A stretch of 46,205 bases of DNA from Verrucomicrobium sp. (lineage in GTDB: Bacteria > Verrucomicrobiota > Verrucomicrobiia > Methylacidiphilales > UBA1321): NCBI GenBank assembly GCA_017849585.1, contig JAFIGT010000032.1, positions 148,027 to 194,231 of the forward strand, in the 5' to 3' direction. The notes beneath the pieces are model-generated. The model was not told the origin of the DNA. It saw nothing but the letters and a program-made list of their open reading frames with translations, and ran no database searches. This document shows, piece by piece, positions 1-46,205 of this stretch (its first letter is position 1; every line of letters starts with the position of its first letter). Made by a program: the position numbers and the translations under genes.

Positions 1-520
1 CAGCCTGCTCTTCCTTGCTGAGGTGTAGGAAAAATTTGAGGAGGATGACGTTGTTCTGCGCGAGGATTTTCTCGAACGCATTGATCTGCGCGTAGCGCGC
101 CTGCCAGATTTCCTTGGGCACGAGCTTGTTCACCCGCACGACGAGCACTTCCTCGTAGTGGGAGCGGTTGAACACGCCGATGTTGCCGTAGCGCGGCACA
201 GCCTTGTGGATGCGCCAGAGGAAATCATGCGCGCGCTCCTCGGAGCTCGGCTCCTTGAAGTTGGCGGTTTCCACGCCTGCGGGATTCACGTGCACGAGTA
301 GGTTGCGCACGGAGCTGTCCTTACCTGCGGCGTCCATGCCCTGAAAGAGCACCACGACGGCGTGGCGGGCGTTGGAGTAGAGGAGATACTGGAGTTCGCC
401 GATGCGTTTGTGCAACTGGGCGGTTTCCTCGCGGATCTCGTCTTTATCGAGTCCGTTGGAAAAGTTGGGGTCGAATTGTTTCAGCTTGATTTTGGGAGTG
501 ACGACGAATGGTTGGCCCAC
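1..520 (-). CDS. Polyphosphate kinase 2 (PPK2) family protein, N-terminal part
   Basis: This is the first ~173 residues of a PPK2-family kinase; the gene runs off the left edge. PPK2 enzymes move phosphate between polyphosphate and nucleotides in the cytoplasm. The P-loop reads FQGMDAAGKDSS, preceded by a helix rich in Leu and Tyr (LQYLLYSNARHAVVVL) and followed by the family's FNRSHYEEVLVVRV block and an INAFEKILAQNNVILLKFFLH stretch. The start is uncertain: no ATG lies in frame upstream, so I place it at a GTG at 520. The frame stays open further upstream. PPK2 subclass (ADP-, GDP- or AMP-phosphorylating) cannot be told from the fragment. Confidence 0.85.
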   Translation of the reverse strand, partial: MGQPFVVTPKIKLKQFDPNFSNGLDKDEIREETAQLHKRIGELQYLLYSNARHAVVVLFQGMDAAGKDSSVRNLLVHVNPAGVETANFKEPSSEERAHDFLWRIHKAVPRYGNIGVFNRSHYEEVLVVRVNKLVPKEIWQARYAQINAFEKILAQNNVILLKFFLHLSKEEQA

Positions 521-745
521 AATGTGGCTATTTAAGGCAGCTCTTGATGAAACCTCAATCGTAATTATCGCGAATCTTGGTCGTGGGAAATGATTGTCAG
601 CCCATCCACCCCTGTACCGCCCCTTTGCCCGATCCCTCGGCTGCGCTCGGGATGACGGAGTGAAGAAGACCAATCGAGTGAGATGACTATTGTTGCGATG
701 TAGTACTTTCATTCCATGTCGAAAGTCTATCGGCAATAAGAGGTG

Positions 746-774
746 TTGACACCATAAGCAAGGTGCTTTAAAGG
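746..774 (+). promoter_or_regulatory. Candidate sigma-70 promoter of the SAM-riboswitch operon
   Basis: A perfect TTGACA -35 box lies at 746-751. A weak -10 candidate (TAAAGG, 769-774) follows at 17-bp spacing. Transcription would start just before the riboswitch P1 helix at 783. This is inference from spacing and position; the -10 is poor. Confidence 0.45.
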
Positions 775-782
775 TATTGAAA

Positions 783-911
783 CTCTTATCGAGAGCGGTG
801 GAGGGACTGGCCCTACGAAACCGCGGCAACCGAGACGAGGCGCGCCGAGTGGCGATGCTCTTTTCTGCTGGTGCCAAACCCAGCTCCGCTTGACTGCGGA
901 GGGGATGAGAG
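783..911 (+). promoter_or_regulatory. SAM-I riboswitch (S-box leader)
   Basis: The aptamer starts CTCTTATCGAGAGCGGTGGA and carries the conserved core GAGGGACTGGCCCTACGAAA followed by CCGCGGCAACC, the hallmark of SAM-I leaders. The first eight bases (CTCTTATC, 783-790) pair with GATGAGAG (904-911) to close P1, with one G-U pair. A P4-like hairpin (CTCCGC...GCGGAG) sits at about 884-899. SAM-I riboswitches shut off methionine and sulfur genes when S-adenosylmethionine is plentiful. Here it lies about 75 bases upstream of a threonine-synthase-like gene followed by a sulfur-carrier gene. Confidence 0.93.
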
Positions 912-946
912 ACGGCGACGCTGTATTGTGAGTTGCCGTTTCTTCT
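912..946 (+). terminator. Riboswitch expression platform: intrinsic terminator
   Basis: ACGGCGAC (912-919) pairs with GTTGCCGT (932-939) and is followed directly by TTTCTTCT, giving a hairpin with a pyrimidine/T-rich tail one base after P1. An alternative pairing of GGAGGGGATGAGAGACGG (898-915) with the pyrimidine-rich stretch at 936-951 would break both P1 and this hairpin and could be the antiterminator. Folding is by eye. Confidence 0.6.
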
Positions 947-985
947 CCTCCATACTCGATTCTTGATGGGAGCGAGATTAATCCT

Positions 986-2245
986 ATGGCTACAGAATTC
1001 TTCAACCACTTGAAGTGTCGCGAGTGCGGCCGTCGTTACCCCAAGAAGGCGATCCACGTTTGCGAATTTGATTTCGGCCCGCTCGAGGCTGATTACGACT
1101 ACGACCTGATCCGCTCCGCGATCTCGCGGGCGAAGATCGAATCGCGCCCGCAGACGATGTGGCGTTACCGCGAGCTGCTCCCCATTGATGCCGAACCGAC
1201 TGTCGGCCTCCAGGTGGGATATACGCCGCTGGTGAAGGCGGACCGTCTGGCGAAGGCGCTCGGCGTCAAAGAACTTTACGTCAAGAATGACACGGTGAAT
1301 TACCCCACGCTTTCGTTCAAGGATCGCGTGGTTTCGGTGGCGCTCTCCCGCGCGAAGGAACTCGGTTTCAAGATCGTCGCGTGTGCGTCGACTGGCAATC
1401 TGGCCAACAGCGTCGCGGCCAACGCGGCGAGTGCCGGTCTGAAGAGCTATGTGCTGATTCCCGCTGATCTGGAAGCGAGCAAGGTGTTGAACAGCCTCGT
1501 GTACGGTACGAACGTGATCGGTATTCACGGCGCGTACGATCAGGTGAACCGCCTTTGTTCCGAGATCGCGGGCAAGTACGGCTGGGGTTTCGTGAATGTG
1601 AATTTGCGTCCCTACTACGCCGAAGGCTCGAAGTCGATGGGCTTCGAAATTGCCGAGCAGCTCGGCTGGCGCATCCCGACCCACACGGTCGTTCCGATGG
1701 CGAGCGGTTCGCTGCTGACGAAGATCACGAAGTCGTACGAGGAAGCGATCAAGGTCGGTCTGCTCGACGAAACGCCTTTCCACATCCACGGCGCGCAGGC
1801 GACGGGGTGTAATCCGATCGCGTTCGCGCACAAATCGGGCACCGACCTGATCAAGCCGCAGCCGAAGCCGAACACGATTGCGAAGTCGCTCGCCATCGGC
1901 ACCCCGGCGGACGGTTACTACGCGGTGAATACGATGCGCAAGACCGGCGGCAGCGCCGAGGATGCGACCGATGCCGAGATCATCGAGGCGATCAAGTTGC
2001 TGGCGGAAACCGAAGGCATCTTTGCCGAGACGGCGGGCGGCGTTACCGTCGCATGCGCGAAGAAGATGATCGCGTCGGGCAAGATCGCGGACAATGGTCC
2101 AATCGTGCTGTGCATCACCGGTCACGGCTTGAAGACGTCCGAGGCGTTGCAGGAACATCTGGCGAAACCGCGTTTGATTAAGCCGAGCTTGCGCGAATTC
2201 GATCAACTCATTGCCGCAGAAGAAGCCCTCGAAGCAGCGCAATAA
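986..2245 (+). CDS. Threonine-synthase-like PLP enzyme under SAM riboswitch
   Basis: A 419-residue fold-type II PLP enzyme of the threonine synthase family, which normally converts O-phosphohomoserine to threonine. The PLP lysine is K112 in PTLSFKDR, and the phosphate-binding loop reads STGNLANSVAANAA. The N-terminus carries a small Cys-rich motif (C11, C14, C26), common in this family. It follows a SAM-I riboswitch and lies 26 bp before a MoaD/ThiS-type carrier gene. True threonine synthases are not normally SAM-controlled. I therefore infer that this paralogue may act in homocysteine synthesis, using the same O-phosphohomoserine substrate with a sulfur donor. Plain threonine synthase remains possible. 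Confidence 0.9.
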   Translation: MATEFFNHLKCRECGRRYPKKAIHVCEFDFGPLEADYDYDLIRSAISRAKIESRPQTMWRYRELLPIDAEPTVGLQVGYTPLVKADRLAKALGVKELYVKNDTVNYPTLSFKDRVVSVALSRAKELGFKIVACASTGNLANSVAANAASAGLKSYVLIPADLEASKVLNSLVYGTNVIGIHGAYDQVNRLCSEIAGKYGWGFVNVNLRPYYAEGSKSMGFEIAEQLGWRIPTHTVVPMASGSLLTKITKSYEEAIKVGLLDETPFHIHGAQATGCNPIAFAHKSGTDLIKPQPKPNTIAKSLAIGTPADGYYAVNTMRKTGGSAEDATDAEIIEAIKLLAETEGIFAETAGGVTVACAKKMIASGKIADNGPIVLCITGHGLKTSEALQEHLAKPRLIKPSLREFDQLIAAEEALEAAQ

Positions 2246-2271
2246 ACAGTCCCCTTTAATCCAAATCCATT

Positions 2272-2547
2272 ATGCCCATCCAAGTCAGCATCCCCACGCC
2301 ATTGCGTGGACTTACCAGCAACCAGGACACAGTCGAAGGCTCCGGCGCGACGGTTTCCGAAGTGATCCAGAATCTCGAAAAGGCTTTTCCCGGCATCGGT
2401 GAACGTCTTGTCGACGAGCAGGGGAACCTGCGCCGTTTCGTGAATATCTACGTGAATGGCGAGGACGTCCGGTTCCTCGACGACAAGAACACGGCGATCA
2501 AGGACAACGACGAGGTCAGCATCGTCCCGGCCATCGCGGGCGGTTGA
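2272..2547 (+). CDS. MoaD/ThiS-family sulfur-carrier protein
   Basis: A 91-residue ubiquitin-fold carrier. It ends in a free Gly-Gly (PAIAGG), the site that becomes an adenylated and then thiocarboxylated C-terminus in this family. The sequence has the usual pattern: hydrophobic beta strand, GATVSEVIQNLEKAFPGI helix, NIYVNGEDVRFLD and DEVSIVPA. Position between a threonine-synthase-like gene and a NIL-domain gene, all downstream of a SAM riboswitch, points to methionine/homocysteine sulfur delivery rather than molybdopterin or thiamine. No partner E1-like or sulfurtransferase gene is in the window. Confidence 0.9.
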   Translation: MPIQVSIPTPLRGLTSNQDTVEGSGATVSEVIQNLEKAFPGIGERLVDEQGNLRRFVNIYVNGEDVRFLDDKNTAIKDNDEVSIVPAIAGG

Positions 2548-2592
2548 CCAGCGTAACGCTGGACCCAGTAGCTGGCGGCACCCGGTGCCGCC
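2548..2592 (+). repeat. Two adjacent perfect hairpins after the sulfur-carrier gene
   Basis: CCAGCGT-A-ACGCTGG (2548-2562) begins right after the stop codon, and GGCGGCAC-CCG-GTGCCGCC (2574-2592) follows 11 bp later. Neither has a T-run, so they may be REP-like intergenic repeats or RNA-stability elements tuning the downstream gene rather than terminators. Confidence 0.6.
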
Positions 2593-2708
2593 GCTAAAAG
2601 GCAGAGATACGCCAGTCTTCGTAACAGGAGTTCCTTCCCTGAAGAGGGCGGGCTTAATTGGGAAGTAAATCTTTTGCCTTTCTCAGAAAACTACGGATAC
2701 TTACGGTC

Positions 2709-2957
2709 ATGGCTCAGGAAAAACAACGATTTTGGCTCACGTTCGATGCAAACGGCGTCACCCGTCCGCTCATCTGGGAGATGAGTCAGAAGTACAAGGT
2801 GATCTTTAACATCCGCAGCTCCAGCGTGACAAAGGAAGTCGGTATCATTGCCCTCGAACTCGAAGGCGAGCGCGAGGAAATCAAGTCTGCCGTCAAGTGG
2901 CTCGAAGGGGCGGGCGTGCAGGTCGAACCCGTCGAAATCAACACCATCGAAGGATAA
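2709..2957 (+). CDS. NIL-domain protein
   Basis: An 82-residue protein that is almost entirely a NIL domain, the small alpha/beta module first seen at the end of MetN ABC-transporter ATPases and also in proteins linked to archaeal homocysteine synthesis. It opens with a strand (RFWLTFDANGVTRPLIWEMS), continues with YKVIFNIRSSSVTKEVGIIALELEG, then a helix (EEIKSAVKWLEGAGVQVEPVE). I place the start at the ATG of MAQEKQ; an in-frame start 51 bp upstream adds 17 residues that do not look like the domain. It sits 161 bp downstream of the sulfur-carrier gene, probably in the same transcript. A sensing or sulfur-handling role is inferred. Confidence 0.85.
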   Translation: MAQEKQRFWLTFDANGVTRPLIWEMSQKYKVIFNIRSSSVTKEVGIIALELEGEREEIKSAVKWLEGAGVQVEPVEINTIEG

Positions 2958-2964
2958 AATCACT

Positions 2965-3168
2965 ATGGCCGGTCAAGGATCTACTGGAAACGTTATCGCC
3001 GCGGTCTGCAGCTTCTTCGTACCCGGCCTTGGCCAATTGGTGCAGGGCCGATTCCTGCTCGCTGTCATCATGTTTGTGCTGGCGGGCATCCTTTGGTTCT
3101 TTCTACTCGGGTGGGTGATCCACCTCTGGTCGATCATCGACGCCGCGCGGTTTAAGGGTGCGGTTTAA
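2965..3168 (+). CDS. Small TM2-like membrane protein
   Basis: A 67-residue protein starting 7 bp after the NIL gene. It has two hydrophobic segments: about residues 9-25 (VIAAVCSFFVPGLGQLVQGR region) and 29-52 (LLAVIMFVLAGILWFFLLGW). The PGLGQLVQGRFL motif between them resembles that of TM2-domain and related small membrane proteins. Function is unknown. The tight spacing suggests co-transcription with the methionine-type genes, but there is no known link. Confidence 0.75.
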   Translation: MAGQGSTGNVIAAVCSFFVPGLGQLVQGRFLLAVIMFVLAGILWFFLLGWVIHLWSIIDAARFKGAV

Positions 3169-3240
3169 CGCGAGGTCGATATTGGCTGTTCTCTGCGTTG
3201 TAGGACGGCACTGTGTGGTGTTGGCGCACGGCATAGTCGC

Positions 3241-3259
3241 GGCGGTTCACAGAACCGCC
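3241..3259. terminator. Hairpin between convergent genes
   Basis: GGCGGTTC-ACA-GAACCGCC is a perfect 8-bp stem with a 3-base loop, lying between the ends of the small membrane protein gene and the convergent superoxide dismutase gene. It lacks a clear T-run. It may be a bidirectional terminator or a dispersed palindromic repeat, as CCCTACAG follows and a related GTAGGACGG lies at about 3200. Confidence 0.45.
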
Positions 3260-3291
3260 CTACAGCAAGGCACTCGCATCCGACAGGCTCT

Positions 3292-4029
3292 CTAGCCGAG
3301 TCGCGAGGCGACGAATTCCCAGTTGATGACCTTGGTGAACGCGGCGATGTAATCGGCGCGGACGTTCTGGTATTTCAGATAATAGGCGTGTTCCCAAACG
3401 TCGATTCCCAACAGCGGTTTGTTGCCGTGGGAGATGGGGTTGTCTTGGTTGGCGGTGGTTTCAATGACGAGCTTTTTGTCGGGGGTCAGGCTGAGCCACG
3501 CCCAACCGCTGCCGAAGATTTTCAGGGCGGCTTCGTTGAATTGTTTTTGGAACGCTTCGTACGAGCCGAACGTGGCGTTGATTCTTCGGGCGAGTTCGCC
3601 CTTTGGCTGGCCGCCGTCCTTTTGCAGGAGCAACCAGAAGAAGCTATGGTTGACGTGGCCGCCCACATTATTGCGCAGGGTGGTGCGCAGCGGTTCGGGG
3701 ATGGTGGCGAGTTGGCGCAGGATCTCCTCGGCGGAGAGCTTGGCGAGCGCGTCCTGCCCCACGAGCGCCTTGTTGGCGTAGTTGACGTAGGCGGCGTGAT
3801 GTTTGTCGTGATGGATGGTCATCGTCCGGGCATCGATGTAGGGCTCGAGCGCATCGGGCGGATACAGGAGCGGGGGCAGGACGAAAGGGCCTCCCGGAGC
3901 GGGCGGTGTCGCGCTGGCGGGAGCGGCGGGCTCCGCCGCCGTGGCGCGGGTGGATGAGAGAGTGGAACCGGTGGCTGCGGCAATAAAAGTCATGGCTGCC
4001 GCCCGAAGGGCATCGCGTCTCGTAATCAT
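3292..4029 (-). CDS. sodB: Tat-exported Fe/Mn superoxide dismutase
   Basis: A 245-residue Fe/Mn superoxide dismutase that converts superoxide to peroxide and oxygen. The metal ligands are recognisable: His in TIHHDKHHAAYVNYAN, His in GGHVNHSFFW, and Asp/His in DVWEHAYYLKYQN. GSGWAWL is the usual active-site region. The start chosen (MITRRDALRAAAMTF) gives a twin-arginine signal (RRDAL followed by a hydrophobic stretch and Ala-rich cleavage region), so the enzyme is probably exported folded to the periplasm. Fe versus Mn cannot be decided by eye; the symbol is generic. It is divergent from the cyclase gene. Confidence 0.92.
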   Translation of the reverse strand: MITRRDALRAAAMTFIAAATGSTLSSTRATAAEPAAPASATPPAPGGPFVLPPLLYPPDALEPYIDARTMTIHHDKHHAAYVNYANKALVGQDALAKLSAEEILRQLATIPEPLRTTLRNNVGGHVNHSFFWLLLQKDGGQPKGELARRINATFGSYEAFQKQFNEAALKIFGSGWAWLSLTPDKKLVIETTANQDNPISHGNKPLLGIDVWEHAYYLKYQNVRADYIAAFTKVINWEFVASRLG

Positions 4030-4112
4030 AAGCGAGAACGTAAACCGCATAAGGAGCGCTGTCAAAGGGGTGCGGGATTGCCTTGAGTGACGAAGGGTGG
4101 CATTCTGTCGGC

Positions 4113-4799
4113 ATGTCGAGCGCCATTCCCACGGGTGAACCGAGCCGGGCTCAGCGGACAGAGGCCATTCTGGGCCGGTATTTTTCTCCGGAAATTGCCG
4201 AAACGTTGCTGAATGCGGAGGGACCGCAACCGCCCCGGTTGGTGCGGACGGCGGTGATGTTTTGCGATATCCGCGGATTCACGGCCTATTCCGATGGCAA
4301 GCCGCCGTGCGAAGTGGCCGCGTTGCTGGCGAATTATTGGGAGCATATCGTGGTGATCGCTTCGGCGCAGGGCGGCACGGTGAATAAATTCATTGGGGAT
4401 GGAGCACTCATCCTTTTCGGAGTGCCGGTGGAGATTCCCGAACCGATGGCTGCGGCGGCCCATGTGGCACTCGCTTTACGTCAAAACATCGAGAAGATGT
4501 TGAAGCCGTACGGTCTGGGACTGGGGATCGGTTTGCACTACGGCGATGTGATTGCGGGGGAGATCGGTTTTGGTGAGCGCAGCGAGTACACGGTGATCGG
4601 GGGGACGGTGAATCTGGCCTCGCGGCTGGAATCACTCAACAAGGAGCTTGGTTCCCGCATTTTACTCAGTGAAACGGCGATGAACGAGGTGGCGGATCAG
4701 TTTCAGTTTCGCCCGCTGGGGGGCATCCCGATCCGGGGGCTCAGCCAGCCGGTGGAGGTGTTCGAATTGATGGGAAAACTGCCGTCTGACGGGGCTTGA
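4113..4799 (+). CDS. Class III adenylate/guanylate cyclase, soluble
   Basis: A 228-residue stand-alone class III cyclase domain making cAMP or cGMP. The two metal-binding aspartates are in FCDIRGFT (D52) and FIGDGALILFG (D96), and the transition-state region reads YTVIGGTVNLASRLES. A short helix with YFSPEIAETLL precedes the domain, as in many soluble bacterial cyclases. The ATG at 4113 is preferred; an in-frame TTG at 4083 would add ten residues. It is followed after about 60 bp by an HPt gene, suggesting a local signalling pair. Confidence 0.9.
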   Translation: MSSAIPTGEPSRAQRTEAILGRYFSPEIAETLLNAEGPQPPRLVRTAVMFCDIRGFTAYSDGKPPCEVAALLANYWEHIVVIASAQGGTVNKFIGDGALILFGVPVEIPEPMAAAAHVALALRQNIEKMLKPYGLGLGIGLHYGDVIAGEIGFGERSEYTVIGGTVNLASRLESLNKELGSRILLSETAMNEVADQFQFRPLGGIPIRGLSQPVEVFELMGKLPSDGA

Positions 4800-4860
4800 A
4801 CTGGGCTGAAAAATTGTTTGCGCAAGCCGCTAAAGTCACTCATTAACCCTGCCGATGTGA

Positions 4861-5256
4861 TTGGTTGTGAAAACCAATTATTGCGCGACAGTGGAGCCTC
4901 AGTTTGTGGACTGGGAACAGGTGGATTTGCTGGTGGGGGACAAGACGGTTCTGCCGGATGAGGTTCGGGGAATTTATCAGGATTTCGCGCTTGATGCGAC
5001 GCATCGGATCCGGGAATTGAAGGAAAATCTGCATCTCATGGAAAAAGAGGTGCTTTCCAAGAATGCCCATTATCTCAAGGGCGCGGCTCGGAGCCTTGGT
5101 TTTGTGGATTTATCAAACCGACTGGGACATATCGAGCATTTGCATCGTACGCCCAGCGATCGGGAATGGGATCGGTTGACCAGCCAGCTGGAGAAGAGCC
5201 TGATTTCTTCCATGGCGAAACTCGAGGATCGGTTTCCCTCGTTGCAGAGTTCCTAG
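4861..5256 (+). CDS. Stand-alone histidine phosphotransfer (HPt) protein
   Basis: A 131-residue helical protein with the HPt signature NAHYLKGAARSLGF, in which H70 is the likely phosphate acceptor. HPt proteins relay phosphate between response-regulator receiver domains. No receiver or kinase is adjacent; the neighbour is a class III cyclase. The start is unclear, since only TTG (4861) or GTG (4867) is available. Confidence 0.85.
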   Translation: MVVKTNYCATVEPQFVDWEQVDLLVGDKTVLPDEVRGIYQDFALDATHRIRELKENLHLMEKEVLSKNAHYLKGAARSLGFVDLSNRLGHIEHLHRTPSDREWDRLTSQLEKSLISSMAKLEDRFPSLQSS

Positions 5257-5375
5257 GGTTTTCGCACACAAAAAAAGGCGGCGGTGTTGCGGCGCGATTT
5301 GGGATCAGGAGCAAGATGCGAGGAGAGGTGGCTCTTAGCTCCTGGCATTATCTTCCGCGGATGAACACTTCCTTC

Positions 5376-6398
5376 TCAGTCTTTCGATTGCCGAATCGAT
5401 GCGCTGAGTGATGCTTGTGCGGCGAGCCATGAATTGCCCTCGGCCAGCACTTCGGAATAAAATGCCTCCGCGCGATATTTCGCCAGTTTGTCGCCCAATT
5501 GCCGCTGCATCCGCCGACGATATTCCCGTGCGTTCACGCCGTAGTACTGGCGAAAACTTCGTGCGAACTGTTTGGGCTCCGCCCAGCCAACGCGCCGTCC
5601 TACTTCGCCCACGGGAATCCGTTCCGAGAGCAACAAAGTCGCGGCGAGTTCGGCCCGCCGGTTTGCCAGATATTTCATCGGGGCGAAGCCCGTGTTCGCA
5701 TGGAACAGCCGCACAAGATAACTCGGGTTCACATGAAGCTCCGCAGCCAATTGTCCCAGTGTCCAAGTCTGCGCCATGTCCTGCTCAAAAAGTTGCAACG
5801 CCCGTCGCACCGAGGGGTGAACGTCCAGTGGTCGCTCCGGCGAACTCCGGATATGCTGGCCCGATTTCGCCAGCAGATTCAGCAGCAGGAACAAACGTCC
5901 CAGCACTTCCACCCGTAGACCGTCTGAACTTTCGTAAGCCGAATGCAATGCCTCCAAAGTCTTTCGCAACTCGGGCAAATCGCGCGGCCGGATCTTCAAC
6001 TCGATCAGGTCCGGGTTATACGCTCGAGCGGGCGGCAGCAGTTCCCGCATTTCCGGGTCCTGTTCCGTCCAGGCCAGTTCATGCTGCAACAGTTGTGGTG
6101 AGAGCATGCAATTATAAATCTCCAGATTGCGGCACTTCGCGTACCCGTGCCACGCCCCCGGCGGAATGATGAAAACGCTGCCGGGCCGGATCATTTTCGA
6201 ACCGCGCACGGTCAAATGCATCGCCTGCCCCTTCAGCACAAAAGCCAATTCCAGGTAAGCGTGATCGTGCGCCCCCGTGTCGCCGTGCGATGCGATATGA
6301 TTCATCCAGAACCACGTCCCCTGCGCGACCCGCACGCGGTGAAAGGCCCCCTTCTGCTTGAAGATGGCGTCGCCGGGCTGCTTCGGTGGTTTTTGCAC
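5376..6398 (-). CDS. AraC-family regulator with cupin sensor, divergent to L-rhamnose isomerase
   Basis: A 340-residue AraC/XylS regulator. The N-terminal half is a cupin-type sugar-sensing domain (HDHAYLELAFVLKG, GSVFIIPPGAWHGY). The C-terminal half holds the two HTH motifs (WTLGQLAAELHVNPSYLVRLF and IPVGEVGRRVGWAEPKQFAR, then FRQYYGVNAREYRRRM). It is transcribed away from the isomerase gene with a 97-bp gap, so it is probably its activator responding to L-rhamnose or a related sugar. A ~55-residue tail follows the HTH domain and is unexplained. Confidence 0.9.
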   Translation of the reverse strand: MQKPPKQPGDAIFKQKGAFHRVRVAQGTWFWMNHIASHGDTGAHDHAYLELAFVLKGQAMHLTVRGSKMIRPGSVFIIPPGAWHGYAKCRNLEIYNCMLSPQLLQHELAWTEQDPEMRELLPPARAYNPDLIELKIRPRDLPELRKTLEALHSAYESSDGLRVEVLGRLFLLLNLLAKSGQHIRSSPERPLDVHPSVRRALQLFEQDMAQTWTLGQLAAELHVNPSYLVRLFHANTGFAPMKYLANRRAELAATLLLSERIPVGEVGRRVGWAEPKQFARSFRQYYGVNAREYRRRMQRQLGDKLAKYRAEAFYSEVLAEGNSWLAAQASLSASIRQSKD

Positions 6399-6495
6399 CG
6401 GATCATAATGTCAAGAATTGCGAAGTATTTCTATTAAAAAACGGTAACACTTTTTTCGGCATCCAGCCTAGGCTTTGTCTCTACCTACATTTCCC
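6399..6495. promoter_or_regulatory. Divergent promoter region of AraC regulator and isomerase
   Basis: This 97-bp gap must hold both promoters and the AraC operator. It is AT-rich in the centre (TATTTCTATTAAAAAACGG). No convincing -35/-10 pair or clear repeat for an AraC dimer could be fixed by eye. Confidence 0.4.
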
Positions 6496-7695
6496 ATGAA
6501 AGACCAAAACATCAGCAAAGTGTTCCGTGCATTGGACCAGTTCGAAATTGAAACGCCCAGCTGGGGCTATGCCGATACCGGCACCCGCTTCGGCAAATTC
6601 CTTCAGGATGCCGCCGCTATCAGCATCGAAGACAAGCTCGCCGATGCGGGCCAGGTGAACGCCTTTACCGGTTGTTGCCCCACCGTCGCCGTACACGTCC
6701 TCTGGGACTTCAAGAAGGGCCAGAACCCCGCCGACGTGGTCAAGCTCGCCCGCAAGAACGGCGTGAAAATCGGCTCCATCAACCCGAATCTTTTTCAGGA
6801 TCAGGAATACAAATACGGTTCCTTCTGCAACACCGATCCGAAAGTGCGCCAGCATGCGCTGCAGCATTCCTTCGATAGCGTCGAACTCGGCAAGCAGGTC
6901 GGCAGCGACATTATCTCGTTCTGGATGGCCGACGGTTCCAACTATCCCGGTCAGGCGAATATCCGCCAGCGCAAGGCGTTCATGGAAGAGTGCTTCCAGA
7001 AGGTGCATAAGAAACTCTCCAAAAAACAGACGATGGTCATCGAGTACAAGCCCTTCGAACCGACCTTCTACCACACCGACATCGCCGACTGGGGCATGTC
7101 CTACCTCTTCTGCAAAAACGCCGGTCCGCAAGCCAAGGTTCTCGTCGACACCGGTCACCACTACGGTTCGCAGAACATCGAGCAGATCGTCACCTGGCTG
7201 CTTGATGAGAACATGCTCGGCGGCTTCCACTTCAATGACCGCCGTTACGCGGATGACGATCTCACGCTTGGTTCGATCGATCCGTATCAGGTCTTCCGCA
7301 TTTTCCACGAGATCCTCTACTTCACCTTTGAAAAGGGGCGTGCGCCGAAGATTGCCTACATGATCGACCAGTCGCACATCGACAAGCCCAAGATCGAAGC
7401 GATGCTCCAGACGGTCACTACTGCTCAGGAGCTCTTCGCCAAGGCGGCGCTCGTGGATCACAAGCAGCTCGCTGTCCTGCAGAAGAAGAACCAGCAAGTC
7501 GACGCCGAAGAACTCGTGCGCCGTGCCTTCTTCACCGACGTCACGCCTTACCTCAAGGCTTGGCGCAAGGCCAACGACCTGCCGGTCAATCCGCTGCTCG
7601 CCTTCCGCCAGAGCGGTTACGAAAGCAAGGTCGCTGCGGAACGCAAGGCGCGTCGCATTGAACTCGGTATCGGCGGCGGCTCGAGCTACGCGTAA
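6496..7695 (+). CDS. rhaI: L-rhamnose isomerase, RhaI type
   Basis: A 399-residue xylose-isomerase-fold sugar isomerase resembling the L-rhamnose isomerases of Pseudomonas type, which convert L-rhamnose to L-rhamnulose in the cytoplasm. Family blocks include NAFTGCCPTVAVHVLWDF, the SINPNLFQDQEYKYGSFCNT loop, the metal-site region VIEYKPFEPTFYHTDIADWG, VLVDTGHHYGSQNIEQIV and GGFHFNDRRYADDDLTLGSID. The ATG at 6496 fits the family start (MKDQNISKVFRALDQF). The catabolic partners (kinase, aldolase) are not in the window, but a GH78 rhamnosidase lies 12 kb downstream. Confidence 0.9.
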   Translation: MKDQNISKVFRALDQFEIETPSWGYADTGTRFGKFLQDAAAISIEDKLADAGQVNAFTGCCPTVAVHVLWDFKKGQNPADVVKLARKNGVKIGSINPNLFQDQEYKYGSFCNTDPKVRQHALQHSFDSVELGKQVGSDIISFWMADGSNYPGQANIRQRKAFMEECFQKVHKKLSKKQTMVIEYKPFEPTFYHTDIADWGMSYLFCKNAGPQAKVLVDTGHHYGSQNIEQIVTWLLDENMLGGFHFNDRRYADDDLTLGSIDPYQVFRIFHEILYFTFEKGRAPKIAYMIDQSHIDKPKIEAMLQTVTTAQELFAKAALVDHKQLAVLQKKNQQVDAEELVRRAFFTDVTPYLKAWRKANDLPVNPLLAFRQSGYESKVAAERKARRIELGIGGGSSYA

Positions 7696-7867
7696 ACGTC
7701 TGAGGCGCGGCTTTGCTGCAGAGCGTGATTACGTCATAGAAGGTACTGTAACAGCCTGCAGAAAAAGTCGCGTGAGTAGCAAGAGGATTGGGCTGGTAGC
7801 GAGGCGTGAGGAGAAAGCGTATTAAAACCAATACGTGACCGACGAACAACAAAGCTTCCAGCCCAAA

Positions 7868-8067
7868 TCACAATCCCGTTTCGATCGAATAGACCACGCG
7901 ACGATTTTCAAAATCCGACGTAAAGAAAACCCGTTGGCAATCGTGGTCCAATATCGGATGCGGATGCTCATCCTGTGATTTCCACGAGGAATGATGCCGG
8001 GCCAGGGGAGTCCATTCGATTTGAATTAAACTGCTTACGCAAACTGCTCCACTGAAAGTACGCAGGA
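7868..8067 (-). pseudogene. 3' remnant of an oligogalacturonate-lyase-like propeller gene
   Basis: The minus strand encodes about 66 codons that look like the C-terminus of an Ogl/PL22-type beta-propeller: IEWTPLARHHSSW, then SQDEHPHPIL and VFFTSDFENRRVVYSIETGL before a stop. An in-frame stop lies just upstream and there is no start, so this is a broken gene fragment. The HPHP and FTSD motifs recall the end of the intact gene at 27591 (HVHPHISPDG, FTDFDEKR). The remaining gap, 7696-7867, shows no gene. Confidence 0.55.
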
Positions 8068-8071
8068 TGGG

Positions 8072-9004
8072 TTATTGCGTATTCTTATTGCGCTGTGGCC
8101 ACAAGAGTGAGGCGACTACGGAAAGGATAAGAATCGAACAAATGATGCCCATCGCCAACATGGTATCAATCTTGTAGCTGGTATGGGCCAGGATCATTTT
8201 GATCCCGACAAAAACCAATATTAGTCCGAGGCCATACTTGAGATAGTGAAAAATACCTATTATTCCGGCGATGGCAAAATAAAGGGAGCGAAGGCCAAGC
8301 ATAGCAAAGACATTGGATGTATAAACGATGAAGGGATCATCCGTGATGGCAAATATCGCTGGAATCGAGTCGACGGCAAAAATCAGATCGCTGAACTCGA
8401 CGGTGACCAGCACTACGAGTAGCGGGGTGGCGATGAGTCTGCCATTTTCCCGTCTAAAAAATGAAGAGCCACAGTAGGTATCTCCAACGGGAATGAAACG
8501 CTTCAAAAGTTTTATAGCCGGATTATTCGCTAGATCAATTGAATGCCCCTGATAAACAAGCATCTTGATCCCGGTGATTATCAGGAAAGCTCCAAAGATG
8601 TAGATGATCCAGGAAAAATTCTGCAGGAGGGCGCTTCCCACCCAGATCATGATGCAGCGCATTACCAACGCGCTACAGATGCCCCAGAACAACACCTTGT
8701 GCTGGTAGGCTGCTGGAACGGCAAAGTAAGTAAAGATCATCGCAAAGACAAAGACATTGTCGATGCTCAAGGATTTCTCGACTATGTAGCCCGTAAAGAA
8801 CTCCGTCGCGACCATGGCGCCTGCTTTATAGTAGAGCCATCCGTTAAAAAGGAGTGCCAGGACGATCCATACGGCGCTCCATGTGAGCGCCTCTCCCAGT
8901 CCCACGGCATGATCACGGCGATGAAAAACACCCAAATCAAGCGCCATCAGAGCTACGATAAACAGGGTAAATCCAAACCACCAAACGAATGAAAATTCAG
9001 TCAT
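8072..9004 (-). CDS. TerC-family membrane protein
   Basis: A 310-residue integral membrane protein of the TerC/Alx family, with about nine hydrophobic segments. The family motifs are SLSIDNVFVFAMIFTYF (about residues 77-93) and VEFSDLIFAVDSIPAIFAIT (about residues 202-221), whose acidic residues are thought to bind metal. TerC-type proteins are linked to manganese export and metal loading of exported proteins, and to tellurite resistance. The gene stands alone. I looked for a yybP-ykoY manganese riboswitch upstream and could not support one. Confidence 0.92.
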   Translation of the reverse strand: MTEFSFVWWFGFTLFIVALMALDLGVFHRRDHAVGLGEALTWSAVWIVLALLFNGWLYYKAGAMVATEFFTGYIVEKSLSIDNVFVFAMIFTYFAVPAAYQHKVLFWGICSALVMRCIMIWVGSALLQNFSWIIYIFGAFLIITGIKMLVYQGHSIDLANNPAIKLLKRFIPVGDTYCGSSFFRRENGRLIATPLLVVLVTVEFSDLIFAVDSIPAIFAITDDPFIVYTSNVFAMLGLRSLYFAIAGIIGIFHYLKYGLGLILVFVGIKMILAHTSYKIDTMLAMGIICSILILSVVASLLWPQRNKNTQ

Positions 9005-9060
9005 TATGATCGGTCCTTTCTGAAGAACTGGGCGGGAGGCATCCTTTTTTGTTAGCGTTC

Positions 9061-9079
9061 ACATCATTCATAATGATGT
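9061..9079. repeat. Perfect inverted repeat between terC and crtP-like genes
   Basis: ACATCATT-CAT-AATGATGT forms an 8-bp perfect stem in the gap between two genes that both lie on the minus strand. It could be a terminator for the carotenoid gene or an operator for terC. It has no T-run. Confidence 0.5.
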
Positions 9080-9142
9080 TCGAAACCCCCACGGGTTCTC
9101 ACATCCACCCCTCATACCTTAGCCAGGATTTAATTTTTTCAA

Positions 9143-10621
9143 CTAGATATCCCAAGCGACCACTTTCTTGGCGACATTCTGACCACAAAGAACGACCATG
9201 GGCATGCCGCCACCGGGATTTACTGATCCTCCTACGAAAAAAAGATTTGGGTAGAGCGTGCTTTGCTTGGGGGCTTTGAATGAGAAGTTTTTCCAGCGAT
9301 CATTAACAACTCCGTAGATGGATCCTTTGTTGGAATTGTATTGAGCCCGAATGTCGAGTGGTGTCCAAAAGTGTTCGAAGACAATGTGCTTGCGCAAATC
9401 TTTTAACCCCATTCTCTCCAGTTTATCGAGGATACGATCCTTGAGTCTGAGATAATCCTCGTGTGTCAAGGGATGGGCATCGTCAATGTGCGGAATATGG
9501 GGAAGAATCTTGAGGCAGTCGCAGCCTGACGGGGCAACGGTCGGATCGGTCTTGGATGCGGCTACGAGATAAATGGTTGGATCGTCGGGTAACTCGTATC
9601 GCTCGAAAACTTTGGCGAAATGTTCTTTCTGATGGCCGCTAAAGAAAAAGTTGTGATGTGCCAGCTGGGAATATTGGCAATCGAGCCCGAGTTCAATCAC
9701 GAGGCCGGAACACGTGGGCTCCAGTTTCTTTTCCAAGGAGGAGATGAAAGCCTTGTCCTCGCCCAGTAGCTTTTCGTAGGCAGGAATGACCTCCATGTTC
9801 GAGACGATGATGTCTGCGGCGTGGAATGTCCCATTGGCAACCAGCCCGGTAACGCGGCCATGCTTGCTTTGCACTTCGCTCACTTCAGCGTTGAGGGTGA
9901 TCTTGACGCCGATTTCCTCCATGAGCCGCTTCAGGCCGAGCGCGATGTGATAAAGCCCCCCGTCGACATACCAGAGATCGTAGCGAAACTGGATCGTGGG
10001 CATTGAGTTCATGAACGCGGGAGCCCGATAGGCGGACGAGCCGACGTATTTGATGAAGAAGTCGAAGATGTCGCGAAAGTATGGTGTCTCCAAGTGTGCG
10101 GCGACGGCTTGGTGCATGTTGCGGAAGAGATCGAACTGAAAGAATTTCACCAGACCGTAATGCTTTGCAAATCCCTGCCAATCGTCCAGCCCCTGTTCAA
10201 AGTAGCCCTCGCTGGTCAGGTCGTAGAGCTTGGCCGAGTATTTGAGGAAGCGCTCGATGTTTTCCGGTGGTTCCCCAACCTTGCGTGCTTCCTTAGCCAT
10301 CTTTTCCGGTTCCGGGTACAGATCGATTCTAGTTCCGTCTTCGAAGAAATTGCGCCAATGGGGGCGTAGCGGGCGTATCGAGAAGTAATCGCTCATTTTC
10401 TTCCCGCTGCGCTCAAACAAGCGCTCAAAGATGTGCGGCAATGTCAGGATGGAGGGGCCGAGATCAAAGGTGTAGCCGTGCTCCTTGAGTACGTTGAGCT
10501 TGCCGCCAATCTGGGCATTTTTTTCAAATATCTCGACCTCGTAACCGGCCTGTCTTAGGGAGATTGCCGCCGACAAACCGCCCAGCCCAGATCCGATGAT
10601 AATGATTTTCTTGGCATTCAT
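9143..10621 (-). CDS. crtP: 4,4'-diaponeurosporene oxygenase-like (CrtP/CrtNb)
   Basis: A 492-residue FAD enzyme of the CrtI/CrtN superfamily. The dinucleotide site is IIIIGSGLGGLSAAISLRQAG (residues 6-26). Several blocks closely match staphylococcal CrtP as I recall it: FDLGPSILTLPHIFE, FFIKYVGSS, LAHHNFFFSG, DDPTIYLVAASKTDPTVAPS, LRKHIVFEHFWTP and the C-terminal FVGGSVNPGGGMPMV. CrtP oxidises the terminal methyl of a C30 carotenoid to an aldehyde. It is the second gene of a minus-strand pair, 7 bp after the TPR gene. The aldehyde dehydrogenase needed for the next step lies divergently nearby. Confidence 0.88.
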   Translation of the reverse strand: MNAKKIIIIGSGLGGLSAAISLRQAGYEVEIFEKNAQIGGKLNVLKEHGYTFDLGPSILTLPHIFERLFERSGKKMSDYFSIRPLRPHWRNFFEDGTRIDLYPEPEKMAKEARKVGEPPENIERFLKYSAKLYDLTSEGYFEQGLDDWQGFAKHYGLVKFFQFDLFRNMHQAVAAHLETPYFRDIFDFFIKYVGSSAYRAPAFMNSMPTIQFRYDLWYVDGGLYHIALGLKRLMEEIGVKITLNAEVSEVQSKHGRVTGLVANGTFHAADIIVSNMEVIPAYEKLLGEDKAFISSLEKKLEPTCSGLVIELGLDCQYSQLAHHNFFFSGHQKEHFAKVFERYELPDDPTIYLVAASKTDPTVAPSGCDCLKILPHIPHIDDAHPLTHEDYLRLKDRILDKLERMGLKDLRKHIVFEHFWTPLDIRAQYNSNKGSIYGVVNDRWKNFSFKAPKQSTLYPNLFFVGGSVNPGGGMPMVVLCGQNVAKKVVAWDI

Positions 10622-10628
10622 TGTGACC

Positions 10629-11396
10629 TCATTTAGCTCTCAGTACCCGTTTCAGACCTTCTGTTGCCAACCGATCTTCCGGTCGTTCCCGCAGTGCACT
10701 GCGAAAAAACTCCGCCGATTTTTCCAGCTGCCCCAGTTGTTCGCAAGCCAGACCGAGAAATGTCAGGCAGCTATCGTATCCCCATCGCGGATGCAGCGGT
10801 TCCGCAGGTGCTTTTGCTTCGGCTTCGAATAGCTTTTGGGCTTTCAGTAAAGTTTGCGAGGCCTGTTGCCATTCGTCAGGTTCACTAGCCGTGTGAAATT
10901 GACACATCCCAAGAAGATAATAGACACGTGGATTGGTTGGACCATATTTTAGCGAGAGCTCTTGGTGTCTCGTAATGCGAGGGCCGTATTTCATTCCCTG
11001 AAACAAACTGCCGTTTATTTTCAGTCCGTAAAGAGTGGCAAGCAGTGCATGGCTCTCGGCGTGATGCTCATTGAGATTTACGACTGTCAAGAGTGCTGCC
11101 ACGGCGGACTCAAGAGCCGCGTCGGAATCAGCCTTGTTTGTGGCGTTGCCAGCGCAGTTTTTCAGCCACAGCATGCGGTGAAACTCGGTCACTCCCAGCC
11201 AGTAAAAGTTAATGGCATTAGCAGGCGAAGCCGTGGTGGCATGACGAAACAATTGCGCTGCAGATGCAAATCGTGCGCCATCCCAAGCTTTATAGGCGAT
11301 GTTAAACTCCGCAATGCCTTGGGCGTCCGGGGGCGCTGCCTGTAGAGTAGATGCAATGGCCAGAAGTCCAATCGCGATGGATTTGAGGTCGAGCAT
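10629..11396 (-). CDS. Exported TPR protein of carotenoid locus
   Basis: A 255-residue protein with an N-terminal signal peptide (LKSIAIGLLAIASTLQAAPP) and several helical TPR-like repeats (e.g. ARFASAAQLFRHATTASPANAINFYWLG, and QLGQLEKSAEFFRSALRERPEDRLATEGL at the end). It is the first gene of a likely two-gene operon with the crtP-like gene and faces the aldehyde dehydrogenase gene. No enzymatic motif is seen. A periplasmic scaffold for carotenoid enzymes or transport is only a guess from context. Confidence 0.8.
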   Translation of the reverse strand: MLDLKSIAIGLLAIASTLQAAPPDAQGIAEFNIAYKAWDGARFASAAQLFRHATTASPANAINFYWLGVTEFHRMLWLKNCAGNATNKADSDAALESAVAALLTVVNLNEHHAESHALLATLYGLKINGSLFQGMKYGPRITRHQELSLKYGPTNPRVYYLLGMCQFHTASEPDEWQQASQTLLKAQKLFEAEAKAPAEPLHPRWGYDSCLTFLGLACEQLGQLEKSAEFFRSALRERPEDRLATEGLKRVLRAK

Positions 11397-11442
11397 TGAT
11401 GCTTTACTTATTACCCGATAACGTAACCTTGCCTAGCCAATT

Positions 11443-12825
11443 ATGGATTTCACTACCATCCTCCAGCGCCAGCGCATTTTTTTTCAAAGCGGTGCCACTC
11501 GGTCCGTGGAGTTCCGGCTTGCACAACTCAAACGCCTGGCCGCGGCGCTGGAGCAACACGAAGCAGCCTTGCTGATGGCGCTGCAATCGGATCTTGGAAA
11601 ATCTCCAGCTCAAGGCTATGCGACGGAAGTTGGACTGGTGCAGATGGAAATCCGTCACGCGCTTCGCCACCTTCGCCGGTGGAGTGCGCCCCAGCATCTC
11701 AGCACACCCTGGTTCACGGCACCGTCTCGCAGTTGGACGCAGCCCGAACCCTTTGGCGTAACGCTCATCATTGGTCCATGGAATTACCCGTTGCAGCTAC
11801 TCCTTACGCCTCTTGTCAGCGCCATTGCGGCGGGTAACTGCGTCGTTCTAAAACCTTCTGAGCTTGCTCCGCATACGGCAGGGGTCGTTGAAAAACTCTT
11901 ACGCGAATGTTTTGTGGAAGAATACGTCTTCGTGGCAATGGGCGGGGCAGATGTGTCCGAGAGCATTCTACAAGAGCGATTTGACAAAATATTTTTCACC
12001 GGTAGCACCCGCGTCGGACGTCTCGTAATAGCCGCAGCCGCAAAGCAGCTCACGCCAGTAACCCTTGAGCTGGGCGGCAAATGCCCGGCTATCGTCTGTG
12101 CAGATGCTTCCCTGGAGCTGGCCGCCCGTCGCATCGCATGGGGAAAATTTATGAACGCTGGACAAACCTGCGTCGCCCCAGATTTCGTTGTCGTTGCAGA
12201 CGAAGTGCTCGATGCTTTCGTGGCCGCCATGAAACAGGCCTTGCGTGAATTCTACGGCGACGATCCAGCCCAATCCCCGGACTACGGACGCATCATCAAT
12301 CGGGCGCACTTTGATCGACTCATCAGTTATCTCTCAGATGGAAAGGTTGCTCACGGCAGTCAGCATAACGTGAAAGACTATTTCATTGCGCCGACTATCC
12401 TTACAGATGTTGACGCTGCATCCGCAGTCATGCAGGAAGAAATTTTTGGGCCGATTTTACCCGTGCTGAGATTTCATCAGCTTGATGAGGCTCTTGACAT
12501 ACTGCGCACCCTGCCTACGCCATTGGCGCTGTACCTATTCACTCGCAACCAGGAGACCGAGCGGCATGTTCTGGAAGTTGCCAGATCGGGCGGTGCGTGC
12601 GTGAACGATGTCGTGTCGCATACGATTGGCTCGGGGCTACCCTTTGGCGGACTGGGGGAGAGCGGAATGGGCTCCTATCATGGACGCGCCGGTTTCGGTG
12701 CGTTCTCGCATCACCGCACGGTGCTTCGACGCGCCACCTGGCTGGACTTGCCATTCCGCTACCCCCCTCAAAAACTCCCGCTAAATCGCCTCAAGCACGC
12801 TGTGCGCTACCTTTTGGGTGACTAA
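11443..12825 (+). CDS. ALDH3-type aldehyde dehydrogenase, probably carotenoid aldehyde
   Basis: A 460-residue class-3-type aldehyde dehydrogenase. The catalytic glutamate lies in LELGGKCPAIV and the nucleophilic cysteine in NAGQTCVAPDFVVV. The NAD-binding loop is FFTGSTRVG. Length and the basic, aromatic C-terminal tail fit membrane-associated ALDH3 enzymes. It lies between crtP-like and crtN-like genes, so it probably oxidises the carotenoid aldehyde made by CrtP to the acid, like AldH in staphyloxanthin synthesis. A general fatty-aldehyde dehydrogenase is the alternative. Its end overlaps a possible GTG start of the next gene. Confidence 0.88.
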   Translation: MDFTTILQRQRIFFQSGATRSVEFRLAQLKRLAAALEQHEAALLMALQSDLGKSPAQGYATEVGLVQMEIRHALRHLRRWSAPQHLSTPWFTAPSRSWTQPEPFGVTLIIGPWNYPLQLLLTPLVSAIAAGNCVVLKPSELAPHTAGVVEKLLRECFVEEYVFVAMGGADVSESILQERFDKIFFTGSTRVGRLVIAAAAKQLTPVTLELGGKCPAIVCADASLELAARRIAWGKFMNAGQTCVAPDFVVVADEVLDAFVAAMKQALREFYGDDPAQSPDYGRIINRAHFDRLISYLSDGKVAHGSQHNVKDYFIAPTILTDVDAASAVMQEEIFGPILPVLRFHQLDEALDILRTLPTPLALYLFTRNQETERHVLEVARSGGACVNDVVSHTIGSGLPFGGLGESGMGSYHGRAGFGAFSHHRTVLRRATWLDLPFRYPPQKLPLNRLKHAVRYLLGD

Positions 12826-12862
12826 GCTTGCTCCGGTCGGCAGATTTGTTTATCCATTGAGA

Positions 12863-14338
12863 ATGTCGCGTCGTGTCATCATCATCGGAGCGGGGCCGGG
12901 CGGTTTGGCCACAGCCATGTTACTTGCCAAGTCCGGAGTGGACGTCACGGTTCTGGAAAAGCAACCGCATGTAGGAGGTCGCACCTCGCTGATTGAGGGG
13001 AATGGGTATCGCTTCGACCTCGGCCCCACATTCTTTCTTTATCCGCAAATTCTGCAGGAGATTTTTCAGGAGGTTGGACGCGACCTTTACAAGGAAGTGC
13101 CGATGGTCAAGCTCGACCCGCAATACCGAATCATCTTCGGTGCTGGCGGCGAGTTAAACGCCACGCCCGACATCGACCGCATGATGGCGGAGATTGCCAA
13201 GCTATCACCGGCTGACGCCCCTAACTTCCGGCGATTCATGGAGTACAATCGGGTAAAGTTGGAAAAGTTTGCGCCGTGCCTGCAAACACCTTTCTCTGGC
13301 TGGTCAAGCTTGCTCAATCTGCGCCTCCTGATTCTGCTACCCTTTCTCAAGCCATGGAAATCGCTGCACGCAGAGCTGGCCGATTATTTCAAAGATCCGC
13401 GCCTGCAACTCGCGTTCACATTCCAATCCAAGTATCTCGGAATGTCCCCATTCCAGTGTCCGAGCTTGTTCTCCATCCTGTCATTCCTCGAATACGAACA
13501 CGGCATCTGGCATCCCAAGGGAGGCTGCAATTCCATCACAGTCAACATGGCCCGTGTTGCGCAGGAACTGGGGGCGAAAATCGAGCTCAGCACCCCCGTG
13601 GAGGAAATCCTGTTCCAAGGCCGTCGAGCGGTCGGTGTGCGCACCGCGCAGGGAGAGCAACGCGCTGATGCCATCGTGATGAATGCCGATTTCGCACACG
13701 CCATCACCAAGCTAGTGCCGAACAAACTACGCCATCGCTGGAGTAATGAGAAAGTCGCAAAGAAGCGTTTTTCCTGCTCCACGTTCATGCTTTATCTCGG
13801 AGTGGAAGGGAAATTCGATCACCTTGCGCATCACAATATCTACGTCACAGAAAATTACCGTCGTAATCTCGACGAGATCGAACGGCAGCACGTCTTGTCG
13901 GAAGACCCCTCATTCTATGTAGAGAATCCCACGCGTACAGATCTCACCATGGCCCCCAGCGGACACAGTGCATTGTATGTCCTGTTGCCGGTTACGCACC
14001 AGCATCCGAACGTGGACTGGAGCCAAGAGCGGGAGAGATATCGTGCCGTGGCTCTGCGCCAACTCGAAAAGCTGGGCATTAACGATATTGAAAAACGCAT
14101 CCGCTTTGAACGAGTCGTGACTCCGGCAGATTGGGAAAACAATGTCGACGTCTATCGCGGTGCGACCTTCAACCTCACGCACAGCTTCACCCAAATGCTG
14201 CACCTCCGACCGAACAATCGCTTTGAGGAATTCGATGGAATGTACCTTGTGGGTGGCGGCACCCATCCGGGTAGCGGCCTGCCAGTGATATTTGAATCAG
14301 CGCGGATTAGCGCAAAGTTATTACTGGAAGACATGTGA
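12863..14338 (+). CDS. crtN: CrtN/CrtI-family carotenoid desaturase
   Basis: A 491-residue FAD-dependent desaturase. The FAD site is RVIIIGAGPGGLATAMLLAKSG at the N-terminus, followed by the family motif VGGRTSLIEGNGYRFDLGPT. The C-terminal substrate/FAD block reads GMYLVGGGTHPGSGLPVIFESARISAKLL. The start at 12863 places the Rossmann strand right at the N-terminus; an earlier GTG at 12818 overlaps the preceding gene. Together with crtP and ALDH it supports a squalene/C30 pathway, so a dehydrosqualene desaturase is likely, though a C40 CrtI-type role cannot be excluded by eye. Confidence 0.88.
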   Translation: MSRRVIIIGAGPGGLATAMLLAKSGVDVTVLEKQPHVGGRTSLIEGNGYRFDLGPTFFLYPQILQEIFQEVGRDLYKEVPMVKLDPQYRIIFGAGGELNATPDIDRMMAEIAKLSPADAPNFRRFMEYNRVKLEKFAPCLQTPFSGWSSLLNLRLLILLPFLKPWKSLHAELADYFKDPRLQLAFTFQSKYLGMSPFQCPSLFSILSFLEYEHGIWHPKGGCNSITVNMARVAQELGAKIELSTPVEEILFQGRRAVGVRTAQGEQRADAIVMNADFAHAITKLVPNKLRHRWSNEKVAKKRFSCSTFMLYLGVEGKFDHLAHHNIYVTENYRRNLDEIERQHVLSEDPSFYVENPTRTDLTMAPSGHSALYVLLPVTHQHPNVDWSQERERYRAVALRQLEKLGINDIEKRIRFERVVTPADWENNVDVYRGATFNLTHSFTQMLHLRPNNRFEEFDGMYLVGGGTHPGSGLPVIFESARISAKLLLEDM

Positions 14339-14442
14339 TCGCCGCGCATCCGGGTTGCTGCTACGATCCCACTCTGGACATCAAAACGGCTGGGTGATGG
14401 CCTAGGATACGCGCAAGCAATATACGAAATAGTACACGTAAT

Positions 14443-14461
14443 GATAAAATCACGTTTTATC
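14443..14461. terminator. Candidate bidirectional terminator
   Basis: GATAAAA-TCACG-TTTTATC is a perfect 7-bp stem with A-rich 5' and T-rich 3' arms, located between the convergent crtN-like and GntR-LacI genes. The rest of the 133-bp gap shows nothing notable. Confidence 0.55.
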
Positions 14462-14471
14462 CCGGTAGTGC

Positions 14472-15602
14472 CTACGAGCTTTCGGCAGAGTGATTATTTC
14501 GAACGGACTTATTTCTTGATTTTCTGAATTTTAAATTCGAGATCGTAGATTTAGTGGGAGCTTCTGCGAGACTCTCCCGAACATTGAGTTCAGGCACAAT
14601 TTTGACGCATCGCGCCGCTTCAGATTCCTTGGTAGCGAGGCGCTTCTCGATTAAAGCTACGCATTCTTCGCCAAACTGGAGATAGTTCCACTTTAAGCTG
14701 GCCACGGAAGGAATATAGTAGTCGGCAAGGGGATCGTCTTGCATACAGATCACACTGCAATCGGCAGGTGTAGACCACCCTTGCTCATGCAGTGCGCGGA
14801 TGGCGCTATAACAGCCAGGCGAGCTACAGGTGATGATGGCTGTAAAAGGAAGATGTTTGGCGTGCTGTTTCAAGAGCGCGTGCAATGTTTGGTAAGCAGT
14901 TTGACCGCTGGCTTGCCCCGATTGGGTGAGGCAGTCGATGACTGGACAATCATGGAGATCCAAGAGGCTAGTCAGGTTCTTGAACGCCAATATCTTTTGG
15001 TCCACCTCATAGCAGTGGGGCTCCGTGCTGAGAAAAGCGATTCGCGAATGATTCAACGAGATGAGTTTTTTGAGAATCAAGCTAAGTCCTGCGGTGTCAT
15101 CTCCAGTTGCAGAATCAATTTTTAGCAATTGGGTATCGCACCCCAAAACGGCCAAAGGCATGGCAGAGGTCAGGAGTGTTTTGAAGATGGCGTAACCAAA
15201 GTTAGCGATTTCCGGCATGACGACTACGCCGTCGGCTCTAATCTCCGAATCAAACATTAGATCGGTATGCTCCGGATGAAACTGATAGGTCGCCATTGTC
15301 CAGCCACGGCGGGTACATGCCTCCATAACCCCGAGCTCCTTGATCTGAGCATTTAGCGAGGGAAATGTCGTGCGACAGAACGCGATGTGACGAGTGTTTT
15401 TTCGAGCGTTGATGTAAATGCCGCTGCCTTGGCGTGCGTTAATGAGCCCCTCATTTTCCAATTGCCTCAAAGCGGAGTTGACCGTGGAAATGCTCAAGTC
15501 GTATTGACGCATCAGGGCTCGAACGGAGGGTAGTCGCGTCTGCGCTGGTAGTGATAAGATTTTGTTGCGCAGTAATACAGCTAGAGTTTCGCGTTTTTTC
15601 AT
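14472..15602 (-). CDS. GntR/LacI-type regulator of the rhamnoside locus
   Basis: A 376-residue chimeric regulator. The N-terminal ~65 residues are a GntR-type winged helix (LPSVRALMRQYDLSISTVNSALRQLENEGLINARQGSGIYI). The remainder is a LacI/GalR-type periplasmic-binding fold (HIAFCRTTF, GVVVMPEI, PLAVLGCD, RIAFLSTEPH, AIITCSSPGCYSAIRAL, SVICMQDD). Such proteins usually repress sugar genes until a saccharide binds. The start at MKKRET is preferred because an upstream ATG lies inside a palindromic operator. It is divergent from the VPEP-tail gene of the downstream glycan locus. Confidence 0.9.
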   Translation of the reverse strand: MKKRETLAVLLRNKILSLPAQTRLPSVRALMRQYDLSISTVNSALRQLENEGLINARQGSGIYINARKNTRHIAFCRTTFPSLNAQIKELGVMEACTRRGWTMATYQFHPEHTDLMFDSEIRADGVVVMPEIANFGYAIFKTLLTSAMPLAVLGCDTQLLKIDSATGDDTAGLSLILKKLISLNHSRIAFLSTEPHCYEVDQKILAFKNLTSLLDLHDCPVIDCLTQSGQASGQTAYQTLHALLKQHAKHLPFTAIITCSSPGCYSAIRALHEQGWSTPADCSVICMQDDPLADYYIPSVASLKWNYLQFGEECVALIEKRLATKESEAARCVKIVPELNVRESLAEAPTKSTISNLKFRKSRNKSVRNNHSAESS

Positions 15603-15608
15603 TCCGAA

Positions 15609-15620
15609 TGTATGCATACA
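15609..15620. promoter_or_regulatory. Palindromic operator TGTATGCATACA
   Basis: A perfect 12-bp palindrome lies 7 bp upstream of the regulator start and 64 bp upstream of the divergent secreted-protein gene. Position and symmetry suit a GntR-type dimer controlling both directions. Confidence 0.55.
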
Positions 15621-15683
15621 CTTTGTTCCGAAAAATGCAAATATATTTCGACAGTTCTGTTTTCAAACTACATAATGCTTGCA

Positions 15684-16487
15684 ATGAAAACAAAAACATT
15701 CGCCCTGTGGACTTCATGTCTGACTTTGTTTCTGGGGTTAATCGCCGCCCAGCCCTTACGGGCTCAAACGATTATCAATTTGACCCAGGATGTCACAGTT
15801 CGGTCGGCCGGAGCGTATACGTATTATGCGCGAGGGGATGCGTCGGGAGTCGCTGTAGCTCCTTTTACGACTGCATTTTATCCTGGGGCTAGCCTGCACG
15901 CTTCCTCAGGCGGAACGGATGGCTCGCTGATTGATACGGGCGCGAATGGCGCTTCGGTGTCACTGAGTACGGGATATTTGAGTGATAATTCGGCATCGAC
16001 GTCTGTGTGGGGTTGGATAGATGTGGAGCAGGTGACGAGTGGCTCGGCCTCCACGACTCATAATGGATCCTTTGATATTCTGTTTGATCTAGGATCTACG
16101 TATGTAATCACCAGCGTGGTGGTAACCTATACCGATGCGAGTGGTAAGCGATGGACGTCGACGGCAAATACTCAGCTTGCTTTTACTTCGTTAACGGCGC
16201 CCACATCAGATAGCGGTTTGACTTCCTTTGCTTCTGCGACGACGGTCGGTAGTGCCACTAATGGGTTAATGACATTCGATGGTGCTGATGTTGAGGCGCG
16301 TTATGTAGACTTACGCTTGGACATGAGTATTGGGCCAAATCCAACTAGCGGATCGGTAGGTGGTATCGTTAGTGAGGTTGCTATTTATGGTTATGCGGTT
16401 CCGGAGCCTTCCACCTATGCCTTACTGGGTATGGGAGTAGTGTGTCTTTTTATCGGGGGCTCGCGGTGTCGTGGCTGGAAGCGTTAA
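15684..16487 (+). CDS. Secreted VPEP-tail (PEP-CTERM-like) protein
   Basis: A 267-residue exported protein. A signal peptide (FALWTSCLTLFLGLIAAQPLRA) opens it. Its end has the PEP-CTERM layout: VPEPSTYALLGMGVVCLFIGG, a transmembrane helix, then a short basic tail (RCRGWKR). This tail directs sorting by an exosortase to the cell envelope. The middle is Ser/Thr/Gly-rich beta-strand sequence with a discoidin-like pattern (DILFDLGSTYVITSVVVTYTD, ARYVDLRLDM), suggesting a carbohydrate- or surface-binding role. It heads the plus-strand glycan locus. The ATG at 15684 gives the best signal peptide. Confidence 0.85.
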   Translation: MKTKTFALWTSCLTLFLGLIAAQPLRAQTIINLTQDVTVRSAGAYTYYARGDASGVAVAPFTTAFYPGASLHASSGGTDGSLIDTGANGASVSLSTGYLSDNSASTSVWGWIDVEQVTSGSASTTHNGSFDILFDLGSTYVITSVVVTYTDASGKRWTSTANTQLAFTSLTAPTSDSGLTSFASATTVGSATNGLMTFDGADVEARYVDLRLDMSIGPNPTSGSVGGIVSEVAIYGYAVPEPSTYALLGMGVVCLFIGGSRCRGWKR

Positions 16488-16516
16488 CTTGGAAATTAAA
16501 TAATCTCTGCCTACTT

Positions 16517-17104
16517 ATGACATTATCGAATATGGGGTATCGCGGAGTGAAGTCGATTTACGGGGTGGCGCTACTTTGCTTAACGGCGATTAGCGTGTAT
16601 TCGCAAGGAATCAATTTTCTCGAGGCAGCGCCCCCGGATCGTCCGGGGTCAGAGGTATGGACGGGCATCGACGAGGCGCAAAAGAATGTACCGACCGAGA
16701 AGAACTCTAATTCCTATACGGGGCGCGTGGTAAATTTGCTTAGCTCCACTCCGCCCCCTGCGGAGGAAGGCTACTTTATTATTCTACCGCTGAGAATTCC
16801 GAAAACGAGCGATTACGAGCTCTGGATTGCTTGTAGTAAAATCGGAGCAACGTTTGCCTCTTCCATTCAGTGTTACTTGGATGGGGTTGAGATATCGCCC
16901 GAAATGCCGATACAACATGGTAATAAGGCATGGGGACCAGCCAATGCGATATCTTGGAATCGCTTTAGCACGCTGAATCTCAACGCCGGTGACCATGAGC
17001 TCAAAATCGTGGTCCGTAGTGCGCGGAAATTAGACTCAAAATACTCTATCGTCATGGACGCCGTAGCGCTTATGGACAAAAATGCCTCTTCCAACGTCAA
17101 ATAG
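16517..17104 (+). CDS. Exported galactose-binding-like protein
   Basis: A 195-residue protein with an N-terminal signal (SIYGVALLCLTAISVYSQG). The rest is beta-rich, with LPLRIPKTSDYELWIACS, IQCYLDGVEI and LNLNAGDHELKIVVRSARKLDSKYSIVMDAVAL. These resemble the galactose-binding/CBM jelly-roll folds that precede or accompany glycoside hydrolases. No catalytic motif is seen. It lies 29 bp after the VPEP-tail gene, probably co-transcribed, and may present bound polysaccharide to the next enzyme. Confidence 0.7.
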   Translation: MTLSNMGYRGVKSIYGVALLCLTAISVYSQGINFLEAAPPDRPGSEVWTGIDEAQKNVPTEKNSNSYTGRVVNLLSSTPPPAEEGYFIILPLRIPKTSDYELWIACSKIGATFASSIQCYLDGVEISPEMPIQHGNKAWGPANAISWNRFSTLNLNAGDHELKIVVRSARKLDSKYSIVMDAVALMDKNASSNVK

Positions 17105-17158
17105 CTCGACCTTTCCTATATCGCGTTTTCTTGCGATCAAGTTAGTTGCTTTTTTAAT

Positions 17159-18778
17159 ATGAACCGTCTTTTACTCTCTCTGTATTTCGGACTCACCTTG
17201 CTCGCGGCGGATGGTCTGGCGCAAACCAAATCTACCAAGGAGGAGCCTAGCCCAAGCGCTGATTCAAACACATGGGTTCCGCGTTTTTCGCAACTTCCGG
17301 CCGATGTGAGGTCTCAAATCCTAACCGGAACTCCGCGCAATTCCGGACAGATCGCTGACAGTCCGTTTGGAATTCACACCACCATATTGCAAGAGGGCGG
17401 TGATAGCAGCCTGATTGATAAAATGGCGACGTTGGCCTCGGATGCAGGATTCAAGTGGGTGGTCGAGTATCTTACCATTGGGGGTACCTCCAATATGACG
17501 CTGGCTGAGGTGGAGGCAAAATTCAGTCAATTGCCTGATCGTTGTTTTGAATATCCCCGAAAACTTCAGGCTGCGCATATCAATTTGCTCGTTCGACTGG
17601 ATATCCTGAGTTGGCATCCAGCTGGGAAAGCGGCCCCTTTTTCCTACGAACCAGGATCTGCTGACATGCTAAAAGCCAAAGCCTTTACAAGGCACATAGT
17701 GCGTCAACTCAAACCTTTCACTCATCACTGGCAGATATGGAATGAGCCAAATATCGGTAATGGAATGCCCTACGTCACGCCGGAGAATTATGTCAAGGTG
17801 CTTGAACAAATCGTTCCCATTATACGTCAGGAACAACCGAACGCGGTGATCTATGGTCCGGGCACGGCCATGTTACAGTGCCTGTCTGATAATCCTTATC
17901 CGTGGATACCAAACGTACTAAAGGCTGGTGTGCTCAAATACATTGATGTGTTTTCCTTCCATCCGTACAGGCAGCCCGCTACGAGAAACAATCTGCCGGA
18001 AAATGCGTCACAGTTTGCTCCGTGGGACACGTGGAAAGATTACAGAAGCCAGATTGCGGATCTGCGTGAAAAAATTCGACAATATAATGATGGAAAGGAC
18101 AAGCCGCTGGCTGCCACAGAGGATGGAATGCCAAACCTCATTAATGGAGAAGGCGTTCAGGAAATCACTTGGGTCGTAGGGGCTAAATATGAATTGCGTC
18201 GCGCTCTTCTGGATTTCCATCTCGGGATCAATCCACGGACGGTTTTCGCGCTGTACCGAAGAATACCAGATCCCTTCTATAATGAGCAATCCAGCTATAG
18301 TATTCTTACAGCTGATTTTGAAAGAAAGCCTCAGTATTTTGCGTCGCAAAATTTGAACGCTGTACTTGACTCCACTTACACGCGTGCGGATGACGTGATA
18401 CTCAAGATTATTCCTCCTAAAAATTCGCCTCTAAAAGGGGAGCTCTATACACAAGTTTACCGTAAAGACTTTGATAAGTTTGAAGAACTATTGGTATTTT
18501 ATTGGGTGGCAGAACCGGCGGATGATACCGCCAAGAAATATTTCGCCAGTCTGCAAATTGATCAATCTGGGTGGCAAAGCCCCTTATTGATTGATCTGAT
18601 GGCGATGCCAGTTCGCCGCCCCAAATCGGCGCCAGTTGAAATTATTGATTCCAAATTTATTGACCGTAGGGATCCAGTCCAGCTCATCGCTCGGAATGTC
18701 GAGAACGGCGTTTCGCTTGATAGAATTGAAGTGCGCGATTATCCTCAGTTGATCAAGTGGGTGCGCCTTAAAAAGTGA
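17159..18778 (+). CDS. Exported clan-A-like glycoside hydrolase
   Basis: A 539-residue secreted enzyme with signal peptide LLLSLYFGLTLLAADGLAQ. A TIM-barrel layout of the GH-A type is visible: the acid/base glutamate in HHWQIWNEPNIGNG (E196), FSFHPYRQP on the next strands, and a likely nucleophile in LAATEDGMPN (E321). The family number (GH39-like or similar) cannot be fixed by eye, so the substrate is open. Context with a GH78 enzyme suggests a rhamnose-containing plant or algal glycan. Its stop overlaps the GTG start of the pseudopilin gene by 4 bp, showing coupling. Confidence 0.82.
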   Translation: MNRLLLSLYFGLTLLAADGLAQTKSTKEEPSPSADSNTWVPRFSQLPADVRSQILTGTPRNSGQIADSPFGIHTTILQEGGDSSLIDKMATLASDAGFKWVVEYLTIGGTSNMTLAEVEAKFSQLPDRCFEYPRKLQAAHINLLVRLDILSWHPAGKAAPFSYEPGSADMLKAKAFTRHIVRQLKPFTHHWQIWNEPNIGNGMPYVTPENYVKVLEQIVPIIRQEQPNAVIYGPGTAMLQCLSDNPYPWIPNVLKAGVLKYIDVFSFHPYRQPATRNNLPENASQFAPWDTWKDYRSQIADLREKIRQYNDGKDKPLAATEDGMPNLINGEGVQEITWVVGAKYELRRALLDFHLGINPRTVFALYRRIPDPFYNEQSSYSILTADFERKPQYFASQNLNAVLDSTYTRADDVILKIIPPKNSPLKGELYTQVYRKDFDKFEELLVFYWVAEPADDTAKKYFASLQIDQSGWQSPLLIDLMAMPVRRPKSAPVEIIDSKFIDRRDPVQLIARNVENGVSLDRIEVRDYPQLIKWVRLKK

Positions 18779-19464
18779 AGACAGACTTGCAACAGATGGC
18801 TCATAGGGCGTTTAGCCTGATGGAATTGCTCGTGGCAATTTCGATCATCTGTATATTGGCGGCCCTCTTTCTGCCGACGGCCAAGAAAATGATGCAACGA
18901 GCCGCCAGTGCCAAGTGTCTCTCTAACATGCGACAGATTGGAATTGGATTCCACGCCTGCCTAGCAGAAAATAACTTGCTTATTCCCACGCAGCGAGCCA
19001 ACAGCGCAGGTGGAGCTCCTCCAGGCGGCGGTCAATTTTTCGCGCAGATTGGTCTGTACTGTGGATGGCCCAGTTCCTTGCCGGCAGGATCGAACGCCGC
19101 GAAGAATACATTCATGCATTGCCCCTCGCATACGGAGCAGGCTGGATCGTTTAGCTACCGTTTTAGCTCTTTTTTGATCGGAGATACAACCTCCACGACC
19201 TCTGCGATTCCCAATCATGCCTTGAGCTATGCGCTCATTAATGCCCCTCAGAGTAAAGTTTTGGCCTGGGAGATCCACACCACTTGCGGATGGCCGCTCA
19301 CCAGTTCTTATTCGGTGGGCACTGGGAAATGGCCTTTTACTCCGCTCTTTAGCGAAAAAACCTATACTCATGGAACATCCAGTAATTATCTATTTGCCGA
19401 TGGGCATGTGGAATCGAGGAGTGACTCTCTCGCAAACTGGATTTACTGGGCATATGACCGATGA
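18775..19464 (+). CDS. Type II-like pseudopilin with H-X9-DG segment
   Basis: A 229-residue protein with a class III prepilin leader: AFSLMELLVAISIICILAALFLP, where cleavage would fall before Phe and the Glu at +5 is kept. The C-terminus shows the H-X9-DG-type motif HGTSSNYLFADGHVES, typical of expanded pseudopilin families in Verrucomicrobiota, Planctomycetota and Lentisphaerota. It overlaps the hydrolase gene by 4 bp (GTG at 18775; an ATG at 18796 is also possible). It probably forms or caps a secretion or surface filament dedicated to this glycan locus; this is inference. Confidence 0.87.
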   Translation: MKTDLQQMAHRAFSLMELLVAISIICILAALFLPTAKKMMQRAASAKCLSNMRQIGIGFHACLAENNLLIPTQRANSAGGAPPGGGQFFAQIGLYCGWPSSLPAGSNAAKNTFMHCPSHTEQAGSFSYRFSSFLIGDTTSTTSAIPNHALSYALINAPQSKVLAWEIHTTCGWPLTSSYSVGTGKWPFTPLFSEKTYTHGTSSNYLFADGHVESRSDSLANWIYWAYDR

Positions 19465-19497
19465 TGCTGAGGAGCGAATAGATCTCTTCGTTAATAA

Positions 19498-22353
19498 ATG
19501 AGTAAAAGTAGTTATGATCTCACGAAGGGTGTGACACCCTATTATCTCCGGACCGAATGGCTTAAAGATCCCCTTGGGGTGGATGTTGTTTTGCCACGCC
19601 TATCATGGCAATTGCGGGAGAATAGTGGCCGAAGTAAAAAACAATCCGCATATCGGATTCTTGCTGCTTCGACACGCGAACTCCTTGATCAAAATATCGG
19701 AGATAAATGGGACAGCGGAAAAATCAAGAGCGATGAGACATTGCAAATAGTGTACGGAGGGGCCTCCTTAAAATCAGGGGAAGAAGTTTTCTGGAAAATA
19801 AGGACATGGGATGAAAAAGATGACATGTCGGTATGGAGTGACGTAGCCAAGTGGTCGATGGGATGGCTTCATCCAGATAATTGTCATGCTAAATGGATTT
19901 CCTGCGTGGATTCATTTCCACTACATCGCCATCAGCAGACACTGTTTCTCCCTCCCGCGCGTTACTATCGCAAGTCGTTCAAGCTTTCTCGTCCGGTCAA
20001 ACGCGCTGTCGTCTATGTCTCTGCGCTTGGGCTATTCGATCTCTATCTAAATGGGAAGCGAGTTGGTGATTCCTACTTTCAACCCGGTTGGTCGGATTAT
20101 CGACAGCGGGCCTATTATAGAACCTTTGATGTTACTTTGATGCTTGAATCTGGTTTCAATTCGATTGGTGTGGTTCTTGCGGATGGATGGTACAGTGGCT
20201 ATGTCGGTTTCGGTGCATTTGTTGGATATGGCCCGAATAAATCAGGGCGGTACTTTTATGGGAAAACACCGGCTCTGCTTTTTCAACTTGAAGTAGAATA
20301 TTCGGACGGTTCGCGTGAAGAAATTGTATCCGATCAAACATGGGAAGTAAGTCAGGATGGCCCTATTCGAGAGGCTGATATTTTGATGGGAGAAACTTTT
20401 GACGCGCGGAGGCATTGCGTTGATTGGGCTCAGAATGAGAGCCATGCGAAGTCCGATCTGAAATGGAGCTGGCAACTCGCCATTGAGGCTGAAACGTTGC
20501 CCTCGTGCTGCACGATCTTTCGGGACGCGCTTGGTGAAAGAGAGGTAGACTTAAAGTTTCGAAAACCTGCCCGGCTACAATCTTATATGGCTCCTCCTGT
20601 GCGCGTGACTCAGGAGTTAAGAGTTCAGAAAATAACTGATTTGGAATCGGGAGCCTATATTCTCGATTTTGGACAGAATTTTTCAGGACTTGTCCGTACT
20701 CGCTTTAAAGGCCGGGCGGGGCAATGCGTGCAATTACGCTACGGTGAAATGTTGCATCAAGACGGGCAACTCATGATTGAGAATTTACGTCGGGCTCGTG
20801 CAACGGATACGTATATTTTTGCCGGTATACCAGAAGGAGAAGAGTGGAGTCCTCGGTTTACCTATCACGGATTTCAGTATGTGGAAATTTCCGGACTTGA
20901 TTATAAGCCAAGCCCGGGCGATATCACGGGACTGGTCCTTCATAGTGATACTCCATTTGTCGGCGAATTTGCGTGCTCAGATCCAGTGCTTACCAAGTTT
21001 TCCAAAAATGCATTTTGGACACAGCGCTCCAATTTTTTTGAGATTCCTACGGACTGCCCGCAACGTGATGAGCGATTGGGCTGGACAGCGGATGCGCAGG
21101 TGTTTATTCGCGCGGCTACATATCGCGCGGATGTAGCCGCATTTTTCAATAAGTGGATGGACGATGTCCGGGAAGCGCAACTGCCTTACGGAGCTTACCC
21201 TGATTATTGTCCGTTCCCAATGGCGCATGGTAAAGCATTCAGTACCGCGTGGTCGGATGCAGGAATCATTTGTCCATGGACAGTCTGGAAAGTTTACGGT
21301 GATACACGAGTTATCGAAAAACAGTGGGAATCGATGAGTCGGTTTATGGAGTGGCGAGACGCCACGTCAGCTAAAAGCGGACTGGGAACTTCCATCGGCA
21401 ATCTATGGGGAGATTGGCTGAACGCAGGTGAATCCACACCGATTGAATACATCGATATATGTTATCACGCCTTTGATTGCAAATTGATGAGCGAGATGGC
21501 CTCAGTATTGGGGAAAAAAATTGAGGAGAATCATTATAAAGAGCGGTTCAAGAAAATTCGGAGCGCATTTCAGGAACACTATTTAGCTGACCATGGAAAA
21601 CTGAAAGTTAATACGCAAACTGCGTATGCCCTAGCCCTCTGTTTCGATTTGATTTCTGCGGAACAGTCACCCGAAACGGCTTCACATCTAGCGCAAAAAA
21701 TCCGAGATAAAGAGCTCACGATGACCACCGGTTTTTTGGGAACGCGGTTCATCTTGCCTGCGCTCACTGCCCATGGACAGCATCCGTTAGCTGTACAGCT
21801 ATTCCAGAGTCGTAACTATCCATCTTGGGCTTACGAAGTGCTCAATGGGGCAACCTCGGTTTGGGAACGGTGGGACAGTTACACGGAACAGTATGGATTT
21901 GATGGTCTTGATGGTAAACAAAATGCGGGTATGAACAGCTTCAGTCACTACGCTTTTGGCGCAGTAATGGAATGGGCATTCCGTGATTTGGCTGGAATTG
22001 ATACAGACGGTGAAGGATATCGCAGGATTCTTATTAAGCCTGGCTTTGTGTTGGGAGACCTGAAGCGCGATCCTAACCGTATTCACTGGGTAAAGGCTGA
22101 TTACCACTCTGTACGAGGACTGATCCAGGTGACCTGGCGGCAGGAGGACGATAGCACAGATCTCGAGGTAACGATACCGCCTAACACTACGGCGCGGATA
22201 TTTATGCCTGCAAAGGATGAGCCTTCAATTCTAGAGGGTGGTCGACCACTTTCAGCGGCAGAGGGAATTTCCGTGTATGGCAGGCATGGCTGCTTCTTTG
22301 TGTTGCAAACCGGATCAGGGCATTTCTCACTGTCATCAAAGAAGTATAGGTGA
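19498..22353 (+). CDS. GH78 alpha-L-rhamnosidase
   Basis: A 951-residue GH78 enzyme that removes terminal alpha-L-rhamnose. The N-terminal beta-sandwich domains (residues ~15-400) include GLFDLYLNGKRVGDSYFQPGWSDYRQR. The (alpha/alpha)6 catalytic domain carries PTDCPQRDERLGWTADAQVF (about residues 517-536) with the conserved acidic DER site, then NLWGDWLNAGE, YEVLNGATSVWERWDSY and MNSFSHYAFGAVMEW. No signal peptide is seen, so it may act in the cytoplasm on imported oligosaccharides. It ends the locus regulated by the GntR-LacI gene. The released L-rhamnose would feed the isomerase at 6.5 kb. Confidence 0.94.
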   Translation: MSKSSYDLTKGVTPYYLRTEWLKDPLGVDVVLPRLSWQLRENSGRSKKQSAYRILAASTRELLDQNIGDKWDSGKIKSDETLQIVYGGASLKSGEEVFWKIRTWDEKDDMSVWSDVAKWSMGWLHPDNCHAKWISCVDSFPLHRHQQTLFLPPARYYRKSFKLSRPVKRAVVYVSALGLFDLYLNGKRVGDSYFQPGWSDYRQRAYYRTFDVTLMLESGFNSIGVVLADGWYSGYVGFGAFVGYGPNKSGRYFYGKTPALLFQLEVEYSDGSREEIVSDQTWEVSQDGPIREADILMGETFDARRHCVDWAQNESHAKSDLKWSWQLAIEAETLPSCCTIFRDALGEREVDLKFRKPARLQSYMAPPVRVTQELRVQKITDLESGAYILDFGQNFSGLVRTRFKGRAGQCVQLRYGEMLHQDGQLMIENLRRARATDTYIFAGIPEGEEWSPRFTYHGFQYVEISGLDYKPSPGDITGLVLHSDTPFVGEFACSDPVLTKFSKNAFWTQRSNFFEIPTDCPQRDERLGWTADAQVFIRAATYRADVAAFFNKWMDDVREAQLPYGAYPDYCPFPMAHGKAFSTAWSDAGIICPWTVWKVYGDTRVIEKQWESMSRFMEWRDATSAKSGLGTSIGNLWGDWLNAGESTPIEYIDICYHAFDCKLMSEMASVLGKKIEENHYKERFKKIRSAFQEHYLADHGKLKVNTQTAYALALCFDLISAEQSPETASHLAQKIRDKELTMTTGFLGTRFILPALTAHGQHPLAVQLFQSRNYPSWAYEVLNGATSVWERWDSYTEQYGFDGLDGKQNAGMNSFSHYAFGAVMEWAFRDLAGIDTDGEGYRRILIKPGFVLGDLKRDPNRIHWVKADYHSVRGLIQVTWRQEDDSTDLEVTIPPNTTARIFMPAKDEPSILEGGRPLSAAEGISVYGRHGCFFVLQTGSGHFSLSSKKYR

Positions 22354-22364
22354 AGTATGAGGTG

Positions 22365-22730
22365 TCAGTGTGGTGGACTGGGAAAGTGTGTTTGCGTCGT
22401 CTCCACGATCTTCAACCCTCGAATAATCTGGAACGGCTTGCTGCGCGTGGCTCGGCTCGAACGATCTTGGGACGATTCCTTACCCTGCTGGATATAGGCA
22501 TCAATCACATCCTGCCATGTCCGACTGACCAACGCCGGGTCTTGGGCTGACAGATAAACCTTCGCAATGGCAGTATTCAAGGCGGGCTGCGTGATCGTCT
22601 CAGAATGCGCCACAAGCAGCCGTTGAGCCTCCACCCGGTCTTTGGTGCGAAGGCTGGTCTGCTGTTTCGTCTGGGTGTCCTCGGCGTAAAACACCTTGCT
22701 CCGCCGAAATAATCTGAACCGAGCCGCCAT
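22365..22730 (-). pseudogene. Truncated tyrosine recombinase (element A integrase remnant)
   Basis: A 121-residue fragment matching only the N-terminal arm/core-binding part of the intact integrase at 42090-43139. Aligned features include MAARFRLFRRSKVFYAEDT, LVSRTWQDVIDAYIQQGKES and KPFQIIRG. The catalytic domain is missing, and the fragment ends 11 bp from the GH78 stop. It lies just left of a tRNA-end att core, as an integrase of an older element would. Confidence 0.85.
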
Positions 22731-22838
22731 GATTTCTCCTGTGTAGCTAGGATAAATCGACAGCGGAAAAGACCGTTAACTAGGCGTGAACCAGATGTTC
22801 AGCAGAAGTGCAGAGAGGTGCCACAGGCACGCATTTCA

Positions 22839-22857
22839 CTGACACTTTTACTGACAG
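22839..22857. repeat. 12-bp-period arm repeats of element A integrase
   Basis: CTGACAC and CTGACAG occur 12 bp apart between the truncated integrase start and the att core, 72-90 bp from the core. They match the layout of the GGTGTCAA pairs seen for the intact element and are likely integrase arm-binding sites. Confidence 0.5.
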
Positions 22858-22928
22858 TTGCCTAGGGAACGGGCTAAGGCTCTACTTTGGGAGTTGTCTA
22901 AATCCTTGAGAGTCAAGGAACTAAAGAG

Positions 22929-22950
22929 TGGCTCCGGAGGTAGGGCTCGG
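22929..22950 (-). other. attL core: tRNA 3'-end duplicate (left)
   Basis: A 22-bp sequence identical to 43324-43345. Read on the minus strand it ends CCTACCTCCGGAGCCA, i.e. T-stem, acceptor strand CTCCGGA, discriminator G and CCA, fitting a tRNA-Asn 3' end. The rest of the tRNA is absent on the right, so this copy is a duplicated end, not a gene. A palindrome TCCTTGA-GAG-TCAAGGA (22903-22919) lies 9 bp away. Confidence 0.85.
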
Positions 22951-23733
22951 AGATCAACCACTCAAGTGCGCATTCTTTTATCCTATAGAAATCACTCTAT
23001 ATCAAGTGAAATTGGCCTTACTCTTTCGCTGCTAAAACTTACTCGATTGGTGTCAATTCTGGTGTCAGTTGGAAGCGTCGCATATAATCGTATAATAGAT
23101 TTTTCGCTGGGGTTCGATTAGCATGATCCCAAAATATTGGAGGACAGAAGTAATTTTTACTGGCCGTTTTCAAGATGCCCCGATGCGTTTTTTAGTGAAC
23201 GGCGCTTGTTCCGCTACTAAGTCAACTCTGCCTGGTTCTCTGTATTCGGCTGCAGTAACGTTTACGTACTGCTGGAAGTTCCGTTTCATTGATTTTTCAA
23301 ATACAATGATGCGTATCCGCTTCGAGATTGACGAAAGGAAGTGGAAGGGGCGGAAGAACGAGATGAAATGCATTAGTCTCTTGTTTAAAACGTTTCTCTA
23401 TCTTCACGCCTTTCGATGGTACGATCTGTCAGAGAAGAATCTAATCGTCATGGTACTAGACGAAGCCTAGTAGAGCTAGTATGCGATGACCTTTGGATTA
23501 AAGCGTGATGGACAAGATTTTCGGAGCGCGGGCGACTTCAATCAATTCAACCCAGTCTCCGACTTCCTATATTCCTCCGATGGGAAACCGAGAGAAGGCT
23601 GACGTATTTCTTCTCAATTTGGCGAATAAAATCTATATCACATGCCCGCGAGGTGAAGGCATCTGCCACACATTGAATACGAAGAAAACAAGTCGAAGGA
23701 AAAATTGTGGAGTTCAACGCGGCATAACGAGTT
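22951..23733. other. Left end of element B without recognisable genes
   Basis: This 783-bp stretch holds the arm repeats (23049-23068) and several short open frames that show no recognisable domain. I see no supported gene. The sequence is AT-richer than the core genome. Confidence 0.6.
23049..23068. repeat. Element B arm repeats, left end
   Basis: GGTGTCAA (23049-23056) and GGTGTCAG (23061-23068) recur with a 12-bp period, about 100 bp inside the left att core. The same pair with the same period and orientation occurs at 43245-43264 near the right core. Confidence 0.65.
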
Positions 23734-24828
23734 TCAGGCAATCTGCTGATAGAGGGTTGCCGTGGGAGATTCAGAAACTTCGGTGCCGTCGAAAACCAAT
23801 TCCGTTTGCCTGCTTTTTTCCGCGCGGGACATGGCGGCGACGATGCGCAGTCCTGAAGCGAGTGGCGCTATTGGCGTTTCGATCGGCTCACCGTCAATTG
23901 CCCGATAAAAGGCGTCCCATTGATAAGCCCCGCTCCGGGTCGGGTGCTGCAATTTTTGTATTACCGGTTTTTTGTTGTCGCTGGTAAGTAATTGAAGAGT
24001 GGTCGTGCCTTCGGGGCCTCCTCCAAACAAGAGCGGACCGACGTTACGGTAAATGGTTCCTCGCTCGAAATTAAGTGTGAGCGTATCAGTCCATCGCTGA
24101 CCGTCATCAATACAGAAGGACGCGAAGACGTTCGCGAGCGCTCCGTTTTTGAATTGGATTCCAATTTGCGCTGTATCGGGTGTAGGTCTCCCGGTGCGGA
24201 TGCGTGAAGTCAGGACCTGAACTGCTTTAGCTTCTCCGAAGAGATGCACCAAATCATTGATCAGGTATATTCCAATGCGGAAGATCGGGGCAACCGGACA
24301 GCGATCAGAATCGTCATACCAACTACCATCCGCCGTTTCGTTGTAGGAAATGTAGGTATCAGCCCGGCAGGAAATGGGGCGGCCCAGATTGTATTGCTCT
24401 CTCCAGTGCTCGATCGTGGCCAAATCCGGTGGTAACTGTGGCGCGGGTGAATTGAGATGAACAACACGCTGAAGCCTTTGCGCCTCGGTCAACACCCGTA
24501 TTGCTTTTTGAGCGTCGAGTTCGAAGGGCTTAGTGGTCATCACATGCTTGCCCGCCTGAATGATCTTATGGATCAATTCCGCTCGTCCTGCGGGTCCTAC
24601 AAACAGTCCAACGGCGGGAATGTCCGGGTCGGCAAGAATCTCGTCCAGTGTCCGGATGGGAGCGGGATGAATCGCCGCCATCGCGTGTACCCGCTCCGAA
24701 TTGAGATCGCTCAACGCAGCCAGACGAAAATAGCGGCCCGCGCCATTGTGGTCGGCAAGCGCTTTGAGGATCCAGCGCCCGTAGTTCAACCCAACAATGG
24801 CGATCGGCTTGGGTACAACAGAAATCAT
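23734..24828 (-). CDS. Gfo/Idh/MocA-family oxidoreductase
   Basis: A 364-residue NAD(P)-dependent oxidoreductase. The N-terminal Rossmann fold starts PIAIVGLNYGRWILKAL, and the family's cofactor-side motif reads AGKHVMTTKPFELDAQKA, where TKP replaces the usual EKP. The C-terminal half is the substrate beta-sheet domain (FRIGIYLINDLVHLFGE, TAQIGIQFKNGALANVFASF). These enzymes oxidise or reduce sugars and their derivatives. It lies downstream of the VPEP-tail gene on the same strand. The precise sugar is unknown. Confidence 0.88.
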   Translation of the reverse strand: MISVVPKPIAIVGLNYGRWILKALADHNGAGRYFRLAALSDLNSERVHAMAAIHPAPIRTLDEILADPDIPAVGLFVGPAGRAELIHKIIQAGKHVMTTKPFELDAQKAIRVLTEAQRLQRVVHLNSPAPQLPPDLATIEHWREQYNLGRPISCRADTYISYNETADGSWYDDSDRCPVAPIFRIGIYLINDLVHLFGEAKAVQVLTSRIRTGRPTPDTAQIGIQFKNGALANVFASFCIDDGQRWTDTLTLNFERGTIYRNVGPLLFGGGPEGTTTLQLLTSDNKKPVIQKLQHPTRSGAYQWDAFYRAIDGEPIETPIAPLASGLRIVAAMSRAEKSRQTELVFDGTEVSESPTATLYQQIA

Positions 24829-24870
24829 AGTGAAGTCTTTCGCTTTTGCGCCACTCTCTTGCCATTGTGA

Positions 24871-25581
24871 TTACGCGTATTGCTTGCGGCGCAACCAGGC
24901 AACGCTTCCCACCCCAATCATACCGGCTACGGCCAGCGAGAGATTCTTCGGTTCGGGTACGGACTGAATTGAAAAAGTGAAGACCCTGTTTTCCGCAAGC
25001 GCTGTGTATGAAGCCCCGGAATCAGTTGTATAAAATCCATAACCAACGTCATTACTGCCCCCACTATTAGCTCCTCCCAAATAGAAATTCATGTAGCGAT
25101 TCGTGGCGGCGCTATTGAACGAAAGGATCACCCCATAGTTTTCATTGGCAGTGAGTTGAAAGGGAGTCGCCAGATCGATCATGAGATATCCCTGACTGCT
25201 GTAGGTAGCGGGAATTGTTGCTGTCTCGGAGTAAAGCACCGCCGAGGAATAGGGCATGGAAGGACTCTTGAGAGTATCCATTGAGACGATGGAAATCGTA
25301 ATGTCGGCCCCTAAAGCCGCCGCGCCCACACTCGTGGTTTGAAGCATCAAGGTGACGGTATCGAGCTTAGTGGCTGAAGGAGAGGAAAAGCTAAAGCCGA
25401 CCCAGCGGTTGCTAGATGAATTATTCCGCAACTGATACGTCGATGCGGAATCGACGGTGGTGTAGCTGAGGAGTTGATTGGAGGTGGGTAAATCCGAATT
25501 GAAAACGACCGTAGCCGCTGAGGAATTGATGATTGCGGCAACGATCGCTCCAAGAAGAAGCGGGAGGTGGAGTGCTTTCAT
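24871..25581 (-). CDS. Secreted VPEP-tail (PEP-CTERM-like) protein
   Basis: A 236-residue exported protein. The signal peptide is MKALHLPLLLGAIVAAIINSSAA. The end has the sorting layout VPEPKNLSLAVAGMIGVGSV, then AWLRRKQYA. The body is beta-rich (RWVGFSFSSPSATKLDTVTLML, YLMIDLATPFQLTANENYGVIL), like a family of exported proteins with choice-of-anchor-type domains. It is divergent from the GntR-LacI regulator across a long palindrome and leads the minus-strand pair with the oxidoreductase. The start is chosen for the signal peptide; an upstream in-frame start lies in the operator region. Confidence 0.85.
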   Translation of the reverse strand: MKALHLPLLLGAIVAAIINSSAATVVFNSDLPTSNQLLSYTTVDSASTYQLRNNSSSNRWVGFSFSSPSATKLDTVTLMLQTTSVGAAALGADITISIVSMDTLKSPSMPYSSAVLYSETATIPATYSSQGYLMIDLATPFQLTANENYGVILSFNSAATNRYMNFYLGGANSGGSNDVGYGFYTTDSGASYTALAENRVFTFSIQSVPEPKNLSLAVAGMIGVGSVAWLRRKQYA

Positions 25582-25609
25582 GTAAAGAGCGATAGCAACT
25601 ATTGAGGCT

Positions 25610-25653
25610 GAGGTCAATTATAATTACCAAATTTGATAATTATAATTGACCTC
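25610..25653. promoter_or_regulatory. 44-bp near-perfect palindromic operator
   Basis: Arms of 21 bp (left arm starts GAGGTCAATTATAATTA) flank a 2-base centre with only one mismatched pair. It lies between the divergent VPEP-tail and GntR-LacI genes and is very AT-rich, so it could bind the regulator and also contain both promoters. Confidence 0.75.
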
Positions 25654-25656
25654 ATC

Positions 25657-25670
25657 TGATAAATTTATCA
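25657..25670. promoter_or_regulatory. Second palindrome TGATAAATTTATCA
   Basis: A perfect 14-bp palindrome 3 bp beyond the 44-bp palindrome and 10 bp before the regulator start. It shares the AAATTT centre with the larger palindrome, suggesting a second operator for the same protein. Confidence 0.65.
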
Positions 25671-25680
25671 ATATGCCCTT

Positions 25681-26820
25681 ATGCAGTCGCTTCCTCCCGT
25701 TCGCTCCAGCGTGGTCAATGAGATGTGCCGCCGCCTTATTGATGAGATCGTGGCGAGTCGATTCCCTAACGGCCAACTCCCGACATCAGCCGAGCTAGCG
25801 AAGCGCTTTCAGGTGGGAACAGCCACCATTAACCGAGCCATGAAGTACCTCCAAAAAGAGGGCTGGGTGGATCGACGTTCTGGCGTGGGGACATTTCTTG
25901 GGCCTCGCTCGCTGGCGGGCAAGGAAGGTGTCGGTTTGTCGATGGCGGGTATTAGTACTGAGAAAAAGACGATCCGGATTGCCGTTGTCGTCCTGCCGTT
26001 GAATTTTTCCCTAGATAACTGGCACGTTCAAAATCTCCTACCGGGCATTGACGCAGGCGCGGTGGAGAACGAGGGTGTCATTGTGGAGTTGATGAGTCCT
26101 TGCGGGGGCGACACAGACCGGTTTGCCCGCCGCCTGGAGCAAAGCGCGCCCGATCTGGTTGTTTTCCTCAAGCCGGTGATCGAAAGCGCTCCGCTGATTC
26201 GGGAAGTGGAACGACTGCGGATTCCCTGCTTGGCCACGGGAACTCGCTGGCGCGGCATGGGAGTTCCTCAAGTGGAGGAAGACGGCGAAACGGGTGCTCG
26301 ATTGGCGGTTGAGAAATTGGTGGCGGCCGGGCATAAACGGATCGGTCTATTAATTCCCGATGTGGCGGCCCCCTTGTGGTTGGATCGGCGGCATGGCTAT
26401 GAACAAGCCATGCGTCAGGCTTTTGGTACCTTGGATCAGAATTTAATCCTGTGGATGCCGCCTCTACCGCAGGAAAGTGATTCGGCGCGGCTTTTGGATT
26501 ATATTGAGCAGCAGAAACCCACGGCGCTATTTATGGCGCGGGGACTGGACAGCGTTCTCTTCAAGCCGCTTCTGTGCGAAGGAAAGATTCGCATTCCTGA
26601 GGACCTTTCCTTGATAGCGTTTGATTATCGAAGCGACGTTTACCGGGACGTCTTTGGCGCGCTGACGCCCACGGTGATCGATCTTCCTCTCTTCGAAATG
26701 GGGAAAAAAGTTGTCGAGCTTGCGTGTCTCTATAAAGCGGGAAATCCACTCCCAGAGCGCACCTTGGTTCCCTGCGTCTTGAAGGAAGGGGAAAGCGTGC
26801 GGGCCTTGGCGACCAATTAA
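25681..26820 (+). CDS. GntR/LacI-type regulator of the element-borne sugar locus
   Basis: A 379-residue chimeric regulator with a GntR winged helix (LPTSAELAKRFQVGTATINRAMKYLQKEGWVDRRSGVGTFL) and a LacI/GalR-like sensor (IRIAVVVLPL, DLVVFLKPVI, IPCLATGTRW, HKRIGLLIPDV, RRHGYEQAMRQAF, ALFMARGLDS, LSLIAFDY). It shares domain order with the regulator at 14.5 kb but differs much in sequence. It probably controls itself, the divergent VPEP-tail/oxidoreductase pair and the downstream plus-strand genes through the palindromes upstream. Confidence 0.92.
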   Translation: MQSLPPVRSSVVNEMCRRLIDEIVASRFPNGQLPTSAELAKRFQVGTATINRAMKYLQKEGWVDRRSGVGTFLGPRSLAGKEGVGLSMAGISTEKKTIRIAVVVLPLNFSLDNWHVQNLLPGIDAGAVENEGVIVELMSPCGGDTDRFARRLEQSAPDLVVFLKPVIESAPLIREVERLRIPCLATGTRWRGMGVPQVEEDGETGARLAVEKLVAAGHKRIGLLIPDVAAPLWLDRRHGYEQAMRQAFGTLDQNLILWMPPLPQESDSARLLDYIEQQKPTALFMARGLDSVLFKPLLCEGKIRIPEDLSLIAFDYRSDVYRDVFGALTPTVIDLPLFEMGKKVVELACLYKAGNPLPERTLVPCVLKEGESVRALATN

Positions 26821-26849
26821 ACTCGACCGCGGAAAACCGGTTTACTCCC

Positions 26850-27578
26850 ATGCACTTTCAGTTCTCTCGACTGTCGCTTGACTCAACAAAGAGGGCAAGA
26901 ATGACAGCCTATAGTCTCATGGAAGTTCTACTGGCGATTTGCATTCTGGTCATTCTCGCCGTACTCCTCGCGCCAACATTTCAAGTCGCACGGACGACCA
27001 GCTTACGCATGCAGGGGCTCTCCAACATGCGGCAGACCATTTCCGCGATCCTGCTTTACGCTGCGGATCATGACAACAAGCTTCCCGGTCCGCTCGATGA
27101 ATTTCATTATCCGGCCGTTACCACAAAGACCGATCAACTCGCTTACTTCATCGGCACTTACCTCGGCGTGCCGGCCAATGCCAGCGCGGGCGTGGCCGTG
27201 ACACCCATGGCCCCGGTTGCGTTTCTGTCCAAAAATGATCCCACGAAAAAGGCCTGCTATTTCGCCATCAACAATATTTATCTGCCGACTTCCGGCTCTA
27301 AAAATATCTATATCAAGCCGTGGGGAACGACTAATCAAAAAGCAGGATATACCGAGGCGGACCATACTCCGAAATCGCTCTCGGTCATTCCCACTCCTGC
27401 GGAAACCGTAGCCATTATTGACGCGGATTCCCAACTGCGAACCACGCTGGGCGCGGTGGGAGAGCGGACGTACCTGATCAAAGATCCGCTCTATGGAAAG
27501 CTGCGCAATGCCGGTTTTTTCGACGGACACGTCGAATCCGTGCCCATCGATTACAATATGTTTCCCTATTTCAAATAG
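26850..27578 (+). CDS. Type II-like pseudopilin with H-X9-DG-type end
   Basis: A 242-residue protein with a prepilin leader at residues ~18-45 (MTAYSLMEVLLAICILVILAVLLAPTF); the cleavage-site position +1 is unusual (Tyr or Ser rather than Phe). The end reads AGFFDGHVESVPID, matching the DG end of the H-X9-DG family. It follows the regulator by 29 bp and precedes the propeller gene by 12 bp, so it is in the sugar operon. It parallels the pseudopilin at 18.8 kb. Confidence 0.85.
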   Translation: MHFQFSRLSLDSTKRARMTAYSLMEVLLAICILVILAVLLAPTFQVARTTSLRMQGLSNMRQTISAILLYAADHDNKLPGPLDEFHYPAVTTKTDQLAYFIGTYLGVPANASAGVAVTPMAPVAFLSKNDPTKKACYFAINNIYLPTSGSKNIYIKPWGTTNQKAGYTEADHTPKSLSVIPTPAETVAIIDADSQLRTTLGAVGERTYLIKDPLYGKLRNAGFFDGHVESVPIDYNMFPYFK

Positions 27579-27590
27579 ACCTTTATTTCT

Positions 27591-28772
27591 ATGCTCACTC
27601 CCAACCCGATTTGGACAAGAACGCTTCTGGCGGTTTCTTTGATCGCTGCAAATTCAATCCCCCTCTTTTCGCAGGAAGAGCCGCTCTCCCTCTGGAATAA
27701 AGAGGCTGTCCTCCGAGTGGTAAAAGGACCGGCGAACAGTTACTACACTTACTCTCACTCCAACGCATTTTTGTCGGATGGCTGTACCTTTGTCGCTGCG
27801 CAAAAAGACGAGGCGAAGACCCGCTTCATTGCGATTGATCCGGTCAAGAACACGCAGATCCCGGTTGGCGAAGTAGAGAACATCCGGATGTTTTATAGTA
27901 TTTCCAATAACGGACTGCTGGCTTTTATCTCCAACGATATGAAGCTAGAGGTGCTCGACATCACCAAGCCGGGCACGCCACCGAAAGTCGTCGCGCAAGC
28001 GCCCGAGTCCTGGCGCTATTCGCAGTCACCGGACATTTCCGCCGATGGCCGCCAGATTACTGTCGATCGCCATGAATATACCGCCCATCGACACATCATC
28101 TCTGTCTACAACGTGGAGACCGGGAAAGAACGTATCGTGACGGAAAAAAGTTGGCTGGCCAATCATGCCTGCTTTTTCCCGACGGACAACGACTGGATCA
28201 TGTTTGTCCATAGCGGAAACACTCTTCAAGAGATCAAGGACTCACAGATCGAAGGCCGGATCTGGGCCTGGAATGAAGAGAAGTTCCCGACGGGAAAAAT
28301 GCTTTTTACGCAAAAAGACGAAAGCCGCGTGCTGAGCACCACTCACCCGATCCCCATGTATCATAAACGGTCTATACTTTTTGTGATGGACCCGGAAAGC
28401 GTTGGGATGTCACCCGGCTTGTACGAGATAAATACCGAAGGCGAATACCGATGCGTCAGTCCGTCTGATTACGATCTGCACTGCAATATTAGCCGGGATG
28501 GCCGTCTCGCCGTGGTCGATACCCGCAAGATGGTGAACGAGCCCAAGATCGCTCAATTAAAAACGTCCAGCCGGATCAGCGATATCGTTCTGGTGAACAT
28601 GACCAACGGGAAACGCCTCTTTCTCTATCGATCCACCATGAAAAATCACCCTTATCACGTGCATCCTCACATCAGCCCAGATGGGCGCTGGATTGTATTC
28701 ACTGACTTCGATGAGAAACGGGCCATGGCCTTAGAACTGAATCCTGAAGCTGTCCGTAAATTACTAGAATAA
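27591..28772 (+). CDS. Exported oligogalacturonate-lyase-like beta-propeller
   Basis: A 393-residue secreted protein with signal peptide (RTLLAVSLIAANSIPLFSQ) and repeated propeller blades (SPDISADGRQITVDRHEY, NISRDGRLAVVDTRK, HPHISPDGRWIVFTDFD). The C-terminal HVHPHISPDG resembles the metal-binding His region of PL22 oligogalacturonate lyases, which cleave unsaturated pectin oligomers. The match is partial, so a related non-pectin role is possible. It lies within the element's sugar operon. A decayed relative remains at about 7.9-8.1 kb. Confidence 0.72.
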   Translation: MLTPNPIWTRTLLAVSLIAANSIPLFSQEEPLSLWNKEAVLRVVKGPANSYYTYSHSNAFLSDGCTFVAAQKDEAKTRFIAIDPVKNTQIPVGEVENIRMFYSISNNGLLAFISNDMKLEVLDITKPGTPPKVVAQAPESWRYSQSPDISADGRQITVDRHEYTAHRHIISVYNVETGKERIVTEKSWLANHACFFPTDNDWIMFVHSGNTLQEIKDSQIEGRIWAWNEEKFPTGKMLFTQKDESRVLSTTHPIPMYHKRSILFVMDPESVGMSPGLYEINTEGEYRCVSPSDYDLHCNISRDGRLAVVDTRKMVNEPKIAQLKTSSRISDIVLVNMTNGKRLFLYRSTMKNHPYHVHPHISPDGRWIVFTDFDEKRAMALELNPEAVRKLLE

Positions 28773-28801
28773 TCGGCTCTTCGAGATATGAGAAATGGCG
28801 A

Positions 28802-29863
28802 ATGAATTCTTCCTCTTTTTTTCAACGCTTGCTCCCGGCGCCGGTGGGCGGCGGCTTTGCGATGGACGATTACTGGATTTGGTGTCCCTCGGTGCTGCGA
28901 GACGATACAGGACTCTATCACATGTTTGCCAGCCGATGGCCGCGCCGGATGAGTTTCAGTCCCCACTGGCTGACTAATTCTGAAATCGTGCGCGCAACAT
29001 CGCCAACGCCGGAGGGGCCCTACCATTTTCAAGAGGTTGTACTTCCAGCGCGAGGATCACATCATTGGGATGGGCGAATGACGCACAATCCTTCGATTCG
29101 TCGTGCTGCCGACGGGACCTGGCTGCTTTTCTATACTGGTTCCACTTACGATGGCGATACCCCCACGCCAGAAGCTCCGATTGAAGCGGTAGACCCTGGA
29201 GAATTATCTGAAATGCCGAAAGTCGATAAACGCATGGCTCAGGCGCATCGCAATCAGAAAATCGGCCTCGCCACGGCTCCATCGCCAGCCGGTCCATGGA
29301 AGAGAAACGATCATCCCATTCTTGAGCCTCGTCCGGATAAGTGGGATGCGCTGTTGACGACAAATCCCGCCCCATGTGTATGTCATGACGGACGTGTACT
29401 GCTTATCTATAAATCGGTCCGGTTTCGTGGTGATTCAATGTTTCTGGGAGTCTCTCAAGCTGAACATTACGCAGGACCTTATGAACGCTTGCAAGATGAA
29501 CCGATTTTGCGGTTCGGAAATAAGGATGATGTAGAAGATCCTTACGTTTGGTGCCAGGACGGCTTCTTCCATCTGATCATGAAAGATATGGAAGGGGGTA
29601 TTGGCGGCGAGCGACGTGGCGGGATCAAGGCTACTTCGAGGGATGGAATTCGGTGGACTCTGGATGCCGATCCCAAGGCCTATTCGCGTCACATTAAATG
29701 GCAGGACAGAAAGGAAACTTTTCAGGATTTTTTCGAGCGTACAAGTTTGCTTCTTGATGAAAATGGATGTCCAACACATCTCTTTGCCGCGACAGCCACT
29801 GGTTCAGCCCATGTTGGAGCCCTGAGCCGTTCGTGGAATATGGTGATTCCCCTTCGACACTAA
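28802..29863 (+). CDS. Five-bladed-propeller glycoside hydrolase (GH43-like)
   Basis: A 353-residue enzyme without a signal peptide. Blades typical of GH43/GH117-like enzymes are visible: GFAMDDYWIWCPSVLRDDTGLYHMFASRWP at the start, RMTHNPSIRRAADGTWLLFYTGS, TTNPAPCVCHDGRVLLIYKS and DDVEDPYVWCQDGFFHLIMKDMEG. Acidic residues in each are candidates for the catalytic triad. The exact family and substrate are not clear by eye. It precedes the transporter by 4 bp, so it probably acts on imported oligosaccharides. Confidence 0.8.
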   Translation: MNSSSFFQRLLPAPVGGGFAMDDYWIWCPSVLRDDTGLYHMFASRWPRRMSFSPHWLTNSEIVRATSPTPEGPYHFQEVVLPARGSHHWDGRMTHNPSIRRAADGTWLLFYTGSTYDGDTPTPEAPIEAVDPGELSEMPKVDKRMAQAHRNQKIGLATAPSPAGPWKRNDHPILEPRPDKWDALLTTNPAPCVCHDGRVLLIYKSVRFRGDSMFLGVSQAEHYAGPYERLQDEPILRFGNKDDVEDPYVWCQDGFFHLIMKDMEGGIGGERRGGIKATSRDGIRWTLDADPKAYSRHIKWQDRKETFQDFFERTSLLLDENGCPTHLFAATATGSAHVGALSRSWNMVIPLRH

Positions 29864-29867
29864 TATT

Positions 29868-31334
29868 ATGGAGAAGTCGCTACAGATAGAAGTGACAAAA
29901 AATTCTGCTTCTTCAAAGCTTTCTGGAAAATTTTGGACCGCGGGGACACTGACCTATTCCCTACCAGCCCTTGTAGCACTCTTTGCTTGGCTTCTATTTG
30001 GAGATTTTGCATGGTCGATGCGAGACCGCTCTGTAGGACCAATGTCCCAGTGGTATCTCAATCATCTCAAGGTGCCGAGTCTGCTTTTTGCTCTCCTCGT
30101 GACTTCGTTGCCCGCGCTGATTCAACTCCTCGTCGTTCCGTTGATCAGCGTTAGATCCGACCGTCATCGGGGACGATGGGGACGGCGGATTCCGTTTCTG
30201 CTGATTACAACGCCCATGGCCGTCCTGGGCACAATCGGCCTCGGACTCACACCGTTCTTTGCAGCGTGGTTGCACGAAACCTGCAATTCGGCGCCGTTCG
30301 GAACATGGTTGCATCGCAGCCTCGACGGAATTCCCTTTGGAGCTTGGACGCTCTCAATGATCGCAGATGAGATGGTGGTATCTGTCATTTGTTTCAGCAT
30401 TTGCTGGACTTCCTTTGAGGTCGCCACCATCGCGGGAAAACCGGTCTTTGATGGCTTGCTTAACGATGTGGTGCCACGGCCCTTGCTAGGTCGCTTTTAT
30501 GGATTGTTTCGTGCGGTGAGTTTGATCGATGGAATGATTTTCAATTACTGGATCATGGGTTACGTACCGACTCATTTTTCGATCATCATGATCACGGTCG
30601 GCCTTTTCTACGGCATGGCCTTTCTATGGGTTTGTTTCAAGGTGAGGGAAGGCGACTACCCGCCGCCACCCCAAAACGAGGGGAATGGAATGACCGCGAG
30701 TTTTTTGGTGGAAGCAAAACGCTATTGCCGCGAGTGCTTTTCCCATCCGTATTATCTCAGCGTCTTTGTCATGATGATGGCTGCTTCGTTATGCTTTGGT
30801 CCGATCAATATCTTTTGCATTCCCTATGCACAGCATCTCGGTGTGGACATGAAGCTCTATGGCCAAGCTGTGGCGCTGACCTATCTCATTTCATTAACCC
30901 TTGCCTATCTCCTCGGATGGATGGCCGACCGGTTTCACCCTTTGCGCATGGCGATCGGCGTCTTGATCGGTTACGCGCTGGTGACGGCTTGGGGGTGGGC
31001 CTATGCGCACAATGCCAAAACTTTTTTGATTGCCTGGGTACTGCATGGAGTTCTCTCAGGCTGCTACTTCACCGGCACCGCCTCACTCGCACTGCGATTG
31101 TTTCCTCATGAAAAGTTCGCCCAGTTTGCCTCGGCCGCAGGCATTTTCATCGCCACGTCCAATATATTTATGGGGCCGCTATTGGGAAGCGTGATCGACC
31201 GTTCGCATGGAGCCTATCGGTATACCTTTGCTGCTGCCTTTCTACTAACTCTAGGCGCACTCGTTGCCGCGTGCGTGGTTTATCCAATGTTCAAGAAGAG
31301 AGGCGGACCCGTTCATTATATAGCTCCGGAATAA
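29868..31334 (+). CDS. MFS sugar/glycoside transporter
   Basis: A 488-residue membrane protein with about 12 hydrophobic segments. The loop SDRHRGRWGRRIPFLLITTP after the second segment is the hallmark of major facilitator and glycoside-cation symporter-type carriers, and GRFYGLFRAVSLIDG is a related loop in the middle. It is the last gene of the sugar operon and presumably imports the oligosaccharide released outside. Substrate unknown. Confidence 0.88.
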   Translation: MEKSLQIEVTKNSASSKLSGKFWTAGTLTYSLPALVALFAWLLFGDFAWSMRDRSVGPMSQWYLNHLKVPSLLFALLVTSLPALIQLLVVPLISVRSDRHRGRWGRRIPFLLITTPMAVLGTIGLGLTPFFAAWLHETCNSAPFGTWLHRSLDGIPFGAWTLSMIADEMVVSVICFSICWTSFEVATIAGKPVFDGLLNDVVPRPLLGRFYGLFRAVSLIDGMIFNYWIMGYVPTHFSIIMITVGLFYGMAFLWVCFKVREGDYPPPPQNEGNGMTASFLVEAKRYCRECFSHPYYLSVFVMMMAASLCFGPINIFCIPYAQHLGVDMKLYGQAVALTYLISLTLAYLLGWMADRFHPLRMAIGVLIGYALVTAWGWAYAHNAKTFLIAWVLHGVLSGCYFTGTASLALRLFPHEKFAQFASAAGIFIATSNIFMGPLLGSVIDRSHGAYRYTFAAAFLLTLGALVAACVVYPMFKKRGGPVHYIAPE

Positions 31335-31528
31335 CGTAAGTGGTTAGCTCGTGGACACTCAAACAATCCATATCATGGCAGGGAAAAATTAAACAGAATG
31401 AAAGTCAATACCGCTATGATGCAACAGCTTTGTGAACTCTCGTGTCAGATATCGCTTTGAGAATACGTGTCGTCGTTATTCTTCAAATTTCAGTAGAAGT
31501 ATTAAGTCTTTCAAAAAAAGGGAACAAA

Positions 31529-31759
31529 ATGGACGAGGAAACACGAAGGAAAGTACGGGAAGCGGCAGGATGTGTTGGTTATTCGCAAGGGCAATACCTT
31601 CTAAGAGTTCTGAGATTGCTGCCGAAATGGATGGGTATACACGGCAAGGATTCGATAGAGCGGTTCTTCGAAGAGTACAAGAAATCACCCGAAAAGGTGG
31701 AGAGGGAAATTGCCCGGTTTGATGTGACCTTTCCGCCGGATGATATCAGCAAGAACTGA
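31529..31759 (+). CDS. Small helical protein of unknown function
   Basis: A 76-residue protein starting MDEETRRKVREAAG, with an RBS-like AAGGGA 10 bp upstream of the chosen ATG. It is helical and charged (KDSIERFFEEYKKSPEKVEREIARFD). I do not recognise a family. It lies between the sugar operon and the transfer module. Confidence 0.55.
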   Translation: MDEETRRKVREAAGCVGYSQGQYLLRVLRLLPKWMGIHGKDSIERFFEEYKKSPEKVEREIARFDVTFPPDDISKN

Positions 31760-32076
31760 TCTTCCTGTTGTCCTATTTTCAGGGCCGAGATAGAGTCTCG
31801 GTGCAGACCAATTCCTGTAGCCGTCTAAGCACTCATTGGATAAAAAAATCAAATCAGGGGTTGCACAATCCGGATTTCAAGACAGAGCCCCACATTTGCC
31901 ACCAGACCAAGCGTTTTACAGCCGAAACGCCCCGCAAAGACCAGCGCAGCGTCAGGGGTGTTTTGGAGGTAAAACGCGCAGGCCGCCAGGGAACTCCTCG
32001 AACAATCTGTTTTACTTGCCCTTACTCTCTGACTGCTCGGTAACGCTTTGTCTAGGGATACGCTTGAGTAGAGAGC
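31760..32076. other. Intergenic region with overlapping hairpins
   Basis: This 317-bp stretch has no supported gene. AAACGCCCC (31925-31933) pairs with GGGGTGTTT (31955-31963), and GTTTT (31960-31964) can instead pair with AAAAC (31971-31975), giving alternative folds. It lies directly upstream of the transfer genes, so it may hold a replication-like, regulatory or RNA element. Confidence 0.45.
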
Positions 32077-32451
32077 GTGCCACAGAAGTTACCTATTACA
32101 CGCGGTAAGCCGTTCCAGAGTAAACTGGAACCGGTCGCCGGTGTCATTGCCGCGTTACGAAAGCAACGCAAAACCTACGTTGCCATTTCTCGTATTCTGC
32201 GAGAGCAACACGGTATCAGCGTCGCTCCCTCCACCATCTTTAGTTTCGTCAAGGTACGGGCCAAACGGCGGAACTTGTATCAATTGCCAGAGACATTCAC
32301 GCGGACATCTTCCCGTACTTCCGTTCCATCATCGGGCGTTTCCATTTCCAGTAATGAAGCAATTGAAAAACTGAAGCAGGCCAGACCAGCCTCTACTCCC
32401 AAGCCGATTTTCACCTTCGACGAAACCAAGCCACTCACCCTCAAACCCTAA
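32077..32451 (+). CDS. HTH protein of the transfer module (TraK/TrwA-like position)
   Basis: A 124-residue basic protein beginning at a GTG. A helix-turn-helix is visible in YVAISRILREQHGISVAPSTIFSFVKVRAKRR. It lies 9 bp before a ParA-like gene. In RP4-type plasmids a DNA-binding traK gene precedes the ParA-like traL and traM, and small oriT-binding proteins often accompany MobF relaxases. By position I infer an accessory oriT- or promoter-binding protein. Confidence 0.72.
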   Translation: MPQKLPITRGKPFQSKLEPVAGVIAALRKQRKTYVAISRILREQHGISVAPSTIFSFVKVRAKRRNLYQLPETFTRTSSRTSVPSSGVSISSNEAIEKLKQARPASTPKPIFTFDETKPLTLKP

Positions 32452-32460
32452 AATAGAACT

Positions 32461-33183
32461 ATGCCTACATCCAAAAAAGTCATCTTCACCATGGGCGGAA
32501 AAGGCGGTACAGGCAAAACCACCTTTCTCGCTGCATTGGCGGAATGGTATGTCCATCACAGCATTCCTTGTCACCAGCTCGACCTTGATACCGAGAACAA
32601 AGTCAAAGGCAGTCTCTGCCACTTCTTTCCCGAATCAGCGCGGAAAATTGACATTCATACCCGTGCAGGACTAGACGCCTTCATTGATTACGCTGATCAG
32701 GAGGCTCCCATCATCCTTGCGGATTTGGGGGCCGGCAGCGGCAAAGTAGCTGGGCAATGGTTTAATTCAATGTATGAGAGCGTGGCCGATTCGTTGACCT
32801 TTACGGCGGTGGGGATGGTCACGAGTGATCCAGCCAGCGTGGAAAGTGTTTTGTCCTGGGCGGCGCAACTGCAAAGTCGCGTGTCCTATGTGATTGTCCT
32901 CAACAAGCACGAAGACGATGCGGCTGACTTTACCTACTGGGAGAATACCACCGAAGCGCAAACTTTCCGGCGAGCGTTCCATCCCCAAACCATTACCATG
33001 GAATCGCGTCTGCCCGATTTGCAGCACGCCTTGCGCAATCATGGCGTCACTCTCAGTAATGTCGCCCAGCGTGAATGCACGATAGCGGAGCTTTCCAAGT
33101 CCAGTCTGGTCATCCGTGCTCAATCGTATCGGCGTCAGCTCTTCAATCAGTTGGACACTATTAAAGAAAGCCTGCTGCCATGA
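32461..33183 (+). CDS. ParA/TraL-like P-loop ATPase
   Basis: A 240-residue deviant-Walker ATPase of the ParA/MinD group. The P-loop is MGGKGGTGKTTF (residues 11-22) with the signature lysine after the first glycines, followed by LDLDTENKV and IILADLGAGSGKV. It resembles TraL-type proteins of conjugative plasmids more than chromosomal ParA, since the switch region is short and no partner ParB is present. It overlaps the next gene by 4 bp. It may help position the element or recruit transfer proteins. Confidence 0.82.
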   Translation: MPTSKKVIFTMGGKGGTGKTTFLAALAEWYVHHSIPCHQLDLDTENKVKGSLCHFFPESARKIDIHTRAGLDAFIDYADQEAPIILADLGAGSGKVAGQWFNSMYESVADSLTFTAVGMVTSDPASVESVLSWAAQLQSRVSYVIVLNKHEDDAADFTYWENTTEAQTFRRAFHPQTITMESRLPDLQHALRNHGVTLSNVAQRECTIAELSKSSLVIRAQSYRRQLFNQLDTIKESLLP

Positions 33184-34040
33184 TCCCCGATAAACCCAAT
33201 CCCAAACCGCAACCGAGTATTTTCGAGGAATTGGAAATATTTATCCCGACGGACGTGCTTCCTACCTATCACCGTTACCTGGCTTATGTGCAGAAATTGC
33301 CACCGGACGATGAACTGATGCACCTATTGCAAGCCATGGGGATTCTGACGCTGCTAACGCGTCAAGTGCCTGCTGAACTGATCGCTGAACGCAAGGAATT
33401 GAAAAAATATCTTTCCGAGGTTCAGTCCGACATTGGACATTCAATTATTTTGAACAAAATGGAAATGGTTTCGGCGGAGAATGCAATCAAGTCTTCCGCT
33501 AAAGAATTAAGTCAAGCAGTAGCCACGGTTACCGAAAGCGCGAGAACGGTTCGAAAAGGCTTCATCGAAGCAGGTGAGCAGGTGGATGCCGAGCGTATTT
33601 CCAAGGCTGTAGCAAATCGACTGGAGCTTCAACTGATACAACCCGCACAACGGGCGGTGGAAGATATGGCGGCGACTCTGGGGAAATTACCCAAGGCAGT
33701 AGAGGCGGCCAAGGAATCCATTTGCTTTCTCAGGAATCTGCATGAGCGGTGGTATTGGACCAATATCTTCATGACCATAGCCATGCTCGTTTTTGGGTGC
33801 AGCCTCTTAATCGGAATGGTTCTCTATAATATCTATTGCGAGAAGATCAATGCCCAGATCGCTCACGTCAATGAGCAAGCGATAATCAATGCGGAAACCT
33901 TCAAGCAACTCAATTCCATGGGTAGAGCGGTCTACCTTGAATCAGACGGTAGCAAATGGCGTGTCTATATGATGGATGCCAAAGAGGTATGGATGACTGA
34001 TAAAAACGTCGGCGTCATTGAGTTCCGTTCCAATCGATGA
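33180..34040 (+). CDS. Membrane-anchored coiled-coil protein of transfer module
   Basis: A 286-residue protein overlapping the ATPase stop by 4 bp. It has a long helical/coiled-coil region (roughly residues 60-185) and a single membrane segment at about 197-217 (NIFMTIAMLVFGCSLLIGMVL), followed by a soluble C-terminal part (LESDGSKWRVYMMDAKEVWM). The order HTH gene, ParA-like gene, coiled-coil protein recalls traK-traL-traM of RP4; TraM-like anchoring is inferred from order only. Confidence 0.7.
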   Translation: MIPDKPNPKPQPSIFEELEIFIPTDVLPTYHRYLAYVQKLPPDDELMHLLQAMGILTLLTRQVPAELIAERKELKKYLSEVQSDIGHSIILNKMEMVSAENAIKSSAKELSQAVATVTESARTVRKGFIEAGEQVDAERISKAVANRLELQLIQPAQRAVEDMAATLGKLPKAVEAAKESICFLRNLHERWYWTNIFMTIAMLVFGCSLLIGMVLYNIYCEKINAQIAHVNEQAIINAETFKQLNSMGRAVYLESDGSKWRVYMMDAKEVWMTDKNVGVIEFRSNR

Positions 34041-34071
34041 AATCCTTACCGAAAATAAGTTCGAATCGAGA

Positions 34072-34108
34072 TCGAATGAATTTCGAATGTCATTCGGACT
34101 TCATTCGA
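34072..34108. other. Candidate oriT: nested inverted repeats
   Basis: TCGAATGAA (34072-34080) and TTCATTCGA (34100-34108) form a perfect outer repeat. Inside lies a second hairpin, CGAATG-T-CATTCG (34084-34096). A related TTCGAATCGA precedes it. The structure sits 135 bp upstream of the relaxase start, the usual place for oriT in MobF systems. No nick site is proven, and a relaxase-operon operator is the alternative. Confidence 0.6.
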
Positions 34109-34242
34109 AGTTTCCAGTCCTATCCTTTCCCACCTCAAGCCCTGCTTAGGGAGGCGTGTGCTATTCTTTTTTCCTTCATAGGTGCATCCATTTACAGAGT
34201 GGAAGCCATGTTCCATTAGCTTTCGATGGAGGTTTCTGCGAT

Positions 34243-37140
34243 ATGGTTTCACTTTCGTCCCAGATGAATATGGAGGTGGCGGAGCAGTATTTTTCGGAAC
34301 ACTTCCGAACCGATGACTACCATAGCGAAAAGGAAACCGTCATGGGCATGTGGGTTGGTTCCGGTGCCAAACGGTTGGGATTAGCTGAATCCATTGACCC
34401 GAGCGATTACCGGGCGGTTCTCCATCAACAATTGGAGCGATTCGGTCAAATGGGACGTCCCCGGCAAAGTGAGGTCATCTATTACGAATTGACTTTCAAC
34501 ATGCCCAAATCTGTCAGCCTTGTCGCCATGAAGGATGAGCGGGTTAAGGCTTTGGTTTTGGATTGCGTAAAGAACCATTTTCCGCGCATGGAGGAATGGG
34601 CACGTGTGCGGGATAGGCGGGGAGATAAATGGCAATCCGAAGAGACCCGAAGTACAGGCAATCTGGTCGGGGCTTTGTTTGTCCACGAATCGAGCCGTGC
34701 GCTTGATCCCGATTTGCACGTCCATGCCGTCATTCCCAACATGAGCTACGATGTGGAGCGTCAGCAATGGCTGGCGTTGCAGGCATCACCCTTATACGAA
34801 AATCAAAAGCTCTCGGATATGGCTGTCCTCAATGACATGGCGAAGGGATTGCGCAAGCTCGGCTATGAAATTGAGCGGACGCCGGACGGTTTCGAAATAG
34901 AGGGATTTAGCCGTGAAACCATCGACAAATTTTCGCGGCGGTCCCAAGCCATCAAGGAAAAGCTGATCGAATGGGAGTCCAATCCTGTCGAATTGGCACG
35001 GGTTGCTGGTATTCACCGGTTGTCGGTCAATGGCCTTACCGACGCGGATCGAAGGCAGTTGGCCGCATTGGAAACACGCCCTCGGAAACAAGTCATACGC
35101 CATGCGGATTTGGTGCAAGGGATGATGGATCGTTTTTCGCCGCAAGAACGCTGGATGTATAATGAGACCCTTCAAAAGGCCCGGCAATCGAAGGGACTGC
35201 CTCCAAACCCGGAAATCTCCGCGTGGGAGGCAATGAACCATGTGATGGCCGATCATTTCGAACGCGCTTCGGTTGCCAAAGAAAATGAACTATTGGCCAA
35301 AGCCTTGGCGCAGGGAATGGGGCATGTCGATTATGGAGAGGTTCGACGGCAACTGCTCCGGAAGGATCTAATTCGAGCGGGAGACTACCTGACGACTCAT
35401 GAGGTGTTAAAAGAGGAATCTTCTCTGATTGAGTTCGTGCGGGACGGACGCGGTTCCTGTTATCAGCTGGGCAAAAGAGATTATCGTATCACCGACGATA
35501 AACTGTCCGAAGAACAAGTTGAGGCGGTTCAGCATGTGCTCAGGTCACGAGATCGGGTGATTGGCATTCGAGGAGCTGCGGGAACCGGAAAGACCACGAT
35601 GATGAAGGAAGCAGTTCGAGGTATTGAAGCAGGTGGTCGAACTGTATTAACGGTCGCTCCTTCCGCCAGTGCATCACGCGGCACATTGAGAAAAGAGGGC
35701 TTTAAGGATGCCGATACATTGGCTCAACTCCTCGTCAATAGTCAGATGCAAGCCAAGTTGAAAGGACAAGTCATTTGGGTTGATGAGGCTGGATTGGTTT
35801 CGGCAAAGCAGATGAGCCAACTGTTTGAGTTGGCTGAGCGGCAACAGGCGAGAGTGATTTTGTCTGGAGATATTCGGCAGCACGGGGCGGTGAATCGGGG
35901 GGATGCGCTTCGTCTGCTCGAAAAGTATGGTGGTTTACAATCCGCCGAGTTGAAGTCGATTCACCGTCAGAAAACGGCGCTCTATAAAGAAGCCGTTCAA
36001 GCACTCGATACCGGAGATGTCGGCACGGCATTTGAAAAGCTGGATGCCATGGGAGCGGTTCGGGAAGTGTCCGATGCAGAACGTTACCAATGCCTGGCTG
36101 AAGATTACACCATCCATCGCCAGCGCAAACACTCGGTGCTGGTCGTCTCTCCGACGCATGCTGAAGGGGAGGCGGTCACCGCCGCAATCCGAACCAAACT
36201 TAAGGAGACTGGGTTGCTCAAATCCAAAACACAAACCATCGATTCCTTACGCCATTTGAATTGGACGGAAATGCAGCGTATGGAGAGTGTCCGATACCAA
36301 CCAGAACAAGTGATCCAATTTCATCAGAATGCGTCTGGATTCCGGAAGGGCGAGAAGGTAACGATTTTGAAACGTGATGAAGGCCGTCTTGAGGTTTGCG
36401 TTGAGAATGGGAAAACCAAGACGCTGGATCTTTCTCATGCGAAGCATTTTCAGGTATTCGAACGGAAGACAGTGGAAGTCTGTGGGGGCGATACGATTCG
36501 ATTTTCTCAAAATGGGTTTACACTCGATGGTAAACATCGGTTGCAAAACGGTGATCTTCGACGCATCAAGGGATTTACTCGTTCCGGAGATCTTCGGTTA
36601 GATAACGGCTGGGTAGTAAGCCGTGGGTTTGGACATATGCAACATGGCTATGCCGTTACCTCCCATGCTTCCCAAGGCAAAACGGTCGATCATGTGTTGC
36701 TCGCCATCAACTCCCGCTCCGCTTTAACGACAGGTTCCTCCGAGCAAGCGTATGTTTCCATTTCGCGGGGACGTCACAGCGTGACGATTTACACCGACTG
36801 CAAGGAGGCGGTCATGGAAGCTGCAAAAATCAGCAGTGCGCGACCTTCCGGTCATGATTTGATGGCGAAGCTGCCAGTTGGTCAGGTGTCGCGTTCCCGT
36901 ATCAAGGCCGCCATCCGGCAGCAGGCGATTCGAAACCATCGTGAAGCCATTCATAAACAGATACAGCAGGAGACGGTGAAGCAACGAGAAAAAGAAAAAG
37001 TGACGGTAAAACCATCCGTTCAACCGGAGATCAAGCCAGCAATTGCTCCTACTCCCAAACTGACGCGTGCCGTTCAGCCTATCGAGCCTGACTTTGATTT
37101 CGATATTCCCATTCAACCCAGACAAGGAATGCACCTATGA
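34243..37140 (+). CDS. MobF-family relaxase-helicase (TrwC/TraI type)
   Basis: A 965-residue conjugative relaxase. The N-terminal nuclease has tyrosines in AEQYFSEHFRTDDYHSEKE (Y16 and Y26) and the three-histidine metal site H148, H159 and H161 (FVHESSRALDPDLHVHAVI), with the same spacing as TrwC. The helicase half has Walker A GIRGAAGTGKTTMM (about residues 441-454), Walker B VIWVDEAGLVS and the late motif HASQGKTVDHVLLA. The ATG at 34243 follows GGAGG at 34228 and fits the TrwC start; earlier in-frame starts only add non-homologous sequence. The stop overlaps the next gene. Confidence 0.95.
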   Translation: MVSLSSQMNMEVAEQYFSEHFRTDDYHSEKETVMGMWVGSGAKRLGLAESIDPSDYRAVLHQQLERFGQMGRPRQSEVIYYELTFNMPKSVSLVAMKDERVKALVLDCVKNHFPRMEEWARVRDRRGDKWQSEETRSTGNLVGALFVHESSRALDPDLHVHAVIPNMSYDVERQQWLALQASPLYENQKLSDMAVLNDMAKGLRKLGYEIERTPDGFEIEGFSRETIDKFSRRSQAIKEKLIEWESNPVELARVAGIHRLSVNGLTDADRRQLAALETRPRKQVIRHADLVQGMMDRFSPQERWMYNETLQKARQSKGLPPNPEISAWEAMNHVMADHFERASVAKENELLAKALAQGMGHVDYGEVRRQLLRKDLIRAGDYLTTHEVLKEESSLIEFVRDGRGSCYQLGKRDYRITDDKLSEEQVEAVQHVLRSRDRVIGIRGAAGTGKTTMMKEAVRGIEAGGRTVLTVAPSASASRGTLRKEGFKDADTLAQLLVNSQMQAKLKGQVIWVDEAGLVSAKQMSQLFELAERQQARVILSGDIRQHGAVNRGDALRLLEKYGGLQSAELKSIHRQKTALYKEAVQALDTGDVGTAFEKLDAMGAVREVSDAERYQCLAEDYTIHRQRKHSVLVVSPTHAEGEAVTAAIRTKLKETGLLKSKTQTIDSLRHLNWTEMQRMESVRYQPEQVIQFHQNASGFRKGEKVTILKRDEGRLEVCVENGKTKTLDLSHAKHFQVFERKTVEVCGGDTIRFSQNGFTLDGKHRLQNGDLRRIKGFTRSGDLRLDNGWVVSRGFGHMQHGYAVTSHASQGKTVDHVLLAINSRSALTTGSSEQAYVSISRGRHSVTIYTDCKEAVMEAAKISSARPSGHDLMAKLPVGQVSRSRIKAAIRQQAIRNHREAIHKQIQQETVKQREKEKVTVKPSVQPEIKPAIAPTPKLTRAVQPIEPDFDFDIPIQPRQGMHL

Positions 37141-37469
37141 TGACCAGTTGTTCGCCTTATCGTGCTTTTACCAAGGGGACTCCACTCTCCTGCGTTCAGT
37201 TAGAGTTGGATTTCCTTTTTTGTGGGGGCGACCATTGGGCCTTGCCCTATGCCCATCTCGTTTCCTCCCGCTTTGATGCCTCGGGCACCATTCTCTTAAC
37301 TTTCACTGCGCACGAAGTGAAAATCGAGGGACGCAATTTGGGTGAGCTTTATACCGGCATTTTACATCACGACATTGAGGTTGTGCGTGAAGTCGATCCA
37401 CGCCATACCGATCTCGCGGAGAGCGAATCGGTGGTCGATAAGCTCAGCATCAATTCCATTTCGGGATGA
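37137..37469 (+). CDS. Unknown protein coupled to the relaxase
   Basis: A 110-residue protein whose ATG overlaps the relaxase stop by 4 bp. It is mostly beta-strand-like (HWALPYAHLVSSRFDASGTILLTFTAHEVKIEGRNLGELYTGIL) with an acidic C-terminus. I recognise no family. Coupling to the relaxase suggests a small accessory protein of DNA transfer. Confidence 0.7.
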   Translation: MMTSCSPYRAFTKGTPLSCVQLELDFLFCGGDHWALPYAHLVSSRFDASGTILLTFTAHEVKIEGRNLGELYTGILHHDIEVVREVDPRHTDLAESESVVDKLSINSISG

Positions 37470-37529
37470 ATCCACGATTCTTTCAGTTGACATTCGGCCT
37501 GAATTCAACTGATTTGGATTTAATATCTT

Positions 37530-38126
37530 ATGAGCTTAAAACCACACCCGCAGTTTGGCTCGCTGCAAAAATTGATTCAGGAGCAGTCAGACACCCTGGC
37601 TCGCCCTTGGAAGGGACTAACCTTCCGTTGCGCCGGATTGGACTTTGCTTCCACCAAGTCATTGGTCTCTGGGGAGGGTACGCGCCAATACGGTGCTCGC
37701 TGGATGGCTCCCGGATACGAGCGGGTTGTGCATCTGAGCACAACAGAACTCACCGCCATCAGAGAGAGCAAAGGGCATTTTTCGCGTTACGGTCTGGATG
37801 CGGCCAAACCCGAACCGCGAGTTCTGGCTTCCTTGGAACTGAGGGTGGATAAACTACTGGATCTATTCCGATTCGATGCGCTTTCCGCTGGGTTTACCGT
37901 GCAGGAAATGCTGGATGAAGATTGGGAAACATTGAATGACCGGGGCGCGGAAAGTCTCTCCCAATCTTTGGGGCGTGCCGCTTTCAGTTTGGGATTTGAA
38001 GCTATTTTGATGCCGTCTGCCAGATTGAAAAATGGGCGCAATGTGGTGGTGTTCCCGGAAAACCTGCTCTCTTCCAGTCACTTCGCGATTGTAGGTGAAG
38101 CGAAACTGAAGAGCTGGCTTGGATAA
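37530..38126 (+). CDS. RES-domain toxin
   Basis: A 198-residue RES-family protein. The namesake residues fit FRCAGLDFASTKSLVSGEGT (Arg), HLSTTELTAIRE (Glu) and a late Ser-rich stretch (LLSSSHF), with GARWMAPGYERVVHLS typical of the family. RES toxins degrade NAD+. The gene lies upstream of its likely antitoxin, the reverse of the usual order. It probably stabilises the element. Confidence 0.85.
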   Translation: MSLKPHPQFGSLQKLIQEQSDTLARPWKGLTFRCAGLDFASTKSLVSGEGTRQYGARWMAPGYERVVHLSTTELTAIRESKGHFSRYGLDAAKPEPRVLASLELRVDKLLDLFRFDALSAGFTVQEMLDEDWETLNDRGAESLSQSLGRAAFSLGFEAILMPSARLKNGRNVVVFPENLLSSSHFAIVGEAKLKSWLG

Positions 38127-38150
38127 GTGCATGCAAATGTGCATGTAAAT
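38127..38150. promoter_or_regulatory. Tandem 12-bp repeat before the antitoxin gene
   Basis: GTGCATGCAAAT is followed at once by GTGCATGTAAAT, one base different, right after the toxin stop and 32 bp before the antitoxin gene. It is a likely operator for the antitoxin or toxin-antitoxin complex. Confidence 0.55.
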
Positions 38151-38182
38151 TACTTGGCATTTCGTGACGATAAGCTTAAGGT

Positions 38183-38605
38183 ATGAGTATGAAAGTGAAT
38201 CAACCTGCCAGTGCAAAGATACGGTTGGTGAAGCGAAGTGGAACCAAAACTGGGACGTTCCTTCTCGCTCAGGGAAGGACTGAGCCCTTCACAATCAAAA
38301 GATTTTGCGTCCGCTACGGCATGCAACAATATTTGCTGCCCCGTCTTTCGGGATTTTCGCAGCGTGCTATCGACAGTTGGGCTGCTGGCAAGAAACCGAG
38401 CGGTCCTGCGGTTAAACGGCTAACGGAATTGGAGCGGCTGTTCGCGGCGTTATCCAAGCTCGTTGATGCCAAAAGCATCGGATCTTGGCTAAGCTATCCC
38501 AATCCAGCCTTTGATGGGTCGACTCCGCTTCAAGTCATTGAACGAGGCGAGAGTGACCGACTCTGGCGCATGATTTACCAATTGGAATCTGGGCAGCCGG
38601 GATAA
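38183..38605 (+). CDS. Xre/ParS-type antitoxin-like protein
   Basis: A 140-residue basic protein with an HTH-like stretch (LLPRLSGFSQRAIDSWAAGKKPSGPAVKRLTELERLFAALSKL) and a C-terminal segment resembling the MbcA/ParS antitoxin end (SIGSWLSYPNPAFDGSTPLQVIERGESDRLWRMIYQLESG). The AFDGSTPLQVIERGE block is characteristic of antitoxins that pair with RES toxins. It follows the RES gene by 56 bp. Confidence 0.85.
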   Translation: MSMKVNQPASAKIRLVKRSGTKTGTFLLAQGRTEPFTIKRFCVRYGMQQYLLPRLSGFSQRAIDSWAAGKKPSGPAVKRLTELERLFAALSKLVDAKSIGSWLSYPNPAFDGSTPLQVIERGESDRLWRMIYQLESGQPG

Positions 38606-39134
38606 TTCGTCGGAACACTTGGCTGCTGCTTGCGGTCACAAGCGGACGCCCTGATTGAGGCTCATGTACCGTTACCTACGGCGGGAATATTTTTATTCCC
38701 TCTCTCTCTCCTTTAGCGACGATGGCGCGGTGAGGAAGCGGAGAGCGCGAAGTATGAGCGGCGACGCAACGAACCCCGCCTTGGTCGCTCCATGAACTCT
38801 TTTATGGACGAAAGGGTGTTGCCTTGGCGGCCAAGGCAACACGCTGAAATTCGATCCGGAAAGCGGTTTTTCGTTGCGCATGGCGGTTTCGCCAGTAGGC
38901 CATTGTAAATGGTAAAAACGTCTATTCTTCGCCCTAAAATCCAAAGCTCAAGTAACTATAACTGGCTAATTGTTAGTTATTTATAGTCAATATAAGGGTT
39001 TGTTCGGCAGGCGGATGGTTGGATAATCTTCAGAGCGTACTCCTGTAGTGACCCCATAAGCTAATAAGAGGGTAGATAGGTGACATCTATGAAAAACAAC
39101 CAGAACCAATCAATCTCCAACGAAAAGCAGGCGC
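38606..39134. other. Structured intergenic region
   Basis: A 529-bp stretch with no supported gene. It holds a perfect 12-bp hairpin, GTGTTGCCTTGG-CGG-CCAAGGCAACAC (38816-38842), a weaker one with TCCAT and ATGGA just upstream, a CTCTCTCTCTC tract at about 38700 and AT-rich inverted sequence near 38950. GC content shifts sharply inside it. Confidence 0.55.
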
Positions 39135-39473
39135 ATGAAAATTCCGACAATGAGCAACGAGCAGGTTCAATTTTTAAATTTGCAGCGTCCCCCTGGACGT
39201 CTCAATGTGTCGCAGGCAGCATGGTTCCTAGGTTTTCAGTCACACGATATTCCGATACTGATGAAGGCCCGCTTACTCAAACCGCTGGGAAATCCGACCC
39301 TTCAGAGCGTCAAATATTTTTCTTTGAACGAGCTGGAAGTACTTCGGAACAATCGGGACTGGTACTCCAAGGCTTGTGATGTTCTTGCCAGACACTGGCA
39401 GCACAAAAATGGCCGCAAGTCCTTCCGGCCTCCCAAGCTCAGACTGTTGAAAACTTCCGAAGGCATGGTATGA
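39135..39473 (+). CDS. HTH/excisionase-like DNA-binding protein
   Basis: A 112-residue protein with the arrangement of small winged HTH proteins: LNVSQAAWFLGFQSHDIPILMKARLLKPLGN, followed by a strand (VKYFSLNELEVL) and a basic tail (RKSFRPPKLRLLK). The VSQAAWFLGF...LLKPLG pattern resembles MerR/excisionase-type HTH folds used to read operators or direct integrases. It lies before the GmrSD-like pair; it may regulate that module or act as the element's excisionase. Confidence 0.65.
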   Translation: MKIPTMSNEQVQFLNLQRPPGRLNVSQAAWFLGFQSHDIPILMKARLLKPLGNPTLQSVKYFSLNELEVLRNNRDWYSKACDVLARHWQHKNGRKSFRPPKLRLLKTSEGMV

Positions 39474-39603
39474 AAATGGCCGTGTCGATCATGGGCTTCA
39501 GATGAAGGTGGCGGTTGATTTGAGCCTCTTAAGAATTAACCTTATTTTCCTATCGACGGGCTTCCTCTCAGTATTTACAGTCACGATTCCAGCGGAGGGG
39601 AAC

Positions 39604-41376
39604 ATGGAATCACGAAGAGCTACACTCTTGGAATTGCTGGCATGGGACGAGCGGGTTCGCTTCGTTATCCCGAAATGGCAGCGTCAATACGTTTGGGGAA
39701 CTGCTGAAACGAGCGGATATGAAGTTCGTCAACTCTGGGAGGATCTCAAAGCAAATTGTCTGACTGGAGGTACCCATTTTTGTGGCGTCATGCTATTCCG
39801 GCGAGTGGCTGATGCGGATTCAGCATTGATCGAGTGGGAAATTGTGGATGGCCAGCAACGGCTGACCACCTTCTTTCTTCTGTTCATCGCTATCCGGGAT
39901 AAGTGTGAAAAGGATGGGGTCGATTGCACTGAGCTCTACCGCGTGTTCACCACAGAGAACTCGAGTGAGTGCCGACTCGTTCTCAAGCACGATTTAAATG
40001 ATGATCGGGAAGTGCTGAACGCCTTGCTTCGTCGGGCTGCACCCGCGCTTTCCAAAAAGATTCAAGACGAGAGTCGTGTACTGAAAGCGTATCAGCTGTT
40101 CAGTAATGAACTGGCCGACATCTCCGCATTCGATATGCGCGATTTGGTCCTGAAAATGGTACAGGGAGTGGATTTGCTGATTTTGACCGCCGACCCGGCT
40201 GATGACACGCGGCGGCTTTTTGAAACGCTCAATGGTCGTGGCCGTCGTATTGATCCGTTTGATTTGGTGGCGAATCTCGTGAATTACATTGGGCGTGATA
40301 ATCACGAGCTCAATGCGCAGGCGCAAAGTGTCTGGTATTTCATCACAAACAACATCGAAAAGGATGATCTCGATGATTTTCTCAGCGTGTTTGCCAAGCG
40401 CAACGCCCAGCAGACGCCACGGGGCACAACTCTGGATGAAATCGACTACGAGGTCCGGCGTGCTCGTGAGCAGGGGAACGTGGGGCAGTGGCTGCGGGAA
40501 TTCCAAAGAGCGGCCAAATACTATCAGGATATTCTCTTTCCTGATGATGCCGCGAACGACTCAATCCATGTTCTTCTTTCGGAAATCAAAACGCTACGCA
40601 TTCCCAAATTGAATCCATTTCTCCTCGCCTTGCTTGAGGCCTTTGGAAATACCCCGGCCAGTGAACCCCTCATCAATAACGTACGCTCGTTGATGGTGAG
40701 ATTGCTCATCACGTATGACCGTCCTGCTTATAAGATCGAGCGTTTTGCGGAACTCGCCTGCCAGAAGTTCTACGATGAAGGAGTGCCCAAGCCGGAGCGG
40801 TTGGAGCAAGTCATTCAACTTATCGACGACCATTGGATTGACGACGCCACCTTTACTCAGGCGTTCACCAGCAAAGTACTTTATGGACCGGGAGCTCATC
40901 TCAGTCGGCTGCGCTATTATCTCGAAAAACTGGAGCTCAAAAGCGCGGAGGCAAGTGGTCACCCCTTTGAGGTTCACTTTGGTCGCAAGACCACGGTCGA
41001 ACATATCATGCCTCAGACACTCAACGATGTTTGGCGCGGCGCGCTTCGCATCCATGATCCGGTGCGACTCCACGCTCAGCATCAAGCGTTGGTCGACACG
41101 ATCGGAAATCTCACGGTGCTGCTTTTCGGGGACAACAGCTCGGTCCAGAATGAATCCTTTGCGACAAAGAAGGAATTCTATTTGAACCCGGTTCAGGCTT
41201 TCAAAAATCGTGGCGTTCGCAGTCGCAAGGCAGCCATTGGCAATTGCGCATTAAACCGCTATTTTGAAAATATCAGCGCATGGAATTTCCAGGCGATAGT
41301 GGATCGGGGGCAATACCTCGCCACGCTTGCGCTGGATATTTGGAAAAAAGAACCTTGGAATCGAGAAACCACATGA
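39604..41376 (+). CDS. GmrSD-like DUF262/DUF1524 restriction protein
   Basis: A 590-residue protein with the two parts of GmrSD-type enzymes fused. DUF262: IPKWQRQYVWG (residues ~22-32) and VDGQQRLTTF (81-90), the ParB-like nucleotide-handling motif, then ADPADDTRRLFETLNGRGRRIDPFDLVANL. DUF1524: TVEHIMPQ (H467) and GNLTVLLFGDNSSVQNESF, the His-Me nuclease finger. Such proteins cut modified phage DNA. The ATG at 39604 follows GGAGGGGAAC. The ATGA overlap with the next gene shows translational coupling. Confidence 0.88.
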   Translation: MESRRATLLELLAWDERVRFVIPKWQRQYVWGTAETSGYEVRQLWEDLKANCLTGGTHFCGVMLFRRVADADSALIEWEIVDGQQRLTTFFLLFIAIRDKCEKDGVDCTELYRVFTTENSSECRLVLKHDLNDDREVLNALLRRAAPALSKKIQDESRVLKAYQLFSNELADISAFDMRDLVLKMVQGVDLLILTADPADDTRRLFETLNGRGRRIDPFDLVANLVNYIGRDNHELNAQAQSVWYFITNNIEKDDLDDFLSVFAKRNAQQTPRGTTLDEIDYEVRRAREQGNVGQWLREFQRAAKYYQDILFPDDAANDSIHVLLSEIKTLRIPKLNPFLLALLEAFGNTPASEPLINNVRSLMVRLLITYDRPAYKIERFAELACQKFYDEGVPKPERLEQVIQLIDDHWIDDATFTQAFTSKVLYGPGAHLSRLRYYLEKLELKSAEASGHPFEVHFGRKTTVEHIMPQTLNDVWRGALRIHDPVRLHAQHQALVDTIGNLTVLLFGDNSSVQNESFATKKEFYLNPVQAFKNRGVRSRKAAIGNCALNRYFENISAWNFQAIVDRGQYLATLALDIWKKEPWNRETT

Positions 41377-42023
41377 GCTTTGTCCTCGGAACCACATTGA
41401 AAAGCGTCGAAAAAGTATTTGGACCTGCCGTGGCTGGCCGTGGTGATGAAGCCCATACGGTATCTGCGGTGCGTTATGCGGCGGGCCAAGGCAAGAGATT
41501 CGCGGGAGTGCCCGGATTCCATCCCGAGGCGGTTTTTTACATTCACTTTGCCTTGCCAGTGAATCTTGCGGAAATCAAAAGCAAGAAAGGTCTTTTTGAT
41601 CATATCAAGGATCTCTCTGAAGATGGTCCTCAAGCCAGGCAGGGGCGTGACGTTGAAGTTGAGGCATTTCTAAAAGCCCGCGCTGAGAAAGCGCGCCTCG
41701 TTGAGGAGAAAGCGAAGGCGGCAGCGGAGAAAAAGTCCCGACTTGAGACTGCCAAGGCGGAAAAGCAGTTTGAAAAAGAGAGAAAAGCTGCGGAGAAAAA
41801 AGCTCGCCTCGATGCCATCAAAGCCCAAAAACAGCTCGATAAAGAGAAGAAGGCTGCTGAGAAAACGGAAAAGCTGCTTCGGGAAAGAGTCATCGCTGAG
41901 TATCTGGCTGGCCGTTCAGCCATCACGTTTACTGTGGATGGGCATACGATCACGGCAGCGATTAAGGTGACTTCCGCCAAGGGTAAAAAGAAAGTTAAGC
42001 TCAGCGCAGAGTTTACTCTCTAA
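41373..42023 (+). CDS. Lys/Ala/Glu-rich coiled-coil partner of GmrSD-like protein
   Basis: A 216-residue protein overlapping the nuclease stop by 4 bp. An N-terminal globular part (~90 residues, FVLGTTLKSVEKVFGPAVAG; GFHPEAVFYIHFALP) is followed by an unbroken charged coiled coil (EKARLVEEKAKAAAEKKSR and onward) and a beta-rich C-terminus (ITFTVDGHTITAAIKVTSAKGKKKVKLS). I do not recognise the family. Coupling suggests it is part of the same defence system, perhaps a DNA- or sensor-binding subunit. Confidence 0.75.
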   Translation: MSFVLGTTLKSVEKVFGPAVAGRGDEAHTVSAVRYAAGQGKRFAGVPGFHPEAVFYIHFALPVNLAEIKSKKGLFDHIKDLSEDGPQARQGRDVEVEAFLKARAEKARLVEEKAKAAAEKKSRLETAKAEKQFEKERKAAEKKARLDAIKAQKQLDKEKKAAEKTEKLLRERVIAEYLAGRSAITFTVDGHTITAAIKVTSAKGKKKVKLSAEFTL

Positions 42024-42089
42024 GTCCCGGTAACTCTCTGCGCTCCTCGATGCGATGAATTTGTCATCTGTTGGCAAATCAGGGGGAAC

Positions 42090-43139
42090 TTAAGTCTTTG
42101 ATTGCGCGAACTGAAGGATGCTCTTTTTCTTTTCCTCTTCGTAATACTCAATGGGAAGTGTTGTGGTCATGGCTCCCTTACCGTATGCGATATGAATAGC
42201 TCTCGATTTATGTCCAAGATGGTTCATGGCGTCGCGTTCCGGCATTCCGGCAGTACGGGCACGCTGCGCCCATGCGTAGCGATAGGAGTGCAGAACGCGC
42301 CCTCCGATTTTTAGGGTGCGGCAGCGGCGTTTGAACTCGGCGGCACGATGCTTGGGTTCCTCCAAGCGAATCTTGGGAAAGAAATATCCAAACTGTGGAA
42401 GTTGGTCGAGAATAGCACTGATACGCGGGCCGATGTGTAGGCAACTGGAGCCTTCGCCGCGATTCACCAATTTCTTTCTCTGAAAGAAAATCACTCCATT
42501 TTCCCGATCCACGTTGTTCCAGCTCAGGTTGGCAATATCCGATTGAGAGCCGCCTGTTTCCCAGAGCAGTTCATAAAATAGCTTCCTCTCCACATTTTGC
42601 TCTCGATCAATAATCTTCTGGTGTTCGTCTGCGGTGATGGCTGTGAAACTTTTCTTTCGCAGAGGTGGCCATGCGGCTTCGGCCATGACCGGGGTAAGCA
42701 ACCAGCCCAAATGCAGTGCGTAATTGTGAATTCGCCTCAAGTAATGGTGGGTGGAGTTTCCTGCCTGTTTATGCTCCAGCACGGTCAATAAGTGGATCGA
42801 TTCCGTATCGAGTAGGGGCATTGTCCGTAACATGGCAAAGGGACGGCTGCGGAAGGCTCGTTCCTTGCGGTCTCGGGTGGACTCCACGCCGGATTTGACG
42901 TAATGCTCCATCACATCGGCCCAAGTTCGCGTGACCAAATCAGGGGACTTGGCCAAGAGATAGGCTTTGGCCATGGAGCGATTCAACTGGGGCTGGGCGG
43001 CGGCTTGGTTTTTGGCGGTCAGCAGTTGCTTGGCTGCGACACGGTCAGTGGTTCCCAAGCTTTCCGCTCTGCCGGTCGTCTTGTCTTTGATGTAGTAATG
43101 ATCCCCATTACGGCGATACAGCCGATAACGTTCGAGCAT
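42090..43139 (-). CDS. int: Tyrosine recombinase (element B integrase)
   Basis: A 349-residue tyrosine recombinase. The N-terminal arm-binding part (MLERYRLYRRNGDHYYIKDK) and the core-binding part (LVTRTWADVMEHYVKSGVE) match the truncated copy at 22.4 kb. The catalytic half shows HSYR (His-x-x-Arg), LGHKSR and the nucleophilic tyrosine in HIAYGKGA. The usual first arginine (TGxR) is replaced: the sequence reads WETGGSQSDIANLSW. The start at 43139 is chosen by alignment with the remnant. It faces the right att site. Confidence 0.92.
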   Translation of the reverse strand: MLERYRLYRRNGDHYYIKDKTTGRAESLGTTDRVAAKQLLTAKNQAAAQPQLNRSMAKAYLLAKSPDLVTRTWADVMEHYVKSGVESTRDRKERAFRSRPFAMLRTMPLLDTESIHLLTVLEHKQAGNSTHHYLRRIHNYALHLGWLLTPVMAEAAWPPLRKKSFTAITADEHQKIIDREQNVERKLFYELLWETGGSQSDIANLSWNNVDRENGVIFFQRKKLVNRGEGSSCLHIGPRISAILDQLPQFGYFFPKIRLEEPKHRAAEFKRRCRTLKIGGRVLHSYRYAWAQRARTAGMPERDAMNHLGHKSRAIHIAYGKGAMTTTLPIEYYEEEKKKSILQFAQSKT

Positions 43140-43244
43140 GGTGGTTCTCCATGCACTCAAGAGTAGAATCTTTTTGAACCAACCGTTAGCGAGGCGTCAG
43201 AGAGTAAAACCGGGTTTACTGCAGCATGGGCGAGTCGCTAAAAT

Positions 43245-43272
43245 GGTGTCAAATTTGGTGTCAACTGACACC
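43245..43272. repeat. Element B arm repeats, right end
   Basis: GGTGTCAA occurs at 43245 and 43257 (12-bp period), followed directly by the inverted CTGACACC (43265-43272). The same pair and period occur at the left end of the element. They lie between the integrase start and the att core. Confidence 0.65.
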
Positions 43273-43296
43273 AAAAGGAGCTCTATCGGATCAGTT

Positions 43297-43326
43297 CCAT
43301 TTGTCTTTCAACGACTTAACAAATGG
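43297..43326. repeat. Inverted repeat abutting the right att core
   Basis: CCATTTGT (43297-43304) and ACAAATGG (43319-43326) form a perfect 8-bp inverted repeat. Its right arm enters the tRNA-end core. Confidence 0.5.
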
Positions 43327-43345
43327 CTCCGGAGGTAGGGCTCGG
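43324..43345 (-). other. att core: tRNA 3'-end duplicate (right end of B, probable left end of C)
   Basis: This copy is identical in 22 bp to 22929-22950 and on the minus strand ends in CCTCCGGAGCCA. No tRNA body follows to the right; CCTTAAAACTCG follows instead of the T-arm complement. The intact tRNA probably lies beyond the window, so a further element begins here. Confidence 0.8.
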
Positions 43346-43437
43346 CCTTAAAACTCGTTGAAGATAAACAACTTATACTCGTAAATTCCTGATAATCAAG
43401 AAAAGGTTTTCAGAAAGTTTGCACTACCCGCGTATAC

Positions 43438-43461
43438 TTTTGGGCCCAGTTTTGGGCCCAG
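43438..43461. repeat. Tandem TTTTGGGCCCAG repeat (element C arm sites)
   Basis: Two back-to-back 12-bp copies, each centred on the palindrome GGGCCC, begin 93 bp inside the right att core. The same distance and period apply to the GGTGTCAA pair at the left of element B, so these look like arm sites of a different integrase. Confidence 0.6.
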
Positions 43462-43501
43462 TTTATAGAAGATAATTAGGGGATTAGCGGATAGCAGCAT
43501 T

Positions 43502-43645
43502 TTGAATAAATTTTGCTCCCTTACCAGTAAAGGTCTGGATATGGTAGCTCATGGCAAAGAGCAGGTTCAAGGTTTAGCCAAAGCCCCAGAATTGAAATTG
43601 GTTGAAGCTTTAGGCGGGTATGGCCCAATACAAGTTAAAAGTTAG
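43502..43645 (+). CDS. Possible short gene or remnant in element C
   Basis: A 47-codon open frame with TTG start (NKFCSLTSKGLDMVAHGKEQ, then LAKAPELKLVEALGGYGPIQ before the stop). The composition is protein-like, but no family is recognised and no RBS is clear. It could also be the 3' end of a lost gene. Confidence 0.25.
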   Translation: MNKFCSLTSKGLDMVAHGKEQVQGLAKAPELKLVEALGGYGPIQVKS

Positions 43646-43780
43646 ATCGGGTTTTCCTCTACAGTTATAAAAAATAAATTATAGATGAAAAAGAGCCATT
43701 ACAATCCATTCACACATATAGGCAATCCTATGATTTTCACTGATCGGCTTGCATTGCATTTGAGCTCTTCAGTCATTGCA

Positions 43781-44401
43781 TTATGGATAGAGTTGGTTTA
43801 TTAGATCGGCACAGATTTCCAGCACTAATAAACTTCCGCCGCCCAAGTAGGGACGGCCATGAGCGATAGTATTGCGCAATGGAGGAAATGAATCCTTTAA
43901 ACGGCGAACCCATTGATCCGCAGGCAAGTTTCCTATTGGCTCGCTTCCCCATTGTTCCTTCCAACTGTCTACCAGTCGATTATATTGACGAATCCCGTTA
44001 TCTTTAAACCAACCGTTCTTTAATGCATGCTCAAAGCAACGCCCCAAACCCCATCCTTTTTGTGTTTCCTTTAATCCGATTTTCATTCGGAGGGCATATT
44101 CGAGTGTAGCGTATGCCTGAAATTCTGCGAGAGTTCGGAATCTGTAAACGAACCAAGAATACAGCAGAAGATTTTTTGCTGTATCGTAAGAAACTCTCAC
44201 ATCAGCAGGTACAGAAATATTAAGAGTTAATTTCTCAAGTGTAGAGTAATAACCTTCCAGTGTAACCTTGCAGATTCCATTGCTTGCTAGATGGGCGAAA
44301 TTCTCCTGCCGGGGATCAGGCAGAGAAATTTCGCCGATTGGCTTAAATTCATCAGCAGATTCCCCGTACTGGATTTTATTGTCATTCACGATTGCCTTCA
44401 T
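43781..44401 (-). CDS. HEPN-like protein of defence cluster
   Basis: A 206-residue helical protein. It has LLYSWFVYRFRTLAEFQAYATLEYALRMKIG, the start of a HEPN-type bundle, and near the end LRNTIAHGRPYLGGG, an Arg-x4-His motif like the catalytic RNase site of HEPN domains. It lies 22 bp after the AlbA_2 gene on the same strand. Cluster composition suggests an abortive-infection-type RNase, but this is inference. Confidence 0.75.
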   Translation of the reverse strand: MKAIVNDNKIQYGESADEFKPIGEISLPDPRQENFAHLASNGICKVTLEGYYSTLEKLTLNISVPADVRVSYDTAKNLLLYSWFVYRFRTLAEFQAYATLEYALRMKIGLKETQKGWGLGRCFEHALKNGWFKDNGIRQYNRLVDSWKEQWGSEPIGNLPADQWVRRLKDSFPPLRNTIAHGRPYLGGGSLLVLEICADLINQLYP

Positions 44402-44423
44402 TAGTAGCTGCTAAATTTCAATT

Positions 44424-45596
44424 TTAACGCCGTTGCGGAGTCCAAACACCCTGCTCGTCATAGTTTAAAGAGCGCGGGTTACCAAAGGCATTCCAAATCA
44501 TGTCGAACAATGGTTTCAGGGCCGAATCTACATTGCCATCCCAGACTTCAATGCTCGTTTCAGGTAGAATCATTTGATCGACTGGCAGCATCTTAGGCGC
44601 GAGCATCGGCCTGCCTGTTCCTCTAAACAAACCAAACCCCTTACAGGATAGGACGCTTAATCCAACAAAATAGGGTTCGGGAATTTCCAAAAAAATAAAC
44701 GATTGGATTGCACGGGTAAGGGCATCACGAAGTAACGGCTCGTAAGTGTGAGGGTAAAAGAAAGGTATTTGCGAGCCTGGGAATTGGTCGCAAGAAGCGG
44801 CATCAACGATTTCCACACATCCATTTCGGAAAAATAGGCTGTAATACCAAACTATCTCCTCGTCAGTGGAGGATTGAATTATTCCATCGAGGCAGTAACG
44901 GGTTCTGTGGGATAAGATGTCTTCACGTGGAATGATTTTATGATCGCTTGCAAAAAATTTGGCGAGATTAATTGAAGCGTTATGAGCCAATGAGAATGCC
45001 GGCATTATATGCAAAACAAGCCGGGCCGTCTTGTCCTTCAAAGGAATTGGCGTATCCCCTACTGCGATTTTCGCCAACCGGTCAATTCTGAAATTGTGAG
45101 CCTTGGTAGTGATGCTTTCCGATTCAAGAAAAGCATCTCGAAGCTGACGGACATCCATTCTGAAATTGGAAGTTTCTCCACGAGCATAAAATTCGTGATG
45201 CCCTTTTATGATCATATGGGGAGATCGGAAGCTTTGTGGCACGCTGACAATAAGAACAAATTTTTCATTTTCCACGGGCACTTCCTGAAACTTGATGCCT
45301 TCGACGCGAGGATTAATTCCAGTCCGCAGAACTTCTTCTAACCGAAGAAAGAGAGTATCTTTGTCGTTGATTCCAATTCCCGGTAAGGCCGTGGCAATGA
45401 GATCTTCCTCTTGTACTCCGTAAAGCAATGTGCCACCCGCACTATTGGCAAAACTTACAACATCTTTAATAAATTCCCTTTTTTCCGGCTCAGTGTCCAA
45501 AGACAGGGAGGATTTGTAGTCAAGCATTCGATCCTCTGGAACCTTATTATCAATGAGGCCTTGGAGTCGTTCTTTATTCCATTGAGAGGAAACCAT
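44424..45596 (-). CDS. AlbA_2/Schlafen-domain protein
   Basis: A 390-residue protein with an AlbA_2 (Schlafen-type) domain at the N-terminus: EDRMLDYKSSLSLDTEPEKREFIKDVVSFANSAGGTLLYGVQEED, then HEFYARGETSNFRMDVRQLRDAFL. The rest has no recognised motif. The ATG at 45596 (MVSSQWNKERL) is preferred; an upstream ATG at 45701 would add 35 residues overlapping the upstream gene. Schlafen-type proteins occur in defence islands and bind or cleave nucleic acid. It sits between two HEPN-type genes. Confidence 0.85.
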   Translation of the reverse strand: MVSSQWNKERLQGLIDNKVPEDRMLDYKSSLSLDTEPEKREFIKDVVSFANSAGGTLLYGVQEEDLIATALPGIGINDKDTLFLRLEEVLRTGINPRVEGIKFQEVPVENEKFVLIVSVPQSFRSPHMIIKGHHEFYARGETSNFRMDVRQLRDAFLESESITTKAHNFRIDRLAKIAVGDTPIPLKDKTARLVLHIMPAFSLAHNASINLAKFFASDHKIIPREDILSHRTRYCLDGIIQSSTDEEIVWYYSLFFRNGCVEIVDAASCDQFPGSQIPFFYPHTYEPLLRDALTRAIQSFIFLEIPEPYFVGLSVLSCKGFGLFRGTGRPMLAPKMLPVDQMILPETSIEVWDGNVDSALKPLFDMIWNAFGNPRSLNYDEQGVWTPQRR

Positions 45597-45636
45597 ATAG
45601 TTTAGTTTCGAGTTTAACCACAAGGGAGCGCTGAAG

Positions 45637-46080
45637 TTAGTGGGGGCGAATGGACTCAAATCCTTCAAATAGATTTGTTGAGCAGGCTTCAAGTAATCCA
45701 ATAAGCCGATTCACCTCATTACTATCGATGCGTATGGTCTCGTAAAGCTTAAAGGAAGTATCCCCGCTTTTATCAAGATAATCTTGATCCACTCTTCCCG
45801 CGTTGTGAGTTAAGATATGTCGCTTTTGAAATGCTTTGTGCAGAAAATTTTGATCTGGCTCGGACAATCCTGCCCATAATTTAATTCCGAACCATTGTTC
45901 GATGAGGGTATTGGCCTTCTTAATGTTTTGGAAACTAAGTCTCTCCAATTCATTCTTCCGGCTTAGGGTCAACGGTAGCAGTAGTAGCTGCTTCTGTATA
46001 TCCCGTCCCATGGCTTCAAATTCAGAGATAGCTGACTTTGTGATGTTTGCCCATTCGGTTCCCCTGATTGAGTCCCCCAA
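45637..46080 (-). CDS. HEPN-type protein at head of the defence cluster
   Basis: A 147-residue helical protein with the HEPN motif FQKRHILTHNAGRVDQDYLDK, where RHILTH is Arg-x4-His. The start is uncertain. The frame stays open to about 46160 with protein-like sequence (FWTILGDSIRGTEWANITK), but the only usual start is a TTG at 46080. The 5' end may be decayed. It lies 40 bp before the AlbA_2 start. Confidence 0.75.
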   Translation of the reverse strand: MGDSIRGTEWANITKSAISEFEAMGRDIQKQLLLLPLTLSRKNELERLSFQNIKKANTLIEQWFGIKLWAGLSEPDQNFLHKAFQKRHILTHNAGRVDQDYLDKSGDTSFKLYETIRIDSNEVNRLIGLLEACSTNLFEGFESIRPH

Positions 46081-46157
46081 TATGGTCCAAAACGAGTGAG
46101 AGGAATGGGGTTGGTTAGTTAGTTGATGGTAAGGGTAACAGATGATGGGATGGGATC

Positions 46158-46204
46158 AAGCTCTTGGCGGATGGAGCCCGTAGGGCGACAGGAGCCAAGA
46201 GCTT
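46158..46204. repeat. Perfect 11-bp inverted repeat at the right edge
   Basis: AAGCTCTTGGC (46158-46168) pairs with GCCAAGAGCTT (46194-46204). The 25-base interior is GGATGGAGCCCGTAGGGCGACAGGA-like and can pair further. It may be a terminator of an upstream gene or a dispersed palindromic repeat. Confidence 0.6.
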
Positions 46205-46205
46205 C

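Follow-up and report, generated by a model that had tools for sequence, protein, structure and literature searches.

Glycan utilization operons with dedicated prepilins recur in a Verrucomicrobium genome

The observations outlined below indicate that two loci in the genome of Verrucomicrobium sp., locus A and locus B, are two of roughly 40 glycan utilization operons in this genome that have an H-X9-DG prepilin of their own. Both lie in the window, that is, the whole stretch of 46,205 nucleotides analyzed here. The data support a recurring carbohydrate operon plan with a dedicated pilin rather than a chance arrangement. We posit, with about as much reason to believe it as to doubt it, that the operon pilins are exchangeable subunits through which one type II secretion/type IV pilus machine, common to all the operons, is adapted to each operon's enzymes or glycan.

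Among the 90 prepilin matches in the genome, 43 have the H-X9-DG motif, and 41 of these were compared with a rotation null (2000 runs, 5-kb distance). A LacI-type regulator lies within 5 kb of 17 of the 41 (5.9 expected), a PEP-CTERM gene is near 26 (7.3 expected), both are near 11 (2.3 expected), and the end of a PEP tail falls within 300 bp upstream of 11 (0.13 expected); each of these counts was reached in 0/2000 rotations. PEP-CTERM genes show a strong preference for the upstream side of pilin genes (15 lie within 300 bp on that side, against 2 within 1.8 kb on the downstream side), and multi-gene same-strand runs hold 39/41 of the pilins, with partners that are CAZyme-like and, by a heuristic, Sec-signaled. 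Among 104 partners there are 10 PEP-CTERM proteins, 8 GH42, 5 GH5, 5 GH10, 4 LacI, 4 GntR, and 4 CBM9, whereas 110 control proteins gave 2 GH5 and 2 GntR, with PEP-CTERM, GH42, GH10, LacI, and CBM9 not listed; by the same heuristic, a Sec-like signal is found in 77/112 operon partners versus 53/193. No regulator enrichment was seen under the rotation null around the 44 pilins without H-X9-DG, and 10/43 pilins have neither a regulator nor a PEP-CTERM gene within 5 kb. The co-occurrence that had been proposed exceeds chance in this genome and, where some components of the plan are concerned, across the phylum, but it extends neither to GntR-LacI specificity nor to PEP-CTERM genes phylum-wide. 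The GntR type makes up 5/18 of the regulators beside H-X9-DG pilins and 13/42 of those elsewhere; it is therefore not a defining part, LacI regulators are its equals in this role, and the real association is with the LacI superfamily.

The gene content of the two loci (Table 1) largely bears out the original prediction, which had given each locus a divergent GntR-LacI regulator, a VPEP-tail protein, an H-X9-DG pseudopilin, and several carbohydrate enzymes. The enzymes are there, a GH-A hydrolase and GH78 in locus A and PL22-like and GH43/117-like proteins in locus B. Both regulators combine the GntR helix-turn-helix with Peripla_BP_3, but that of locus B is codirectional with the pilin and enzyme genes and divergent only from the PEP-CTERM-like and Gfo/Idh genes. 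Both loci encode a VPEP tail, which in locus A scores above the TIGR02595 cutoff and in locus B was read by eye, as this protein has no match to TIGR02595 and weak matches to the related models PEP_CTERM_TLD_A and choice_anch_R. Both encode a prepilin, with the predicted H-X9-DG in locus A but Y-X9-DG in locus B. The 4-bp overlap of the pilin start with the hydrolase stop (GTGA, 18775-18778) is as described, although a later pilin ATG is possible; similarly, a longer open reading frame for the PEP-CTERM gene of locus A opens at 15612.

Table 1. Features of locus A (14472-22353) and locus B (23734-31334), in window positions
Feature	Position	Strand	Evidence
A: regulator, GntR-type HTH + LacI-type sugar-binding domain	14472..15617	-	PF00392 49.8 bits; PF13377 (Peripla_BP_3) 78.5 bits
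A: PEP-CTERM envelope protein, Sec signal, VPEP-TM-basic tail	15684..16487	+	TIGR02595 21.7 bits (cutoff 16); PF07589 23.5
A: small secreted protein	16517..17104	+	Sec-like signal by heuristic
A: secreted GH-A-clan hydrolase, PslG/GH39-like	17159..18778	+	phmmer vs PDB: PslG E 5e-9 over 179-419 (best), GH39 xylosidase E 0.035
A: H-X9-DG prepilin, class III signal RA|FSLMELL	18775..19464	+	TIGR02532 25.4 bits (cutoff 16.3)
A: GH78 alpha-L-rhamnosidase	19498..22353	+	PF17389 374 bits; PF08531, PF05592, PF25788, PF17390; all above cutoff
Left direct repeat, integrated element carrying locus B	22913..22950	+	38 nt, 84% identical to 43308-43345, last 22 nt identical
B: Gfo/Idh/MocA oxidoreductase	23734..24828	-	PF01408 44.6 bits; PF22725 50.2 bits
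B: PEP-CTERM-like envelope protein, SVPEP tail	24871..25617	-	Tail SVPEPKNLS..WLRRKQYA (VPEP-TM-RRK), by eye
B: near-perfect palindrome, 46 bp, between PEP and regulator genes	25609..25654	.	23-nt arms 96% complementary
B: GntR-LacI regulator, heads pilin/enzyme run	25681..26820	+	PF00392 44.6 bits; PF13377 54.8 bits
B: prepilin, AYSLMEVLL..SNMRQ..FFDGHVES, Y-X9-DG	26850..27578	+	103.9 bits over 12-232, profile of 43 other pilins
B: secreted PL22-like (oligogalacturonate lyase-like) propeller	27591..28772	+	AF2 model vs PDB
B: GH43/GH117-like enzyme	28802..29863	+	PF04616 24.6 bits, under its cutoff; PDB anhydrogalactosidase/GH43 E 0.002-0.02
B: MFS sugar transporter	29868..31334	+	PF07690 67.2 bits; PF13347 32.0 bits
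Right direct repeat, integrated element carrying locus B	43308..43345	+	Pairs with 22913-22950

Pfam searches gave no family for the GH-A-clan hydrolase and no match for the small secreted protein of locus A, which by eye resembles a carbohydrate-binding module. GH78 has no signal peptide by the heuristic test, and the GH43/GH117-like enzyme is likewise without one. In locus B, the PL22-like product is predicted to be a seven-bladed propeller closest to PL22 structures: the best two PDB matches of its AF2 model are PL22 entries (3pe7, Z 27.9; 3c5m, Z 27.7; best other, 22.8), and Foldseek gave E 1e-17. The residues H-x-HP..SPDG are conserved across four sequences. The palindrome of locus B is probably an operator. 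Its counterpart in L153 has 24-nt arms that are 100% complementary, so that symmetry is kept despite changed outer bases, and its core was not present in shuffled sequences. We rejected it as an operator common to other cassettes, as the core turned up nowhere but in locus B and the orthologue of that locus within the genus.

Comparison with relatives shows which parts travel together. A genome of the same genus retains the whole locus B block (91-94%); the Gfo/Idh/MocA gene has no homologue in the examined stretch around that orthologous block. The PEP-CTERM-like protein is 92% identical in L153 and 34% in Geminisphaera TAV2, the regulator is 94% identical in L271 and 52% in Geminisphaera colitermitum TAV2, and in TAV2 the locus B-type PEP/regulator pair recurs with a pilin operon. 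For locus A, the hydrolase in a same-genus genome is 60% identical, but the pilin of that operon is only 26% identical; that a pilin is not strictly tied to its enzyme counts against our reading. Similar pilins tend toward similar operon partners (Mantel r 0.30, 0/5000); nonetheless, many similar pilins have unrelated partners. TIGR04294, the H-X9-DG-CTERM prepilin family, is widespread in the phylum (107/289 genomes). In our phylum survey, the strict form of the pilin regex recovered 16/40 loci because it requires a small residue before Phe, and the relaxed form recovered 32/40. PEP-CTERM genes stood beside pilins at 5/40 loci versus 1/40 controls, an undercount given that an exact-tail regex was used. 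We therefore dropped PEP-CTERM as a phylum-wide part; the linkage is lineage dependent and common in this genus.

The operon pilins differ from GspG, the major pseudopilin of type II secretion. The N-terminal helix typical of pilins and a class III signal are common to both, but pilin A scores 18.9 against the TIGR01710 equivalog cutoff of 88.85 and pilin B has no match, while a canonical GspG (116.8, over that cutoff) with GspE/GspF neighbors lies elsewhere in the genome. With TIGR04294, a sequence family that has no stated function and is silent on operon context, the operon pilins have the C-terminal motif and the class III signal in common. Pilin A scores 15.7 (hmmscan) or 18.8-19.1 (genome search) against its cutoff of 19. 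Pilin B, with Y in place of H at the first motif position, matches neither TIGR02532 nor TIGR04294; it was found with a profile from which it and its orthologue had been left out, and the Glu of the class III signal (Glu5) is invariant in the 45-member alignment, pilin B included. TIGR02596 (Verru_Chthon cassette pilins) matches 26/45 family members weakly. Verru_Chthon cassettes group several pilins together, which does not fit single pilins beside enzymes, and we set that assignment aside.

In our model, a LacI-superfamily repressor (LacI or GntR-LacI) would sense a sugar product and the operon would open, often including the PEP-CTERM gene; in locus B, the palindrome may exert this control. 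The type II secretion/type IV pilus machinery that the operons have in common would process the pilin and build it into the pseudopilus as an interchangeable part. Each pilin would fit the machine to the enzymes or glycan of its own operon, such that the Sec-exported hydrolase or lyase would reach the surface of the cell or be retained there. The PEP-CTERM protein would serve as an envelope or matrix anchor, presumably after sorting by an exosortase, for which PF09721 finds two genes in the genome (E 2e-43 and 5e-43). Oligosaccharides would enter without SusC-type receptors, MFS-type carriers would import them, and GH78 and the GH43/117-like enzyme would finish in the cytoplasm. The composition, operon structure, and clustering on which this model builds are observed, as are the presence of the machinery and, by heuristic, the secretion signals of the partners.

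A pilin could instead act as a glycan-capturing tip or adhesin, with a type IV-like pilus binding polysaccharide for uptake and no enzyme export. We consider this possible but somewhat doubtful. The whole genome has one TonB plug domain (PF07715), on another contig, so another outer-membrane route is needed, and in Akkermansiaceae the mucin utilization locus MUL2 is proposed to encode a type IV-like pilus for glycan attachment and uptake (PMC13174399). Divergence among the pilins is high (identity to pilin A, 14-31%), as would be expected of binding domains, and the AF2 model of pilin A is closest to type IV pilins. However, Foldseek against the PDB gave nothing below E 0.001 for that model, and a second structure comparison matched type IV pilins only (best Z 5.5), so that neither comparison turned up a lectin or enzyme fold for the globular part. 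MUL2 resembles the present loci in placing a type IV-like pilin in a verrucomicrobial glycan acquisition locus, but it consists of a single conserved set of four genes that includes PilM, whereas here some 40 differing CAZyme operons have single pilins. None of the genes of locus A or B belongs to an amuc_1099-1102-type set (PilM, MUL2A pilin), and MUL2 was not detected in Methylacidiphilales (PMC13174399).

A reading without a special machine, in which the regulators, the PEP-CTERM proteins, the pilins, and the CAZymes all belong to families that have expanded in this lineage and gather in glycan loci, the pilin being a passenger spread by duplication and transfer, is unlikely. In its favor, the expansion is lineage specific (21, 23, and 10 matches within the genus; 0-5 in the order's other genomes), an integrated element carries locus B, and proximity of regulators to PEP-CTERM genes does not depend significantly on pilins (10/32 without a pilin, 10/18 with one, p 0.13), so that some of the clustering may be indirect. 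However, the directional gene order, the operon-like runs, the lack of regulator association for pilins without H-X9-DG, and the induction of a pseudopilin with an alginate operon in another verrucomicrobium (PMC13274419) all argue against it.

That alginate operon, from Verruconatronum alginivorum (Opitutales), contains a PulG-like pseudopilin with 67 homologues in its genome, as reported in 2026 (PMC13274419). It is like the present loci in having a pseudopilin in a substrate-induced polysaccharide degradation cluster, many paralogues, and a history of gene transfer; it differs in that the main text of the paper is without PEP-CTERM or LacI and gives no genome-wide association (PMC13274419). 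With this operon and MUL2 (PMC13174399), the statement that no such system had been described is no longer quite true, although our literature searches returned no paper with the full combination of parts. The proposal that pilin and sorted protein work like SusC/D survives as a functional analogy at most. Sus-type loci of Bacteroidota similarly combine a locus-specific surface component, CAZymes, and a sugar-responsive regulator, with many repeats per genome, but no SusC-like TonB-dependent receptor or SusD is encoded among the genes of locus A or B.

Verrucomicrobiota break down polysaccharides that are hard to degrade, and the present genome encodes almost no TonB-dependent receptors for the task. 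A pilin for each operon, if true, would explain how many enzyme sets could use one export or capture machine. We speculate, tentatively, that Verrucomicrobiota may have a pilin-based counterpart of Sus, in which operon H-X9-DG pilins would be swapped on one machine for dozens of glycans and induced with their enzymes by LacI-type control, with an exosortase-anchored protein in some lineages. An H-X9-DG pilin in an operon would serve as a marker for new glycan loci and for CAZyme families as yet undescribed.

The window (C13:148027-194231 of G000, a genome of 4.79 Mb in 43 contigs) carries two loci, A and B, each of which had originally been described as containing one divergent GntR-LacI regulator (a GntR-type helix-turn-helix with a LacI-type sugar-binding domain) and one H-X9-DG pilin. 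Regulators are present in both, but regulator B heads the pilin and enzyme run, and the only genes it diverges from are the PEP-CTERM and Gfo/Idh genes. Likewise, the motif holds for pilin A, but in pilin B its His is replaced by Tyr. Pilin B has no match in the profile library and scores 103.9 bits along its length against a profile of 43 other pilins made without it or its orthologue; pilin A, as modeled by AF2 (pLDDT 77), resembles type IV pilins only. Genome-wide, 43 of 90 prepilin matches have H-X9-DG. In structural comparison, two oligogalacturonate lyases top the matches to the locus B propeller (Z 27.9 and 27.7; next match, 22.8). The enzyme sets, with GH78 in locus A and the PL22-like propeller in locus B, fit pectic or rhamnose-containing glycans as candidate substrates.

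Features of the window (G000:C13) and of related stretches
Feature	Position	Remarks
Locus A	14472-22353	(-): GntR-LacI regulator; (+), in order: PEP-CTERM protein, small secreted protein, GH-A-clan hydrolase, H-X9-DG pilin, GH78
Locus B	23734-31334	(-): Gfo/Idh, PEP-CTERM-like protein; (+), in order: GntR-LacI, pilin, PL22-like propeller, GH43/117-like enzyme, MFS carrier
Palindrome	25609-25654	46 bp, near-perfect
Truncated second integrase	22365-22730	just outside left repeat
Direct repeats	22913-22950, 43308-43345	flank locus B
ParA-like gene	32461-33183	by eye; between repeats
TrwC relaxase	34156-37140	between repeats
Integrase	42090-43160	adjoins right repeat
Probable element	22913-43345	
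Probable C30 carotenoid cluster	9143-14338	by eye
Exosortase region	G000:C41:6634-13582	
Large pilin-linked proteins (fetched stretches)	L085:1041-3932, L092:6782-9472, L094:4919-7411, L103:4668-7385, L118:4637-7342, L126:4092-7163	830-1023 aa
Three-pilin tandem groups (G000)	C2:36.7-38.8 kb, C11:126.9-128.0 kb, C20:120.9-122.1 kb, C8:39.8-41.1 kb	without H-X9-DG

The association recurs throughout the genome. Against a null of 2,000 rotations, run on those contigs whose length is known (3.79 of 4.79 Mb; 41 H-X9-DG pilins), a LacI-type sugar-binding regulator lies within 5 kb of 17/41 pilins (5.9 expected), a PEP-CTERM gene within 5 kb of 26/41 (7.3 expected), both within that distance of 11/41 (2.3 expected), and a same-strand PEP tail ends at most 300 bp upstream of 11/41 (0.13 expected; 0/2000 rotations in all four cases). 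The regulator association is not found for the 44 other pilins. GntR-type regulators alone cluster more weakly (6 versus 2.05 expected; 42/2000 rotations), and GntR-LacI does not stand as the preferred part of the plan, showing no preference over plain LacI (GntR type in 5/18 pilin-linked regulators versus 13/42 elsewhere). Because PEP proximity does not differ significantly between regulators with and without pilins (10/18 versus 10/32, p 0.13), the clustering partly reflects shared glycan loci. The PEP-then-pilin order is directional (15 at most 300 bp upstream versus 2 at most 1.8 kb downstream).

Multi-gene runs, called by a simple distance rule, hold 39 of the 41 pilins. Their operon partners are enriched in PEP-CTERM, GH42, GH5, GH10, CBM9, and LacI families relative to 110 control proteins, and a heuristic calls a Sec-like signal in 77/112 partners versus 53/193 controls. 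In per-protein scans, many partners of ~900 aa match GH10/GH42/GH5/GH39 or CBM9 weakly. The large proteins listed in the table, whose GH10/GH42/GH39/CBM9 matches are weak or lacking, may represent undescribed CAZyme families; separately, the three-pilin tandem groups are perhaps Verru_Chthon cassettes.

Within the order, the genus shows an expansion of strong H-X9-DG matches (21, 23, and 10 per genome), and 13/13 genomes of a small-genome family have none; at E 1e-4, 107 of 289 sampled genomes of the phylum have at least one match. When the surroundings of 40 pilin loci in other families were compared with 40 controls, we found GntR at 9 versus 1, LacI-type domains at 9 versus 3, and PEP tails at 5 versus 1, and the neighbors include CBM9, GntR, Peripla_BP_3, GH28, GH42, and LamG, all missing from the control list. 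Thus, the co-occurrence of pilin, sugar regulator, and glycan genes recurs phylum-wide, but the PEP-CTERM component is a property of some lineages.

Locus B without Gfo/Idh is kept intact in the same-genus genome G039 (91-94% identity). The palindrome lies in the 63-bp gap between the PEP and regulator reading frames (the divergent promoter); in G039 its arms are perfect and its outer bases differ, and this retained symmetry is as expected for a putative operator. Geminisphaera colitermitum TAV2 keeps the regulator (52%) and PEP (34%) pair beside an operon with pilin, esterase, and glycosidases (the last two by inspection). For the locus A hydrolase, the G039 orthologue (60%) belongs to an operon that also encodes GntR-LacI, a PEP-CTERM protein, other glycosidase-like genes, and a pilin only 26% identical to pilin A. 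Within G000, partner similarity tends to track pilin similarity (Mantel r 0.30; 0/5000), although exceptions are many. As read from these sequences, parts are swapped and the overall plan is retained. Since direct repeats (38 nt, last 22 identical), a ParA-like gene, a TrwC relaxase, and an integrase accompany it, locus B is probably cargo of an integrated, mobilizable 20.4-kb element; the fetched stretch of the orthologous G039 block has no such mobility genes. Elsewhere in the window, two CrtI-type desaturase-like genes flank an aldehyde dehydrogenase, by eye a probable carotenoid cluster of the C30 type.

In Verruconatronum alginivorum, whose genome has 67 pseudopilin homologues, a PulG-like pseudopilin lies within an alginate-induced cluster, and type II export of lyases was proposed, the proteomics being a single replicate per treatment (PMC13274419); Akkermansiaceae attach to glycans via a type IV-like pilus locus (PMC13174399). 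None of the papers that could be searched describes the pilin together with LacI-type control, PEP-CTERM pairing, genome-wide repetition, and mobility. The organization of pilin-bearing glycan operons is well supported. The loci had also been likened to SusC/D systems; a single TonB plug domain (PF07715) in this 4.8-Mb, glycan-operon-rich genome argues strongly against SusC-type uptake for some forty loci. G000 has a canonical GspG (above its cutoff) beside GspE- and GspF-type genes; it also encodes additional PilB/PilC-type genes and two exosortases. The machinery for pilin assembly and PEP-CTERM sorting is therefore present. An H-X9-DG pilin and two PEP-CTERM genes lie within a few kilobases of one exosortase gene. 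We posit that each pilin would be an exchangeable subunit of a shared machine and that a swapped-in pilin may adapt this machine to the enzymes or glycan of its own operon, serving either enzyme secretion or the capture of glycan for uptake.
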